Shown here one piece after another: positions 1 through 44,409 of a DNA stretch of 44,409 nt. This DNA comes from Candidatus Omnitrophota bacterium (GTDB lineage Bacteria > Omnitrophota > Gorgyraeia > B26-G9), in the NCBI GenBank assembly GCA_016213925.1, contig JACQZH010000056.1:1-44409 (forward strand). The letters are read 5' to 3'. The notes under the pieces are model-generated. The model was not told the origin of the DNA and searched no databases. It saw nothing but the letters and a program-made list of their open reading frames with translations. Within the stretch, counting starts at the first letter, position 1. Each line of letters starts with the position of its first letter. A program made the position numbers and the translations under genes.

Positions 1-22
1 CATTTTCGCTCCTAATGTCATG

Positions 23-51
23 ATAATAACCCCCCTTTCAGGGGTTATTAT
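23..51 (+). terminator. hairpin, possible terminator of an upstream gene
   Basis: An 11-bp stem (ATAATAACCCC pairing with GGGGTTATTAT) with a 7-nt loop. The T-run after it is weak and interrupted, so it may be a terminator for a gene outside the window or simply a hairpin. Confidence 0.4.
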
Positions 52-53
52 TT

Positions 54-141
54 GGGTAACATTATTTATGAGTCAACGAATACTTTGAAATTTTCTTTCG
101 GTAACATTTTATGTGAGTCAATTCGGCGGAAATAGCCTGCC
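54..141. repeat. AT-rich gap with a short imperfect direct repeat
   Basis: The gap from 1 to 362 holds no credible gene. Besides the hairpin and the promoter it contains an imperfect direct repeat (GGTAACATT...GAGTCAA at about 54-81 and again at about 101-122). The rest up to 362 is AT-rich leader sequence with no clear Shine-Dalgarno site. Confidence 0.4.
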
Positions 142-170
142 TTGCCAAGTATATAAAGATATGGTAAACT
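142..170 (+). promoter_or_regulatory. sigma70-type promoter, extended -10
   Basis: TTGCCA (142-147), a 17-nt spacer, then TAAACT (165-170) preceded by TGG. The same GATATGGTA-ACTTT block occurs upstream of two later members of the tagged gene family (near 3640 and 4147). The predicted start lies about 185 nt before the first gene. Confidence 0.5.
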
Positions 171-362
171 TTACAACTCCTTTTATTTAGTCAATGAAGG
201 ATATGGTTGGATTGAAAATTAAAAACTATAAACAAAGGCGTAAGCCGATAGATATAGATAAGTAATAAGAAGGGATTGAAAAATAAAGCTTATCGATTAG
301 CGGTTAGCGTAAATAAAATTAGTATATTGCTAAAAGCGATAACCAAAAACTAAAAAAAAACA

Positions 363-1292
363 ATGAATCAATTAATTAAACTAACTGCAATTATACTATT
401 TCAGGCATTTATTTTATTCTGCAGCCAGTCCATTGGAGCGGAACGGCTAGGATTGTGCTTTTCATTCCGAGGGGCTTTACTTGGTATTTCTCGGGGATTC
501 GGGAGTTCTTTACAAAGACAACTGCAGGATAGCAGTACTTTATCTCCGGTAATTAATGTGAATTCAAAAACCTTTGCCGTATTTTTTAAATCTGCTTTTA
601 AGAGCAAAGATACTTATTTGGAGATTTCTCAACAGCCGAAAAATTCAAAAACCTCTGTTGTTGTGGTTCAAGGGGATAGTGAACTGCTGGACAGCAAAGA
701 TGTAAGGGGTATCGAAGCAATAATCGCGTCTTGCCTTGCAGTCGCTGGTGTAAATATAAAAACAGGCGAACGTTTCGCAGCACATTTTTTAGCTGCCGGT
801 GATTACGGACAGGTCAGTGGACAGGATAGGCAAACAGTAAAAGCTGAATATATAGAAAAAGTGTTTAATAGTAGTAAGGCTAAAGGTAAGGATATTATCG
901 GTAAAATGAAAGAAAATCCTGAAAATTGGAAAATTTTAGTTGCGGCTTCAGAAAATATCATTGATAATTTAAGCCCTCTTTACAAAATAAGCTATGAGGA
1001 ATTAAGAGGATATCTTATATATTGCATCGGAATAAGCAGGGAGAATATTTTGGTTGATGCAGAAACTATCAGCAAAAAAATTATTGTTAGAGCTAACGGC
1101 AGAATAACAATAATTCCTTTTAGCTATGCTGATGAAAAAAATGACGGGTATTTAAGTATCGCTAGGCAAAAGGAATATGATCTTAATAGGCAGCTGCCTG
1201 GAAATGGGCTTTCTGATTTCTCTTTGGCTCTGAAAGCAGAGGCGCATTCGCTAATCTTTGAACAATACGCGTTAATATCCCAGGCGATTTAA
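363..1292 (+). CDS. two-ended-tag family protein with a CheD-like Cys/His segment
   Basis: A 309-residue protein of unknown function. It begins with the shared leader (MNQLIKLTAIILFQAF), carries the LSP box at residues 60-62 and ends in ISQAI, so it is the first member of the tagged family. Compared with the others, about 25 extra residues lie between leader and box. Residues 119-145 read like the active-site region of the deamidase CheD: a small-residue turn, Cys124, then 16 residues, then His141. This C-to-H spacing matches CheD as I know it. That likeness is weak and is inference only; no chemotaxis genes are nearby. The start is the only ATG before the leader, and no Shine-Dalgarno site is visible. 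Confidence 0.75.
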   Translation: MNQLIKLTAIILFQAFILFCSQSIGAERLGLCFSFRGALLGISRGFGSSLQRQLQDSSTLSPVINVNSKTFAVFFKSAFKSKDTYLEISQQPKNSKTSVVVVQGDSELLDSKDVRGIEAIIASCLAVAGVNIKTGERFAAHFLAAGDYGQVSGQDRQTVKAEYIEKVFNSSKAKGKDIIGKMKENPENWKILVAASENIIDNLSPLYKISYEELRGYLIYCIGISRENILVDAETISKKIIVRANGRITIIPFSYADEKNDGYLSIARQKEYDLNRQLPGNGLSDFSLALKAEAHSLIFEQYALISQAI

Positions 1293-1424
1293 AGGCAGCT
1301 TTTAACAAAATCAGTTTTATGTTTACTAATAAGCATTGGTTCTGATAAAATATAGCAGTAGAGAACCGAAATATATTCGCTTTTAAAGTGTATGATTTTT
1401 AACTAACTGATTCTGGAGTTTTTT

Positions 1425-2195
1425 TTGAAAAAGTTTATTATACCCGTATTTATCTTAAGTCTATTAGTTTTTTCCGCAGTTAATGCGTATGCTTATACCT
1501 GTAGTGAGGCAATGAATCCGATAATAAAATCTATTCTCGCGGAAGATTATTATAAAGCACTGGATGAGTGCTATGTTCTTGAGAAAAAATCTACGGCTGA
1601 TCTTAAAGGAGAGATCTTTTTTACTCAAGGGGTCTGTTTGATGGGCGTGGGGGAATATGAACAGGCGCGCGAAGTTTTTAAAAAAGCGCTTAACTATGCC
1701 CGCGGAGAGCTTTCTACTGAAGTATACATTAGTATAGCGGATACGTATTTCCAGGGATACGATTATGATAAGGCGGTCAATATTTATGAACAGCTTTTGA
1801 ATTCAGGCACAAACAATGATTATCAGGCGATGCTTTATTTTAAAATAGGCAAAGCGTATCAAAAAAAAAGCGAGTGGACAAAATCAGGTTATTATTTTGA
1901 TAAGCTCAAAAACCAATTCCCGCGAAGTTTCGAAACACATCTGGCCCAAGCGGCAACTGTGGCGGGTAATTTTTTTACCATACAGGTCGGGTGTTTCAGT
2001 TCAAACCAGAATGCCCAGAAGCTTTATCAGGAATTAAAAACAAAAGGTTATGAAGCCTATATTACGCCTTTTGAATCCCGCGGAAAAACTCTATACCGGG
2101 TAAGAGTGGGAGAGTTTGTTTCCAGAGTGGCTGCCGAGTATACGGAAAAGGAACTAAGAGCAAGAGAAAACCTGCCGACGCATATATTCCCGTAA
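1425..2195 (+). CDS. exported TPR and SPOR domain protein
   Basis: 256 residues. A TTG start follows a weak GGAG site and gives a clean signal peptide (MKKFIIPVFILSLLVFSAVNAYA). Residues about 60-170 form three to four TPR units, with patterns such as EQAREVFKKALNYA and KAVNIYEQLL. Residues about 182-245 are a SPOR domain (FTIQVGCFSSNQNAQKLYQE and YRVRVGEF). SPOR domains bind denuded septal peptidoglycan, so a periplasmic cell-envelope or division role is likely. It lacks both the LSP box and the terminal QAI tail, so it is not part of the tagged family although it sits among its members. Confidence 0.85.
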   Translation: MKKFIIPVFILSLLVFSAVNAYAYTCSEAMNPIIKSILAEDYYKALDECYVLEKKSTADLKGEIFFTQGVCLMGVGEYEQAREVFKKALNYARGELSTEVYISIADTYFQGYDYDKAVNIYEQLLNSGTNNDYQAMLYFKIGKAYQKKSEWTKSGYYFDKLKNQFPRSFETHLAQAATVAGNFFTIQVGCFSSNQNAQKLYQELKTKGYEAYITPFESRGKTLYRVRVGEFVSRVAAEYTEKELRARENLPTHIFP

Positions 2196-2208
2196 CGAAA
2201 AGTAGAGG

Positions 2209-2666
2209 GTAGAAAGTAGCAAGTAGCAAGAAAATGATGAAAAACGTAAGAATACAGAAGACAAGAAAGTGGAAAACAGCGAGATGGACAAAAAATCGAT
2301 AAAATGCATAGAAGATTTTGATGTTTATCGAAAAGCGGTCAAAGTATTTAATGATTTTTTAGAATATGACCTTGTTGTTTTACAAAAAAGTTTTATTGGC
2401 CGGACATTGGCGGCAAATCAGTTAAGATGTCTAGATTCTATCTGTGCTAACATGGAAGAAGGTTATGAACGGAAGTCAGGAAATGATATAAAGAATTTTT
2501 TCAGGATGTCCAAAGGTTCAGCAGGAGAAGCTCGTGGAAGATATAAAAGGTTAAGTAAGGTATTGCCGCAGAATGTAATAGATAACCGTGTAAAAGAGTT
2601 GCATGAGATAAGGGCAATGTTGTCATCACTAATTTTAAAATGGAAATAGTTCTTTCTACTTTCTAC
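2209..2666. repeat. inverted repeats flanking a four-helix-bundle gene (IVS-like unit)
   Basis: An exact 11-bp inverted repeat (GTAGAAAGTAG at 2209-2219, CTACTTTCTAC at 2656-2666) brackets the four-helix-bundle gene. Inverted termini around a gene of this family are known from 23S rRNA intervening sequences. A related unit without a gene lies at 18719-18774. That it is mobile is inference. Confidence 0.4.
2284..2649 (+). CDS. four-helix-bundle protein (S23/IVS family)
   Basis: 121 residues from the ATG at 2284; a GTG at 2269 would add five residues. The family signature is visible: DFDVYRKAVKVF at the start, the central RCLDSICANMEEGYER segment and the FFRMSKGSAGEARGRYKRL helix. These small proteins are found as ORFs in 23S rRNA intervening sequences and as stand-alone genes, and their biochemical function is unknown. 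It lies between inverted repeats and just upstream of miaA. A second, more divergent copy is at 40363-40842. Confidence 0.8.
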   Translation: MDKKSIKCIEDFDVYRKAVKVFNDFLEYDLVVLQKSFIGRTLAANQLRCLDSICANMEEGYERKSGNDIKNFFRMSKGSAGEARGRYKRLSKVLPQNVIDNRVKELHEIRAMLSSLILKWK

Positions 2667-2686
2667 ATTCGACTATCTACTGTTAT

Positions 2687-3607
2687 ATGAATAAACCTTT
2701 AGTTATATTTCTCGTCGGGCCGACGGCAAGCGGAAAATCGGATATTGCTTTGGAGCTTGCGGTTTTGATCAATGGCGAAATAATTTCCGCTGATTCTATG
2801 CAGGTGTACCGCGGTATGGATATCCTAAGCGCGAAGCCTGAACAGCGGATGAGAGAAAAAATACCGCATCATCTTATCGATTGCCTTGATGCCAACGAAG
2901 AGTACAGCGCGGCAGTTTTCCGGGAACGCGCTTTAAAGCAGATAGAAGATATCCATAAGCGCGATAAAATACCACTTATAGCCGGAGGCACTGGCCTGTA
3001 TGTAAAAACACTCGCGCGCGGAATTTTTTCGGATAAGGGAAAAGACGAGCAGTTAAGAAAAGACCTTGCTAAAGAGCTAAAAGAAAAAGGAAAAGAGCAA
3101 TTGTACGCGCGTTTGAAATTACTTGATCCTGCTTCTGCGGAAAAAATCCATCCTAATGATACGCGCCGTATTATCCGGGCTTTGGAAGTTTATGAGGTTA
3201 ATCAGGTGCCCTTGTCAGCGCTGAAAAACAATAAAGAGGGCATGGAGACCCTTTATACGCTTAAGATGTTTGCCGTTGAATGGCAGCGTTCTATATTGTA
3301 TCAACGGATTGAAACGCGCATCGATCAGATGCTTGAGCAGGGGCTGGTTGAAGAGGTTAAAAGGCTAAAGGATAAACAACTTAGCCATACCGCGGAACAT
3401 GCCCTGGGAATAAAGCAGATATCAGCTTATCTAAAAGAAGAGTGCTCTCTGGAACAAGCTGTTAACTTTCTAAAAAGGGATACTCGCCGCTTTGCCAAAC
3501 GCCAGATGACGTGGTTTAGGGCGGATAAAGGTATTGTCTGGATTAGCGCGGATGATGATAAATCCGCGTTTGAAATTGCGAAAGAAATACAGGGGAAATT
3601 GAGCTGA
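2687..3607 (+). CDS. miaA: tRNA dimethylallyltransferase
   Basis: 306 residues, the normal length. MiaA transfers a dimethylallyl group to N6 of A37 in tRNAs that read UNN codons. The P-loop is at the start (LVGPTASGKSDIA), followed by EIISADSMQVYRGMDI, which binds the base, then the HHLID motif, the AGGTGLYVKTL segment and the C-terminal RRFAKRQMTWFR tRNA-binding motif. All usual catalytic features are present. It is a housekeeping gene in the middle of the tagged cluster and carries no tag at either end. The upstream region is repeat-derived and shows no clear Shine-Dalgarno site. Confidence 0.95.
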   Translation: MNKPLVIFLVGPTASGKSDIALELAVLINGEIISADSMQVYRGMDILSAKPEQRMREKIPHHLIDCLDANEEYSAAVFRERALKQIEDIHKRDKIPLIAGGTGLYVKTLARGIFSDKGKDEQLRKDLAKELKEKGKEQLYARLKLLDPASAEKIHPNDTRRIIRALEVYEVNQVPLSALKNNKEGMETLYTLKMFAVEWQRSILYQRIETRIDQMLEQGLVEEVKRLKDKQLSHTAEHALGIKQISAYLKEECSLEQAVNFLKRDTRRFAKRQMTWFRADKGIVWISADDDKSAFEIAKEIQGKLS

Positions 3608-3614
3608 ATCCTGT

Positions 3615-3643
3615 TTGCGGAAGAAAAAAAATTATGGTATACT
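3615..3643 (+). promoter_or_regulatory. sigma70-type promoter, extended -10
   Basis: TTGCGG (about 3615), 17-nt spacing, then TATACT at 3638-3643 with the TGG extension. It lies 58 bp before the 99-residue tagged mini-gene, and its -10 block resembles those near 165 and 4147. Confidence 0.45.
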
Positions 3644-3700
3644 TAATTATCAATTGAGGAAAGCGAGTAACAATCAGGAAAAAGGCAGCTGAATAAAGAT

Positions 3701-4000
3701 ATGAAAAACAAATTTCATGTACTTACAATAGTAATAGTAAACATTTTTTTATTTTCAAACCTGGCTTTTTGTATGCAGTTGGCTTTGCCGGTGAATTTTC
3801 CTGTGAATGCGATGTTTGAGGATAATTCTTCCTGCATAAGCGAAAAGCACAGTGGTTTTTTGTGTAAGTCCATATCAGATGCTAATCAGGATTGTAACTT
3901 GTCATCAGTTATAAATGATATTGCTCCGATTCAGATCAAACCCATTGAATTTGATAAAAATCAAATTCAAATCGACAGGAAACTGCGTTCTACGATTTAG
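3701..4000 (+). CDS. minimal member of the two-ended-tag family
   Basis: 99 residues. There is a hydrophobic leader (HVLTIVIVNIFLFSNLAFC). Residues 73-84, DIAPIQIKPIEF, line up with the LSPAITIKAKEF box of the next gene, and the protein ends 15 residues later in LRSTI. It therefore has leader, box and tail with no cargo domain between box and tail. It may be a remnant left by cargo loss or a real small exported protein. It has its own promoter-like sequence but no strong Shine-Dalgarno site. Confidence 0.5.
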   Translation: MKNKFHVLTIVIVNIFLFSNLAFCMQLALPVNFPVNAMFEDNSSCISEKHSGFLCKSISDANQDCNLSSVINDIAPIQIKPIEFDKNQIQIDRKLRSTI

Positions 4001-4122
4001 TATTTAGGCCCTTCTCTTAGTTTAAATAAGCTTTCTTTTTCAAAAGTTTTTCTAATTTTTTTAAAAAATCATAGTTATTGCCATAACTTGTTAATTTTCA
4101 ATTAGTTACAGCTGTATTTTTA

Positions 4123-4152
4123 TTGGCAAAAGTTTCAATGATATGGTATACT
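4123..4152 (+). promoter_or_regulatory. sigma70-type promoter, extended -10
   Basis: TTGGCA (4123-4128), an 18-nt spacer, then TATACT (4147-4152) preceded by TGG. The block GATATGGTATACTTT is nearly the same as that at 159-173. It would produce a roughly 195-nt leader for the methyltransferase gene at 4352. The rest of the gap 4001-4252 is AT-rich with nothing recognisable. Confidence 0.5.
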
Positions 4153-4252
4153 TTGTAACCTTTTTTTAAACATTCCTAACAGACATAATTTACTGCGTTT
4201 AATTGAGTTGCATTTTTTAGCTGATAGCGCATGGTTTATAGTAACCCAAAGG

Positions 4253-4351
4253 ACAGGGGGAAAGTTACCAAGACACAAGGTCATAAGGTCACAAGGTCAC
4301 ATGAATAAAGTTTTTGACCTGAAGCTAGAGGCTTGCAGCATTTATAAAATT
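4253..4351 (+). repeat. repeat leader, copy 1
   Basis: Upstream patchwork repeat of the tagged genes. It has a CACAAGGTCA-type run, then GTTTTTGACCTGAAGC, and ends in TTTATAAAATTATG at the start codon. It shares these blocks with the leaders before 5545, 9739 and 13808. Confidence 0.6.
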
Positions 4352-5314
4352 ATGAATAAACTAATAAAAATAATCTCAATTATATTGCTTCAGGTGTTTT
4401 TACTAATGCCTGCCCAGGCTTTTTCTGTATCAGAAGATAGTTCTGATACGCTTTCTCCTGCGATTACCATCAAGGCTAAAGAGTTTCAGGCAGCGGTTTT
4501 TAACAACTATTCAAACCGGAATTTAATAGGCAATCAATCCGGCCGTTTACAGGTGGAAGATGGAATTGAAAACCCTTTAGAAAGGATAGAGAGGTTTTAT
4601 GAAGGAGTTGCCAATAACGGCTGGGGTGAAAATAAGAATTTTTCGCTTTGGGGAGCTATGCCGGAATTGGTTTTATATTTAGTACAAAGAATAAAAGCGA
4701 AAAAGATTCTTTCATGCGGTATTGGTTTGGCTGAGATGGAAAGACGTCTTAGCCTTAATAATGATGTTACTTGTATTGATAATGTCCCGGGATTGGTTGA
4801 AAAAGCAAAGGAAAACGGTTTGAACGCGTTTTTAGGAGATGCCAATGATTTAAGCGGTTTTGCGGATAATGAATTTGACCTGATAATATTTCCTTTTTCG
4901 ATTGCGCATGTTAATGATATTGTTTCTGTATGCGAACAGGCAAAAAGAATTTTAAAGGATAATGGCGAAATCCTGATTATAAGCCAGAGCCCTGCCAACG
5001 GAAATACGGTGGCGCATAGCAGATTATACGGTTATACCCTTTATCCAGTTGACAGGCTGAAGCAGTTTGTTAAACAGGCAGGCCTTTTTATCGAGTACTT
5101 AATCGATAACCTAATCTTAATCGGAGACAATGAGCCAAAAAAGATAAAAGTAAATTATATTTTAGCTTCAAAAGCGAAAATCGACAAAGACAGCGTTAAT
5201 CGAACGCTTATTCCCAGCTATGGCAATAATAGTTATCAGAGGGATAATTTTGTCAAGCTTCAGATAATTAAACAAATAATAACTGCGAATGAATTGATTA
5301 ATAGCGCGATATAA
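4352..5314 (+). CDS. two-ended-tag family, SAM-dependent methyltransferase cargo
   Basis: 320 residues from the ATG at 4352. An upstream in-frame ATG at 4208 would lie inside repeat sequence and would bury the leader. The shared leader is MNKLIKIISIILLQVF, the LSP box is at 34-36 and the end is INSAI. Residues about 115-225 form a class I methyltransferase core: motif I ILSCGIGLAE at 119-128, an acidic residue at Asp143 after strand 2, LGDAND at 161-166 and DLIIF at 176-180. The substrate is unknown. A SAM-dependent enzyme behind an export-like leader is odd because SAM is a cytoplasmic cofactor. Confidence 0.8.
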   Translation: MNKLIKIISIILLQVFLLMPAQAFSVSEDSSDTLSPAITIKAKEFQAAVFNNYSNRNLIGNQSGRLQVEDGIENPLERIERFYEGVANNGWGENKNFSLWGAMPELVLYLVQRIKAKKILSCGIGLAEMERRLSLNNDVTCIDNVPGLVEKAKENGLNAFLGDANDLSGFADNEFDLIIFPFSIAHVNDIVSVCEQAKRILKDNGEILIISQSPANGNTVAHSRLYGYTLYPVDRLKQFVKQAGLFIEYLIDNLILIGDNEPKKIKVNYILASKAKIDKDSVNRTLIPSYGNNSYQRDNFVKLQIIKQIITANELINSAI

Positions 5315-5317
5315 ATT

Positions 5318-5544
5318 GGCTGATAGCTCATGGTTGATAGCTCATGGCTGATAGCTTATGGTCCATAGCAAATCTGAATACAGATAGACGATCGGCGACG
5401 TGAGTGACGTTAGAGACGTGAATGACGTAAGGATGAAAAGCTAAAAGGTTATTAAGTCACAAAGTCACAAAGACACAAGGCCACCTGTAAAAAGTTTTTA
5501 GCCTGAAGCATGGAGCATGCGGCTTTTGAAGCTTTTATAAATTT
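5318..5544 (+). repeat. modular repeat leader, copy 2
   Basis: Four stacked blocks: a tandem GCTGATAGCTCATGGTT-like block (5318-5370), GACGTTAGAGACGTGAATGACG (around 5410), a GTCACAAAGTCACAAAGACA run, and a final block from GTTTTTAGCC to the start codon. The last block can fold as AGCC, bulge, GCATG, GAG loop, CATGC, GGCT (5500-5524). The same order recurs upstream of 13808 and, without the first block, upstream of 9739. Confidence 0.65.
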
Positions 5545-8500
5545 ATGAAAAAAATATTAAAAATAATTTCAATAATATTGATCCAGGCGTTTTTGTTTCA
5601 GATTTTGGAAGGAAACGCAAACAGCGCTGTTTTAACTTTGACTGCGGAAGATATGCTTTCTCCTGCACTGAATCTTACCGTTGAGTCAGTCAAAAATATT
5701 TTTACGCGTTCTGCTCCGGGAAAAACTCAAGCGGTTGATTTAGATGCGTTTATTAGAGAAGTTGTTGGAGATAATTCTCTGGAAGATTCGCTTAGCGTGT
5801 TATCTACTGAATTAATAGCTGCTTCTGCTAAAAAAGATGATGCCTGGAGGGATTTAGGGCAGCGCGGGATTGAGTCGATTATGAAAGGAGAAATTCCCGA
5901 GGGAAGAAAAAGCTTAGTTAGCGCATTGGAATCAGGCAGGCAATCAGCGGCAGAATGTTTTGGTGAAGCTTTATTTAAAAAAGGATTGGAAGAATACAGG
6001 CAGAATGAACTAGAAAAAGCAAAAATTCTGTTGGAACTTTCCTTATTGTTTACGCAAAAAGAGATTAGTGGCGCACTCACAAAAAAATCAATTGAAATTA
6101 GACAGGAGAGAATTCCTTTTATATTGTGTAATTACGGGACATTGCTGATAACGATCGCCAAAGAATCAGGGGGCCAATCTTCTGCCGATGCCCTGCGGCA
6201 AAAAGGGCTTGAATCCTTAAAAACAGCTTATGATATGACTGTTCCGGGAAGCCGCGTAAGAGCGATTGTTGCTACGGATTTTGGGACAGTATATCTTAAG
6301 TTTGAGAATATGGCGCAAGCTGAACGTTATTTACTCGAAGCGCATGATATGGCTTTCCGGTTTAGCATGATACAAATCCTTCCGCTGCTTACTTTCAATA
6401 TGGGGTTAATATATCATAAGAAACGCGAATTAGCGCAGGCTGAAAAATTTTTCAAGCGGGCAATGGAATACAATACGCACAGTTTGCAATCTTTACTTAT
6501 GCTGGTAAGAATTTATATGGAGACTCAACAAGTGGATAAGGTAATACAGTTGCTTGAGCCAAGAATAGGACGTTTTAAGGATAAGTCTTTTAAAGCTGAA
6601 GCGCTGGCGAATTTGGGTAATGCCTATCGCCTGAACGGCGATCCTGATAAAGCGTTAAGATGTTATGAGCAGGGTGTTGTTTTGGCGAAAGAAATAGGCA
6701 ATATAAATTTGGAAATTGAGCTTGAATTTATTAGTAAAGGCAAAATCTTCCTTAGCCTTAAAGAATACCGGCACGCTATAGAGAGTTATGTCAGAGGGCT
6801 TAATGAAGCGTTGTGGCGTTTAGGGGTTATTGAAGAAGGGGATAGGCGGAAAAACACTTTGAGCTCACGTACATTGCGTGCTTTACAGGAATTGGCAAAA
6901 AATAGAAAAGAAAAAAATCCAGCCTTGTTAAATACAGTTTTTAAAACGATAACGGGCGCGGCTGCCAGTTATTTTGCTGCCGGCGCTACCGGACAGGCGC
7001 AGCTGCTTTTTAAATTGGCATTGGATTTTGTCCAGGATGAAAAAGAAATATCCCGGTTGTATTTTAATCTCGCAGTTATCGACTTATCGGAGATCGAAGA
7101 TAAAAAAGTACCGCCTCGTCAGGAAAGGTTGGTTATTTCCAATGTGCTTTCTTTATTAAAAAAAGCAGTGGAAAAAGATCCTGGTTTTGGCGAGGCTTTG
7201 GCTTCTATGGGAGGGATTTATTATGAGCGGTTCAATAATTACGATAAGGCGATGGAGATGTGGGAGCGCGCGGCCGCGGCAAATGATAGCGCGTTGAAAG
7301 TGGCATTGCATAATCTGATGGTTGTGCATTTTTGGAAATTTTATAAAGAAAAAGATGAAAAATTTCTGCGCCAGGCAATGGAAGAATTTACGCAGGTAGT
7401 AAAAGGATACGGGGAGTATGGGGAAATATATTATGCTTTATTCAGTACGGTTAAAGATAAGAAGACTATTATTATGATATGGGAGTATCTGCTTGAGCAA
7501 GAACAGGATGTTGTAAAGCGGTTTTGCGCTGCTTTTCATATTCAGCGCGATTTTAATAAACATCTCTGGCTAAGCGTGCTTAGAGATATCTATAAACAGA
7601 AAGATACAGAAAAAAAACGTAACTTTGCGGAAAACGCATTGGCGTTACTGGGATTGCTGGGAGATGAATATAGTTTTCAATTTATAAAGAAGAAGATTAA
7701 ATGGGAACTTTCACAGTATAGAGAAAAGGGGAATAAAAAACATATTAATAATGTTATCGGCTGGATGGGCTGTTTGTCCGGGTTTAGGGATAATACGGTT
7801 ATTGAATATTTAAGGGAGTTGGCAGGCCATGAATTGCTAAAGAAAAAGGAAAAAACACAAGAGGAGATAAGAGAGGTTATTGAAGTAATAGAGGAAAGGC
7901 AAGAAGCGTTTGTCTACTGGAAGAATAGCCTGGAAATAGAATTAGAGAAACGGAAAAAAGACGCGCGGAATTTATTTATCTTTTTAGAAGATGATGTTTT
8001 TGATCGTTGCTGGCAGGAATGGGTAGACAATGTCTGGCGTGTGGATTTAAGCGCGGGATTAGAAAAATGGGACTATTCTTATTATTTATCCGCTTTTGAA
8101 GTGGCAAGATATAAAGCGGTTTGGCATTTGCCAGAGAATTTAGTTAGGGCTGAATTAGGTAGAGCCAGGGAAACGGGAGTAAGTTCAGTTAAGGAATTGG
8201 AAGATCGGTTTAGAAAAGTAAAAACTCTTGCGGTTTTAAGAATGCAGCCAAATTCTGAAAGCTTGGAAAGTGTATTTGGAAAAGAATTAGCGGATCGCGT
8301 AATAAGATGGGTATCAGAAGAAAATTTATCCGGTTTTCAGATTAAGGCAATAAAAGTGTTAAGAATATTAGCGGCTGAATATCTTCAAAGTTTGGGGCAG
8401 GAAACGGAAGTCCCTGATTGGCTGGTGGACGAATGTTTTAAAAAAGCTAAACAAGAGGGGTTGAAGAGTGTAAAAAGTTTATTGGATGAATATTTTCGTA

Positions 8501-9552
8501 ATGAACAAGAAAAGCAGCCGGACAGACAACAGGAACCGGGGTTAGAGAAAGAAACGGAAGTTACTGGCTTGGATGAGGGGACAGATAGGGACATAGCTGA
8601 AATAGCTGTGCCTGAAGAATTAACTGAAGAGGAAGAATCGGCAGAAGAAGACAATTTGGCAGAGGAGAATGCTATTGGCCTGGAAGATTCGGAAGAAATT
8701 GCCGAACCTGATAAATTGGGAGAGAAAATTATTGAAGTTTCTCTTGGAGAACAGTTAGCAGCTATAGCAGCAAATTATAGGCAATGGGAACAGGATGAGG
8801 ATTGGCAGAGGTTATTTGCGCAAACGAGTTTCTTTTTAAGTAATGCGGAAGCTAATGGCTATGCGTATCTTGCTCAAGAAATTAGAGTGGCTAATCAGCG
8901 TGCGGTTGGGAAATTGGAAGAAATGCTAAATGCTCCGCTGGCTGTTCCTGCCGTTAAAAATGCCCCTAAAACAGCAAAAAGTAAAAGTGTAATGAAAGAA
9001 GAAGCTGCTAAGGAAGTAATAGGAGAAGATGCTGGGGAAGTTGAAGAATTTCACGCTAAACCGGTTAGAAAATTAGCTGATTGGGGAAAAGATATCCACG
9101 AGCTTACAAACAGGGGATTAGTATATTCTTCTGTGTTGTTTTTGGTTACGAATAACAGTCGAAGCCCATCTCCTCTTGATTATAATGAATTGGCATTATT
9201 AGCGCTAGAATTAGCAGAACTTCGGCTGGCTCCGCGGCTGCAGCAGACGGCGGTAAAGGTTATCTGTGCGGGCTTAGTGAAGGGGTTGGGGCAGGATGAA
9301 TTAATACAGCTTGCCAAAGGATTAAAGGATTTTAAAGAGGAACAATTGCGAATGGCAAATGAGGCAGTTAATAGAGGTTTATCGATTGAAATTATTTTGA
9401 GACTTGCGCAGGATGTCCGGGGGATGGAAGATGAACAGATGGAATTAATTGTGCGGGCTTTAGAACAAGGCAGGGATCCGAATGCATTAGAAGATCTAAT
9501 GCTAAGATTAATTGATGATACTGGGGTGAAATTGTTGGAACGGTCGATATAA
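5545..9552 (+). CDS. giant two-ended-tag family TPR protein
   Basis: 1335 residues. The leader is MKKILKIISIILIQAF, the LSP box is at 38-40 and the tail is LLERSI, a divergent form of QAI. The N-terminal half, about 90-620, is a chain of TPR-like helical pairs (for example ALANLGNAYRLNGDPDKALR and LFNMGLIYHKK-type units). After a helical charged region comes a very acidic Glu-rich stretch at about 985-1065, then a helical C-terminal domain. No catalytic motif was recognised. It is probably a scaffold for protein contacts at the envelope or on the periplasmic side; this is inference from the repeats and leader. The start lies at the end of the repeat leader without a Shine-Dalgarno site. Confidence 0.8.
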   Translation: MKKILKIISIILIQAFLFQILEGNANSAVLTLTAEDMLSPALNLTVESVKNIFTRSAPGKTQAVDLDAFIREVVGDNSLEDSLSVLSTELIAASAKKDDAWRDLGQRGIESIMKGEIPEGRKSLVSALESGRQSAAECFGEALFKKGLEEYRQNELEKAKILLELSLLFTQKEISGALTKKSIEIRQERIPFILCNYGTLLITIAKESGGQSSADALRQKGLESLKTAYDMTVPGSRVRAIVATDFGTVYLKFENMAQAERYLLEAHDMAFRFSMIQILPLLTFNMGLIYHKKRELAQAEKFFKRAMEYNTHSLQSLLMLVRIYMETQQVDKVIQLLEPRIGRFKDKSFKAEALANLGNAYRLNGDPDKALRCYEQGVVLAKEIGNINLEIELEFISKGKIFLSLKEYRHAIESYVRGLNEALWRLGVIEEGDRRKNTLSSRTLRALQELAKNRKEKNPALLNTVFKTITGAAASYFAAGATGQAQLLFKLALDFVQDEKEISRLYFNLAVIDLSEIEDKKVPPRQERLVISNVLSLLKKAVEKDPGFGEALASMGGIYYERFNNYDKAMEMWERAAAANDSALKVALHNLMVVHFWKFYKEKDEKFLRQAMEEFTQVVKGYGEYGEIYYALFSTVKDKKTIIMIWEYLLEQEQDVVKRFCAAFHIQRDFNKHLWLSVLRDIYKQKDTEKKRNFAENALALLGLLGDEYSFQFIKKKIKWELSQYREKGNKKHINNVIGWMGCLSGFRDNTVIEYLRELAGHELLKKKEKTQEEIREVIEVIEERQEAFVYWKNSLEIELEKRKKDARNLFIFLEDDVFDRCWQEWVDNVWRVDLSAGLEKWDYSYYLSAFEVARYKAVWHLPENLVRAELGRARETGVSSVKELEDRFRKVKTLAVLRMQPNSESLESVFGKELADRVIRWVSEENLSGFQIKAIKVLRILAAEYLQSLGQETEVPDWLVDECFKKAKQEGLKSVKSLLDEYFRNEQEKQPDRQQEPGLEKETEVTGLDEGTDRDIAEIAVPEELTEEEESAEEDNLAEENAIGLEDSEEIAEPDKLGEKIIEVSLGEQLAAIAANYRQWEQDEDWQRLFAQTSFFLSNAEANGYAYLAQEIRVANQRAVGKLEEMLNAPLAVPAVKNAPKTAKSKSVMKEEAAKEVIGEDAGEVEEFHAKPVRKLADWGKDIHELTNRGLVYSSVLFLVTNNSRSPSPLDYNELALLALELAELRLAPRLQQTAVKVICAGLVKGLGQDELIQLAKGLKDFKEEQLRMANEAVNRGLSIEIILRLAQDVRGMEDEQMELIVRALEQGRDPNALEDLMLRLIDDTGVKLLERSI

Positions 9553-9596
9553 ATTAGCTTATTAGTTCTTAAGTTCATGAGTAGAGAGAACCGAAG

Positions 9597-9738
9597 AGAT
9601 GACATTTATGACGTTAGAGACGTGAATGACGCGAGGATGAAAAGCTAAAAGGTTATTAAGTTACAAAGTCACAAGGACGCAAGGCCACCTGTAAAAAGTT
9701 TTTAGCCTGAAGCGTGAGGCTGCAGCGTTTATAAATTT
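9597..9738 (+). repeat. modular repeat leader, copy 3
   Basis: It shares GACGTTAGAGACGTGAATGACG, the AAAAGCTAAAAGGTTATTAAGT segment, the CACAAGG run and the GTTTTTAGCCTGAAGC block with copy 2, again ending in TATAAATTTATG at the start codon. The first tandem block of copy 2 is missing here. Confidence 0.65.
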
Positions 9739-12700
9739 ATGAAAAAGATATTAAAAATAATTTCAATAATATTGATCCAGGTATTTTTGGTGATGGATAG
9801 TGGTTCTTTATCCGAAGAATCTTTTTTCATCAGGCAAAAACAGCCGTTAAGTACGCTTGCGCCTAGTGTGCTTATAGACGGAAAACAATTCATGATTGCG
9901 TATCAGTTTTATCATAAGGCGATTAAGACAAAACATCCTTTTGAGATAGCCGGAGTGGAACCCGAGGTTGATCGTATCAGGATAGCTTCCGAATTAATTC
10001 GAGAAGGCGATGAATTCAAAGAAGAATCCAGGATTGATGAAGCAGTCCAAACATATGAGATTGCTTTACGCTCGATTTCCAAAGAAATAAGATTGCGGCA
10101 GGATGTCCCGGGCAAGAAAAATTCTGATGCAGATAGATTGTTAAATGAAGCTACTGATGAATTATTAAGAAAGCTGATTGAGCTGATTGGGCTTAAAAAA
10201 ACAATCAGATTTTTGCAAAAAAATGATATCCAGTTTAACAAAGAAGACCTTGCTTATAAGTTGAGAAGTCAAGCCAGGGATTTTACAGATGAGTCAAAGA
10301 TTGAGGAAGCTATTCTATATTATCAGACAGCATTGGATTTGGTCTCTGATAGCCAAGACAAATATGAAGAAATGCGTTCAATGATGGTTAAAATGCTGGA
10401 AGAGAAAGCTGATGATATTTTGAGAATGAAGGATGGGAAAAAATATTCCGATATTTTACGTATTTTTAAAAAGGTATTTGGGACAGATATTGATATCCCT
10501 GGGCGGTTATATTCGATGAATGAAGAATACAAAAGACTAAAGAAAGAGGTCCCGGGAGGAATAAGCAGGGCAATAGTTGAAAAAACTATAAATCTTGTTG
10601 AATTCATGCTTGTCTCTGTGGGGATGGATTTAAAAGATTCAAATTTGAAATTTTCCGAAGGTAACGTGGTTATTTTTATAGGAGGCGTTCAAAAAGCGTT
10701 GGTAGTAGGCCCGTCTTTGCCAATATTGTTCTTAAAAACTGTAAAAAGCGCTTATTTTGCTGAAAAGAATATTGTGGAGCGCTTAAGTTACGGCTGGTTA
10801 TTTGCCGAGAGAGAGGTTTTTAGGGTTTACCGAAAGCTGCATCCGGTCTTGCGCCAGACAATAATAGAAACTAAAATTATCCCTTTTAATTTAAGAGTGT
10901 ATATCTTTTTGGCAAAAATCATGGAGTTTATCGCTAAATTTTTGCGTTTTGAGACAGAGCGGTATGTCCTGAAAATGACAGAGGCAGAAGTTAAACTTAA
11001 TTTAACCTCTGATAATCAATTTTCTTCTCTTGAAATTGACTTCAAGGCTGCTGTTGATCAAAATGAGTTTAAAGAAGCTCTGCAAGTTTGGGATCCAACG
11101 ATGGGAAAAGTGGCTGTTGATTTAACCTGGCCCAGTGATGAGAAGGTTATAATTACTGTCCCCGAAATCGGCCGAAAAGTAGCCAGCTGGCCTTTTTTGA
11201 TTTTTCGAATCGGACAGGGTACTTTTGGCAAGGAAAGCTTTATTCGGACCAAAGATAAGAAAATAGTGCCGTTTAGGCCATATGGGTTGGTAGTAAATTT
11301 GATTGAAACACCGCCGATGATTAATAGGTGTTTAACCGTAGCTGAAATGAGCGTAATAAGTTATTTATATGACCTTATTTCCAGAGATGAAAAATATAGG
11401 AAAAAAGGTATTTTGTACTTAGTCGAATATATAACTGCCTTTTCAGGAAGCCAGGACATAAAGCTAAAATATATTATAGAAGATTTTCTTGAGATTATTG
11501 CCCTCCAGGGGCCGGTTGAGCACGGAAGCCTTTATCCTGCTTTGGCTGAAATCTTTCAGAAACTGATAGAAAAAAAAGTTATTGAACAGGAAAGGTTAGT
11601 GGAAATTCTTATAAATTTTTATAAATTGAACAAAGGAAGTAAAAATAATACGCATTTGTTTGCCATAAGAATACTGGGTATTGTTGGCGGTGATAAAGCC
11701 ATTAATTTTTTAAAAAGTATTTTGGCCGAGGCTAAAATACTTGAAGGAGAAAAGCAGATTGAAGAGGGGCAAGAGGCGGATTCTGACGGGAAGATTTCCG
11801 AGGCTATTATCAGCAGGTATAAAACGGAATTTAAAGAAATTAAAGACGCTTTAAAGGTATCGGAATTAGCATGGCTTAAAAAATTGAGGGGGAAGATCAG
11901 GCGCAGGGATGCGCTTAACGATGACGAAGCTAAGCGTCTTTGGGCGGATTTAAAGGGGGATTTTGATTCTGTGCGTGTATTTAAAGAGGCAGCGCGTATT
12001 GTCGAAGATATAATAATGCTTAAAAGGGAAGAAGCTTTTAATTTTCTTAAAGATGCTGCCATGGAAGATTTTGTCGAAGCGTTTTTGAAAGTGATTATAC
12101 AGCCGGATGAGTTCCCCCGCAGGCAGCGGCGTAAAGTCGAAGATTTTCTCGAATCATATTTTGAGATTGTTTTTACTCATATTTGGGAATTTACTGCTGC
12201 TCGTGATGTCCTGAAAAAACTGGAAGTATCAAATGTCAAAGACTTAGTCAGCCTGTACTATTTATTCGGGGATGAAATTAAGGATAAAAACTATAAAGAG
12301 GTTAAGGAAGCAATATATGTCTGCAGCCTTTTTCCGGCCGGATTCCGGACTCTGGAAGAGTTTAAAAAAGAAAAAGAGATAGTTTTAGGCCGTTTAAAGG
12401 CAGCTTTAAAAGAAAGAAATTTAGACGATATTTTTGAAAGTAAGTACGCTTTTGAAATTGCTGATTTTTTAAAATTAGTTCAAAGATTAAAAACACAGGA
12501 GCAGGTTTTCCACTTTAAGAATGTTTTGCTTTCAACTTTAAAAAAGAACAATCTAGAACCGGGAGAGCTTTCCGCGGAAGATAGGTTCAGGTCTTTAAGA
12601 TATTTTTTAAATAATATGATTATTTGCGCGGCAAAGGATAAATCAAGCGCTTTAGTTTTCAACCGCGGCTCTAAGTTCCAATTTGACCCGGAGAATAATC

Positions 12701-13587
12701 TGCTTGAAATTGCTACAGGGCAAAGGATTGATTCTTATCAGGTGGTTTTTGAGGAAAATTCTTTAAAGCTTTATAATGGGCAAAGGTATATCGCCAAATT
12801 GGACTGCGAACGAGTTGGTGAAGAGATACTTTTTACAAATATAGAGATAATTTCTGATTTTCAGAACGAAAAACTTGGGTATAGTTTAGCTTATGTAATG
12901 ATGAATTTAAGCATGATTCACTTGTTTGAAAAAAAAGGTGATTCCTTTGAGGCTATCCGTTTCAAGAATGTTATGTTTTCTCCGAAGTCTAATCCGTCAT
13001 CTGTCAGCCTGGTAAGACGTTATGGAGGAACACCGGAGATCAAAAAGGCGGATGTGATAACTTTGATTAGCAGACAGGAAGTAAAGGTTGAGATTGCGTT
13101 TGGCGGGCCTAAAATGAACGAGCCGTATTTTAGATTTAGGGTAAAAAAAGAAAAGGGATACTGCATCACTGATAAATTCATTGTTGCTGATGAGGGCCTT
13201 GTCACTGACAAAGACGGGAATACTTTGAAGATTTTTTTAAAATTAAATGATGCCCGGCCGGAAACTGATGTGGATATTTATGAGCAATTTGTAAAAGATA
13301 AAGAAGGGTTAATAAAGGAGTGGCTTGAAAAAGGAAAATATTTTGTTAGCGGGACATATATTTGCAAAAACTTTCAGGATTTGAAATATCTGAAAATATT
13401 TATAGAGCAGATAAAAAGCATGCATATAGTAATGTTGGGGAAAAGCAAAGAATTAGATGATGCCGGCAGAAAAAACAGAACGGATATAGATGAGATTATG
13501 GCTGCGTTATCAGAGGGATTAGGTGCGCGTAATGAAATATTATCGGAAGATAAATTTACCCGGGAATTTGTTGAACAGGCGATTTAA
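9739..13587 (+). CDS. giant two-ended-tag family helical repeat protein
   Basis: 1282 residues. The leader MKKILKIISIILIQVF is nearly identical to that of the preceding gene, the box is LAP at 40-42 followed by IDGKQF, and the tail is FVEQAI. Two TPR/MIT-like helical pairs are visible at about 79-110 and 173-205 (SRIDEAVQTYEIAL and SKIEEAILYYQTAL). The middle and C-terminal parts are mixed helical and beta sequence with no motif I can name. Only leader, box and tail relate it to its neighbours apart from the helical repeats, so it is not a plain tandem duplicate of the gene at 5545. Function unknown. Confidence 0.78.
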   Translation: MKKILKIISIILIQVFLVMDSGSLSEESFFIRQKQPLSTLAPSVLIDGKQFMIAYQFYHKAIKTKHPFEIAGVEPEVDRIRIASELIREGDEFKEESRIDEAVQTYEIALRSISKEIRLRQDVPGKKNSDADRLLNEATDELLRKLIELIGLKKTIRFLQKNDIQFNKEDLAYKLRSQARDFTDESKIEEAILYYQTALDLVSDSQDKYEEMRSMMVKMLEEKADDILRMKDGKKYSDILRIFKKVFGTDIDIPGRLYSMNEEYKRLKKEVPGGISRAIVEKTINLVEFMLVSVGMDLKDSNLKFSEGNVVIFIGGVQKALVVGPSLPILFLKTVKSAYFAEKNIVERLSYGWLFAEREVFRVYRKLHPVLRQTIIETKIIPFNLRVYIFLAKIMEFIAKFLRFETERYVLKMTEAEVKLNLTSDNQFSSLEIDFKAAVDQNEFKEALQVWDPTMGKVAVDLTWPSDEKVIITVPEIGRKVASWPFLIFRIGQGTFGKESFIRTKDKKIVPFRPYGLVVNLIETPPMINRCLTVAEMSVISYLYDLISRDEKYRKKGILYLVEYITAFSGSQDIKLKYIIEDFLEIIALQGPVEHGSLYPALAEIFQKLIEKKVIEQERLVEILINFYKLNKGSKNNTHLFAIRILGIVGGDKAINFLKSILAEAKILEGEKQIEEGQEADSDGKISEAIISRYKTEFKEIKDALKVSELAWLKKLRGKIRRRDALNDDEAKRLWADLKGDFDSVRVFKEAARIVEDIIMLKREEAFNFLKDAAMEDFVEAFLKVIIQPDEFPRRQRRKVEDFLESYFEIVFTHIWEFTAARDVLKKLEVSNVKDLVSLYYLFGDEIKDKNYKEVKEAIYVCSLFPAGFRTLEEFKKEKEIVLGRLKAALKERNLDDIFESKYAFEIADFLKLVQRLKTQEQVFHFKNVLLSTLKKNNLEPGELSAEDRFRSLRYFLNNMIICAAKDKSSALVFNRGSKFQFDPENNLLEIATGQRIDSYQVVFEENSLKLYNGQRYIAKLDCERVGEEILFTNIEIISDFQNEKLGYSLAYVMMNLSMIHLFEKKGDSFEAIRFKNVMFSPKSNPSSVSLVRRYGGTPEIKKADVITLISRQEVKVEIAFGGPKMNEPYFRFRVKKEKGYCITDKFIVADEGLVTDKDGNTLKIFLKLNDARPETDVDIYEQFVKDKEGLIKEWLEKGKYFVSGTYICKNFQDLKYLKIFIEQIKSMHIVMLGKSKELDDAGRKNRTDIDEIMAALSEGLGARNEILSEDKFTREFVEQAI

Positions 13588-13589
13588 CT

Positions 13590-13807
13590 GGCTCATAGCT
13601 CATGGCTGATAGCTCATGGTTGATAGCTTCTGGTTCATAGCAAATCTGAATACAGAGGGGCGATTGGCGATATGAATGACGTTAGAGACGTAAGGACGAA
13701 AAACTAAAAGGCCGCAAAGTTACAAAGTCACCAGGTCACAAGGACACAAGTATGCAGTTTTTAGCCTGAAGCATGGAGCATGCGGCTTTTGAAGCTTTTG
13801 TAAATTT
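13590..13807 (+). repeat. modular repeat leader, copy 4
   Basis: The full module order of copy 2 is present: the GCTGATAGCTCATGG-type tandem block (13590-13641), CAAATCTGAATACAGA, the GACGTTAGAGACG block, the CACAAGG run and the AGCCTGAAGCATGGAGCATG hairpin block ending at the start codon. Confidence 0.65.
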
Positions 13808-15139
13808 ATGAAAAGACTATTAAAATTAACTTTAATTTCCTCAATTCTATTAGTTTTGATGCTAAATTATTTTTTTGTGTCAGAATCGGAGTTTTTACAT
13901 AATATCTCTATGGTAAATCAAACGGTATTATCTCCATCTGTGCAGATTATTAATAAAGAATTTCAGGATACATTTAAGATACTTCCCCTCCAACCGGAGA
14001 AAAACAAAAAAGGTATTTCGGCTGTTTTGCAAAACATTATAGACAGTCCGGAGTTATTGAAATTAGTACAGGAAGGGAATTTAACTGCGCGCAGTTACAG
14101 GAGAGGATGTGGCTTAAGTATAAATCTTGTCCGAAACTATTTAAGTAGGCTTGTAAAAGAAGGATATCTAATAAGAGAAGGGTATCCTCCTGAAGGATAC
14201 AAGTATGGGTTTTCTAAAATGGGCACACAATATGCAGAAAGGTTATTGGCTATAAGATTAGTGCAAAGAGATTTTCAAATGCAGATGAAAAATCTCTTTA
14301 ACGGCAAAGGTGGTGTTATTCAGCCAAAACCTCGTACAATTTGTTATTATTGCTCAGGCAGGGATATAAAGAGTTTAATGGAAGTTATAGAAGCGAATCC
14401 GTCTGTGGGAAACGTAGTTATGGTGGATAAAAGGAAAGAACAAATGCGTTTGCTAAAACAAGAATTGAAATCTGTATTTGATAGGTATGAACAAGTTTCC
14501 AGGAATGAATTTAATTGTTATAAAAAAAACAGGAAAATAAGGTTAAAATTTTATTTAGATGATTTTGTAAATATTAAGCGTTCTTTTTTGCCGTCTGGAA
14601 GTGTTATATATATATCAAAATTGCCTGGTAAAAATGGAAGCCTTTCATATGAAACGTCATTCTTCTATGCTAAGTTTATATCCAATATGGCTGTTGGTGA
14701 TTATCTTTATGTCCAGGATGCGCGGTTACCGTTTAGAAAGATATCTGTTGCTTTAGCTGGATTGGAAGAAGTTGCTATCCCTGGGATACAAAAAGGAAAG
14801 ATTGTTTTGCAGAAACATCCAGATGAGGATTTTGCTAAAAATCAATGGGTTGAGAAAGGATGGAGAATATATTTAAATACTCGCAAGTATCAATTAACTT
14901 CGATTTATACTTTGATGGAAATAGATAATGCTTTATACCGATTATATGTTAGCACTGCCAGCCAGCCGGATAAATTGGTTACTAATGGATATTATACATT
15001 ACCAGCTAAAAAATGGGGAAATATAGCTTTTTCGGAACTTGATTATCTTTTAGCTAATGCTGGAGAAGAAATAACGCGGGATGTAAATAGAATTAAAGCA
15101 GGAATAGAAATAAGCGGAATGGTCGGACAAGCGATATAA
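13808..15139 (+). CDS. two-ended-tag family, winged-helix plus Rossmann-like cargo
   Basis: 443 residues. The leader is MKRLLKLTLISSILLVLML and lacks the Gln seen in most others. The LSP box is at 41-43 with the following QIINKEF, and the tail is MVGQAI. Residues about 85-145 look like a winged helix: a recognition-type helix LSINLVRNYLSRLVKEG and a wing EGYPPEGYKYGFSKMG. Residues about 172-290 look like a degenerate Rossmann or methyltransferase fold (ICYYCSGRD, then VGNVVMVDKR). The typical glycine-rich SAM loop is not obvious. A DNA-binding-type domain behind an export-like leader is unexpected. Confidence 0.72.
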   Translation: MKRLLKLTLISSILLVLMLNYFFVSESEFLHNISMVNQTVLSPSVQIINKEFQDTFKILPLQPEKNKKGISAVLQNIIDSPELLKLVQEGNLTARSYRRGCGLSINLVRNYLSRLVKEGYLIREGYPPEGYKYGFSKMGTQYAERLLAIRLVQRDFQMQMKNLFNGKGGVIQPKPRTICYYCSGRDIKSLMEVIEANPSVGNVVMVDKRKEQMRLLKQELKSVFDRYEQVSRNEFNCYKKNRKIRLKFYLDDFVNIKRSFLPSGSVIYISKLPGKNGSLSYETSFFYAKFISNMAVGDYLYVQDARLPFRKISVALAGLEEVAIPGIQKGKIVLQKHPDEDFAKNQWVEKGWRIYLNTRKYQLTSIYTLMEIDNALYRLYVSTASQPDKLVTNGYYTLPAKKWGNIAFSELDYLLANAGEEITRDVNRIKAGIEISGMVGQAI

Positions 15140-15267
15140 AAAGATTCCAGATTGAAAAAGACAGAAGGATAAGCGATAAAATTAAAAGTTAAAAATAAAT
15201 CTAACTGCGAATAGGGAGAAACGAATAATGCGTAGCATTTAACAGGGTACGCTTAACGCAAATAACG

Positions 15268-16773
15268 ATGAAGCATTTAGTTGAACTGATCATAATAATT
15301 TTAATTTGTTATTTTTCTGGAGTGGCTTCGGTTTATGCTGCAATGTATAAACCAACTGCCAGTCTTTCTCCCCGCATGTGTCTATCCAGTGAAGGGATTA
15401 GGGATTTTTTTTCTAAAACCACGGCCGGCCATGCAGTAGAAGAAAAAGTTCCGTATTTTAGCATTGTCGGTTTTTTTCACCGATTAGGGAATGAAGGAGA
15501 GGAGTTTTCCAAAGAAGATAATTTTTGGGCGGGATTAATCGGCGCCGGAATACCTGGTTATAATAAAGAAAGGATTAGGCAGATTTATGGGCCGATTATA
15601 GAAGAGTTAAAGAAAAATTTAGGCAGTTTAAAAGGCAAAAAGATCCTTGAAATCGGAGCGGGTTATGGTGAACTGCTAGAGTATTTACAAAAAGAGGAAA
15701 AGGCAGTTGTCTATGGGCTTGAGCCGTCTTCTCTGTCTGTGCAGCTTGCTCTAAGGCGGGAAATTAATGTAAAGCAGGGGTATGTTAAAGATGTCCCCTG
15801 GTTTTTCTGTAAAATAAAATTTGATGCCGTAATCAGCGCTCGGGTTTTTGAGCCGATTGGGTTAAAGTCTGAGGCAAAGGCAAGAGAGATTATTAGAGAA
15901 ATAAATTTTTATCTAAAAGACGGTGGGGTGCATATCCACGCTACTGCCGATATCATTTACAAGAGGCCCTTTGAATTATTTTTTAGCCAGGATAGAGTGG
16001 AATATTTTACCCGTGAACAATTGATTGATTCGATGTTTAACCATTTAGTGGTTGTTAAGGAAAAAAGTTCAACGCGTAAGGATAATCAGCTTCTTTTAAC
16101 TGCTGCAGCAGCGGATAGAATGCCGAAATCTTGGAAGATAACGCGGTCTCGGGGCATAACAATCGAAGTAGAAGATAATGGGCGGATAAGTTCCTGTAAG
16201 TTTAGTCTTGATTCGATACGTAGAAATAAAGAAGACTGGTTTGATACTGAAGGCATAAATTTAGATGTTCAAAAAATAGTGGATATATATGCATTGGGTA
16301 TCTCTAAAGATAGAAGGGTAACTTGGAAATATGCGGCCAGCAAAGATGATCTGCCGGTTAAAAATATCCTTATCACGCAACCGGACATTTCATTTTGGAG
16401 GATGTTTTATTTTTTAGCTAAGCAAAAATCAAAGTTTATTGCCTGGGTGAATGAAAATCCGATTATTGTTATCAGGTTCAATGAGAAGTATTACTGTATT
16501 GCGGGCAATCACAGGCTGTTATATTATCGGATGATGAATATAGAACAAATCCAATGCCAAATTATTAATGTAAGAACAAATGATTTATTTTTTAGGACAG
16601 AGTTCGAAAAAATTTTAGAAGAACAGGTGGCTAAAGTTAGGGATTTATTTGGGCGAAAAGATATTGATGCTCTTCTTGTTAATTTTTTTAGGAAATTGAC
16701 CCCGTTTGTTGAGATAACACTTAAAAAGCAGTTAAGCTTTGATGGAATTAGGTTTGTTGAGCAAGCGATTTGA
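15268..16773 (+). CDS. two-ended-tag family, methyltransferase plus ParB-like cargo
   Basis: 501 residues. The leader is MKHLVELIIIILICYFSG, the LSP box is at 33-35 and the tail is RFVEQAI. Residues about 105-260 form a class I methyltransferase with a well-kept motif I (ILEIGAGYGE at 126-135), acidic Glu152 after strand 2, and FDAVISARVFEPIG further on. The C-terminal part (about 345-435) carries GNHRLLYYRMM near residue 413, resembling the ParB/sulfiredoxin box that in ParB binds CTP. The combination suggests a nucleotide- or metabolite-handling enzyme; the substrate is unknown. The repeat leader modules of its upstream neighbours are absent here. Confidence 0.75.
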   Translation: MKHLVELIIIILICYFSGVASVYAAMYKPTASLSPRMCLSSEGIRDFFSKTTAGHAVEEKVPYFSIVGFFHRLGNEGEEFSKEDNFWAGLIGAGIPGYNKERIRQIYGPIIEELKKNLGSLKGKKILEIGAGYGELLEYLQKEEKAVVYGLEPSSLSVQLALRREINVKQGYVKDVPWFFCKIKFDAVISARVFEPIGLKSEAKAREIIREINFYLKDGGVHIHATADIIYKRPFELFFSQDRVEYFTREQLIDSMFNHLVVVKEKSSTRKDNQLLLTAAAADRMPKSWKITRSRGITIEVEDNGRISSCKFSLDSIRRNKEDWFDTEGINLDVQKIVDIYALGISKDRRVTWKYAASKDDLPVKNILITQPDISFWRMFYFLAKQKSKFIAWVNENPIIVIRFNEKYYCIAGNHRLLYYRMMNIEQIQCQIINVRTNDLFFRTEFEKILEEQVAKVRDLFGRKDIDALLVNFFRKLTPFVEITLKKQLSFDGIRFVEQAI

Positions 16774-16927
16774 TGAAGCAGGCAGTAATGGGCAGAGAGT
16801 AGAGATAACCGAAGGACTAAAGAAAAGGCACTAAGTCGCAAAGACATTAAGGCCCAAAGTGCGGAATGAATATTTTTAAACTTAGACATGCGACCCTGTG
16901 CCTCGGTGGACTAGGATTTGAATAGTT

Positions 16928-18697
16928 ATGAAAAAAACACTAAAAATAACTTCAATAAGACTAATTCAGTTGGTTTTATTATTAGTGACTGGGTTTATTT
17001 ATACGGCAGATGTTTGTTCTGCGCAGGAAGCCATAGAGGCTCTTTCTCCTTGGCTGCATATAAATGATAAATTAGTAAAAGATGGTTTTTTTCTTTCGAA
17101 ATTATTTTTGCCGATTGTTGATATGGTATATAAAATCAGGTTAAACAAAGATAATTATAATGAACTTCCAATAGTTATCTCATATTGGAAAAATGGAGGC
17201 GGCGGTATTAGTGTTAATTTCGAAGTGCATTTTAAGCATGATAAGCCCGGTATACTGCATGCTATTTTCGCTGCGCTTAGCCAAAAGGATACGGGAGGAA
17301 ACTTAGTCACCCATGAGGTAAATGTTAACTGGTTTGAACTTTTAAATACTGAAAGAGAATGGATATTAAAATTAAGTTGCGAAGTAAAAGATTTCTATCG
17401 GCTAAAACGTATTGTGAGAGAATTGGATATGAATATGAGGGGAATAAGCCCAAAAAGTCCATTCGAGAATGGGTATAGAGTAAATTATGTTGTTGAATTT
17501 GAGTTAGAAAGACCGGAGACTCTTCCCCAGGTTACGGAGTTTTTCGCCGACGAAGAACAAAATATTAATATTCTTTCTTTTTTAACGCCAAAGTTTGTTG
17601 CTGAAGGGCAAGATTTATCAAAATTTATTTTTGAAATTGAAATACCAGAAGATAACCCAGCAAAGATGTTTAGGAACGTTAAGATGCCGTTATCCAAAAG
17701 GGAAAAAGAGGAATATTATTTAAATTTCATCAGGGATTCTCTTTCTATAATCACCGGGTGCAGGTTATCTTGCGTAAAGATTACTAAAGGAACGATCGTA
17801 GACAGAACATTGCAAAAAATGATTGAAGATATAACTTGGCGGGGAGAGAAAGAAGAATTAATGGGAATTTTATCTGTAAATAAAAATACGATTAGGCAGG
17901 CGTTGGAAGTTATTGCCAGGAAAAATTTAGGCCGCGCAAGAAAAAACAAAACTGCTCCCTATATTTCTCACCAGATAGACATAGCCAAGAATATAGACGC
18001 GGTATTTAATCTTTTTACACCGGAGATTCTTAATTATCTTTCAGGATATATGCAGCATCCGGCGGTTACGATATTGACGGCGATTATCCTCCATGATGCT
18101 GTTGAGGACAGGGATATTTCCGAGGGAGATTTAAGAGAACAATTCGGAGAAGATGTATATGGGATAGTCATGCTGCTTACTAAAAATAGAGGAGATAAAG
18201 AAATAAAGTACTATGAAAAATTGAGTTCGCGCAAAGATATCGTTGCTTTGGTTTCCCAACTCGTAAAAATTGCCGATAAGCATCACAATTTAAGCACTTT
18301 AAAAGGAGTGAACGATGCAACTAAACTTAGAACATTCTTTTCCTGCTTAGAAGCATTCATCCCTGAATTTATTGATAAGATTGATTTAACAAAGATAGAG
18401 GATAGCGGATTGCGTTTAGTTTTTAATCGGGCAATAAAGGTTATAAAAAAGAAGATTGTAGAGTCAGGTAAAGAACTTGAACTTTTGGATGAAAACGGCA
18501 GGATTGATGGAGGGCAGTTTAAAATTTATGCTGAAAGAGAAAATATTAAATCCGGGATAACCATTTACCAGAACGTAATTAATAGGATGCGGGATGATGT
18601 GGAAACCGCTTCTGGCAGTAATCGTGATGACAAGAAGATTCTTAAACCATTAGAAAAATTATTAGAGAAAGAAGTGTTGTTAGAACAGGCGATATAA
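16928..18697 (+). CDS. two-ended-tag family, SpoT-like HD hydrolase with ACT-like repeats
   Basis: 589 residues. The leader is MKKTLKITSIRLIQLVLLLV, the LSP box is at 39-41 and the tail is LLEQAI. Residues about 95-175 and 183-245 look like two ACT-type domains (KHDKPGILHAIFAAL; ERPETLPQVTEFF). Residues about 343-460 match the (p)ppGpp hydrolase HD domain of RelA/SpoT: His348, His389-Asp390, Glu393-Asp394 in LHDAVEDR, and Asp450 in VKIADKHHN. All metal ligands and the catalytic ED pair are kept. No synthetase or TGS domain is present, and the order (ACT before HD) is reversed compared with Rel/SpoT. Hydrolysis of ppGpp or a related nucleotide is likely, but an exported location would make the substrate a puzzle. 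Confidence 0.8.
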   Translation: MKKTLKITSIRLIQLVLLLVTGFIYTADVCSAQEAIEALSPWLHINDKLVKDGFFLSKLFLPIVDMVYKIRLNKDNYNELPIVISYWKNGGGGISVNFEVHFKHDKPGILHAIFAALSQKDTGGNLVTHEVNVNWFELLNTEREWILKLSCEVKDFYRLKRIVRELDMNMRGISPKSPFENGYRVNYVVEFELERPETLPQVTEFFADEEQNINILSFLTPKFVAEGQDLSKFIFEIEIPEDNPAKMFRNVKMPLSKREKEEYYLNFIRDSLSIITGCRLSCVKITKGTIVDRTLQKMIEDITWRGEKEELMGILSVNKNTIRQALEVIARKNLGRARKNKTAPYISHQIDIAKNIDAVFNLFTPEILNYLSGYMQHPAVTILTAIILHDAVEDRDISEGDLREQFGEDVYGIVMLLTKNRGDKEIKYYEKLSSRKDIVALVSQLVKIADKHHNLSTLKGVNDATKLRTFFSCLEAFIPEFIDKIDLTKIEDSGLRLVFNRAIKVIKKKIVESGKELELLDENGRIDGGQFKIYAERENIKSGITIYQNVINRMRDDVETASGSNRDDKKILKPLEKLLEKEVLLEQAI

Positions 18698-18718
18698 CTT
18701 GCTGCGCAGGAGTAAAAC

Positions 18719-18774
18719 GTAGCAAGTAGAGAGTAACGAGTAGAGAGAATAGTTTTCTTGCTACTTTCTACTTG
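18719..18774. repeat. inverted-repeat unit without gene
   Basis: GTAGCAAG (18719-18726) pairs with CTTGCTAC (18757-18764), and CAAGTAGA (18723-18730) with TCTACTTG (18767-18774). The words match those flanking the four-helix-bundle gene near 2.2-2.7 kb, so this may be an empty or deleted version of that unit. Confidence 0.4.
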
Positions 18775-18789
18775 AATAAGTAAAAATAT

Positions 18790-21700
18790 ATGATTAAAAG
18801 ACTATTAAAACTAACTTCAATTATATTGATCCAGTCGTTTTTGTTAATGAATATTGCCTGGGCCGGAGAAAATAAAGGCACAGATTGTTTTGAAAATAAT
18901 TATTTATCTCCTAGTGTTAGGATAGATAATAATCAATTTCAGCAGTTTTATTCTGTTTTCTGCGCAAACTCAAAGCCAGAAGCCTTACTTTTTGACGATT
19001 CAGTAAATTCTCCTTTGCATATATCCAGAGATGAAGATATTCAACAGATAAGACAAGGAGGTAGTTCAGGTTTACAAGAAAGGAAATATCCTAAAGTAAT
19101 CTTGATTAATGCCAATCATCGTAGTTCAGTAAGAAGTATTAAGCCTTTAGGCATAGCCAGAATCAGCGCGTACCTTAAACAGAATAAAGTTGATACTGAA
19201 TTTGTTGATGCTAACAGGGATAGTTTGACTGCGCAGGAAGTTGCCGGACAGGTAATTTCTATCAGAAAAAATTATAAAGGAAAGCTTGTCTTGGGGGTAA
19301 GTTTATTCCCGGTAGATACGGAATTCTTGTCGGCATTTTTAAGGGCATTACCGGCAGATATTAAACAAGATAAAAATTTATCTATTTGCGCGGGAGGATA
19401 CCTGCCTACAATGTCACGGCTTGATTTTTTGGATAAATTCCCTGAAATTGATTTTATTGTAGTAGGAGAAGGGGAAGTTCCTTTATTTAAAGCAGTGCAA
19501 GCGATTGCGGATGAAAAACCGCTTAGAGGCATAAATAATATTATTTACCGGGAATCAGGCGGCAGTATTATTACAAATCCGCAGCGCCTTTTAACCACGG
19601 AGGAATTAGACAGTTTACCGGCCCCTGATTATGAGGCTATATTACAGGGTAAGAGGGACTTTTTTAGTAAAAAAGCATTATTGGATACAGCGCACGGCTG
19701 TCCCGGGCGCTGTACTTTTTGCGGGATACATGAGTTCTTTAATGAGGTCAAATCCGGAAATTTTGCTGTCGCGGGCGCGGCGCTAAAAAATCTTTTCTGG
19801 CGGCCCAGGTCAGCAAAAAGAGTTGTTGATGAAATTGAATATCTATATAATTCTTACGGGATACGAGGGTTTGATTTTGTAGATGATGATTTTGTTGGTA
19901 CTGACCCCAAACGCGCTAAGGCAATAGCCGAAGAGATTATCAGGCGCGGGCTTAAAATAAGTTTTTGGATACTTACCAGGTCTGATTCAGTAAGCGGTAA
20001 TGAAGAAGTATTTGTGGAATTGAAGAAAGCCGGCTTAAAACAGGTCTTTATCGGCGTAGAAAGTAATGATGCTAAACAGCTTAAGTATTATGGTAAGGCT
20101 ATAACTCCTGAAATCAACCAGCATGCAATTGAAATTCTGCAGCGCTTAGGGATAGGCATGCGCATAGGATTTATTAATTTCTATAAAAGGAGTACGCTTG
20201 AACAAATCAGAAATAATACCGCGTTTATTGAAAAATATAATTTGCAGCCCTCGATCCCGACGCCTGCAAACAAGCTGATGATTTATAAAGGCTCGGCATT
20301 ATATAAAAGATATAAAAGAGAAGGAGTGAAGCTTATCCCTGCCGGAGAGACGGAAAATGATTATGAGTTTGATGATGGTAATGTGGCATTGCTTTATGAT
20401 ATAACTAAGAAATTTGCCGATCAAACTTACCCATTGATGGTTTATTTTCGCGAATTACAGGAGATGCATTATTATTCTCCGTCTAAGCTCAACGAAACAG
20501 CGGATATGTATTTTAAAAGTCTAAAGATGATAGAGTTTAATTTTTTTAAAGAAGTGTTGGCGTTAGTTGAAGAGAAAGACGGTTTAAGCGCAGAAGCAAA
20601 GAAAAAGTTACTAAATATAGAGATAAACTATAATAAGCAGATTTACGCGTTAGTTAAAGAGTTTCAGGATAATTTACATGATGGATATAAAAATGAAATC
20701 CCGTTTTCAGAAAAGGCATTATTGGCTACGCCGCTTGATAAGTTGAAAAAGATTTTAGTCGAAGAAGGCGATTGCTGGGTTTTGCATGGTGATTTAAAAG
20801 GCTTGTTTGAAAGGAATTTTTACTATGGAAGAGAAGCTATGGATGTCTTGATAAATAAGATAGAGGAATCCTTAGGCGGTGCCTGTATGAGGCTTGTTTC
20901 GGATGAATTTATAGCACTTATTCCTAAAAAGCATAGTAAAGACGAAGTGCAAAAAATGACGGTTAGGCTTGTTGCCGAGGCGCTTGAATATTTTAAAGGC
21001 AGATATGGTTTCGCAGCCTTGGAAATAAATCAGGAAACCGGGAATTGGAAGGATGTATTAAAGAATACCCCGGGAGTCAGAGAAGTAGTAAATCTTCCTT
21101 TAACTGAAGCCGGTAATTCGCTGCGTAGAGATTTCCTTGTTTTTGAAAAAGAAGAGGGAATGACTTTAGAAGGTACTCTGGAAAATATTGTAACACAGGT
21201 TAATAACTCTTACGGCAAAGAGGTTATAACAGCAAAGATGGATTTGCCTATGCTTGCTCCATTATTACCGTTTGGAGGAGTCAGGGCGGCAAATGTTTCC
21301 AGCCCCAGGGAAGATCTTGATGAGTGGATCGAAGATATTCTCCGGGTGGCTTCTTATCTGCAGAATATAGCGAAACAAAATTTTCCTTTTGTTAAAATTG
21401 AAGAAGACGCGGTAATCCCTATGCCTGAAATAGAAAAAGAGGTTCCGGCGGATGAAAGGGATAGCTTAGTTAAAGAAGCGCAAGTGATTAGCAAGGATTT
21501 AAAAATAAGGCCGTATAAATTGGAAGAAATATATCCTGCTTATAAACGCAGTTCTTTATACGCGATCATCAGGGATCTTTTATTATATACCAATAGAAAC
21601 GTGGGTTTGTATAAGATTAACGTTGGATATACAGCTTCTGATTTGGCTTTGAGTAAGAAGATGTATGAGGCTAAAGGTAAAAGGCAGTTGAGATGGAGTG

Positions 21701-22380
21701 ATTATGGCAAGTATATATTCGGGCTTAAGTCTATTTGGGGCATATTCGGCCATAAGGCAGTAAATACGCTGATATTATATTTGAATATAGCGCTGAATAA
21801 AATTTTTACAGACCTTTCGCTAAATTATTCTGTTACGATTGTCCGCCAGCCGCCTGAAGTTTTCTATCTGGTTGTTGATACGGAAAAAGGGGAACCACTT
21901 CCTTTTGCAAGCGATATCCTTGCTAAGCTTGATGAATTGACTAGGGGTACGGCTGATTTTTTAAAAAGAAACTTTATGCTTGAGCCGGTGTTTGAGGCTT
22001 CTTTAGCAGAAGGTATCCGGGTAGGTAATGACGCGGCTAATTTAATAGAAGCGGTGGATTTTACTTCCCAAATAAGAGAAAGTGTACAAGGGATAAGCTC
22101 TCTTTTTAACTTAAACCGGGTGGATACTTATGAAGAAGTTATGGCAAATTATGCTCAAGCAAGCCGGGAATATTTAGAAGGCCAGGTAAAAATAAGAGAA
22201 AGGGCTAAATCGGAAATAGAAGAGCTGATAGGATCTGAAGAAGCTCTTTTAGCGGAGTATAGAAAATATCTTGCTGTTAACGCGCCTGCTTTACAGACAG
22301 AGGATATCCTAAGTATGATATTTGAAAAAGAAGATGCATTGCTTTTTGAGGAGTTAGAGCTTATTGGGCAAGCGATATAG
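18790..22380 (+). CDS. two-ended-tag family, B12-binding radical SAM cargo
   Basis: 1196 residues. The leader is MIKRLLKLTSIILIQSFLLM, the LSP box is at 39-41 and the tail is LIGQAI. Residues about 98-245 are a B12-binding-type domain (VILINANHRSS, KPLGIARISAYLK, IDFIVVGEGE). Residues about 295-500 are a radical SAM domain with the CxxxCxxC cluster motif at Cys304, Cys308 and Cys311 and GFDFVDDDF downstream. The family alters unactivated carbon centres, often by methylation, in the cytoplasm under reducing conditions. The C-terminal 600 residues are long helical segments with no motif I can name. An oxygen- and SAM-dependent Fe-S enzyme behind an export-like leader is the strongest sign that the leader may not mean simple export. 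Confidence 0.82.
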   Translation: MIKRLLKLTSIILIQSFLLMNIAWAGENKGTDCFENNYLSPSVRIDNNQFQQFYSVFCANSKPEALLFDDSVNSPLHISRDEDIQQIRQGGSSGLQERKYPKVILINANHRSSVRSIKPLGIARISAYLKQNKVDTEFVDANRDSLTAQEVAGQVISIRKNYKGKLVLGVSLFPVDTEFLSAFLRALPADIKQDKNLSICAGGYLPTMSRLDFLDKFPEIDFIVVGEGEVPLFKAVQAIADEKPLRGINNIIYRESGGSIITNPQRLLTTEELDSLPAPDYEAILQGKRDFFSKKALLDTAHGCPGRCTFCGIHEFFNEVKSGNFAVAGAALKNLFWRPRSAKRVVDEIEYLYNSYGIRGFDFVDDDFVGTDPKRAKAIAEEIIRRGLKISFWILTRSDSVSGNEEVFVELKKAGLKQVFIGVESNDAKQLKYYGKAITPEINQHAIEILQRLGIGMRIGFINFYKRSTLEQIRNNTAFIEKYNLQPSIPTPANKLMIYKGSALYKRYKREGVKLIPAGETENDYEFDDGNVALLYDITKKFADQTYPLMVYFRELQEMHYYSPSKLNETADMYFKSLKMIEFNFFKEVLALVEEKDGLSAEAKKKLLNIEINYNKQIYALVKEFQDNLHDGYKNEIPFSEKALLATPLDKLKKILVEEGDCWVLHGDLKGLFERNFYYGREAMDVLINKIEESLGGACMRLVSDEFIALIPKKHSKDEVQKMTVRLVAEALEYFKGRYGFAALEINQETGNWKDVLKNTPGVREVVNLPLTEAGNSLRRDFLVFEKEEGMTLEGTLENIVTQVNNSYGKEVITAKMDLPMLAPLLPFGGVRAANVSSPREDLDEWIEDILRVASYLQNIAKQNFPFVKIEEDAVIPMPEIEKEVPADERDSLVKEAQVISKDLKIRPYKLEEIYPAYKRSSLYAIIRDLLLYTNRNVGLYKINVGYTASDLALSKKMYEAKGKRQLRWSDYGKYIFGLKSIWGIFGHKAVNTLILYLNIALNKIFTDLSLNYSVTIVRQPPEVFYLVVDTEKGEPLPFASDILAKLDELTRGTADFLKRNFMLEPVFEASLAEGIRVGNDAANLIEAVDFTSQIRESVQGISSLFNLNRVDTYEEVMANYAQASREYLEGQVKIRERAKSEIEELIGSEEALLAEYRKYLAVNAPALQTEDILSMIFEKEDALLFEELELIGQAI

Positions 22381-22423
22381 AAAGCAGGGCTTAAGGAGCA
22401 GGGGATAAATATGTATGCTCAAA

Positions 22424-22486
22424 ACCTTCAGCCTGAGTGCAACTTGCAGCATTTCTGGTTTGCGGCCTGCAGCTTTTATAAACTTG
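22424..22486 (+). repeat. orphan leader repeat without downstream tagged gene
   Basis: AAAACCTTCAGCCTGAGTGC, then GCGGCCTGCAGCTTTTATAA, matches the final block of the leaders that precede tagged genes. Here it runs straight into the 3' end of rsmA on the other strand. A lost gene at the cluster edge is a possible explanation. Confidence 0.45.
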
Positions 22487-23312
22487 AATCCGAAATAGCT
22501 TGGGCTAGTTTCGCGAATTCTTCAAGGCTAAGCCGTTCTCCTCTGATGGAAGAGGGGATATTTATTTTAGCAAGGATCTCTTTTAGAATTTCTTTTTTAA
22601 TGCCGATACTTGGATTGCTTAATAAGCTGTTTAAGAGGGTTTTTCTCCGTTGCGAAAAAGCTGCTTTTACAACGTTAAAAAATAATTTTTCTGATTTTAC
22701 TTCAATAAAAGGTTTTTCCAAGATCTTTAACTGTACCAGCTCGGAGTCTACTGCTGGTGGAGGCAGAAAAAAATATCTTGGAAAAATTTCTATTAATTGC
22801 GTTTTAGCGTAGAATTGCGCGAGTACGGATAGCCTGCCGTAATCTTTTGTTCCTGGCACGGCGACTATCCGTTCGGCGACTTCTTTTTGGATAGTGACCG
22901 TAATTGTGTCAATGTATCGGCGTTGTTCTATGAGCGTGGTAATGATTGGCGAGGTAATATAATAAGGCAGATTGCCTACAACTTTTAATTTTTTTCCTTC
23001 GAATATTTCTTTCAATTCGAATTGCAGGATGTCTTTAAAGATTAATTTTGTATTGGGGAAATCACGTAATGTTTCTCTTAAGATAGGCTCAAGATGGGGA
23101 TCTTTTTCCAAGGCATAAAAGCGAAAAGCTTTTTTAGCCAGGTTAATGCTTAAATTTCCGATACCAGCTCCGATCTCAAGCACATGATCATTTGCACAGC
23201 AGCTTATACCGCTAATCCGTGTTAATGCCTCATCATTGCAAAGAAAATGCTGGCCTAAACTTTTTTTGGACCGCAGCTTATATTTAGCCAGTATGTTCGC
23301 TGTGCGGGACAT
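22476..23312 (-). CDS. rsmA: 16S rRNA dimethyladenosine transferase
   Basis: 278 residues from the ATG at 23312; the earlier ATG at 23360 would add a Lys-rich stretch not typical of the family and lengthen the overlap with pdxA. RsmA (KsgA) dimethylates two adjacent adenines near the 3' end of 16S rRNA during small-subunit maturation. Motifs: the KKSLGQHFL start, motif I VLEIGAGIGNL, the acidic LEKD segment and the NLPYYITSPI catalytic box. It overlaps the pdxA 3' end by 29 bp and is convergent with the tagged cluster. Confidence 0.93.
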   Translation of the reverse strand: MSRTANILAKYKLRSKKSLGQHFLCNDEALTRISGISCCANDHVLEIGAGIGNLSINLAKKAFRFYALEKDPHLEPILRETLRDFPNTKLIFKDILQFELKEIFEGKKLKVVGNLPYYITSPIITTLIEQRRYIDTITVTIQKEVAERIVAVPGTKDYGRLSVLAQFYAKTQLIEIFPRYFFLPPPAVDSELVQLKILEKPFIEVKSEKLFFNVVKAAFSQRRKTLLNSLLSNPSIGIKKEILKEILAKINIPSSIRGERLSLEEFAKLAQAISDSSL

Positions 23313-24351
23313 AAACTTTAGTTTTTTTCCTTTTGCGCGGTTTGTTGTCAGCCATTTCAATTGCCAACTTTATTGCTTCGATCATAGCTGTTGGGTCAGC
23401 TTGATTTTTTCCGGCAATGTCAAAAGCTGTTCCATGATCAGGAGAGGTGCGGATAAAGGGAAGCCCCAGAGTAACGTTTACGCCTTTGTCGAAATAAAGA
23501 GTTTTAAAAGGAATGCAAGCCTGGTCATGATACATGGCGATAACAGCGTCAAATTCGCCGTTTTTTGCTTTCCAGAATATGGTATCCGCGGGAAAAGGCC
23601 CTTCGACTTTTACTTTTTGACTGCGTGCTTTCTTTATTGCCGGAATAATGTGGTCTTTTTCTTCAGTACCGAAAAGTCCGTGTTCGGAAGCGTGAGGATT
23701 TAAAGCGCAGACTCCGATGAGCGGTTTTTTTATCTTAAAAAAAGTATTCATTGTCCGATGCACGGCAAAAATTGTATCTTGTACTTCGGCTCTTGTTATT
23801 AAAGGCGCTACATTTTTTAACGGGATATGTATTGTTACAAGTATGATCTTCATTTTTTCCGCGCAGAACATCATGCGTACATACCTGGCTTTGAAACGCT
23901 GCGCTAAAATTTGCGTATGCCCCTGGAAATGATATCCGGCAAGGTTTAATGATTCTTTGTTTATCGGAGCGGTAACTAGCGCGTCAAGGCTGTTGCTGGA
24001 ACGCAGGACCAGGCAAGCCATATTTATATATTCGTAAGCAGCTTTTCCGCAGCGGGCATCTATTTTACCGTAAGGTATATTAAAAGTAATATTGCCAAGA
24101 TTGATGAAGTTGATCAATTCGTCGCTTAAATGCAGGCGGCCGATATCAGAGAGGATATGAAAATTAAATGATTTCATGCCCAGTTGGCGCTGTAAATGAG
24201 TGGCTGTGCCATAGTCTCCGATGAGCAGAAATGTCGCTTTTGAGCGCAACTGTTTATCGCTCAAAGCTTTAAGGACTATTTCCGTTCCGATTCCTGCCGG
24301 GTCGCCTAGTGTAATGCCGATTCTAACTTTTTTCTTTGCTATATTTGTCAT
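23284..24351 (-). CDS. pdxA: 4-hydroxythreonine-4-phosphate dehydrogenase
   Basis: 355 residues. PdxA oxidises 4-phosphohydroxy-L-threonine in the DXP-dependent pathway of pyridoxal phosphate synthesis. The protein opens with IGITLGDPAGIGTEIVLKAL and carries the usual motifs: APINKESL, GHTQILAQ with a metal-binding His, NPHASEHGLFGTEE, MYHDQACIPFK with a second His, and IRTSPDHGTAFDIAGK near the end. The length is about 20-25 residues more than common PdxA, mostly a basic C-terminal tail. It overlaps the upstream foldase gene by 29 bp and rsmA by 29 bp, so the three are probably translated as a unit. Confidence 0.93.
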   Translation of the reverse strand: MTNIAKKKVRIGITLGDPAGIGTEIVLKALSDKQLRSKATFLLIGDYGTATHLQRQLGMKSFNFHILSDIGRLHLSDELINFINLGNITFNIPYGKIDARCGKAAYEYINMACLVLRSSNSLDALVTAPINKESLNLAGYHFQGHTQILAQRFKARYVRMMFCAEKMKIILVTIHIPLKNVAPLITRAEVQDTIFAVHRTMNTFFKIKKPLIGVCALNPHASEHGLFGTEEKDHIIPAIKKARSQKVKVEGPFPADTIFWKAKNGEFDAVIAMYHDQACIPFKTLYFDKGVNVTLGLPFIRTSPDHGTAFDIAGKNQADPTAMIEAIKLAIEMADNKPRKRKKTKVYVPHSEHTG

Positions 24352-25306
24352 CTGTTTTCACCTCAATAAATGCGGTTTCTTTTAGTTTGTCAATCCACTT
24401 TTTAAAGTTGACTTTAATTTTTTCGTCATACAGAATGTTTTTTATTTTAGCCTGCATTGATTCTATGCCTGGAATGAGCGATTCTTTTTTGTCCTCGACT
24501 TTAAAGATATAATATCCGGTGGAAGTCTTGAGCGGTTTAGAAAACTCTCCGATACTTAACTCAAACACAACTTCTTCGATTTCTTTACGAAGCGACCCCT
24601 GGTTCATATAGCCCATGTCTCCGGCATCAACAACATTCGGCGCTTCCGAATACTTTTCCACAAGCTCAACAAACGGAACATTTTCCTTTAACTGCGTATA
24701 GATATCATTAGCTTTATTCAAAACTTCTTCTTCATTGTTATTTATATTTAGGAAAATACTTCGCAGCCTTATTTGCGCGGGGATCCTGAATTTTTCTTTG
24801 TTGTTTCCATAGTATTCGAGAATATCCGAGGGGGGGATGATTATTTTATTTAAAACTTCCCGGGAAATAAATTTTTTTATTAACAGTTGCTCTTTATAGC
24901 GTTTACGCAGTTCCGGCAGGGACATTTTTTGGTTTTCTAATATTTCTTCGAATTCCTGGACTGTTTTAAAATTATTTTTTAAATCGTCAATCATTTTATC
25001 GATTTCTTGATCTTCCACGGTTAATTCTTTTTTTATCGCTTCCTGAAGAATGAGTTTATCCTCAATTAACTGGTTTAAAATATCGGCGCGCGCGGTTTCA
25101 AGTTTAGTTTTTAACTCGTCGCCGGTATAGTTGTTTTTGTATTGCATGTAAATAGGAGCGAGTATTTCATCAACATCAACCTGGGTAATGGCTTCTCCGT
25201 TTACAACAGCAATGATCTTATGCGTAAATTCTGTTTGTGTATAACCACAGCAGGCATTGGCGATATACGCAAGAAATACTATTAGGAAAGCAAGATGCTG
25301 AAACAT
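24323..25306 (-). CDS. SurA/PpiC-type periplasmic foldase
   Basis: 327 residues with an N-terminal signal peptide (MFQHLAFLIVFLAYIANACC; the Cys pair leaves a lipoprotein possible). Next comes a SurA N-terminal helical domain (IIAVVNGEAITQVDVDEIL, long coiled helices to about 170). One parvulin-type rotamase follows at about 175-272 (RSIFLNIN, LVEKYSEAPN, GDMGYMNQGSL, TGYYIFKVED). It assists folding of outer-membrane and periplasmic proteins. E. coli SurA has two parvulin domains and sits near pdxA and rsmA; the same neighbourhood is kept here. Confidence 0.88.
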   Translation of the reverse strand: MFQHLAFLIVFLAYIANACCGYTQTEFTHKIIAVVNGEAITQVDVDEILAPIYMQYKNNYTGDELKTKLETARADILNQLIEDKLILQEAIKKELTVEDQEIDKMIDDLKNNFKTVQEFEEILENQKMSLPELRKRYKEQLLIKKFISREVLNKIIIPPSDILEYYGNNKEKFRIPAQIRLRSIFLNINNNEEEVLNKANDIYTQLKENVPFVELVEKYSEAPNVVDAGDMGYMNQGSLRKEIEEVVFELSIGEFSKPLKTSTGYYIFKVEDKKESLIPGIESMQAKIKNILYDEKIKVNFKKWIDKLKETAFIEVKTDDKYSKEKS

Positions 25307-25405
25307 TCTCTGTTAATCCTTATCTATTTGAAGGGTTGTTGGATTATTCAATAATAAAATATAACATAAAAGCACTTTAAATTCAAGAAAAGAATTTGTT
25401 TGTTT

Positions 25406-27280
25406 TTAAGGATGTTTCGCTATGTTTTCTTTTAAAGTATCGATGGAGTGATTCAAAAGCCGGCAATAGAGGTCAAATCCTATAGCCATGATATAACCGT
25501 GCTGTTCTTCGCCGAGCAGGTTGCCGGCTCCGCGGATTTCCAGGTCTTCCATGGCGATTTTAAACCCGGAGCCTAAGGCAGTGAATCTTTTTATTGATTC
25601 TAAGCGCTTTTGCGCGTCTGGATTGAATATAGCGTGTTTTGGAGTAAGAAAGTAAGCGTAAGCTTTACGGTCAAGCCTTCCGACTCTGCCGCGCAGCTGA
25701 TAGAGGTCAGCTAACCCGAAATTCTGCGCGTTGTTGACAATAAGGGTATTGGCATTAGGTATGTCCAGCCCGGATTCAACGATAGTCGTTGATATCAGGA
25801 TATCAATTTTATGTTCGATAAATCCGAGCATTACTTTTTCCAATTCTTTTTCATCCATGCGTCCGTGCCCGATAGCGATATTGGCTTTTGGAACAAGGCG
25901 TTTGATCCGTTCATAAATCAACTCAATATCCTCGATGCGGTTATGGATAAAAAAGATCTGGCCGTTTCTTTCCAGCTCATTATCAATAGCGCTTTTTACC
26001 AGTTCTTCATCGAAGGCGCAAACAAACGTTTCAATAGGAAGGCGCTTATCCGGAGGTGTATTGATCGTGGACATGTCTTTTACTCCTACTAGCGACATGT
26101 AAAGCGTGCGCGGTATAGGAGTGGCTGTAAGCGTCAGCACGTCTACGAGTTCACGGAATGTTTTAAGTTTTTCTTTTGCTTTTACTCCGAAACGCTGCTC
26201 TTCATCGATTATGATTAATCCGAGATTCTTAAATTTTATATCATCGGAAAGGATACGGTGCGTCGCGATAACTATGTCAACTGTTCCTTGCGCGAGCGTT
26301 TTTATGATTTGCTCCTGCTCGGAATTGGTTTTGAAGCGGCTGAGCATTTGAATATTTACGGGAAACTCTTTAACCCGTTCAGTGAAATTATGGTAGTGCT
26401 GTTCAGCAAGGATTGTAGTCGGTACGAGCATAGCTACTTGTTTATTGTCCATGACCGCTTTAAAAGCGGCGCGGAAAGCAATCTCGGTTTTTCCATATCC
26501 GACGTCGCCGCAAAGCAGACGGTCCATCGGCGATTGCGACTCCATGTCTTTTTTCGTTTGGGCCCAGGCTGTTTTTTGGTCAGGAGTTTCCTGATAAGGA
26601 AAACTTTCTTCGAATTTAAGCTGCCATTCGCTGTCTTTAGAAAAAGCGAATCCGGAAAGAGTACTGCGTTTTGCCTGTATCTTAAGCAGTTCCAAGGCAA
26701 AGCTGTTGATTCCTTTTTGTGTTTTTGCTTTTGTGCTTTGCCAGAGTTTGCCGGTGAGCTTGTGCAGTTTTGGAGAATGGCCGGCAAACCCGATATATTT
26801 CTGTAAAAGATGTTTCTGTGAAACTAAAAGATAAAGGTTATCTTTATCGGCATATTCGATGACGATGTGGTTTTTCCCTTTAAGTTTTTCTATGCCTACA
26901 TATTTGCCGATACCGTGGTCAATATGCACGACAAAGTCATTTTTTTGCAATTCTTCGAATTTGTTTATTTCCAGGCGTTCTGTTTTAAAAGTGCTGTGAA
27001 AACTTTTAAAAGGCAGAATGATCAGCGGATTTTGCGGATTTATTAATTTTCCTGTGCCGCGGGAAAACGTGAATATCTTTTCAATTATATCAAATCCCAG
27101 TTCAATGCGCGCCGGCTGTTCGTAGTTAACCGGATAAATGTCGATTATCGACCCCCGGCGCGCGAAATCGCCTTTTAGCTCTGCCTGCTCCGAGGATTTA
27201 TAACCGAAATCCAGCAGCTGCTGGAATGTTTTTTCAATGTTGAATGGCTGTCCGGGATATAATTTTATGATTTTGAACAT
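25406..27280 (-). CDS. mfd: short Mfd-like transcription-repair coupling translocase
   Basis: 624 residues against about 1100-1180 for typical Mfd. It starts inside the UvrB-like part (GDFARRGSIIDIYPVN, about 38-53). It keeps the RNA-polymerase interaction domain (FVVHIDHGIGKYVGIEKL, about 116-133) and the complete RecG-type translocase: Walker A GDVGYGKT at 258-265, DEEQ at 359-362, TATPIPRTLYMSL, and RGRVGR followed by the TRG region. It stops right after GFDLYCRLLNHSI, so the C-terminal autoinhibitory domain is absent. The UvrA-binding surface is also missing. A TAA lies four codons upstream of the ATG, so the missing N-terminus does not continue in frame. It may be a functional compact motor or a decayed gene; the intact motor argues for the first. 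Confidence 0.85.
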   Translation of the reverse strand: MFKIIKLYPGQPFNIEKTFQQLLDFGYKSSEQAELKGDFARRGSIIDIYPVNYEQPARIELGFDIIEKIFTFSRGTGKLINPQNPLIILPFKSFHSTFKTERLEINKFEELQKNDFVVHIDHGIGKYVGIEKLKGKNHIVIEYADKDNLYLLVSQKHLLQKYIGFAGHSPKLHKLTGKLWQSTKAKTQKGINSFALELLKIQAKRSTLSGFAFSKDSEWQLKFEESFPYQETPDQKTAWAQTKKDMESQSPMDRLLCGDVGYGKTEIAFRAAFKAVMDNKQVAMLVPTTILAEQHYHNFTERVKEFPVNIQMLSRFKTNSEQEQIIKTLAQGTVDIVIATHRILSDDIKFKNLGLIIIDEEQRFGVKAKEKLKTFRELVDVLTLTATPIPRTLYMSLVGVKDMSTINTPPDKRLPIETFVCAFDEELVKSAIDNELERNGQIFFIHNRIEDIELIYERIKRLVPKANIAIGHGRMDEKELEKVMLGFIEHKIDILISTTIVESGLDIPNANTLIVNNAQNFGLADLYQLRGRVGRLDRKAYAYFLTPKHAIFNPDAQKRLESIKRFTALGSGFKIAMEDLEIRGAGNLLGEEQHGYIMAIGFDLYCRLLNHSIDTLKENIAKHP

Positions 27281-27350
27281 AATACTGCTATTTTAATACT
27301 TTCGCGTTTTATAGGCAATAAAAAGGCAAAAGGCAAAAGACAGTTTTTTC

Positions 27351-27379
27351 TTGACATTTTTAGGATAGGCGTTTAATAT
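27351..27379 (+). promoter_or_regulatory. near-consensus sigma70 promoter
   Basis: TTGACA (27351-27356), exactly 17 nt, then TAATAT (27374-27379). It faces away from mfd and reads into a terminated, structured segment with no ORF before 27658. Confidence 0.7.
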
Positions 27380-27385
27380 AAAAAT

Positions 27386-27512
27386 CAGTTATGTGTTTTG
27401 TGGTATGTTTCGAAGGGGGAACTGCCACGTATCCGTGAAAACGGGTCAGTATTATGCTGAAAAATAATTAAAACCTTCGCTGTGGATGATTTTGCCCGGC
27501 GAAGGTTTTTTG
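27386..27512 (+). ncRNA. structured small RNA or riboswitch-like leader of unknown class
   Basis: An approximately 125-nt transcript is predicted from promoter to terminator. It shows three hairpins: GTGGTA pairing with TGCCAC (27400-27428, with CGAAGGGGG in the loop), ATCCGT-GAAA-ACGGGT (27431-27446) and TCAG pairing with CTGA (about 27446-27460). A terminator follows. CGAAGG in the first loop (27411-27416) is identical to part of the terminator 3' arm (27500-27505), so it could pair with the 5' arm and act as an antiterminator. It does not match SRP, 6S, tmRNA or any riboswitch whose core I can recall. It could control the gene at 27658 or act on its own. Confidence 0.5.
27472..27512 (+). 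terminator. intrinsic terminator of the small RNA
   Basis: AACCTTCGC (27472-27480) pairs with GCGAAGGTT (27499-27507) across an 18-nt loop and is followed directly by a T-rich tract. The 9-bp stem and T-tract are typical of an intrinsic terminator. Confidence 0.75.
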
Positions 27513-27530
27513 TTTTTTATACGACTAATT

Positions 27531-27571
27531 CCAATGCCGCTTGTCCTGCCGTGTTGTGGCGGGATGGTTGG
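27531..27571. repeat. degenerate hairpin element, copy 1
   Basis: TCCTGCC (27544-27550) pairs with GGCGGGA (27558-27564), and CCAA/TTGG close the outer stem. Arrangement and words resemble the better-kept hairpins at 28858 and 32940. As at 28858, a sequence resembling a cas3 start follows some 20-30 bp later. Confidence 0.35.
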
Positions 27572-27591
27572 AAGATAGTTGCGGGGAGAAA

Positions 27592-27631
27592 AATGAAACA
27601 GGATATATTACGCGCATGGTTTTAGGGGCAT
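27592..27631 (+). pseudogene. possible cas3 5'-end relic, most decayed copy
   Basis: ATGAAACAGGATATATTACG, then CGCATGGTTTTAGGGGCA, resembles ATGAAATATTACGCGCATAG as found at 28930 and 33912, including the shared 13-mer ATATTACGCGCAT. The reading frame is broken within a few codons. It is supported only by the similarity to the other two copies. Confidence 0.35.
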
Positions 27632-27657
27632 GATTGAAAAGGAAAGGATGATGATTA

Positions 27658-28290
27658 ATGAAAGATGAATATATGGAATTTACCACACCGCGGCCGCGGC
27701 TTTATAAGCGCGTGTATCAACTGCATATCAGCCTTAGCCGCACGCAACCGCTGGTTTGGCGGCGCGTCCAGGTGCCGGAAAGTTATACTTTTTATGACTT
27801 GCATGTGGCTATACAGGATGCCATGGGCTGGCAGGATTATCATTTATTTGAATTCACCAAAGGGGAAAGCGGCAGTAGGCCGGATTACAGGATAGTGTCT
27901 GTTTTTGATGAACCGGAAAATATGCCTTCGGATATTAAATACGCATATGCTACGGAAGTTCCGATCAAAAAACTTTTAAAGAAGGAAAGGGATAGTGTGT
28001 TATACATTTACGATTTCGGTGATGGATGGGAACATATAGTAACTTTGGAAAAAATCCTGCCGCGGGATGAAGATATTGTTTATCCTGTCTGTATAGACGG
28101 CGTGCTTGCCTGCCCGCCGGAAGACTGCGGCAGCATTCCCGGATATTATGATTGTATTAAGGCAGTCAAAAACCGGAAAAATAAGGAGTTATTAAGATGG
28201 CTGGGAGACTGGAGACCGGAAACCTTTGACACTAAAGCCGTGAAATTCGAACCGCCATGGAAACGGCTAAAAAAGGCGTTGAAGGGATAG
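27658..28290 (+). CDS. plasmid pRiA4b ORF-3-like protein
   Basis: 210 residues. The family signature is clear: VYQLHISLSRTQPLVWRRVQ near the start, FYDLHVAIQDAMGWQDYHLF, then the DFGDGWEHIVTLEKILP core and CPPEDCGSIPGYYDC near the C-terminus. The family is common on plasmids and in genomic islands and its function is unknown. An AAGGA site stands before the ATG, unlike the tagged genes. It begins the accessory zone, downstream of the small RNA, and is often found near SEC-C genes, one of which lies at 31501. Confidence 0.9.
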   Translation: MKDEYMEFTTPRPRLYKRVYQLHISLSRTQPLVWRRVQVPESYTFYDLHVAIQDAMGWQDYHLFEFTKGESGSRPDYRIVSVFDEPENMPSDIKYAYATEVPIKKLLKKERDSVLYIYDFGDGWEHIVTLEKILPRDEDIVYPVCIDGVLACPPEDCGSIPGYYDCIKAVKNRKNKELLRWLGDWRPETFDTKAVKFEPPWKRLKKALKG

Positions 28291-28296
28291 AACGAC

Positions 28297-28319
28297 GGTT
28301 GACCGTGGAATGGTGGTTG
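28297..28319. repeat. half hairpin element
   Basis: GACCGTGGAATGGTGGTTGG after the pRiA4b-like gene resembles the 3' half of the hairpin element at 28858-28890. The 5' half is not visible, so this is probably a fragment. Confidence 0.3.
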
Positions 28320-28387
28320 GAAAGAGAAATGCGATGGGGTAAAATAATATCGTTTTAATTGAGGAACTAGTTGAAAAAAAGATTTAT

Positions 28388-28858
28388 TTGATACGAGGGC
28401 ACAAGGTGATGCTGAGTCAGCATTTGGCTGGGCTCTATGGGGTTGATACAAGAGTTTTGGTGCAGGCGGTTAAGCGTAATTATACGCGTTTTCCGAAGGA
28501 TTTTATGTTTCAGTTAACGGATAAGGAATACTCAAACTTGAAATCACAAATTGTGATTTCAAGTTGGGGCGGGGCAAGGCGGGCTAACCCGTATGCGTTT
28601 ACAGAACAAGGGGTTGCCATGCTGTCCAGTGTTTTAAACAGCGAAAGAGCGATTGAAGTAAATATTGCCATTATTCGTGTATTTGTAAAACTTCGAGAGA
28701 TTGTCTCAACGAATAAAGAGCTTACATGTAAATTGAACGAACTTGAACGCAAAATCGAAAAATGCGATGAAGAGATAATTGCTATATTTGACGTTATCCG
28801 CAAGCTTATGACAGATGAAGCAAAGTCAAAACGCAAAATTGGTTTTCACCAAGGATAA
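28388..28858 (+). CDS. ORF6N domain protein, phage antirepressor type
   Basis: 156 residues from TTG at 28388. The ORF6N pattern is unmistakable: YLIRGHKVMLSQHLAGLYGV, VKRNYTRFPKDFMFQLTDKE, then NPYAFTEQGVAMLSSVL and a C-terminal coiled coil. Similarity extends upstream of the TTG: in-frame codons back to 28358 read IEELVEKKIYL, as family members usually do. No ATG, GTG or TTG exists between the TAA near 28340 and 28388. Either an ATT start is used or the gene has lost its start. The family occurs in prophages and islands and is thought to act as antirepressors. A 31-bp palindrome lies inside the gene. Confidence 0.8.
   Translation: MIRGHKVMLSQHLAGLYGVDTRVLVQAVKRNYTRFPKDFMFQLTDKEYSNLKSQIVISSWGGARRANPYAFTEQGVAMLSSVLNSERAIEVNIAIIRVFVKLREIVSTNKELTCKLNELERKIEKCDEEIIAIFDVIRKLMTDEAKSKRKIGFHQG
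28535..28565. repeat. perfect palindrome inside the ORF6N gene
   Basis: 15-bp arms around one central base (28550). It codes for the N-L-K-S-Q-I-V-I-S-S stretch before the conserved NPYAFTEQG motif. Confidence 0.85.
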
Positions 28859-28890
28859 CCGTTATTCCACCGCGCAGGTGGAATGGCGGT
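28858..28890. repeat. hairpin element, copy 2
   Basis: A 14-bp stem (ACCGTTATTCCACC with GGTGGAATGGCGGT) and a GCGCA loop, starting on the last base of the ORF6N stop. Two pairs are G-T. Read on the opposite strand, the element at 32940-32972 matches it at 31 of 33 positions. There is no T-tract, so it is not an intrinsic terminator. Confidence 0.7.
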
Positions 28891-28917
28891 CTGGAAAAAC
28901 GGTTGTGAAGGAGAAGT

Positions 28918-28974
28918 ATGAACGAAATGAAATATTACGCGCATAGTTTGAAGGGCAGGCCGAAAGAAGAATGA
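28918..28974 (+). pseudogene. cas3 5'-end relic
   Basis: A short reading frame, MNEMKYYAHSLKGRPKEE then stop. The MKYYAHSLKGRPKEE part is the typical start of a type I-C Cas3 and is identical in protein to the copy at 33912. It stops where Trp would follow. A GAAGGAG ribosome-binding site is still present upstream. The unrelated segment 28975-29040 after it shows nothing recognisable. Confidence 0.65.
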
Positions 28975-29052
28975 GTCTTCTGGGTTGACTGGATGCTTGA
29001 GGTGCAGCTGGCGGGATAATGAAAGGTCAGATTTTATAAGGGAGGTTTGATA

Positions 29053-29865
29053 ATGCCAAAAATTGAAGTTCAGGGAACGGGAATAACGGTTATTTCGATT
29101 AATCGGGATGATTATATTTCATTGACAGATATGTTAAAAGCCAAGGATGGGGATTTCTTTATTTCCGATTGGTTAAGAAACAGGAATACAGTGGAATATC
29201 TCGGGATTTGGGAGAGGATACATAATCCCGATTTTAATTATGGCGAATTCGCCATAATTAAAAGTCAAGCAGGGCTTAATAACTATAAAATTAGCGTTAA
29301 AGAATGGGTAGAAAAGACTAATGCCGTAGGTTTAAAAGCAACGGCAGGACGATATGGCGGGACATACGCGCATAAGGACATTGCTTTTGAATTTGGCATG
29401 TGGATTAGCCCTGAGTTTAAAATTTATCTTATTAAAGAATTCCAACGCTTAAAAGACGAGGAGAATAAACGTTTATCCCAGGAATGGAATTTACAAAGAA
29501 CATTAGCCAAGATAAACTATCATATTCATACCGATGCTATAAAAGAAAAATTGATACCGGCCCAGCTTACTAAACAGCAGATAAACGGAGTATATGCCGA
29601 TGAAGCGGATTTGCTTAATGTCGCTCTCTTTGGCATAACTGCCAAAGAGTGGCGAGGTACCCATCTTGGGCAGGAAGGAAATATCCGTGATTACGCCGCC
29701 ATAGAACAATTAGTTGTTCTCTCCAATCTTGAAAGCGTCAACGCAGTGCTTATTAATCAGGGCATTTTACAGGCACAAAGACTGGAACAGTTAAACAAGA
29801 TTGCCATTACGCAGATGAAGTCATTGCTTGGGTCTAAAGAAATAAAAAGGTTAAAGTACGGATAA
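29053..29865 (+). CDS. KilA-N domain protein
   Basis: 270 residues from the ATG at 29053, which has GGAGG 7 nt upstream; a TTG at 29047 would add two residues. The N-terminal KilA-N domain (about 1-135) shows YISLTDMLKAKDGDFFISDWL, RNTVEYLGIWERIHNPDFN, GLKATAGRYGGTYAHKDIAFEFGMWISPEFKIYLIKEF. The C-terminal half is helical (INGVYADEADLLNVALFGITAKEWR and a long helix). KilA-N proteins are phage-derived DNA-binding or antirepressor proteins. The last 55 bp of the gene are duplicated at 31421, and a remnant of a second KilA-N gene follows the ATPase. A 32-bp palindrome lies inside the domain. Confidence 0.88.
   Translation: MPKIEVQGTGITVISINRDDYISLTDMLKAKDGDFFISDWLRNRNTVEYLGIWERIHNPDFNYGEFAIIKSQAGLNNYKISVKEWVEKTNAVGLKATAGRYGGTYAHKDIAFEFGMWISPEFKIYLIKEFQRLKDEENKRLSQEWNLQRTLAKINYHIHTDAIKEKLIPAQLTKQQINGVYADEADLLNVALFGITAKEWRGTHLGQEGNIRDYAAIEQLVVLSNLESVNAVLINQGILQAQRLEQLNKIAITQMKSLLGSKEIKRLKYG
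29232..29263. repeat. perfect palindrome inside the KilA-N gene
   Basis: 16-bp arms with no spacer, centred on GAATTC (29245-29250). It codes for D-F-N-Y-G-E-F-A-I-I-K within the KilA-N domain. A related imperfect palindrome lies at the matching place in the remnant at 31330-31361. Confidence 0.85.
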
Positions 29866-29870
29866 ATATT
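29811..29870 (+). repeat. 60-bp exact direct repeat, copy 1
   Basis: The 3' end of the intact KilA-N gene including its stop. It is identical to 31421-31480; flanking bases differ on both sides apart from one shared A. The two copies are 1610 bp apart and enclose the ATPase gene. Confidence 0.95.
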
Positions 29871-29962
29871 ATTGGGGAAGCCCAGAAAGAACTCATTCTA
29901 ATGCGTTTGCCCTCCGGCTGTCTTGAGGCGCGGTGGGAGTTAGGGGTAATTACGGAGCTGAG

Positions 29963-29994
29963 TGCGGTGCTATCGCGGGCGCGTGGATTAAAAC
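29963..29994 (+). CRISPR. solitary decayed CRISPR repeat
   Basis: The last 22 nt (TCGCGGGCGCGTGGATTAAAAC) differ from the repeat of the array at 43918 by a single base (A for G before AAAC). The first 10 nt have drifted. No second repeat is seen nearby, so it is a relic of an older array or a lone insertion. The remaining sequence of the 29866-30020 gap is unrecognised. Confidence 0.7.
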
Positions 29995-30020
29995 ATCGGC
30001 ATTCATTGGTAAGAAATTAG

Positions 30021-30049
30021 TTGCAATCGCAAAAAGTTTTATGTATACT
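30021..30049 (+). promoter_or_regulatory. sigma70-type promoter of the ATPase gene
   Basis: TTGCAA (30021-30026), 17-nt spacing, then TATACT (30044-30049). It lies 35 bp before the ATPase start codon, so this gene can be expressed on its own. Confidence 0.6.
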
Positions 30050-30083
30050 TAAAATAAAACAAAAAAAAAGGAGTTGTTGAGGT

Positions 30084-31292
30084 ATGAATAAAAAATATAT
30101 TAGGCGGAAATATGTCTTAGATAAGATTATTCCATTCATCGATAAGGATGTGATAAAGGTGATAATTGGCCAGCGCCGTGTAGGTAAAAGCTATTTATTG
30201 TACCAGATAATGGATATTTTAAAAGAGAAAGAAGTTAAAGAAGAAAATATAATTTATATTAATTATGAACTGCATGAATTTGCATTTATTAAAACCTATA
30301 AAGATCTTTTAGGGTACGTAAAGAAAAAAATAATAAATAGAAAAAAATGTTATATTTTTATAGACGAAATACAGGAAATAGAAAAATTTGAAAAGGCACT
30401 GGAAAGCCTGCAGGCGGAAGGAAGGCACGATATTTATTGTACCGGCAGTAACGCGAATTTGCTTTCGAGCGAACTTGCTACTTATATCAGCGGGAGGTAT
30501 ATCGAAATAAAACTTTACAGCCTGTCTTATCCGGAATTTCTTTTTTTTCATAAATTGGAAAATAATCAGGAAACTTTTTTGAAATATATTAAGTATGGAG
30601 GCATGCCTTTTTTGATAAATTTAGAGTTGAAAGATGAATTTGTTTATGAATATTTGCGGAATATTTACAATACTATCCTTTTAAAAGATATAGTAAGAAA
30701 GTATTCAATAAGAAATGTGGCATTTTTGGAACGGCTGGTTGAGTATTTAGCGGATAATACGGGTTGCTTAGTTTCGTCAAAAAGTATCAGTGATTTTTTA
30801 AAATCTCAGAAAATTAAACTTTCGCCCAATGTTGTTTTAAATTATTTACATTTTTTATCTAATGCCGTATTTATTTTTAAAGTGCGAAGATCGGATGTAT
30901 ATGGGAAGAAAATTTTTGAGGTTGGAGAAAAATATTATTTTGAGGATTTGGGTTTAAGGCATTCAATAATCGGATACAAGCAGACAGATATTAATAAAAT
31001 CATGGAAAATTTAGTGTTTCTGCATTTGAAAATTAATGGATACAAAGTTACTATAGGAAAATTGAAAGATAAGGAAATAGATTTTGTTTGTGATAGGGGG
31101 GATGATAGGATGTATGTACAAACGGCATATTTAATAGATAACCAGAAAACAATCGATAGAGAATTCGGGAATCTTTTGAAAATAAAAGACAATCATCCAA
31201 AATTTGTTGTTTCAATGGACGAAATGGCTTCCGGTAAATATAAAGGGATTAGGCAGGTAAATATAAGAGAGTTCCTTGCGCACAAGTTTTAA
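30084..31292 (+). CDS. AAA ATPase with DUF4143
   Basis: 402 residues. The P-loop region is VIIGQRRVGKSYLLYQIMD (about 27-45), Walker B is CYIFIDEIQEI (about 90-100), and sensor 1 is DIYCTGSNANLL. The typical GRYIEIKLYSLSYPEF motif follows, then the winged-helix and DUF4143 nuclease-like part (YYFEDLGLRHSIIGY, LVFLHLKINGYKVTIGKLKDKEIDFVCDR). The family is widespread and patchy in prokaryotes with no settled function. The gene has its own promoter and GGAG site. It sits between the intact KilA-N gene and a KilA-N remnant that begins on its stop codon, suggesting insertion into a KilA-N pair or tandem. Confidence 0.9.
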   Translation: MNKKYIRRKYVLDKIIPFIDKDVIKVIIGQRRVGKSYLLYQIMDILKEKEVKEENIIYINYELHEFAFIKTYKDLLGYVKKKIINRKKCYIFIDEIQEIEKFEKALESLQAEGRHDIYCTGSNANLLSSELATYISGRYIEIKLYSLSYPEFLFFHKLENNQETFLKYIKYGGMPFLINLELKDEFVYEYLRNIYNTILLKDIVRKYSIRNVAFLERLVEYLADNTGCLVSSKSISDFLKSQKIKLSPNVVLNYLHFLSNAVFIFKVRRSDVYGKKIFEVGEKYYFEDLGLRHSIIGYKQTDINKIMENLVFLHLKINGYKVTIGKLKDKEIDFVCDRGDDRMYVQTAYLIDNQKTIDREFGNLLKIKDNHPKFVVSMDEMASGKYKGIRQVNIREFLAHKF

Positions 31293-31447
31293 TTGAATTT
31301 TTGGGTATATGGGAAATTTATAATCCTGATTTTAATTCCCCTGAATTCGAGGGAATTAAAAATCAAGCTGGATTGAATCGATTTGTTCTTTCAGTCAAAC
31401 AATTGGTGGCAAAGACTGATGCAGATGAAGTCATTGCTTGGGTCTAA
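31289..31447 (+). pseudogene. chimeric KilA-N remnant
   Basis: The frame starting on the ATPase stop codon reads LIEFLGIWEIYNPDFN and goes on to GLNRFVLSVKQLVAKTDA, matching the middle of the KilA-N domain at 29053 with many differences. At 31421 it joins the exact 60-bp copy of that gene's 3' end but out of frame, so it stops at 31447. Neither start nor end is intact. Confidence 0.75.
31330..31361. repeat. imperfect palindrome inside the KilA-N remnant
   Basis: 11-bp outer arms (TTTTAATTCCC with GGGAATTAAAA), two unpaired positions on each side, then GAATTC at the centre. It is at the same place in the domain as the 32-bp palindrome at 29232. Confidence 0.75.
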
Positions 31448-31480
31448 AGAAATAAAAAGGTTAAAGTACGGATAAATATT
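31421..31480 (+). repeat. 60-bp exact direct repeat, copy 2
   Basis: Identical to 29811-29870. It fuses the KilA-N remnant to the tail of the upstream KilA-N gene and runs up to the ribosome-binding site of the SEC-C gene. Confidence 0.95.
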
Positions 31481-31500
31481 AATTAAGGAGGTTTATGGTT

Positions 31501-32937
31501 ATGTCGAATAAGACGGGAAGGAACGAACCATGCCCTTGCGGAAGCGGAAAAAAATTTAAAAAGTGCTGCGGAGCGCGGGATGCTTTTGATCCAAAGCTGC
31601 CGGATGATTTGATAACCGGCACAGTACTTGATGATTACATGATGCTGATTCAGGGAATCGGGATGTTTTCTCAGAGTTTACTGCAATTCGACGCGGAACG
31701 CCGGATATTAAAGGATGCTATTAGAAATTTTGAAGAATGTTTCCAGCCTGGTGAGCCGGATGGAGTTTCTGACAGTATCTTTTTGTCATGGAATTTTCTG
31801 GATTTGCGGTTTGGGAAAAGCCAGAAAACAATCTGCGAATGTTTTATTGAGGCCGGCTACGCGGAGCGCTTGAGGGATCCTGGCACGGTTTTACTCAATA
31901 ACTTATCGGAAAGTTATATTGCTTTCTATCTGCTTAAAGTTGTTGATGATGGCTATTTAATTTTTGAAGAAATTGGGACTGGTAAGGAGTGGCATGTTCA
32001 TCGAGTCAATGAGCCTTATGAAAGGATTTCTAAAACCGGAGATTTATGGTATGTCCGCCTGCTTGGGAATCCTGCTGACGCGTATATTTTTACCGCTCCG
32101 TATATTTTTCCTCCGGAAAAAAAGATGATAAAAGAGATACGGGCAGAGGTGGAATTTCAAGTAAGTAAATGGGCGGAATACCCGGGCAGGTCTGCGGACA
32201 AAGGCAGGGACTTTTGCGATTCATCAAAAGCTTCCGTTACTTTCTGGTTGAGTAGGATTTTGGATAAGCCGATGGAAAAACCGTTTTCCCCAATTTCCGC
32301 AGGAAAAGTTGTATGCAATACCGATAGGGAAAAACTTTATTTCTCCGAGGTTATCTTTAAAATCGAGCGCCATGAAAATCTGGAAAAGGCGTTATCTAAA
32401 ATTAAGAATTTCGAATACGATAAAAATGCCGGACATTGGGTCTGGCTGAAGGGGACAAAGAGAAACGTTAAAATATACTCGCGAACTGTTGGAGGAACGG
32501 TTAGGATTGAAGGAAGCCGGCTTATTGCGGAGACTAATTCACTTCCTCGCGCGCTGAAGATTAAGGCAATGATTCAGAAAGCCCTCGGCAGCGATATTGT
32601 GTATGAAAAAATTGAAGCGAAAGATATAGCCAGCCTGCCGCCATTATCCGCCGAAGAACAAAAAAGAATCAAAAAGGAAACCGCTGAACTTAACGCGAAT
32701 CCGGAAGTTCAGGCAATACTGCAAAAGCAGGCGTATGAGTATTATCATAAAAGCTGGCTGCGCCAGAAAATCCCCTCTTTAGGGTTTATTACGCCTTATG
32801 AGGCGGCTAAAACTCAAGAGGGAAGAGAAGAACTTAAGGAATTGCTTGACGGTTTGGAAAATATGCAGAATAGCATGCCTGATAACCCGTCTAAGGTTGA
32901 TGTTGACGAATTGCGCCGGAAATTGAAGTTAATTTAA
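31501..32937 (+). CDS. SEC-C motif protein with antitoxin-like C-terminus
   Basis: 478 residues from the ATG at 31501, which stands 9 nt after AAGGAGG; the ATG at 31495 is only 3 nt from it. The SEC-C zinc motif is at the very start ([19 protein letters not shown]). The centre is unassigned. Near the C-terminus, [34 protein letters not shown] resembles in pattern the toxin-binding domain of Xre/MbcA/ParS antitoxins. SEC-C binds zinc and in SecA contacts SecB and ribosomes; in islands such proteins have unknown roles. Co-location with the pRiA4b-like gene is common. Confidence 0.88.
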
Positions 32938-32939
32938 AA

Positions 32940-32972
32940 ACCGCTATTCCACCTGCGCGGTGGAATAGCGGT
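32940..32972. repeat. hairpin element, copy 3, inverted
   Basis: A perfect 14-bp stem (ACCGCTATTCCACC with GGTGGAATAGCGGT) and a TGCGC loop, 2 bp after the SEC-C stop. The loop is the reverse complement of the loop at 28872, showing opposite orientation. No T-tract follows. Confidence 0.75.
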
Positions 32973-33027
32973 GCAATGGAAAATGGATTAGTGCTTATGA
33001 GGGGAAAGGGTTTTTACAGGAGGATGC

Positions 33028-33873
33028 ATGGAAACAAAAATAGCGGTATTTCAGGGTAACCGGATTAGGAAGACTATTTATAGCGATGAGTGGTGGTTTT
33101 CGGTGGTGGATGTGGTTGATATCCTTACCGATAGCGCGAATCCGCGGGATTATTGGTATAAGATGAAGATTAGGGATAAAGAAGAATCGGGAGTTGAACT
33201 GTCGACAATTTGTCGACAGTTGAAATTATCCGCGCCTGATGGCAAATTACGCGAAACTGACTGCGCCAATACAGAAGGAATGTTCCGGATTATCCAGTCT
33301 ATTCCATCCCCAAAAGCCGAACCGTTAAAACGCTGGCTGGCGAAAGTTGGGTATGAGCGGGTAAAAGAAGTGGAAAATCCGGAACTATCTATGGAGCGTA
33401 TGCGGTTGATTTATGAACAGAAAGGCTATCCGAAAGAATGGATAGATAAGCGCGTACGCGGTATTGCGGTACGGCAGGATTTGACCAAAGAATGGGATGT
33501 CCGGGGAGCGCGATCGGATATTGATTATGCTATTCTTACTAATGACATTATGGAAGGAACGTTTGGCCTTAAAGTTGAGGATTATAAAAAGTTGAAACGA
33601 TTAAAAAGGGAAAATTTACGTGATCACAGGAACGATATTGAGCTTATCTTGACGATGCTTGGCGAAGCGGCTACGACAAAAATAACGCATGACCGGGATA
33701 CAAAAGAGTTTCATGGCTTGCGAAAAGATGCCAAAGATGGCGGGGCGGTTGCTGGCAGAACAAGGAAAGATATTAAATTGCAATCCGGCACGCCGGTAAT
33801 TTCAGCGGGTAATTTTTTAGAGATTGGTAAGAATAAGCAGAAGAAGCAATTGAAAAAATTGAAGCGGAACTGA
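33028..33873 (+). CDS. BRO-N domain protein, phage antirepressor type, copy 1
   Basis: 281 residues. The BRO-N domain spans about 1-120: METKIAVFQGNRIRKTIY, EWWFSVVDVVDILTDSANPRDYWYKMK, TDCANTEGMFRIIQSIPSPKAEPLKRWLA. The C-terminal part has RGIAVRQDLTKEWDVRGA and LKRENLRDHRNDIELILTMLGEAAT, typical of the long bacterial BRO/DinD-like group, which is found in phages and islands. It has AGGAGG before the ATG. A paralogue inside the cas operon (41514) is clearly similar over the full length, and a third, broken copy starts at 40205. A 25-bp palindrome lies inside the gene. It stands upstream of the cas operon in the same direction. Confidence 0.9.
   Translation: METKIAVFQGNRIRKTIYSDEWWFSVVDVVDILTDSANPRDYWYKMKIRDKEESGVELSTICRQLKLSAPDGKLRETDCANTEGMFRIIQSIPSPKAEPLKRWLAKVGYERVKEVENPELSMERMRLIYEQKGYPKEWIDKRVRGIAVRQDLTKEWDVRGARSDIDYAILTNDIMEGTFGLKVEDYKKLKRLKRENLRDHRNDIELILTMLGEAATTKITHDRDTKEFHGLRKDAKDGGAVAGRTRKDIKLQSGTPVISAGNFLEIGKNKQKKQLKKLKRN
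33197..33221. repeat. palindrome inside bro copy 1
   Basis: 12-bp perfect arms around the central T at 33209, containing two GTCGAC sites. It codes for L-S-T-I-C-R-Q-L in the BRO-N domain. The paralogue at 41686 has a 15-bp version. Confidence 0.9.
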
Positions 33874-33911
33874 GTAAGAATATAAGGGGGAGTTGATTTT
33901 AAAAACTGATG

Positions 33912-34061
33912 ATGAAATATTACGCGCATAGTTTAAAAGGCAGGCCGAAAGAAGAATGGCAACTTCTTGAAACGCATTTAAGAAATGTTGCGAAATTAGC
34001 AAAGCAGTTTGCGGAATCTTTTGGTGCGGGGGAGTGGGGAACAAATGGATTTTTATGCTGA
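33912..34061 (+). pseudogene. cas3 5'-end relic fused to the start of the intact cas3
   Basis: A 49-codon frame starting MKYYAHSLKGRPKEEWQLLE, then THLRNVAKLAKQFAESFGAGEWG, ends in a stop at 34061. This is the HD-domain N-terminus of a type I-C Cas3 different from the one that follows. The intact cas3 begins at 34045, inside this frame and in another register. It looks like the stub of a replaced gene. Confidence 0.8.
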
Positions 34062-36249
34062 TGGAAACAAGAGTCAGAAGCTGATGACGCATATTGATGG
34101 CGTTAGGAATAATGCATCTGTATTTTCCAAAGAATTTGGGTGTGAAGCTTGGGGCGCATTAATAGGGGACTGGCATGACTTGGGAAAGTTCATGGAGAAG
34201 TTCCAGCGATATATGCTTGAAGATGAACAACGTATTGAGCATGCAGTTGTGGGTGGCCGGTATGCAACAGATAAATTTGATGACCCTCTTCGTAAATTGG
34301 CCTTACAGCTTACAATTACTTGTCATCATACCGGATTGCAAAATAGCGAAGCTCTCAGGAAACGATTAGTTAGTGCGGCACAATTAGTGCGCGACGCTAT
34401 CAAAAATGTCCCTGATGATTTGTTAAACAGAAAACTTCCTGAATGGCCTGAGTGGCTGATTCCTCCAGATCGTACCGCTAAAAAAAGTAAAATAGATGGG
34501 TGGAAGAGAAGCTTGGGATTTTGGATACGAATGCTTCATTCCTGTCTGGTTGATGCTGATTGGCTTGATGCTGAAAAACGGGATTTAGATGCACCAAAAA
34601 GACCGGATTTTCCTTCAATAGATAAGCTTAGAGACGAACTGGATGGATATATTGATAGGAAAGTTTATGATGCGAAAAAAAATAATTGGACGCAAGTCAA
34701 TGCTCAAAGAAAAAATGTGCTGGATGCTTGTCGAGAGTCTGCAATAACCAACGCAGGATATTTTTCATTAACGGTTCCAACAGGGGGAGGAAAAACTCTT
34801 TCAGGAATGTCCTTTGCTTTAAATCATGCTGTAGCAAATAAGATGAAACGTGTGATTGTTGTTATTCCGTATACAAGTATTATTGAACAAAATGCATCCG
34901 TTTACGCGGAGGTTTTCGGGCGCGAGAATGTAATTGAGCATCACTCAAATATTGATCCCGAAAAAGACACAGAAAAAAATAGGCTCGCATCAGATAATTG
35001 GGATGCGCCTATCATTGTCACAACGAATGTTCAGTTTTTTGAATCATTGTACGCAAATAAAAATTCCAAACTTCGAAAACTTCATAATATTTCCAAAAGT
35101 GTCATTATTTTGGACGAAGTGCAATCACTTCCACCTGAACTGCTGTATCCAATATTAGATGCAATAAGGGAATTGAGAGAACATTACGGTTGTTCAGTAG
35201 TCCTTTCGACAGCAACTCAGCCATCTTTAAAAAAACGTAAATCATTTATGTGCGGATTGGATACGGTGAAAGAAATTATTCCTGCCTCAGTGAAGTTGTC
35301 GCGAGATTTAGCTCTTGTGAACATTGAATGGGAAACGGGTAAAGTAATGGAGTATTCAGATATTTCGGAACGTATCTTAAAAGAAAATATGCAACGTGTT
35401 TTGATAGTTACACATAAACGTAAGGATGCCCGAGTGCTTGCTGGCTTGCTACCTGAGGGTACTTATCATCTTTCGGCATCAATGTGCCCTTTGCACCGAA
35501 AAGATATTCTTAAAAAAGTAAAAGAGTTGTTGGAAAATAAATCTTCAACTGTTCGTTTAGTAAGTACTCAATTAATTGAGGCAGGCGTTGATATTGACTT
35601 TCCTGTAGTTTTCAGGGCCTTAGCCGGTCTAGATAGTATTTCACAGACAGCAGGGCGATGTAACCGTGAAGGCAACGATGTTAATGGAGGTCGTCTAATT
35701 GTCTTTCGCGCGCCAACAGAACCTCCGGCTGGAGTTTTGCGCTTAGGAAAGGGTATTACGGAAAGTTTACTTAATTCCAGTGAATCCGACGGTGTTTTGC
35801 GGGGGAACAATGGTTCTATAGATTTAACATCCCCCGTAATTTATAATACATACTTTCGCCTGTTTTATTCTGGTGTTCAACTGGATGGGGCAGGGGTTCA
35901 AAATGCCCGCGCAAGTCTGGATTTCCCTGAAGTCGCAAGGCGTTTCCGTATGATTGACAGCGCTACATATCCCGTCGTTGTTCCTTACAAAGATGCATAT
36001 AGCAAACTGGAGATTGTCCGTGATAAATTCAAACCATCGCGGGATGACTTCAGATCACTTCAACCATTTATTGTTCAAATATATTCTCAGGAGTTTCAGG
36101 CGCTGAATAACGTAGGCGCACTTGGATTTATACATGAGAAAGCGTTCTGGCATCTATCGCCACCATATGAACGGCTTTATGATGAACGATTTGGGTTGGA
36201 TGTGTCTGAAGAAAATCTTTTTCCTGATTATTCAAAATTCAATGTTTAA
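34045..36249 (+). CDS. cas3: CRISPR-associated helicase-nuclease Cas3 (type I-C)
   Basis: 734 residues from the ATG at 34045; an in-frame ATG at 34009 would add 12 residues read from the relic of another cas3. The N-terminal HD nuclease has His16, then DWHDLGK with His44-Asp45. The helicase has Walker A PTGGGKT at 245-251, ILDEVQSLP with Asp357-Glu358 (DEVQ in place of DEAH), LSTATQP, and in the C-terminal half TQLIEAGVDIDFP and QTAGRCNREG. Cas3 is recruited by Cascade to degrade target DNA. It is the first gene of cas3-cas5c-cas8c-cas7c. All catalytic motifs I looked for are present. Confidence 0.95.
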   Translation: MDFYADGNKSQKLMTHIDGVRNNASVFSKEFGCEAWGALIGDWHDLGKFMEKFQRYMLEDEQRIEHAVVGGRYATDKFDDPLRKLALQLTITCHHTGLQNSEALRKRLVSAAQLVRDAIKNVPDDLLNRKLPEWPEWLIPPDRTAKKSKIDGWKRSLGFWIRMLHSCLVDADWLDAEKRDLDAPKRPDFPSIDKLRDELDGYIDRKVYDAKKNNWTQVNAQRKNVLDACRESAITNAGYFSLTVPTGGGKTLSGMSFALNHAVANKMKRVIVVIPYTSIIEQNASVYAEVFGRENVIEHHSNIDPEKDTEKNRLASDNWDAPIIVTTNVQFFESLYANKNSKLRKLHNISKSVIILDEVQSLPPELLYPILDAIRELREHYGCSVVLSTATQPSLKKRKSFMCGLDTVKEIIPASVKLSRDLALVNIEWETGKVMEYSDISERILKENMQRVLIVTHKRKDARVLAGLLPEGTYHLSASMCPLHRKDILKKVKELLENKSSTVRLVSTQLIEAGVDIDFPVVFRALAGLDSISQTAGRCNREGNDVNGGRLIVFRAPTEPPAGVLRLGKGITESLLNSSESDGVLRGNNGSIDLTSPVIYNTYFRLFYSGVQLDGAGVQNARASLDFPEVARRFRMIDSATYPVVVPYKDAYSKLEIVRDKFKPSRDDFRSLQPFIVQIYSQEFQALNNVGALGFIHEKAFWHLSPPYERLYDERFGLDVSEENLFPDYSKFNV

Positions 36250-36267
36250 GACTAAAAAGGAGGAACT

Positions 36268-37035
36268 ATGAAAAAAAAGAGAGGCCCGACATTAAGCCTT
36301 CGGGCAAAAGGCCCGCTGGCCATATTTACGCGGCCTGAACTTAAAACAGAACGGGTGAGTTATGAGATTCCAACCCCTTCAGCTGTTCGTGGAATATTTG
36401 AAGCTATTTGCTGGAAACCCGCCATTCAATGGCATGTGGAGAGTATCTATGTATTTAATGAAATATCCTTTACTGCGATGAAGCGGAATGAATTGACTTG
36501 TAAATCTGTTCAGCCTGTGCAATCCCAGTTAGATGGAGGAAATTATATTTACGAAAATTCAATAGAAGTTGATAGGGTAACGAAGAGAGAAGAGAAAGGG
36601 AAGTGGAAATATGATACCCCAAACAGAGCGCAACGAAATACGGTTGCTTTGCGAAATGTGGATTATCAGTTTGAGGCTTTTTTTACGCTTACCGAGAGGG
36701 CTGGGCCAGAGGACAATATTTTTAAATTTATTGACATGTTTTCGCGTCGGTTAGAAAAAGGCCAGCATTTTCATCAGCCCTATTTCGGGTGCAGGGAGTG
36801 TATTGCTGAAATTCTTCCTCCTGTAAAAAATCCGAAAGAACATGCCATCCATTTATCTAAAGAATTTGGAATTATGCTTTGGGATATTGAGTTTAGAACT
36901 GGCGGAGAAGGACAAAACACGGCATTGTTTTTTGATGCAAGTCGAGAAAATGGAATGATAAACGGAAAAATTAAAATCCCATTATATCCAATCGGCCGAG
37001 AGGAGGTGTCGTATGATATTGAAAGCGCTTTATGA
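36268..37035 (+). CDS. cas5c: Cas5c, pre-crRNA processing endonuclease
   Basis: 255 residues. It begins with LSLRAKGPLAIFTRPELKTERVSYEIPTPSAVRGIFEAI, the RAMP fold start of the Cas5 group. It continues with QRNTVALRNVDYQFEAFF and the LEKGQHFHQPYFGCREC segment typical of the type I-C form. In type I-C this protein replaces Cas6: it cuts the repeat hairpin and stays on the crRNA 5' handle. AGGAGGAACT precedes the ATG, and the gene overlaps cas8c by 23 bp, which points to coupled translation. Confidence 0.93.
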   Translation: MKKKRGPTLSLRAKGPLAIFTRPELKTERVSYEIPTPSAVRGIFEAICWKPAIQWHVESIYVFNEISFTAMKRNELTCKSVQPVQSQLDGGNYIYENSIEVDRVTKREEKGKWKYDTPNRAQRNTVALRNVDYQFEAFFTLTERAGPEDNIFKFIDMFSRRLEKGQHFHQPYFGCRECIAEILPPVKNPKEHAIHLSKEFGIMLWDIEFRTGGEGQNTALFFDASRENGMINGKIKIPLYPIGREEVSYDIESAL

Positions 37036-39013
37036 TTTAGCGATACGAGAAGAACTTGTTCCTGATCCTGATTTTGAAATTAAGCCGGTTTCGTGGGTTG
37101 TCAGAGTGGGTGATAGAGGGCGCTTTTTGGGTATTGAACCGTTGAAACAGGCAGAAAAGATTCCTGAAGGGTCAAAGAAAAAACCAAAAATGTTAGGAAA
37201 GCAGATGATTGTTCCTTATCAAGGATCTCGTACTTCAGGTGACCGTGCATTTTTCTTGGTTGATAAGTCTGAATATACATTAGGTCTTGACCCAAAAGGT
37301 GAACGCGAAACTGATAAATTATATTCTCGATTAAAAATGTTTAATGATCAAGTAGAGCAGTGTTGGCAGACTACAAATCATTCTGCGGTGCAAGCCATTT
37401 TCCTTTTTCTGGATTCTCTTCTAAAGAAAAAGCAAGAGGTTATTCTGCCTGATGGTTGTTTGACAAACGATTTGTTCGCCTTTTCCTATTCTCTTGATAT
37501 TTACCGAGTTCACGAGTTGGAAGAAGTTAAAAAATATTGGAAAGGAGTATGTTCTAAAACCATTAAAGATGAGTGTAATGGAAAAATTTGTTTAATTACA
37601 GGGCATAAATCACTCATAGCCGACAAAATACCATTGTTGAAAAATGTGCCAGGCGGAAGTACCAGTGGGGTTTCTCTAGTCTCATATAATTCATCAGCTT
37701 TTGAAAGTTATGGATGGGAGGAGAAAACAAATTTACCGGTTGCCAATGCTGCAATTTCTTCAGATGGTGCACTTTTATCCATGAAAGCTCTGAACCGTCT
37801 TTTGCATCCCAATCCACCCGATCCGCAGGATCCGAATCAGACTTTATCAAAGCAAAATGTACATTTAAGTTCAGATACAGTGGTTTGTTATTGGACGCGG
37901 AACAAAAGTGCGTTGTCCGATTCTTTTGGTTTAGCTATTGAGGTGGATGAAGAGAAGGTAGAGGCGAAACCGGCGCAGGTTGCGGAGATGTATAAAAGCC
38001 TCTGGAAAGGTATTCCTTATGAACTGGATAAGCCGGATGAATTCTACTCGTTGGTTTTGTCTGGTGGACAGGGACGGGCGACCGTACGGGATTGGATAGA
38101 GTCGAATACACAGCATGTGGTGGATAGTCTGGCACAATATTTTGCAGACTTGAGAATTGAGCGCTGTTGCCCAGCTCCTAAAAAAGGGAAACATCCTGAA
38201 AGTTTTTCGCTGCCTTTATTGCTTGAGTCGCTTGCTGATCCGAAAGACCGCCGGAAAGAAGGTATCCCCTCTGCGATTGGCGCACAATTTTATCGGGCAT
38301 CGCTTGATAAAAAACTATTGTTTCCACAACCGGCATTTAGCCGGGCAATTTTGCGTTATAGAGCTGAATTGGGGAAGGAGAGGGACGAGAGCAAGGGCTG
38401 GTTTGTAAAGAATTGGAACGATGCCAGAGCGGCGATTATTAAGGCATATCTCAATCGAAAATATCGGAAAGAATTAACACAAAAGGAGGTGCAAGAAAAA
38501 ATGAATCCAAACTGTACAGATAAAGGATATTTACTCGGACAGCTTATGTCTGTGTTGGAGAAATTACAGACAGAGGCTTTGGGAAATGTTAATGCGAGTA
38601 TTATTGATCGTTGTTTTGCTGGGGCATCTGCGTCTCCCAAGAGCGTATTTGGAAGTTTGCTTAGAAATGCACGACATCATGCCCGTAAGGCTAAAGATGA
38701 ATCAAAAAACAAAGGGCAAATATTTAATTTGGAGCGGTTAATTGATCAAATTTGCAGCCAGTTTGATGTTTCTTTGAAGAAGACAGAAGATCCAAAAGTT
38801 GTCTATGAAAATGGCTTTCCTGCGTATCTTTCCCAAGAGCAACAGGGAATGTTTGTTTTGGGTTACCATCAAATGCGCAAATGGTTGTGGATGACACGCG
38901 AAGAGCGGGATATCTGGAACGGAGAATATTCCGATGCTTCCAGGGCATATTTGTGGGAAAAGAAGGAAAATAATTTAGAAACGTCAACTGAAGAAAAAGG
39001 AGAAAACCAATGA
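37013..39013 (+). CDS. cas8c: Cas8c, large subunit of the type I-C Cascade
   Basis: 666 residues, somewhat longer than many Csd1 proteins. The N-terminus (MILKALYDLAIREELVPDPDFEIKPVSWVV) and the segment GSRTSGDRAFFLVDKSEYTLGLDP are characteristic. The C-terminus has YLSQEQQGMFVLGYHQMRKWLW. Cas8c recognises the PAM and helps unwind target DNA; an internal start in known systems gives the small subunit Cas11c. A possible internal site is the ATG near 38500, 10 nt after AAAGGAGG at about 38483-38490, which fits the expected position for Cas11c; this is inference. The stop overlaps the cas7c start (ATGA). Confidence 0.93.
   Translation: MILKALYDLAIREELVPDPDFEIKPVSWVVRVGDRGRFLGIEPLKQAEKIPEGSKKKPKMLGKQMIVPYQGSRTSGDRAFFLVDKSEYTLGLDPKGERETDKLYSRLKMFNDQVEQCWQTTNHSAVQAIFLFLDSLLKKKQEVILPDGCLTNDLFAFSYSLDIYRVHELEEVKKYWKGVCSKTIKDECNGKICLITGHKSLIADKIPLLKNVPGGSTSGVSLVSYNSSAFESYGWEEKTNLPVANAAISSDGALLSMKALNRLLHPNPPDPQDPNQTLSKQNVHLSSDTVVCYWTRNKSALSDSFGLAIEVDEEKVEAKPAQVAEMYKSLWKGIPYELDKPDEFYSLVLSGGQGRATVRDWIESNTQHVVDSLAQYFADLRIERCCPAPKKGKHPESFSLPLLLESLADPKDRRKEGIPSAIGAQFYRASLDKKLLFPQPAFSRAILRYRAELGKERDESKGWFVKNWNDARAAIIKAYLNRKYRKELTQKEVQEKMNPNCTDKGYLLGQLMSVLEKLQTEALGNVNASIIDRCFAGASASPKSVFGSLLRNARHHARKAKDESKNKGQIFNLERLIDQICSQFDVSLKKTEDPKVVYENGFPAYLSQEQQGMFVLGYHQMRKWLWMTREERDIWNGEYSDASRAYLWEKKENNLETSTEEKGENQ
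38500..39013 (+). CDS. cas11c: possible internally initiated Cas11c small subunit
   Basis: In frame within cas8c. AAAGGAGG (38483-38490) stands about 9 nt before the ATG at 38500, an unusually good ribosome-binding site in the middle of a gene. The product would start MNPNCTDKGYLLGQLMSVLE and have about 170 residues, mostly helical. Type I-C systems are known to make the small subunit from an internal start in the 3' part of cas8c. The position and the ribosome-binding site fit; expression is not shown. Confidence 0.6.
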
Positions 39014-40164
39014 GCGAAGCTATAAAAAATCGTTATGAATTTGTCTATTTGTTTGATGTAAGTAAAGGAAATCCTAATGGGGACCCAGATGCAGGGAATG
39101 CTCCTCGTCAGGACTATGAAACGGGGAAGGGCTTAGTTACGGATGTATGCTTGAAACGGAAGATTAGAAACTATGTTGATATCACAAAAAACAACCAGGC
39201 TCCTTATGAAATTCATGTGAGAGAAGGAGCTTTTCTTTCCGAACACCATAAACGCGCGCATTTGGCGATTGAAAATGAAACAATACAAATGATTGTTCCT
39301 GATGATTTGGTAGCTGAGTTTAAAGCATTTGAATCATATCCTGATGGAATCGTTTTTTCTGATAAAGGCGATCAGCCCTGTTTGATCTTGTCTTTATCTG
39401 CGCTGGAAGAAATAGAGAAAAAGGCAAAAGACTTGAAAGAGAAAAGTAAAAAGGCAGATGCCGAAAATAATAAGCTTATATCTTCCGCCGCGAAAGCAAA
39501 GCTTCGCGAACTGTTCATTGATTCAAAAGAGAAAAAAGCGGCACAGTGGATGTGCAAAAACTTTTTTGATGTTCGTACATTTGGGGCAGTTATGTCTACC
39601 GGCGATATGCGATGCGGCCAGATTAGAGGGCCTGTCCAATTTGGATTTGCGGAAAGCATTGATCCAATTGTGGGGAAAGAAATACCAATGTCGAGAACCG
39701 CTGCGGTAAGTGTAGATGACCCTGATCAAAAAGGGTTGGGGGCGCGGAAATCGATTGTTCCTTATGGGTTGTATCGGGTTCATGGATATATTTCTGCACA
39801 TCTGGCCGGTCAAACTAACTTTTCAGAGGATGATTTGAAAATGCTGTGGTCTGCGCTGATGAATATGTTTGATCAAGATCCCGCTGCCGCTCGGACAGGG
39901 ATGCACGCTCAGAAGTTGATTGTTTTTAAACATGAAGGAACAGACAAAGATCCAAAACAGAAAGCACAACAGGCGATGCTTGGGTGTGCTCCTGCGCGTA
40001 AACTTTTTGATCTTGTTAAAGTAGAGCGTTCTGAAAAAAAAGGTGATGAAAAGGAATGTTCTGAAATGCCAGCGCGCTCATTTGAGGACTACACAAAAAT
40101 TGATTTCGCCAATATAAAAACTAAGGCAGAAGCGTTGGGTGTTAAAGCAATTGAAATACTTTAG
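39010..40164 (+). CDS. cas7c: Cas7c, backbone subunit of the type I-C Cascade
   Basis: 384 residues, longer than the usual 280-320 because of a Lys/Glu-rich helical insert at about 135-180 (EEIEKKAKDLKEKSKKADAE). The start NRYEFVYLFDVSKGNPNGDPDAGNAPRQD is diagnostic of the Csd2 group. Later come GDMRCGQIRGPVQFGFAESIDPI and the GLYRVHGYISAHLA segment. Cas7c polymerises along the crRNA spacer. It is the last gene of the effector block; the reading direction continues after a relic-filled gap into cas4. Confidence 0.95.
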   Translation: MSEAIKNRYEFVYLFDVSKGNPNGDPDAGNAPRQDYETGKGLVTDVCLKRKIRNYVDITKNNQAPYEIHVREGAFLSEHHKRAHLAIENETIQMIVPDDLVAEFKAFESYPDGIVFSDKGDQPCLILSLSALEEIEKKAKDLKEKSKKADAENNKLISSAAKAKLRELFIDSKEKKAAQWMCKNFFDVRTFGAVMSTGDMRCGQIRGPVQFGFAESIDPIVGKEIPMSRTAAVSVDDPDQKGLGARKSIVPYGLYRVHGYISAHLAGQTNFSEDDLKMLWSALMNMFDQDPAAARTGMHAQKLIVFKHEGTDKDPKQKAQQAMLGCAPARKLFDLVKVERSEKKGDEKECSEMPARSFEDYTKIDFANIKTKAEALGVKAIEIL

Positions 40165-40204
40165 TTAAGGAGAAGTTGACGTGTGAAAAAAAGGAGACCA
40201 GTTA

Positions 40205-40311
40205 ATGCACCTCGATACGAAAATTGCAATTTTCAAAGGAAGAAAATCAGAAAAACCTTGCATCGCAACGAATGGTGGTTTTTAATTGCGGATGTGGATG
40301 AAGATTTGTGA
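40205..40311 (+). pseudogene. bro relic after cas7c
   Basis: It begins MHLDTKIAIFKGRK like the intact bro at 41514 (MHLETKIAIFKGRK). After a one-base deletion at about 40243-40247 the other frame continues RKTLHRNEWWFLIADV and then ends. It has a ribosome-binding site (AAGGAG) upstream. The rest of the gene is gone and replaced by AT-rich sequence with a 16-bp palindrome (40319-40334). Confidence 0.8.
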
Positions 40312-40362
40312 ATTTGAGATTTCAAATTTGAAATTTGAGATAAAAAAGCGTAAGGAGGGGAA

Positions 40363-40842
40363 ATGACGTTCGAACGGTTTGAAGATGTGCCGGTCTGGAA
40401 GGACGCAGTGAAGCTGACGGCGGCGGTATTTAAACTGACCGAGGATGGCCGGTTCCGGTTTAAAGGTGATATTGCTAACCAGATTCAACGGGCGGCTCTT
40501 TCAGTACCGAATAATATTGCCGAAGGTTTTGAGCGAGGGACTACGCAGGAGTTAATTACTTTTTTGTATTACGCTCGCGGTTCAGCCGGAGAAGTGCGTT
40601 CTATCTTCGCGGTTATGGAACAGATGCCGGTGTTTGATGATTTAAAATCTCAAATTTTAGATTTGAAAGCGCAGGCAGAAGCGATCTCGCGCCAGATTAG
40701 GGGATGGACTAATTCCTTGCAGAACAGCAAAATCTCTGGACAAAGGCATCTTAATGATAAGTCCAAGCGGATGTTCGAGCAGGGAAAAAAGCGCAAAGAA
40801 TTCGCAGAGACGCTTAAGCAATATTGGCAGCCCAAGGAGTGA
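40363..40842 (+). CDS. four-helix-bundle protein inside the cas operon
   Basis: 159 residues. The S23/IVS-type signature is clear: FEDVPVWKDAVKLTAAVFKL, FRFKGDIANQIQRAALSVPNNIAEGFERGT, FLYYARGSAGEVRSIFAVMEQM. A basic C-terminal extension (about 125-159) is unlike the copy at 2284. AAGGAGGGGAA precedes the ATG. It lies 9 bp before cas4 in the same direction and therefore would be co-transcribed with it. A role in CRISPR function is not known for this family; insertion at a bro relic is equally possible. Confidence 0.85.
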   Translation: MTFERFEDVPVWKDAVKLTAAVFKLTEDGRFRFKGDIANQIQRAALSVPNNIAEGFERGTTQELITFLYYARGSAGEVRSIFAVMEQMPVFDDLKSQILDLKAQAEAISRQIRGWTNSLQNSKISGQRHLNDKSKRMFEQGKKRKEFAETLKQYWQPKE

Positions 40843-40851
40843 TAAACGCAA

Positions 40852-41514
40852 ATGTATCTTGACGACGACTTTCTTCAGCTTTCCGCTTTACAGCATTTTG
40901 TTTTTTGCCGGCGGCAATGCGCTTTAATTCACATTGAGCAGGTATGGCAGGAAAATTTATTTACTGCCGAAGGCAGGGTTATGCATGATAATGCCCATGA
41001 AGAGCAGTTTGAGAATAAAGCCGGGGCGCGTATTGAAAGAGGAATGCCTTTGCGTTCGGAAGAGCTTGGGCTTAACGGTAAGGCGGACGTGATTGAATTT
41101 CATAAAAATGAACAAGGGCAATGGATTCCGTTTCCCGTGGAATATAAACGCGGTAAGCCGAAGAGTGATAATTGCGATAAGGTTCAGCTTTGCGCTCAAG
41201 CGCTTTGCCTTGAGGAAATGTTGAATGTTGAGATTCCAGAAGGGGCTATTTTTTACGGTAAGACGCGGCGCAGGATGAATGTAGTTTTTGACGAGCAATT
41301 ACGCGCGGTAACAAAAGATACAGCTGTGCGCTTGCATGAATTTATCAAAGAAGGAAAAACCCCAAAACCGGCTTACGCGAAAAAATGTGAAAGTTGTTCA
41401 TTGATAGATGTGTGCATGCCGAAAACATGCGGAAAAAAAACATCGGTGGCTAATTATCTTAAGGATATTATTGAAAGTTCTGAAGGCGGTCAATTAGTGA
41501 AAGGGGAAAATTAA
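40852..41514 (+). CDS. cas4: Cas4 Fe-S nuclease
   Basis: 220 residues. Cas4 trims prespacers and checks the PAM during adaptation. There is an early Cys (FCRRQCA, Cys19/Cys23) and RecB-type nuclease residues: Asp79 in GKADVIEF, then Glu97 and Lys99 in PVEYKRGKP. The C-terminal cysteines CESCSLIDVC-MPKTC (179, 182, 188, 193) can complete the Fe-S cluster. The stop codon overlaps the ATG of the bro gene (TAATG), which then precedes cas1, whereas cas4 usually abuts cas1 directly. Confidence 0.95.
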   Translation: MYLDDDFLQLSALQHFVFCRRQCALIHIEQVWQENLFTAEGRVMHDNAHEEQFENKAGARIERGMPLRSEELGLNGKADVIEFHKNEQGQWIPFPVEYKRGKPKSDNCDKVQLCAQALCLEEMLNVEIPEGAIFYGKTRRRMNVVFDEQLRAVTKDTAVRLHEFIKEGKTPKPAYAKKCESCSLIDVCMPKTCGKKTSVANYLKDIIESSEGGQLVKGEN

Positions 41515-42347
41515 TGCACTTAGAAACAAAAATCGCGATTTTTAAAGGCAGAAAGATCAGGAAAACTTTATATCAGAACGAATGGTGGTTTTCGGTAGTA
41601 GACGTTGTGGAAGCGCTTACCGACAGCGCGAATCCGCGTGATTACTGGTATAAAATGAAAGTCCGTGAGAAAGACGAAAGCGGCGTTCAGTTGTCGACAA
41701 TTTGTCGACAACTGAAATTAGAGGCGACTGACGGAAAAAAATATGAAACTGACTGCGCTGATACCGAAGGAATGCTGCGTATTGTTCAGTCTATTCCATC
41801 TCCCAAGGCTGAACCGCTTAAACGCTGGCTGGCAAAGACAGGTTATGAGCGTATCCAGGAAATTGAAAATCCGGAACTTGCTACGAAGAGAACACGAATG
41901 CTTTATAAACTTAAAGGTTACAGCGATGATTGGATTGAAAAACGTATGCGGGGAATTGCCATACGTGAAGAATTAACAGAAGAGTGGCAGGATCGCGGCG
42001 CAAAAGAAGAAAAAGATTATGAAATTTTAACCGCGGAAATATCAAAAGCCACATTTGGTATTGTCCCTTCGGAGTATAAAAAACTTAAAGGCCTGAAACG
42101 TGAAAATTTGCGCGATCACATGGACGATTTTGAGTTGATTTTTACCATGCTTGGCGAACGTTCCACTACTGAAATTCATCGTAATGAGGATTCTAATGGC
42201 ATACCCAAGCTCAAAGCAGATGCTAGCTCTGGAGGTAAAATTGCCGGTGACGCTCGTAAAGCTTTAGAAAAACGGCTGAAAAGGCCGATTGTTTCCGGGC
42301 ATAATTATCTAAAAGAAAAAGAATCACAAAAAAAGATTAAAAAATAA
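41514..42347 (+). CDS. BRO-N domain protein between cas4 and cas1, copy 2
   Basis: 277 residues, a paralogue of the protein at 33028 with the same layout: the BRO-N domain (MHLETKIAIFKGRKIRKTLY, EWWFSVVDVVEALTDSANPRDYWYKM, TDCADTEGMLRIVQSIPSPKAEPLKRWLAK) and the C-terminal LKRENLRDHMDDFELIFTMLGERSTTEIH. The start codon shares its A with the cas4 stop, so translation is probably coupled. It is intact while the copy at 40205 is broken, which suggests that it is being kept. Proteins of this group are regarded as phage antirepressors or regulators; a role as regulator of adaptation genes is inference. It carries a 31-bp palindrome. Confidence 0.9.
   Translation: MHLETKIAIFKGRKIRKTLYQNEWWFSVVDVVEALTDSANPRDYWYKMKVREKDESGVQLSTICRQLKLEATDGKKYETDCADTEGMLRIVQSIPSPKAEPLKRWLAKTGYERIQEIENPELATKRTRMLYKLKGYSDDWIEKRMRGIAIREELTEEWQDRGAKEEKDYEILTAEISKATFGIVPSEYKKLKGLKRENLRDHMDDFELIFTMLGERSTTEIHRNEDSNGIPKLKADASSGGKIAGDARKALEKRLKRPIVSGHNYLKEKESQKKIKK
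41686..41716. repeat. perfect palindrome inside bro copy 2
   Basis: 15-bp arms around the central T at 41701, with the same GTCGACAATTTGTCGAC core as in copy 1. At offsets 10 and 11 from the centre both bases of each pair differ from copy 1 but still pair. Confidence 0.9.
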
Positions 42348-42361
42348 TAAGAATCAAAAAT

Positions 42362-42378
42362 CCTGGACACTGTCCAGG
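42362..42378 (+). promoter_or_regulatory. palindrome upstream of cas1, possible operator
   Basis: CCTGGACA, C, TGTCCAGG: 8-bp arms around one base, in the 47-bp gap between bro and cas1 and 17 bp before the cas1 ATG. It could be a protein site or an mRNA hairpin controlling cas1. Its sequence is unlike the GTCGAC palindromes inside bro. Confidence 0.5.
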
Positions 42379-42394
42379 GAAGCAGGGAATTTAA

Positions 42395-43426
42395 ATGAAA
42401 AAATATTTAAACACTTTATTTATTACGACCCAGGGCGCGTATCTTAATAAGGAAGGCGAAACTGTAGTTGTCAACGTGGAGAAAGAGGTCAAGTTACAAG
42501 TCCCCATTCATACTCTTGGGGGGATTGTGTGTTTTGGCCAGGTGTCAATGAGCCCATATTTAATGGGATTTTGCGCCGAGAATAATGTGGCGGTTAGTTT
42601 TCTTACGGAATACGGGCGTTTTCTGGCAAGCGTTTATGGGAAAACGAGAGGGAATGTATTGCTGCGCCGTGAACAATACCGGAAAGCGGATGATTTGGAG
42701 TTTAGCGCTCAGGCAGCGAAATATATTCTCATTGGGAAAATAGCGAATTGCCGCACAGTCCTTCAGCGTTCTTTGCGCGACCACGAAGATAAAATAGACG
42801 CTTCGGCAATTACCGATAGCTCAAAACATCTTAATTCTTATTTGGATTCTTTAAATAACGCGCCTAATCTGGATGTTTTACGCGGTATGGAGGGCGATAG
42901 CGCTCACGCGTATTTTTCTGTTTTTAATCATTTGATTGTCAGCCAAAAAGAAGATTTTTGTTTTGAAGAAAGAAACCGCAGGCCTCCGCTTGATACGGTG
43001 AATTGTTTGATTTCATTTATATATACTCTGATTTTGCATGACACGCGTTCCGCGCTTGAATGCGTTGGGCTTGACCCTTGCGTCGGTTTTTTGCACCGAG
43101 ACCGCCCCGGACGGGCGAGTTTGGCATTGGATATGATGGAAGAATTCCGGTCGTTTTTAGGGGACCGCCTTGTTCTTTCTTTGATTAACCGTGAACAGGT
43201 AAGCAAGAAAGGTTTTAAAAAATCAGAAACAGGAGCGGTATTGATGAATGATGAAACGCGAAAGGATGTGCTGGTCGCTTATCAAAAGCGCAAGCAGGAA
43301 GAAATCACGCATCCTTATTTAAAAGAAGTTGTGCCGGTGGGATTATTATTTTATTTACAGGCGTTATTGCTTGCGCGTTTTTTACGCGGCGATCTTGACG
43401 GGTATCCAGTTTTTATTTGGAAATGA
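42395..43426 (+). CDS. cas1: Cas1 integrase
   Basis: 343 residues, typical for type I-C. The N-terminal beta domain has YLNTLFITTQGAYLNKEGE. The C-terminal helical catalytic domain has Glu166 in RGMEGDSAHAYF, His234 in GFLHRDRPGRASLALDMMEEFR and the acidic residues Asp246/Glu249 after it. With Cas2 it inserts new spacers at the leader end. The gene is preceded by a palindrome and followed 14 bp later by cas2. Confidence 0.96.
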   Translation: MKKYLNTLFITTQGAYLNKEGETVVVNVEKEVKLQVPIHTLGGIVCFGQVSMSPYLMGFCAENNVAVSFLTEYGRFLASVYGKTRGNVLLRREQYRKADDLEFSAQAAKYILIGKIANCRTVLQRSLRDHEDKIDASAITDSSKHLNSYLDSLNNAPNLDVLRGMEGDSAHAYFSVFNHLIVSQKEDFCFEERNRRPPLDTVNCLISFIYTLILHDTRSALECVGLDPCVGFLHRDRPGRASLALDMMEEFRSFLGDRLVLSLINREQVSKKGFKKSETGAVLMNDETRKDVLVAYQKRKQEEITHPYLKEVVPVGLLFYLQALLLARFLRGDLDGYPVFIWK

Positions 43427-43440
43427 GGTAGAGGTAATTT

Positions 43441-43731
43441 ATGATGGTTTTAGTAAGTTATGATGTGATGACGTCTGAAAAGGGCGGGCAAAAACGGCTC
43501 AGGCATGTGGCGAAGGCGTGTTTAGATTATGGACAGCGGGTGCAGTATTCTGTATTTGAGTGCAATGTTGACCCGGCGCAATGGACCATGCTTCGACAGC
43601 GGCTTATTGAGAGTATTAACAAGGAAAAAGACAGTCTGCGGTTTTATTTTTTGGGGGCTAATTGGCGGCGCAGGATTGAACATGTTGGCGCCAAGGTGGT
43701 AAAAGATTTAGAAGGGCCGTTGATCATTTAA
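43441..43731 (+). CDS. cas2: Cas2
   Basis: 96 residues. MVLVSYDVMTSEKGGQKRLRHVAKAC is the usual type I-C start with the conserved Asp8 after strand 1, and the C-terminus has RFYFLGANWRRRIEHVGAK. It forms the dimer core of the Cas1-Cas2 integration complex. GAGGTAGAGG lies upstream. An ATG at 43444 would remove one residue. Confidence 0.95.
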   Translation: MMVLVSYDVMTSEKGGQKRLRHVAKACLDYGQRVQYSVFECNVDPAQWTMLRQRLIESINKEKDSLRFYFLGANWRRRIEHVGAKVVKDLEGPLII

Positions 43732-43917
43732 AGGTGATGTGCGAATATAAAGCTTCTTAGGTAATAAGGGAAGTTTCGCGCGAGTACGTATTTATTTAAA
43801 AGATAAATAGTTGTGATAAAGGATGTTTGTGAGCGGATTGAAAGTTTATATTATTAAGGTGATGTTCGCAAAAACAGAGATTTAACTCTTTAAGATATCA
43901 TATGTTTTGAAGAGACA
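43732..43917 (+). promoter_or_regulatory. CRISPR leader
   Basis: About 186 bp, AT-rich, no gene, between the cas2 stop and the first repeat. It contains the repeated word AAGGTGATGT-CG at 43731-43743 and 43856-43868. Array transcription and spacer integration usually start from such a region. No clear -35/-10 pair stood out. Confidence 0.8.
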
Positions 43918-44409
43918 GTCGCGCCCTTCGCGGGCGCGTGGATTGAAACAACAACATTATTGCCAAACGCATAAACGGAAAAGGTCGCGCCCTTCGCGGG
44001 CGCGTGGATTGAAACCATACTATACCTACTACAACAGTCGAGATAGTTCAGTCGCGCCCTTCGCGGGCGCGTGGATTGAAACTGGAGCATCGGGAACTGG
44101 GGATACTGGGTCGGGGGTCGCGCCCTTCGCGGGCGCGTGGATTGAAACAATTTTCTTGCTTTTCTTTTCTCTGGGTCAAAGTCGCGCCCTTCGCGGGCGC
44201 GTGGATTGAAACTAGGAAAGAAAGTAGGATGTGCCCCGCCTATAAGTCGCGCCCTTCGCGGGCGCGTGGATTGAAACTCTGAATTGCCTAATATAGATAT
44301 TAGGCATGGTAGTCGCGCCCTTCGCGGGCGCGTGGATTGAAACAAATTTAAAAGGTTCTACTTTTGGAGTAAATAAGTCGCGCCCTTCGCGGGCGCGTGG
44401 ATTGAAACA
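43918..44409 (+). CRISPR. type I-C CRISPR array, cut by the window end
   Basis: Eight identical 32-nt repeats begin at 43918, 43984, 44051, 44117, 44181, 44246, 44312 and 44377. They start GTCGCGCCC and end GGATTGAAAC, with a 7-bp hairpin (CGCGCCC with GGGCGCG) that Cas5c would process. Seven spacers are complete, with lengths 34, 35, 34, 32, 33, 34 and 33 nt. The eighth starts at the last base of the window, so the array continues. All repeats are identical, which fits the leader-proximal, recently grown end. Confidence 0.98.

What the first reader, a model, noticed from the sequence alone, without database searches (positions are those of the whole stretch)
363..22380. Two-ended tag family: one leader, an LSP box and a C-terminal QAI tail on unrelated cargo
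Seen in the sequence: eight genes (starts 363, 4352, 5545, 9739, 13808, 15268, 16928, 18790) and a mini-gene (3701) share a leader of the type K-x-[IT]-S-I-I-L-I-Q-x-F-L. They also share an L-[SA]-P box followed at about +7 to +9 by Phe, and the final residues hydrophobic-hydrophobic-x-[QSR]-[AS]-Ile-stop (QAI in six, SAI, RSI, STI in the others). The middles are unrelated. A fixed extreme C-terminus on unrelated proteins points to a reader: a sorting receptor, a protease or a degron system. Most leaders also keep a Gln in the hydrophobic core, which is unusual for a plain signal peptide. I know no described system with this pair of tags; that is inference.
Basis: partly seen in the sequence, partly recalled or inferred. 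Interest (0 to 1): 0.92.

Follow-up and report, generated by a model that had tools for sequence, protein, structure and literature searches.

The report
Two-ended tag on exported enzymes
In one family of uncultured Omnitrophota bacteria, dozens of largely unrelated, often large proteins, many built from cell-interior enzyme domains, share an export leader, a short box behind it and the same kind of six last residues, which looks like an undescribed protein address label, although nothing that reads it has been found.

Summary
A leader-plus-LSP-box model trained only on the window's genome was applied to stretches of other genomes of the same family: 94 of 110 N-tagged complete ORFs end in [AS]I, against 19 of 359 others (p 1e-61). 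The tail is [LFI][IV][EG]Q[AS]I-COOH, confined to the last six residues and conserved as protein, not as DNA. The leader is a sequence-specific signal peptide (IQAFL-type core: 98 of 154 tagged ORFs, 0 of 63 other signal-peptide ORFs).

Recognisable cargo is mostly cytosol-type: methyltransferases, radical SAM, PGK, enolase, helicases, DNA-binding domains. Its cysteine is depleted about threefold, as in exported proteins. Cargo changes between genera at fixed chromosomal spots, one of them downstream of a secretin operon duplicated in this family.

In a 384-genome phylum sample, matches over the whole leader-plus-box model were listed only in this family. Giants of another family end in -[AS]A in 6 of 7 cases, a hint of lineage-specific tails.

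Most likely a Sec-dependent two-step export and sorting code. Reader, destination and cleavage are unproven.

The parts
363..1292 (+). Tagged gene 1 (309 aa): leader at 363, late LSP box, tail LISQAI; no Pfam or NCBIfam hit
540..587 (+). LSP box of gene 1 (LSPVINVNSKTFAVFF)
1272..1289 (+). C-terminal tail LISQAI of gene 1
3701..4000 (+). Mini-gene (99 aa): leader, no clear LSP box, tail LRSTI; homologue L085:4854-5192 (112 aa, tail LRSAI) in the same locus of another genus
4352..5314 (+). Tagged gene 2 (320 aa): SAM methyltransferase domain, tail LINSAI
4451..4498 (+). LSP box of gene 2
5294..5311 (+). Tail LINSAI of gene 2
5545..9552 (+). Tagged gene 3 (1335 aa): TPR protein, tail LLERSI
5656..5703 (+). 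LSP box of gene 3
9532..9549 (+). Tail LLERSI of gene 3
9739..13587 (+). Tagged gene 4 (1282 aa): no confident domain, tail FVEQAI
9856..9903 (+). LAP box of gene 4
13567..13584 (+). Tail FVEQAI of gene 4
13808..15139 (+). Tagged gene 5 (443 aa): weak winged-helix hit, tail MVGQAI
13928..13975 (+). LSP box of gene 5
15119..15136 (+). Tail MVGQAI of gene 5
15268..16773 (+). Tagged gene 6 (501 aa): SAM methyltransferase domain with motif I kept (ILEIGAGYG), tail FVEQAI
15364..15411 (+). LSP box of gene 6
16753..16770 (+). Tail FVEQAI of gene 6
16928..18697 (+). Tagged gene 7 (589 aa): RelA/SpoT-type HD domain (below family cut-offs), tail LLEQAI
17042..17089 (+). LSP box of gene 7
18677..18694 (+). 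Tail LLEQAI of gene 7
18790..22380 (+). Tagged gene 8 (1196 aa): radical SAM with a B12-binding-type domain (the latter below its cut-off), CxxxCxxC kept (CPGRCTFC), tail LIGQAI
18904..18951 (+). LSP box of gene 8
22360..22377 (+). Tail LIGQAI of gene 8
1425..2195 (+). Flank: SPOR/TPR protein, untagged; recurrent flank of the hotspot, relatives in 6 genomes
2687..3607 (+). Flank: miaA (IPP transferase type, named from its relative L171), recurrent flank of the tagged array in 6 genomes
22476..23360 (-). Flank: rsmA/ksgA-type methyltransferase (name from sequence pattern), flank on the other side in 5 genomes, followed by pdxA-like and a SurA/PpiC-type chaperone

Best explanation
A lineage-specific, two-ended export and sorting code. 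Step 1: a dedicated signal peptide ([KR]xxIISxILIQAFLxxDIAWA) takes the chain through Sec and is cut after AWA; shown only as sequence, and inferred also from composition. Step 2: the mature protein then carries an LSP box (L[SA]Px[LIV]xI x4 [FL]Qxx[FY]) about 10-18 residues behind the leader core, and a free C-terminal hexapeptide ([LFI][IV]xQ[AS]I). These two short linear motifs are docked by an extracytoplasmic receptor that sorts cargo of any fold (inferred from selection on both ends whatever lies between). Step 3: the receptor hands the cargo to an exit route through the outer membrane. The best candidate is the ExeA-like / GspC-like / tandem-secretin operon that was duplicated in this family and lies some 7-12 kb upstream of tagged arrays on the same strand (a lead from synteny only). 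The final place, cell surface or another cell, is open. Cargo is a fast-changing set, much of it divergent copies of cytosolic enzymes and regulators, inserted between conserved ends at fixed chromosomal spots.
For: Coupling of both ends, out of sample: 94 of 110 against 19 of 359, p 1e-61; 57 of 68 body clusters. The tail is sharp: columns -16 to -7 are at background (<=0.24 bits), -6 to -1 carry 1.0-2.9 bits, last residue I in 118 of 133. It is terminal: 56 terminal against 9 internal copies in 156 kaa of tagged ORFs, 12 in 224 kaa of others. Protein-level: three stop codons in use, no nucleotide signal downstream. In one group of six with bodies at 19-56% identity to the first, LSP, the box Phe residues and the last Ile are invariant. 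Even a 7410-aa protein has leader, LAP box and LVEQAI. Export: cysteine 0.49% in tagged bodies, 1.40% in cytosol-like ORFs (p 7e-31), 0.62% in other signal-peptide ORFs. The leader is specific: IQAFL-type core 98 of 154 against 0 of 63 other signal-peptide ORFs. Catalytic residues kept (recalled positions, read by eye): enolase, GH77, most of PGK; the CxxxCxxC pattern in 4 tagged ORFs and methyltransferase motif I in 7. Machine: tagged arrays lie downstream of the secretin operon in 4 genomes, with the PGI-tagged part in a fifth; the two secretins form sister clades of this family, support 93/91; secretin matches 7.6 per genome (n=12) against 4.4 in other families of the class (n=22) (p 4e-5, per Mb 0.005).
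Against: No reader found. PDZ_6 and S41 counts are not raised. Tagged genes lie at many loci; only one kind of locus sits beside the secretin operon, with some seven to nine genes between. The ExeA-GspC-secretin core also exists in other families without the tag, and secretin counts follow one clade, so the association may be a single event. Body composition is intermediate: 53% of tagged bodies are called exported (38% if Cys is left out), against 84% of other signal-peptide and 13-14% of cytosol-like ORFs. Radical SAM and nucleotide-using enzymes are odd outside a cytosol. Tagged pyruvate kinase has lost motif residues (by eye). GAPDH is not found in any large ORF, so no whole pathway is exported. 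Codon bias in the tail (ATA 49 of 76, GCA/GCG 53 of 57) hints at inheritance of ends.
Confidence: 0.45

Rival explanations
1. The tail is a processing or turnover signal: after Sec export a tail-specific PDZ protease (S41, Prc/CtpA type) or an HtrA-type protease reads the free C-terminus and matures, activates or destroys the cargo.
For: A free hydrophobic C-terminus is what such proteases read (recalled). An S41 protease was found in 11 of 12 family genomes and PDZ_6 proteins in all 12. The -[AS]A ends of giants in family f29 resemble LAA-type ends known from ssrA (recalled).
Against: Neither family is expanded or special here; S41 is usually one per genome in the wider class too. A degron does not explain the equally conserved box. 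Ile over Ala/Val at the end is not the preference recalled for E. coli Tsp.
Confidence: 0.17
2. Compartment targeting: the cargo is sent into a closed lumen of the same cell (periplasm or an intracytoplasmic organelle) where nucleotides, SAM and reductant are present, a bacterial analogue of the two peroxisomal/glycosomal signals.
For: Much cargo is cytosol-type, with glucan and glycolytic enzymes prominent in this genome: GDE, GH77, PGM with ROK, enolase, pyruvate kinase, PPDK. Catalytic residues are often kept. Enolase and PGK of canonical type are found in all 12 genomes besides (a few as contig-edge pieces).
Against: The pathway is incomplete: Gp_dh_C matched only ORFs of 250-440 aa, over its cut-off in 10 of 12 genomes. 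Cargo differs between genera: an enolase in a large ORF in 1 of 12 genomes, an extra PGK in large ORFs in 4 of 12. No organelle of this family is mentioned in the passages seen.
Confidence: 0.13
3. End-to-end assembly: the C-terminal hexapeptide of one protein docks on the LSP box of the next, so exported cargo polymerises into a coat or network, and the ends read each other.
For: Both ends are conserved together and independently of the middle. [quoted passage not shown]
Against: Untested. The two single-sequence AlphaFold models are too poor to judge (pLDDT 43 and 33).
Confidence: 0.1
4. No reader: the ends are simply inherited. Cargo modules recombine into pre-existing tagged genes, so ends look conserved through recent common descent.
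For: Module swapping between tagged proteins. Synonymous bias in tail codons. Fixed-flank hotspots.
Against: Ends stay invariant where homologous proteins have fallen to 19-26% identity. Codons, stops and 3' flanks differ. Columns just upstream of -6 show no conservation, which descent alone would not give. Leader, box and tail hold together in 8 genera.
Confidence: 0.1
5. Ordinary Sec signal peptides plus chance.
For: The leader does have the form of a signal peptide, and leader-bearing giants occur in other families without this box and tail.
Against: Out-of-sample coupling p 1e-61; the IQAFL-type core is absent from 63 other signal-peptide ORFs.
Confidence: 0.01

Closest known systems
LPXTG, PEP-CTERM, GlyGly-CTERM and MYXO-CTERM sorting systems (sortase, exosortase, rhombosortase, myxosortase)
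   Same: Signal peptide at one end, short conserved sequence at the other, on dozens of proteins per genome. MYXO-CTERM and GlyGly-CTERM proteins then rely on a T2SS (PMC11980579, passages).
   Different: Those C-termini are tripartite: motif, transmembrane helix, basic cluster. Here only six residues are conserved, with no helix, no basic tail and no invariant Cys. There is also a second box behind the leader.
YSIRK/GXXS signal peptides of Gram-positive surface proteins (recalled)
   Same: A signal peptide conserved in sequence, not only in hydrophobicity, paired with a C-terminal sorting tag.
   Different: Different motif, different cell envelope, and no LPXTG-like end here.
PEXEL/HT motif of malaria parasites (abstracts in the listing) and oomycete RxLR (recalled)
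   Same: Layout: signal peptide, then a short motif some residues downstream, on unrelated exported proteins (motif spacing recalled).
   Different: The motif is L[SA]Px[LIV]xI, not RxLxE or RxLR (recalled). A C-terminal tag is present as well. Bacterial.
Peroxisomal/glycosomal PTS1 and PTS2 (recalled)
   Same: Bare C-terminal tripeptide-like signal and an N-terminal signal on metabolic enzymes.
   Different: Both tags are on the same protein, with a Sec-type leader and Cys-poor bodies.
Type II secretion substrates
   Same: Sec first, then a secretin. How T2SS substrates are recruited is described as elusive (PMC7949064, abstract in listing), and the PDZ domain of EpsC is required for secretion of VesB (PMC12369372, title in listing).
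   Different: No linear two-ended signal is named in the listings seen. T2SS membership here rests on synteny only.
T9SS C-terminal domain
   Same: Signal peptide plus a C-terminal determinant.
   Different: The T9SS CTD is an immunoglobulin-like beta-sandwich domain (PMC11285876, abstract in listing); here six residues.

Membership tests
Sortase/exosortase/rhombosortase/myxosortase C-terminal tags | N-terminal signal peptide | tested here: met
   Leader logo with AWA|G site; judged by eye, no signal-peptide predictor was available
Sortase/exosortase/rhombosortase/myxosortase C-terminal tags | C-terminal transmembrane helix followed by basic cluster | tested here: not met
   Columns -16 to -7 at background, tail ends in Ile
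T9SS CTD cargo | Conserved C-terminal domain | tested here: not met
   Of the last 16 columns only the last 6 are conserved in 133 proteins
Outer-membrane protein beta-signal | C-terminal aromatic residue (Phe) on a beta-barrel protein | tested here: not met
   Last residue I 118, V 6, F 1 of 133; recognisable cargo is soluble enzyme-type
Peroxisomal PTS1/PTS2 cargo | Import by cytosolic receptors, no Sec leader | tested here: not met
   Sec-type leader and export-like Cys depletion
PEXEL/RxLR exported effectors | RxLxE/Q/D or RxLR motif after the signal peptide | tested here: not met
   Box logo L[SA]Px[LIV]xI
Type II secretion substrates | Sec signal peptide and secretins in the genome | tested here: met
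   Leader; secretin in 12 of 12 family genomes
Type II secretion substrates | Secretion lost when the secretin or GspC is removed | not testable with these tools
   Uncultured organism; synteny only
Tail-specific protease (Prc/CtpA) substrates | S41 protease present in the genome | tested here: met
   11 of 12 family genomes, but the same elsewhere in the class
Tail-specific protease (Prc/CtpA) substrates | Cleavage depends on the C-terminus | not testable with these tools
   Needs peptide mass spectrometry or a purified protease
Polyprotein cleavage sites | Motif also at internal junctions of giant ORFs | tested here: not met
   Internal motif at background rate; the 7410-aa ORF has one internal match and one terminal

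The most novel reading that the evidence does not exclude
A phylum-level export system with a lineage-specific end code. Omnitrophota export divergent copies of their cytosolic enzymes and regulators, from 230 to over 7000 residues, out of the cell and perhaps into a partner cell. Leader, box and a bare C-terminal hexapeptide form one address read by a dedicated receptor and secretin machine, and each family has its own tail (QAI in f1, -[AS]A in f29), so receptor and tail co-evolve like a lock and key.
Probability: 0.25. Interest if true: 0.96.

Novelty: new variant of a known kind. Interest (0 to 1): 0.86.

Why it matters
If the code is real, a six-residue free C-terminus plus a short mature N-terminal box would be enough to address folds of many kinds, up to thousands of residues long, for export in a Gram-negative-type cell. 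How secretin-based systems recognise cargo is described as elusive (PMC7949064, abstract in the listing); a short linear code on 33 or more natural cargos in one genome would make that testable. It would also give a handle on what host-associated Omnitrophota send out: enzymes and DNA-binding regulators with cytosol-type folds rather than classical secreted hydrolases. And it gives a simple rule for finding such cargo in genomes where most giant proteins have few annotated domains.

Tried and rejected
Complete exported glycolysis: rejected. Enolase, pyruvate kinase, PGM/ROK and GDE domains occur in tagged proteins of this genome (tagged enolase without a leader found in frame) and PGK in large ORFs of four others, but GAPDH matches lie only in ORFs of 250-440 aa.

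Polyprotein cleavage: rejected, since internal motifs are at background. DNA-level element at the gene ends (for example a recombination site): not supported, no downstream conservation and three stop codons in use, although tail codons are biased.

PDZ expansion as reader: not found. S41 expansion: not found. AlphaFold on two window proteins, alone: pLDDT 43 and 33, not usable, so no fold search was run. The search for related loci with A9 gave an error (no conserved stretch); a closer alignment was used and returned four Candidatus Omnitrophota loci. NCBIfam gave no equivalog-level match to the window's tagged proteins.

My first box pattern had a wrong spacing and was replaced; the numbers are not used. 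One script wrote a module under a name that clashes with a built-in and was redone.

Rows dropped: composition sets used ORFs of at least 200 aa; untagged ORFs with an [AS]I end or cut at the 5' edge were left out; ORFs open at a contig edge were left out of tail counts. The logo uses ORFs of at least 150 aa with 16 bits or more. The gene caller is a greedy longest-ORF one; starts are approximate, ends are not. The signal-peptide and cytosol-like classes are crude rules of mine. The f29 tail was noticed after the fact on seven giants, two of which were seen without their N-termini.

Not read: of 37 non-f1 genomes that matched, I read the ends of giants in only some.
Full report
OBSERVATION. 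The eight genes and the mini-gene are at the stated places, on the plus strand. Each of the eight has a leader, an L[SA]P box and a C-terminus ending in [QSR][AS]I. The mini-gene has leader and tail (STI) but no clear box. Inside the window 8 of 8 ORFs with box and hydrophobic leader carry a [QESRA][AS]I tail and 0 of 24 other ORFs do.

OUT OF SAMPLE. A leader profile (A3, nine window leaders) searched against the same genome gave 23 hits at E<=1: 9 in the window, 14 elsewhere. In the window plus fetched stretches of this genome (322 closed ORFs of at least 80 aa), QAI (13) and QSI (6) are the two commonest C-terminal tripeptides. A leader+box profile (A8) gave 42 hits at E<=0.1 in the whole genome; 33 of 42 end in [AS]I. 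The nine others are three near variants (KPII, GRGI, GAV), one contig edge, one gene that runs into an N-run, two genes that appear split with a tail on the next ORF, and two leader-only matches. I then trained a score for leader plus box on this genome only and applied it to stretches of 11 other genomes of the same family: 94 of 110 closed ORFs with at least 12 bits end in [AS]I, against 19 of 359 below (p 1e-61; same counts after one training row was corrected). Of the 16 exceptions, five end in QAV, HSV, QAV, QSV or QSL; the other eleven include short ORFs, one apparent split gene (L089:13039-14457 with the tail on 14470-15174) and at least one false positive (a sensor-like protein, L154:11769). 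Clustered by body similarity, 57 of 68 clusters have a majority of tailed members. Tailed N-tagged ORFs were seen in 11 of 12 family genomes, 8 genera; in G007 only two N-tagged ORFs, both cut by contig ends, were fetched.

ANATOMY. From 133 proteins of the family's stretches: leader [KR]-[IL]-[IT]-[SA]-x-[IL]-L-I-Q-A-F-L-[LV]-x-[DN]-[IF]-A-W-A then mostly G or A; a linker of typically 10-18 residues; box [TCY]-L-[SA]-P-x-[LIV]-[NQ]-I-[NSD]-x3-[FLI]-Q-x2-[FY]; tail [LFI]-[IV]-[EG]-Q-[AS]-I at the very end. Information falls to background at -7. The tail is terminal: 56 terminal and 9 internal copies in 156 kaa of tagged ORFs, 12 in 224 kaa of others. All three stop codons are used and nothing is conserved downstream, but Ile is ATA in 49 of 76 and Ala GCA/GCG in 53 of 57 tails, well above background, which I cannot fully explain. 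The IQAFL-type core occurs in 98 of 154 tagged ORFs and in 0 of 63 other signal-peptide ORFs. The AWA site and the basic N-terminus are those of a Sec signal peptide (established knowledge, not tested by a predictor).

CARGO. Pfam was run on 31 tagged or tail-bearing proteins of this genome (9 of the window; 22 others) and on 98 of other genomes (there only 25 of 50 and 25 of 47 matched families are listed). Many proteins have no match. Recognisable domains are mainly cytosol-type: SAM methyltransferases, radical SAM with B12-binding, RelA/SpoT HD, helicases, GH77, glycogen debranching enzyme, alpha-amylase, PGM with ROK, enolase, pyruvate kinase, PPDK, PGK with a receiver domain, Carb_kinase, HATPase, GGDEF, helix-turn-helix families, Fic, and HEAT and TPR repeats. 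An exception is a LysM match in L039:11137-15984. Enolase and PGK of canonical type are found in all 12 family genomes, a few as contig-edge pieces. An extra enolase in a large ORF occurs in 1 of 12 genomes (it has box and tail; no leader found in frame), an extra PGK in 4 of 12; two of these PGK proteins were fetched (L156, L165) and carry both tags. By eye against solved structures, with catalytic positions recalled, the residues of enolase, GH77, most of PGK and the radical SAM CxxxCxxC are kept; pyruvate kinase has lost some; the NDK-like protein had no match in the structure search. GAPDH matches lie only in ORFs of 250-440 aa, so this is not a complete exported pathway. A leader-bearing giant of another family without box or QAI tail also holds cytosol-type enzymes (aminotransferase, transketolase, alanine dehydrogenase, L102).

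EXPORT SIGNATURE. Tagged bodies have 0.49% Cys, cytosol-like ORFs 1.40% (p 7e-31), other signal-peptide ORFs 0.62%; 113 of 154 bodies have no transmembrane segment by a crude hydropathy rule. A composition classifier (cross-validated AUC 0.93)% of tagged bodies exported, against 13% of cytosol-like and 84% of other signal-peptide ORFs; without Cys it%, against 14% and 84%. This fits proteins of cytosolic ancestry that are exported; it does not prove it.

DISTRIBUTION. The leader profile A5 hit 12 of 12 genomes of the window's family (f1) and 8 of 46 other genomes of the class. The leader+box profile over 384 genomes of the phylum sample hit 47; the 10 f1 genomes among them carry matches reaching the end of the model, while the non-f1 matches listed reach at most position 48 of 55, mostly 23-42, most of them on very long ORFs (part of the list is not shown). 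Relatives of one tagged group in the named collection are Candidatus Omnitrophota MAGs. In 11 stretches from other families 0 of 71 closed ORFs end in [AS]I. Giants of family f29 end in LQAA, LASA, LASA, LMAA, SSAA, RTAA and STKA: 6 of 7 in [AS]A, 4 of 7 in L-x-[AS]-A. The only other ORF ending in [AS]A among the 42 closed records is a second record of one of them. Leaders of five of the seven were read or lie in the frame that the profile hit; for two (L275, L276) the N-terminus was not fetched. Giants of other families end variously (for example LWSV, LWGV, LTAL, LEGMV). Seven giants and a pattern seen after the fact make this a lead only.

GENOME CONTEXT. Two recurrent spots hold changing tagged cargo. 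Spot 1 is the window: miaB - SPOR/TPR - miaA - [tagged genes] - rsmA - pdxA - SurA/PpiC; one or both flanks were seen in six genomes, both on one stretch in four (G000, G002, G010, G011), with 1 to 7 tagged genes between and largely different cargo. Several gene names are from sequence patterns. The mini-gene has a homologue there in another genus. Spot 2: ExeA-like ATPase (Pfam AAA_22; the name is recalled) - GspC-like protein (T2SSC E 1.4e-4, below cut-off) - secretin A - secretin B - HD_5 - coiled coil - TPR - PGI - ECF sigma - anti-sigma - [tagged genes] - LexA-like (name recalled). It was seen contiguous in G000, G006 and G010, from secretin B onward in G003 (which lacks the sigma pair), and from TPR/PGI to tagged genes in G011. 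The tagged genes start some 7-12 kb after secretin B. The two secretins are sister clades of f1 in a 19-row tree (each 100/100; together 93/91 against the nearest class homologue). Other families have the single-secretin operon; no [AS]I-ended ORF is seen in the three that I mapped. f1 genomes have 7.6 secretin matches on average (n=12), others 4.4 (n=22) (p 4e-5, per Mb p 0.005).

CARGO TURNOVER. 75 of 167 tagged or tailed ORFs have no body homologue among those of the other genomes sampled; of the window's eight, one has a homologue in another genome, one only in its own genome, six none. Related tagged proteins often share only a segment. In one group of six proteins with 19-56% identity to the first, LSP, the box Phe residues and the last Ile are invariant. 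Fast cargo change with frozen ends argues for selection on the ends.

MECHANISM. Best reading: Sec export by a dedicated signal peptide, then docking of the mature box and the free C-terminus by an extracytoplasmic receptor, then passage through a secretin-type exit. Shown: the sequence elements, their coupling, and export-like cysteine content. Inferred: cleavage, receptor, exit, destination. The secretin operon is a candidate by synteny and duplication in the same family only. Rivals are given in their field. PDZ_6 and S41 families are not expanded.

LITERATURE. Passages of PMC10066038 (giant ORFs in Omnitrophota), PMC11573180, PMC8542988, PMC11980579 (MYXO-CTERM) and PMC12057145 were seen; others only as search listings. 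In these searches I found no description of this pair of tags; the library lacks most subscription papers and bioRxiv.

VERDICT. A real, statistically overwhelming, lineage-specific two-ended tag on proteins that look exported and are largely of cytosolic type. No known family that I tested fits. Function is not demonstrated.

Noticed in passing
window 34009-43731 and 43914-44409: CRISPR locus: Cas3-type helicase, Csd1 (37013-39013), Cas7 (39010-40164), Cas1, Cas2 and eight repeats spaced 64-67 nt at the contig end. A BRO-N gene (41514-42347) lies between the effector genes and cas1, which looks unusual. The type I-C label is recalled.
   Followed up: partly
L254, L259, L267, L268, L275, L276 and L105 (family f29): Giant proteins of another Omnitrophota family end in -[AS]A in 6 of 7 cases, while ordinary ORFs of the same stretches do not; possible second, lineage-specific tail.
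   Followed up: partly
L170:9932-11581, L087:9846-11141, L117:90-1580, L173:85-1800; similar stretch in L103, L105, L111: A protein with IQD[LI]HCN...VEGG and no Pfam hit over cut-off stands beside tagged genes in this family; a like stretch (IQDAHCN) lies near the N-terminus of leader-bearing giants in other families.
   Followed up: partly
L222:2030-3808 and 9013-10827 and equivalents in L225, L227, L228, L230, L231: Tandem duplication of the secretin in an ExeA-like/GspC-like operon, specific to this family in a 19-row tree.
   Followed up: yes
L086:5562-5921, L087:3038-3433, L120:8213-10048: PilZ proteins 15-50 bp and PAS-HD_5 sensor proteins about 220-370 bp from tagged genes in several genera; GGDEF matches also occur among tagged proteins, so c-di-GMP control is possible.
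   Followed up: partly
L038:5945-9121: Tagged divergent enolase in which the Enolase_C match precedes the Enolase_N match, a possible domain permutation; no leader was found in frame.
   Followed up: no
tail codons of 76 tagged genes: Strong synonymous bias (Ile ATA, Ala GCA/GCG) in the last codons, unexplained.
   Followed up: partly
window 2269-2649: A 23S_rRNA_IVP-family protein sits between the SPOR/TPR gene and miaA.
   Followed up: no
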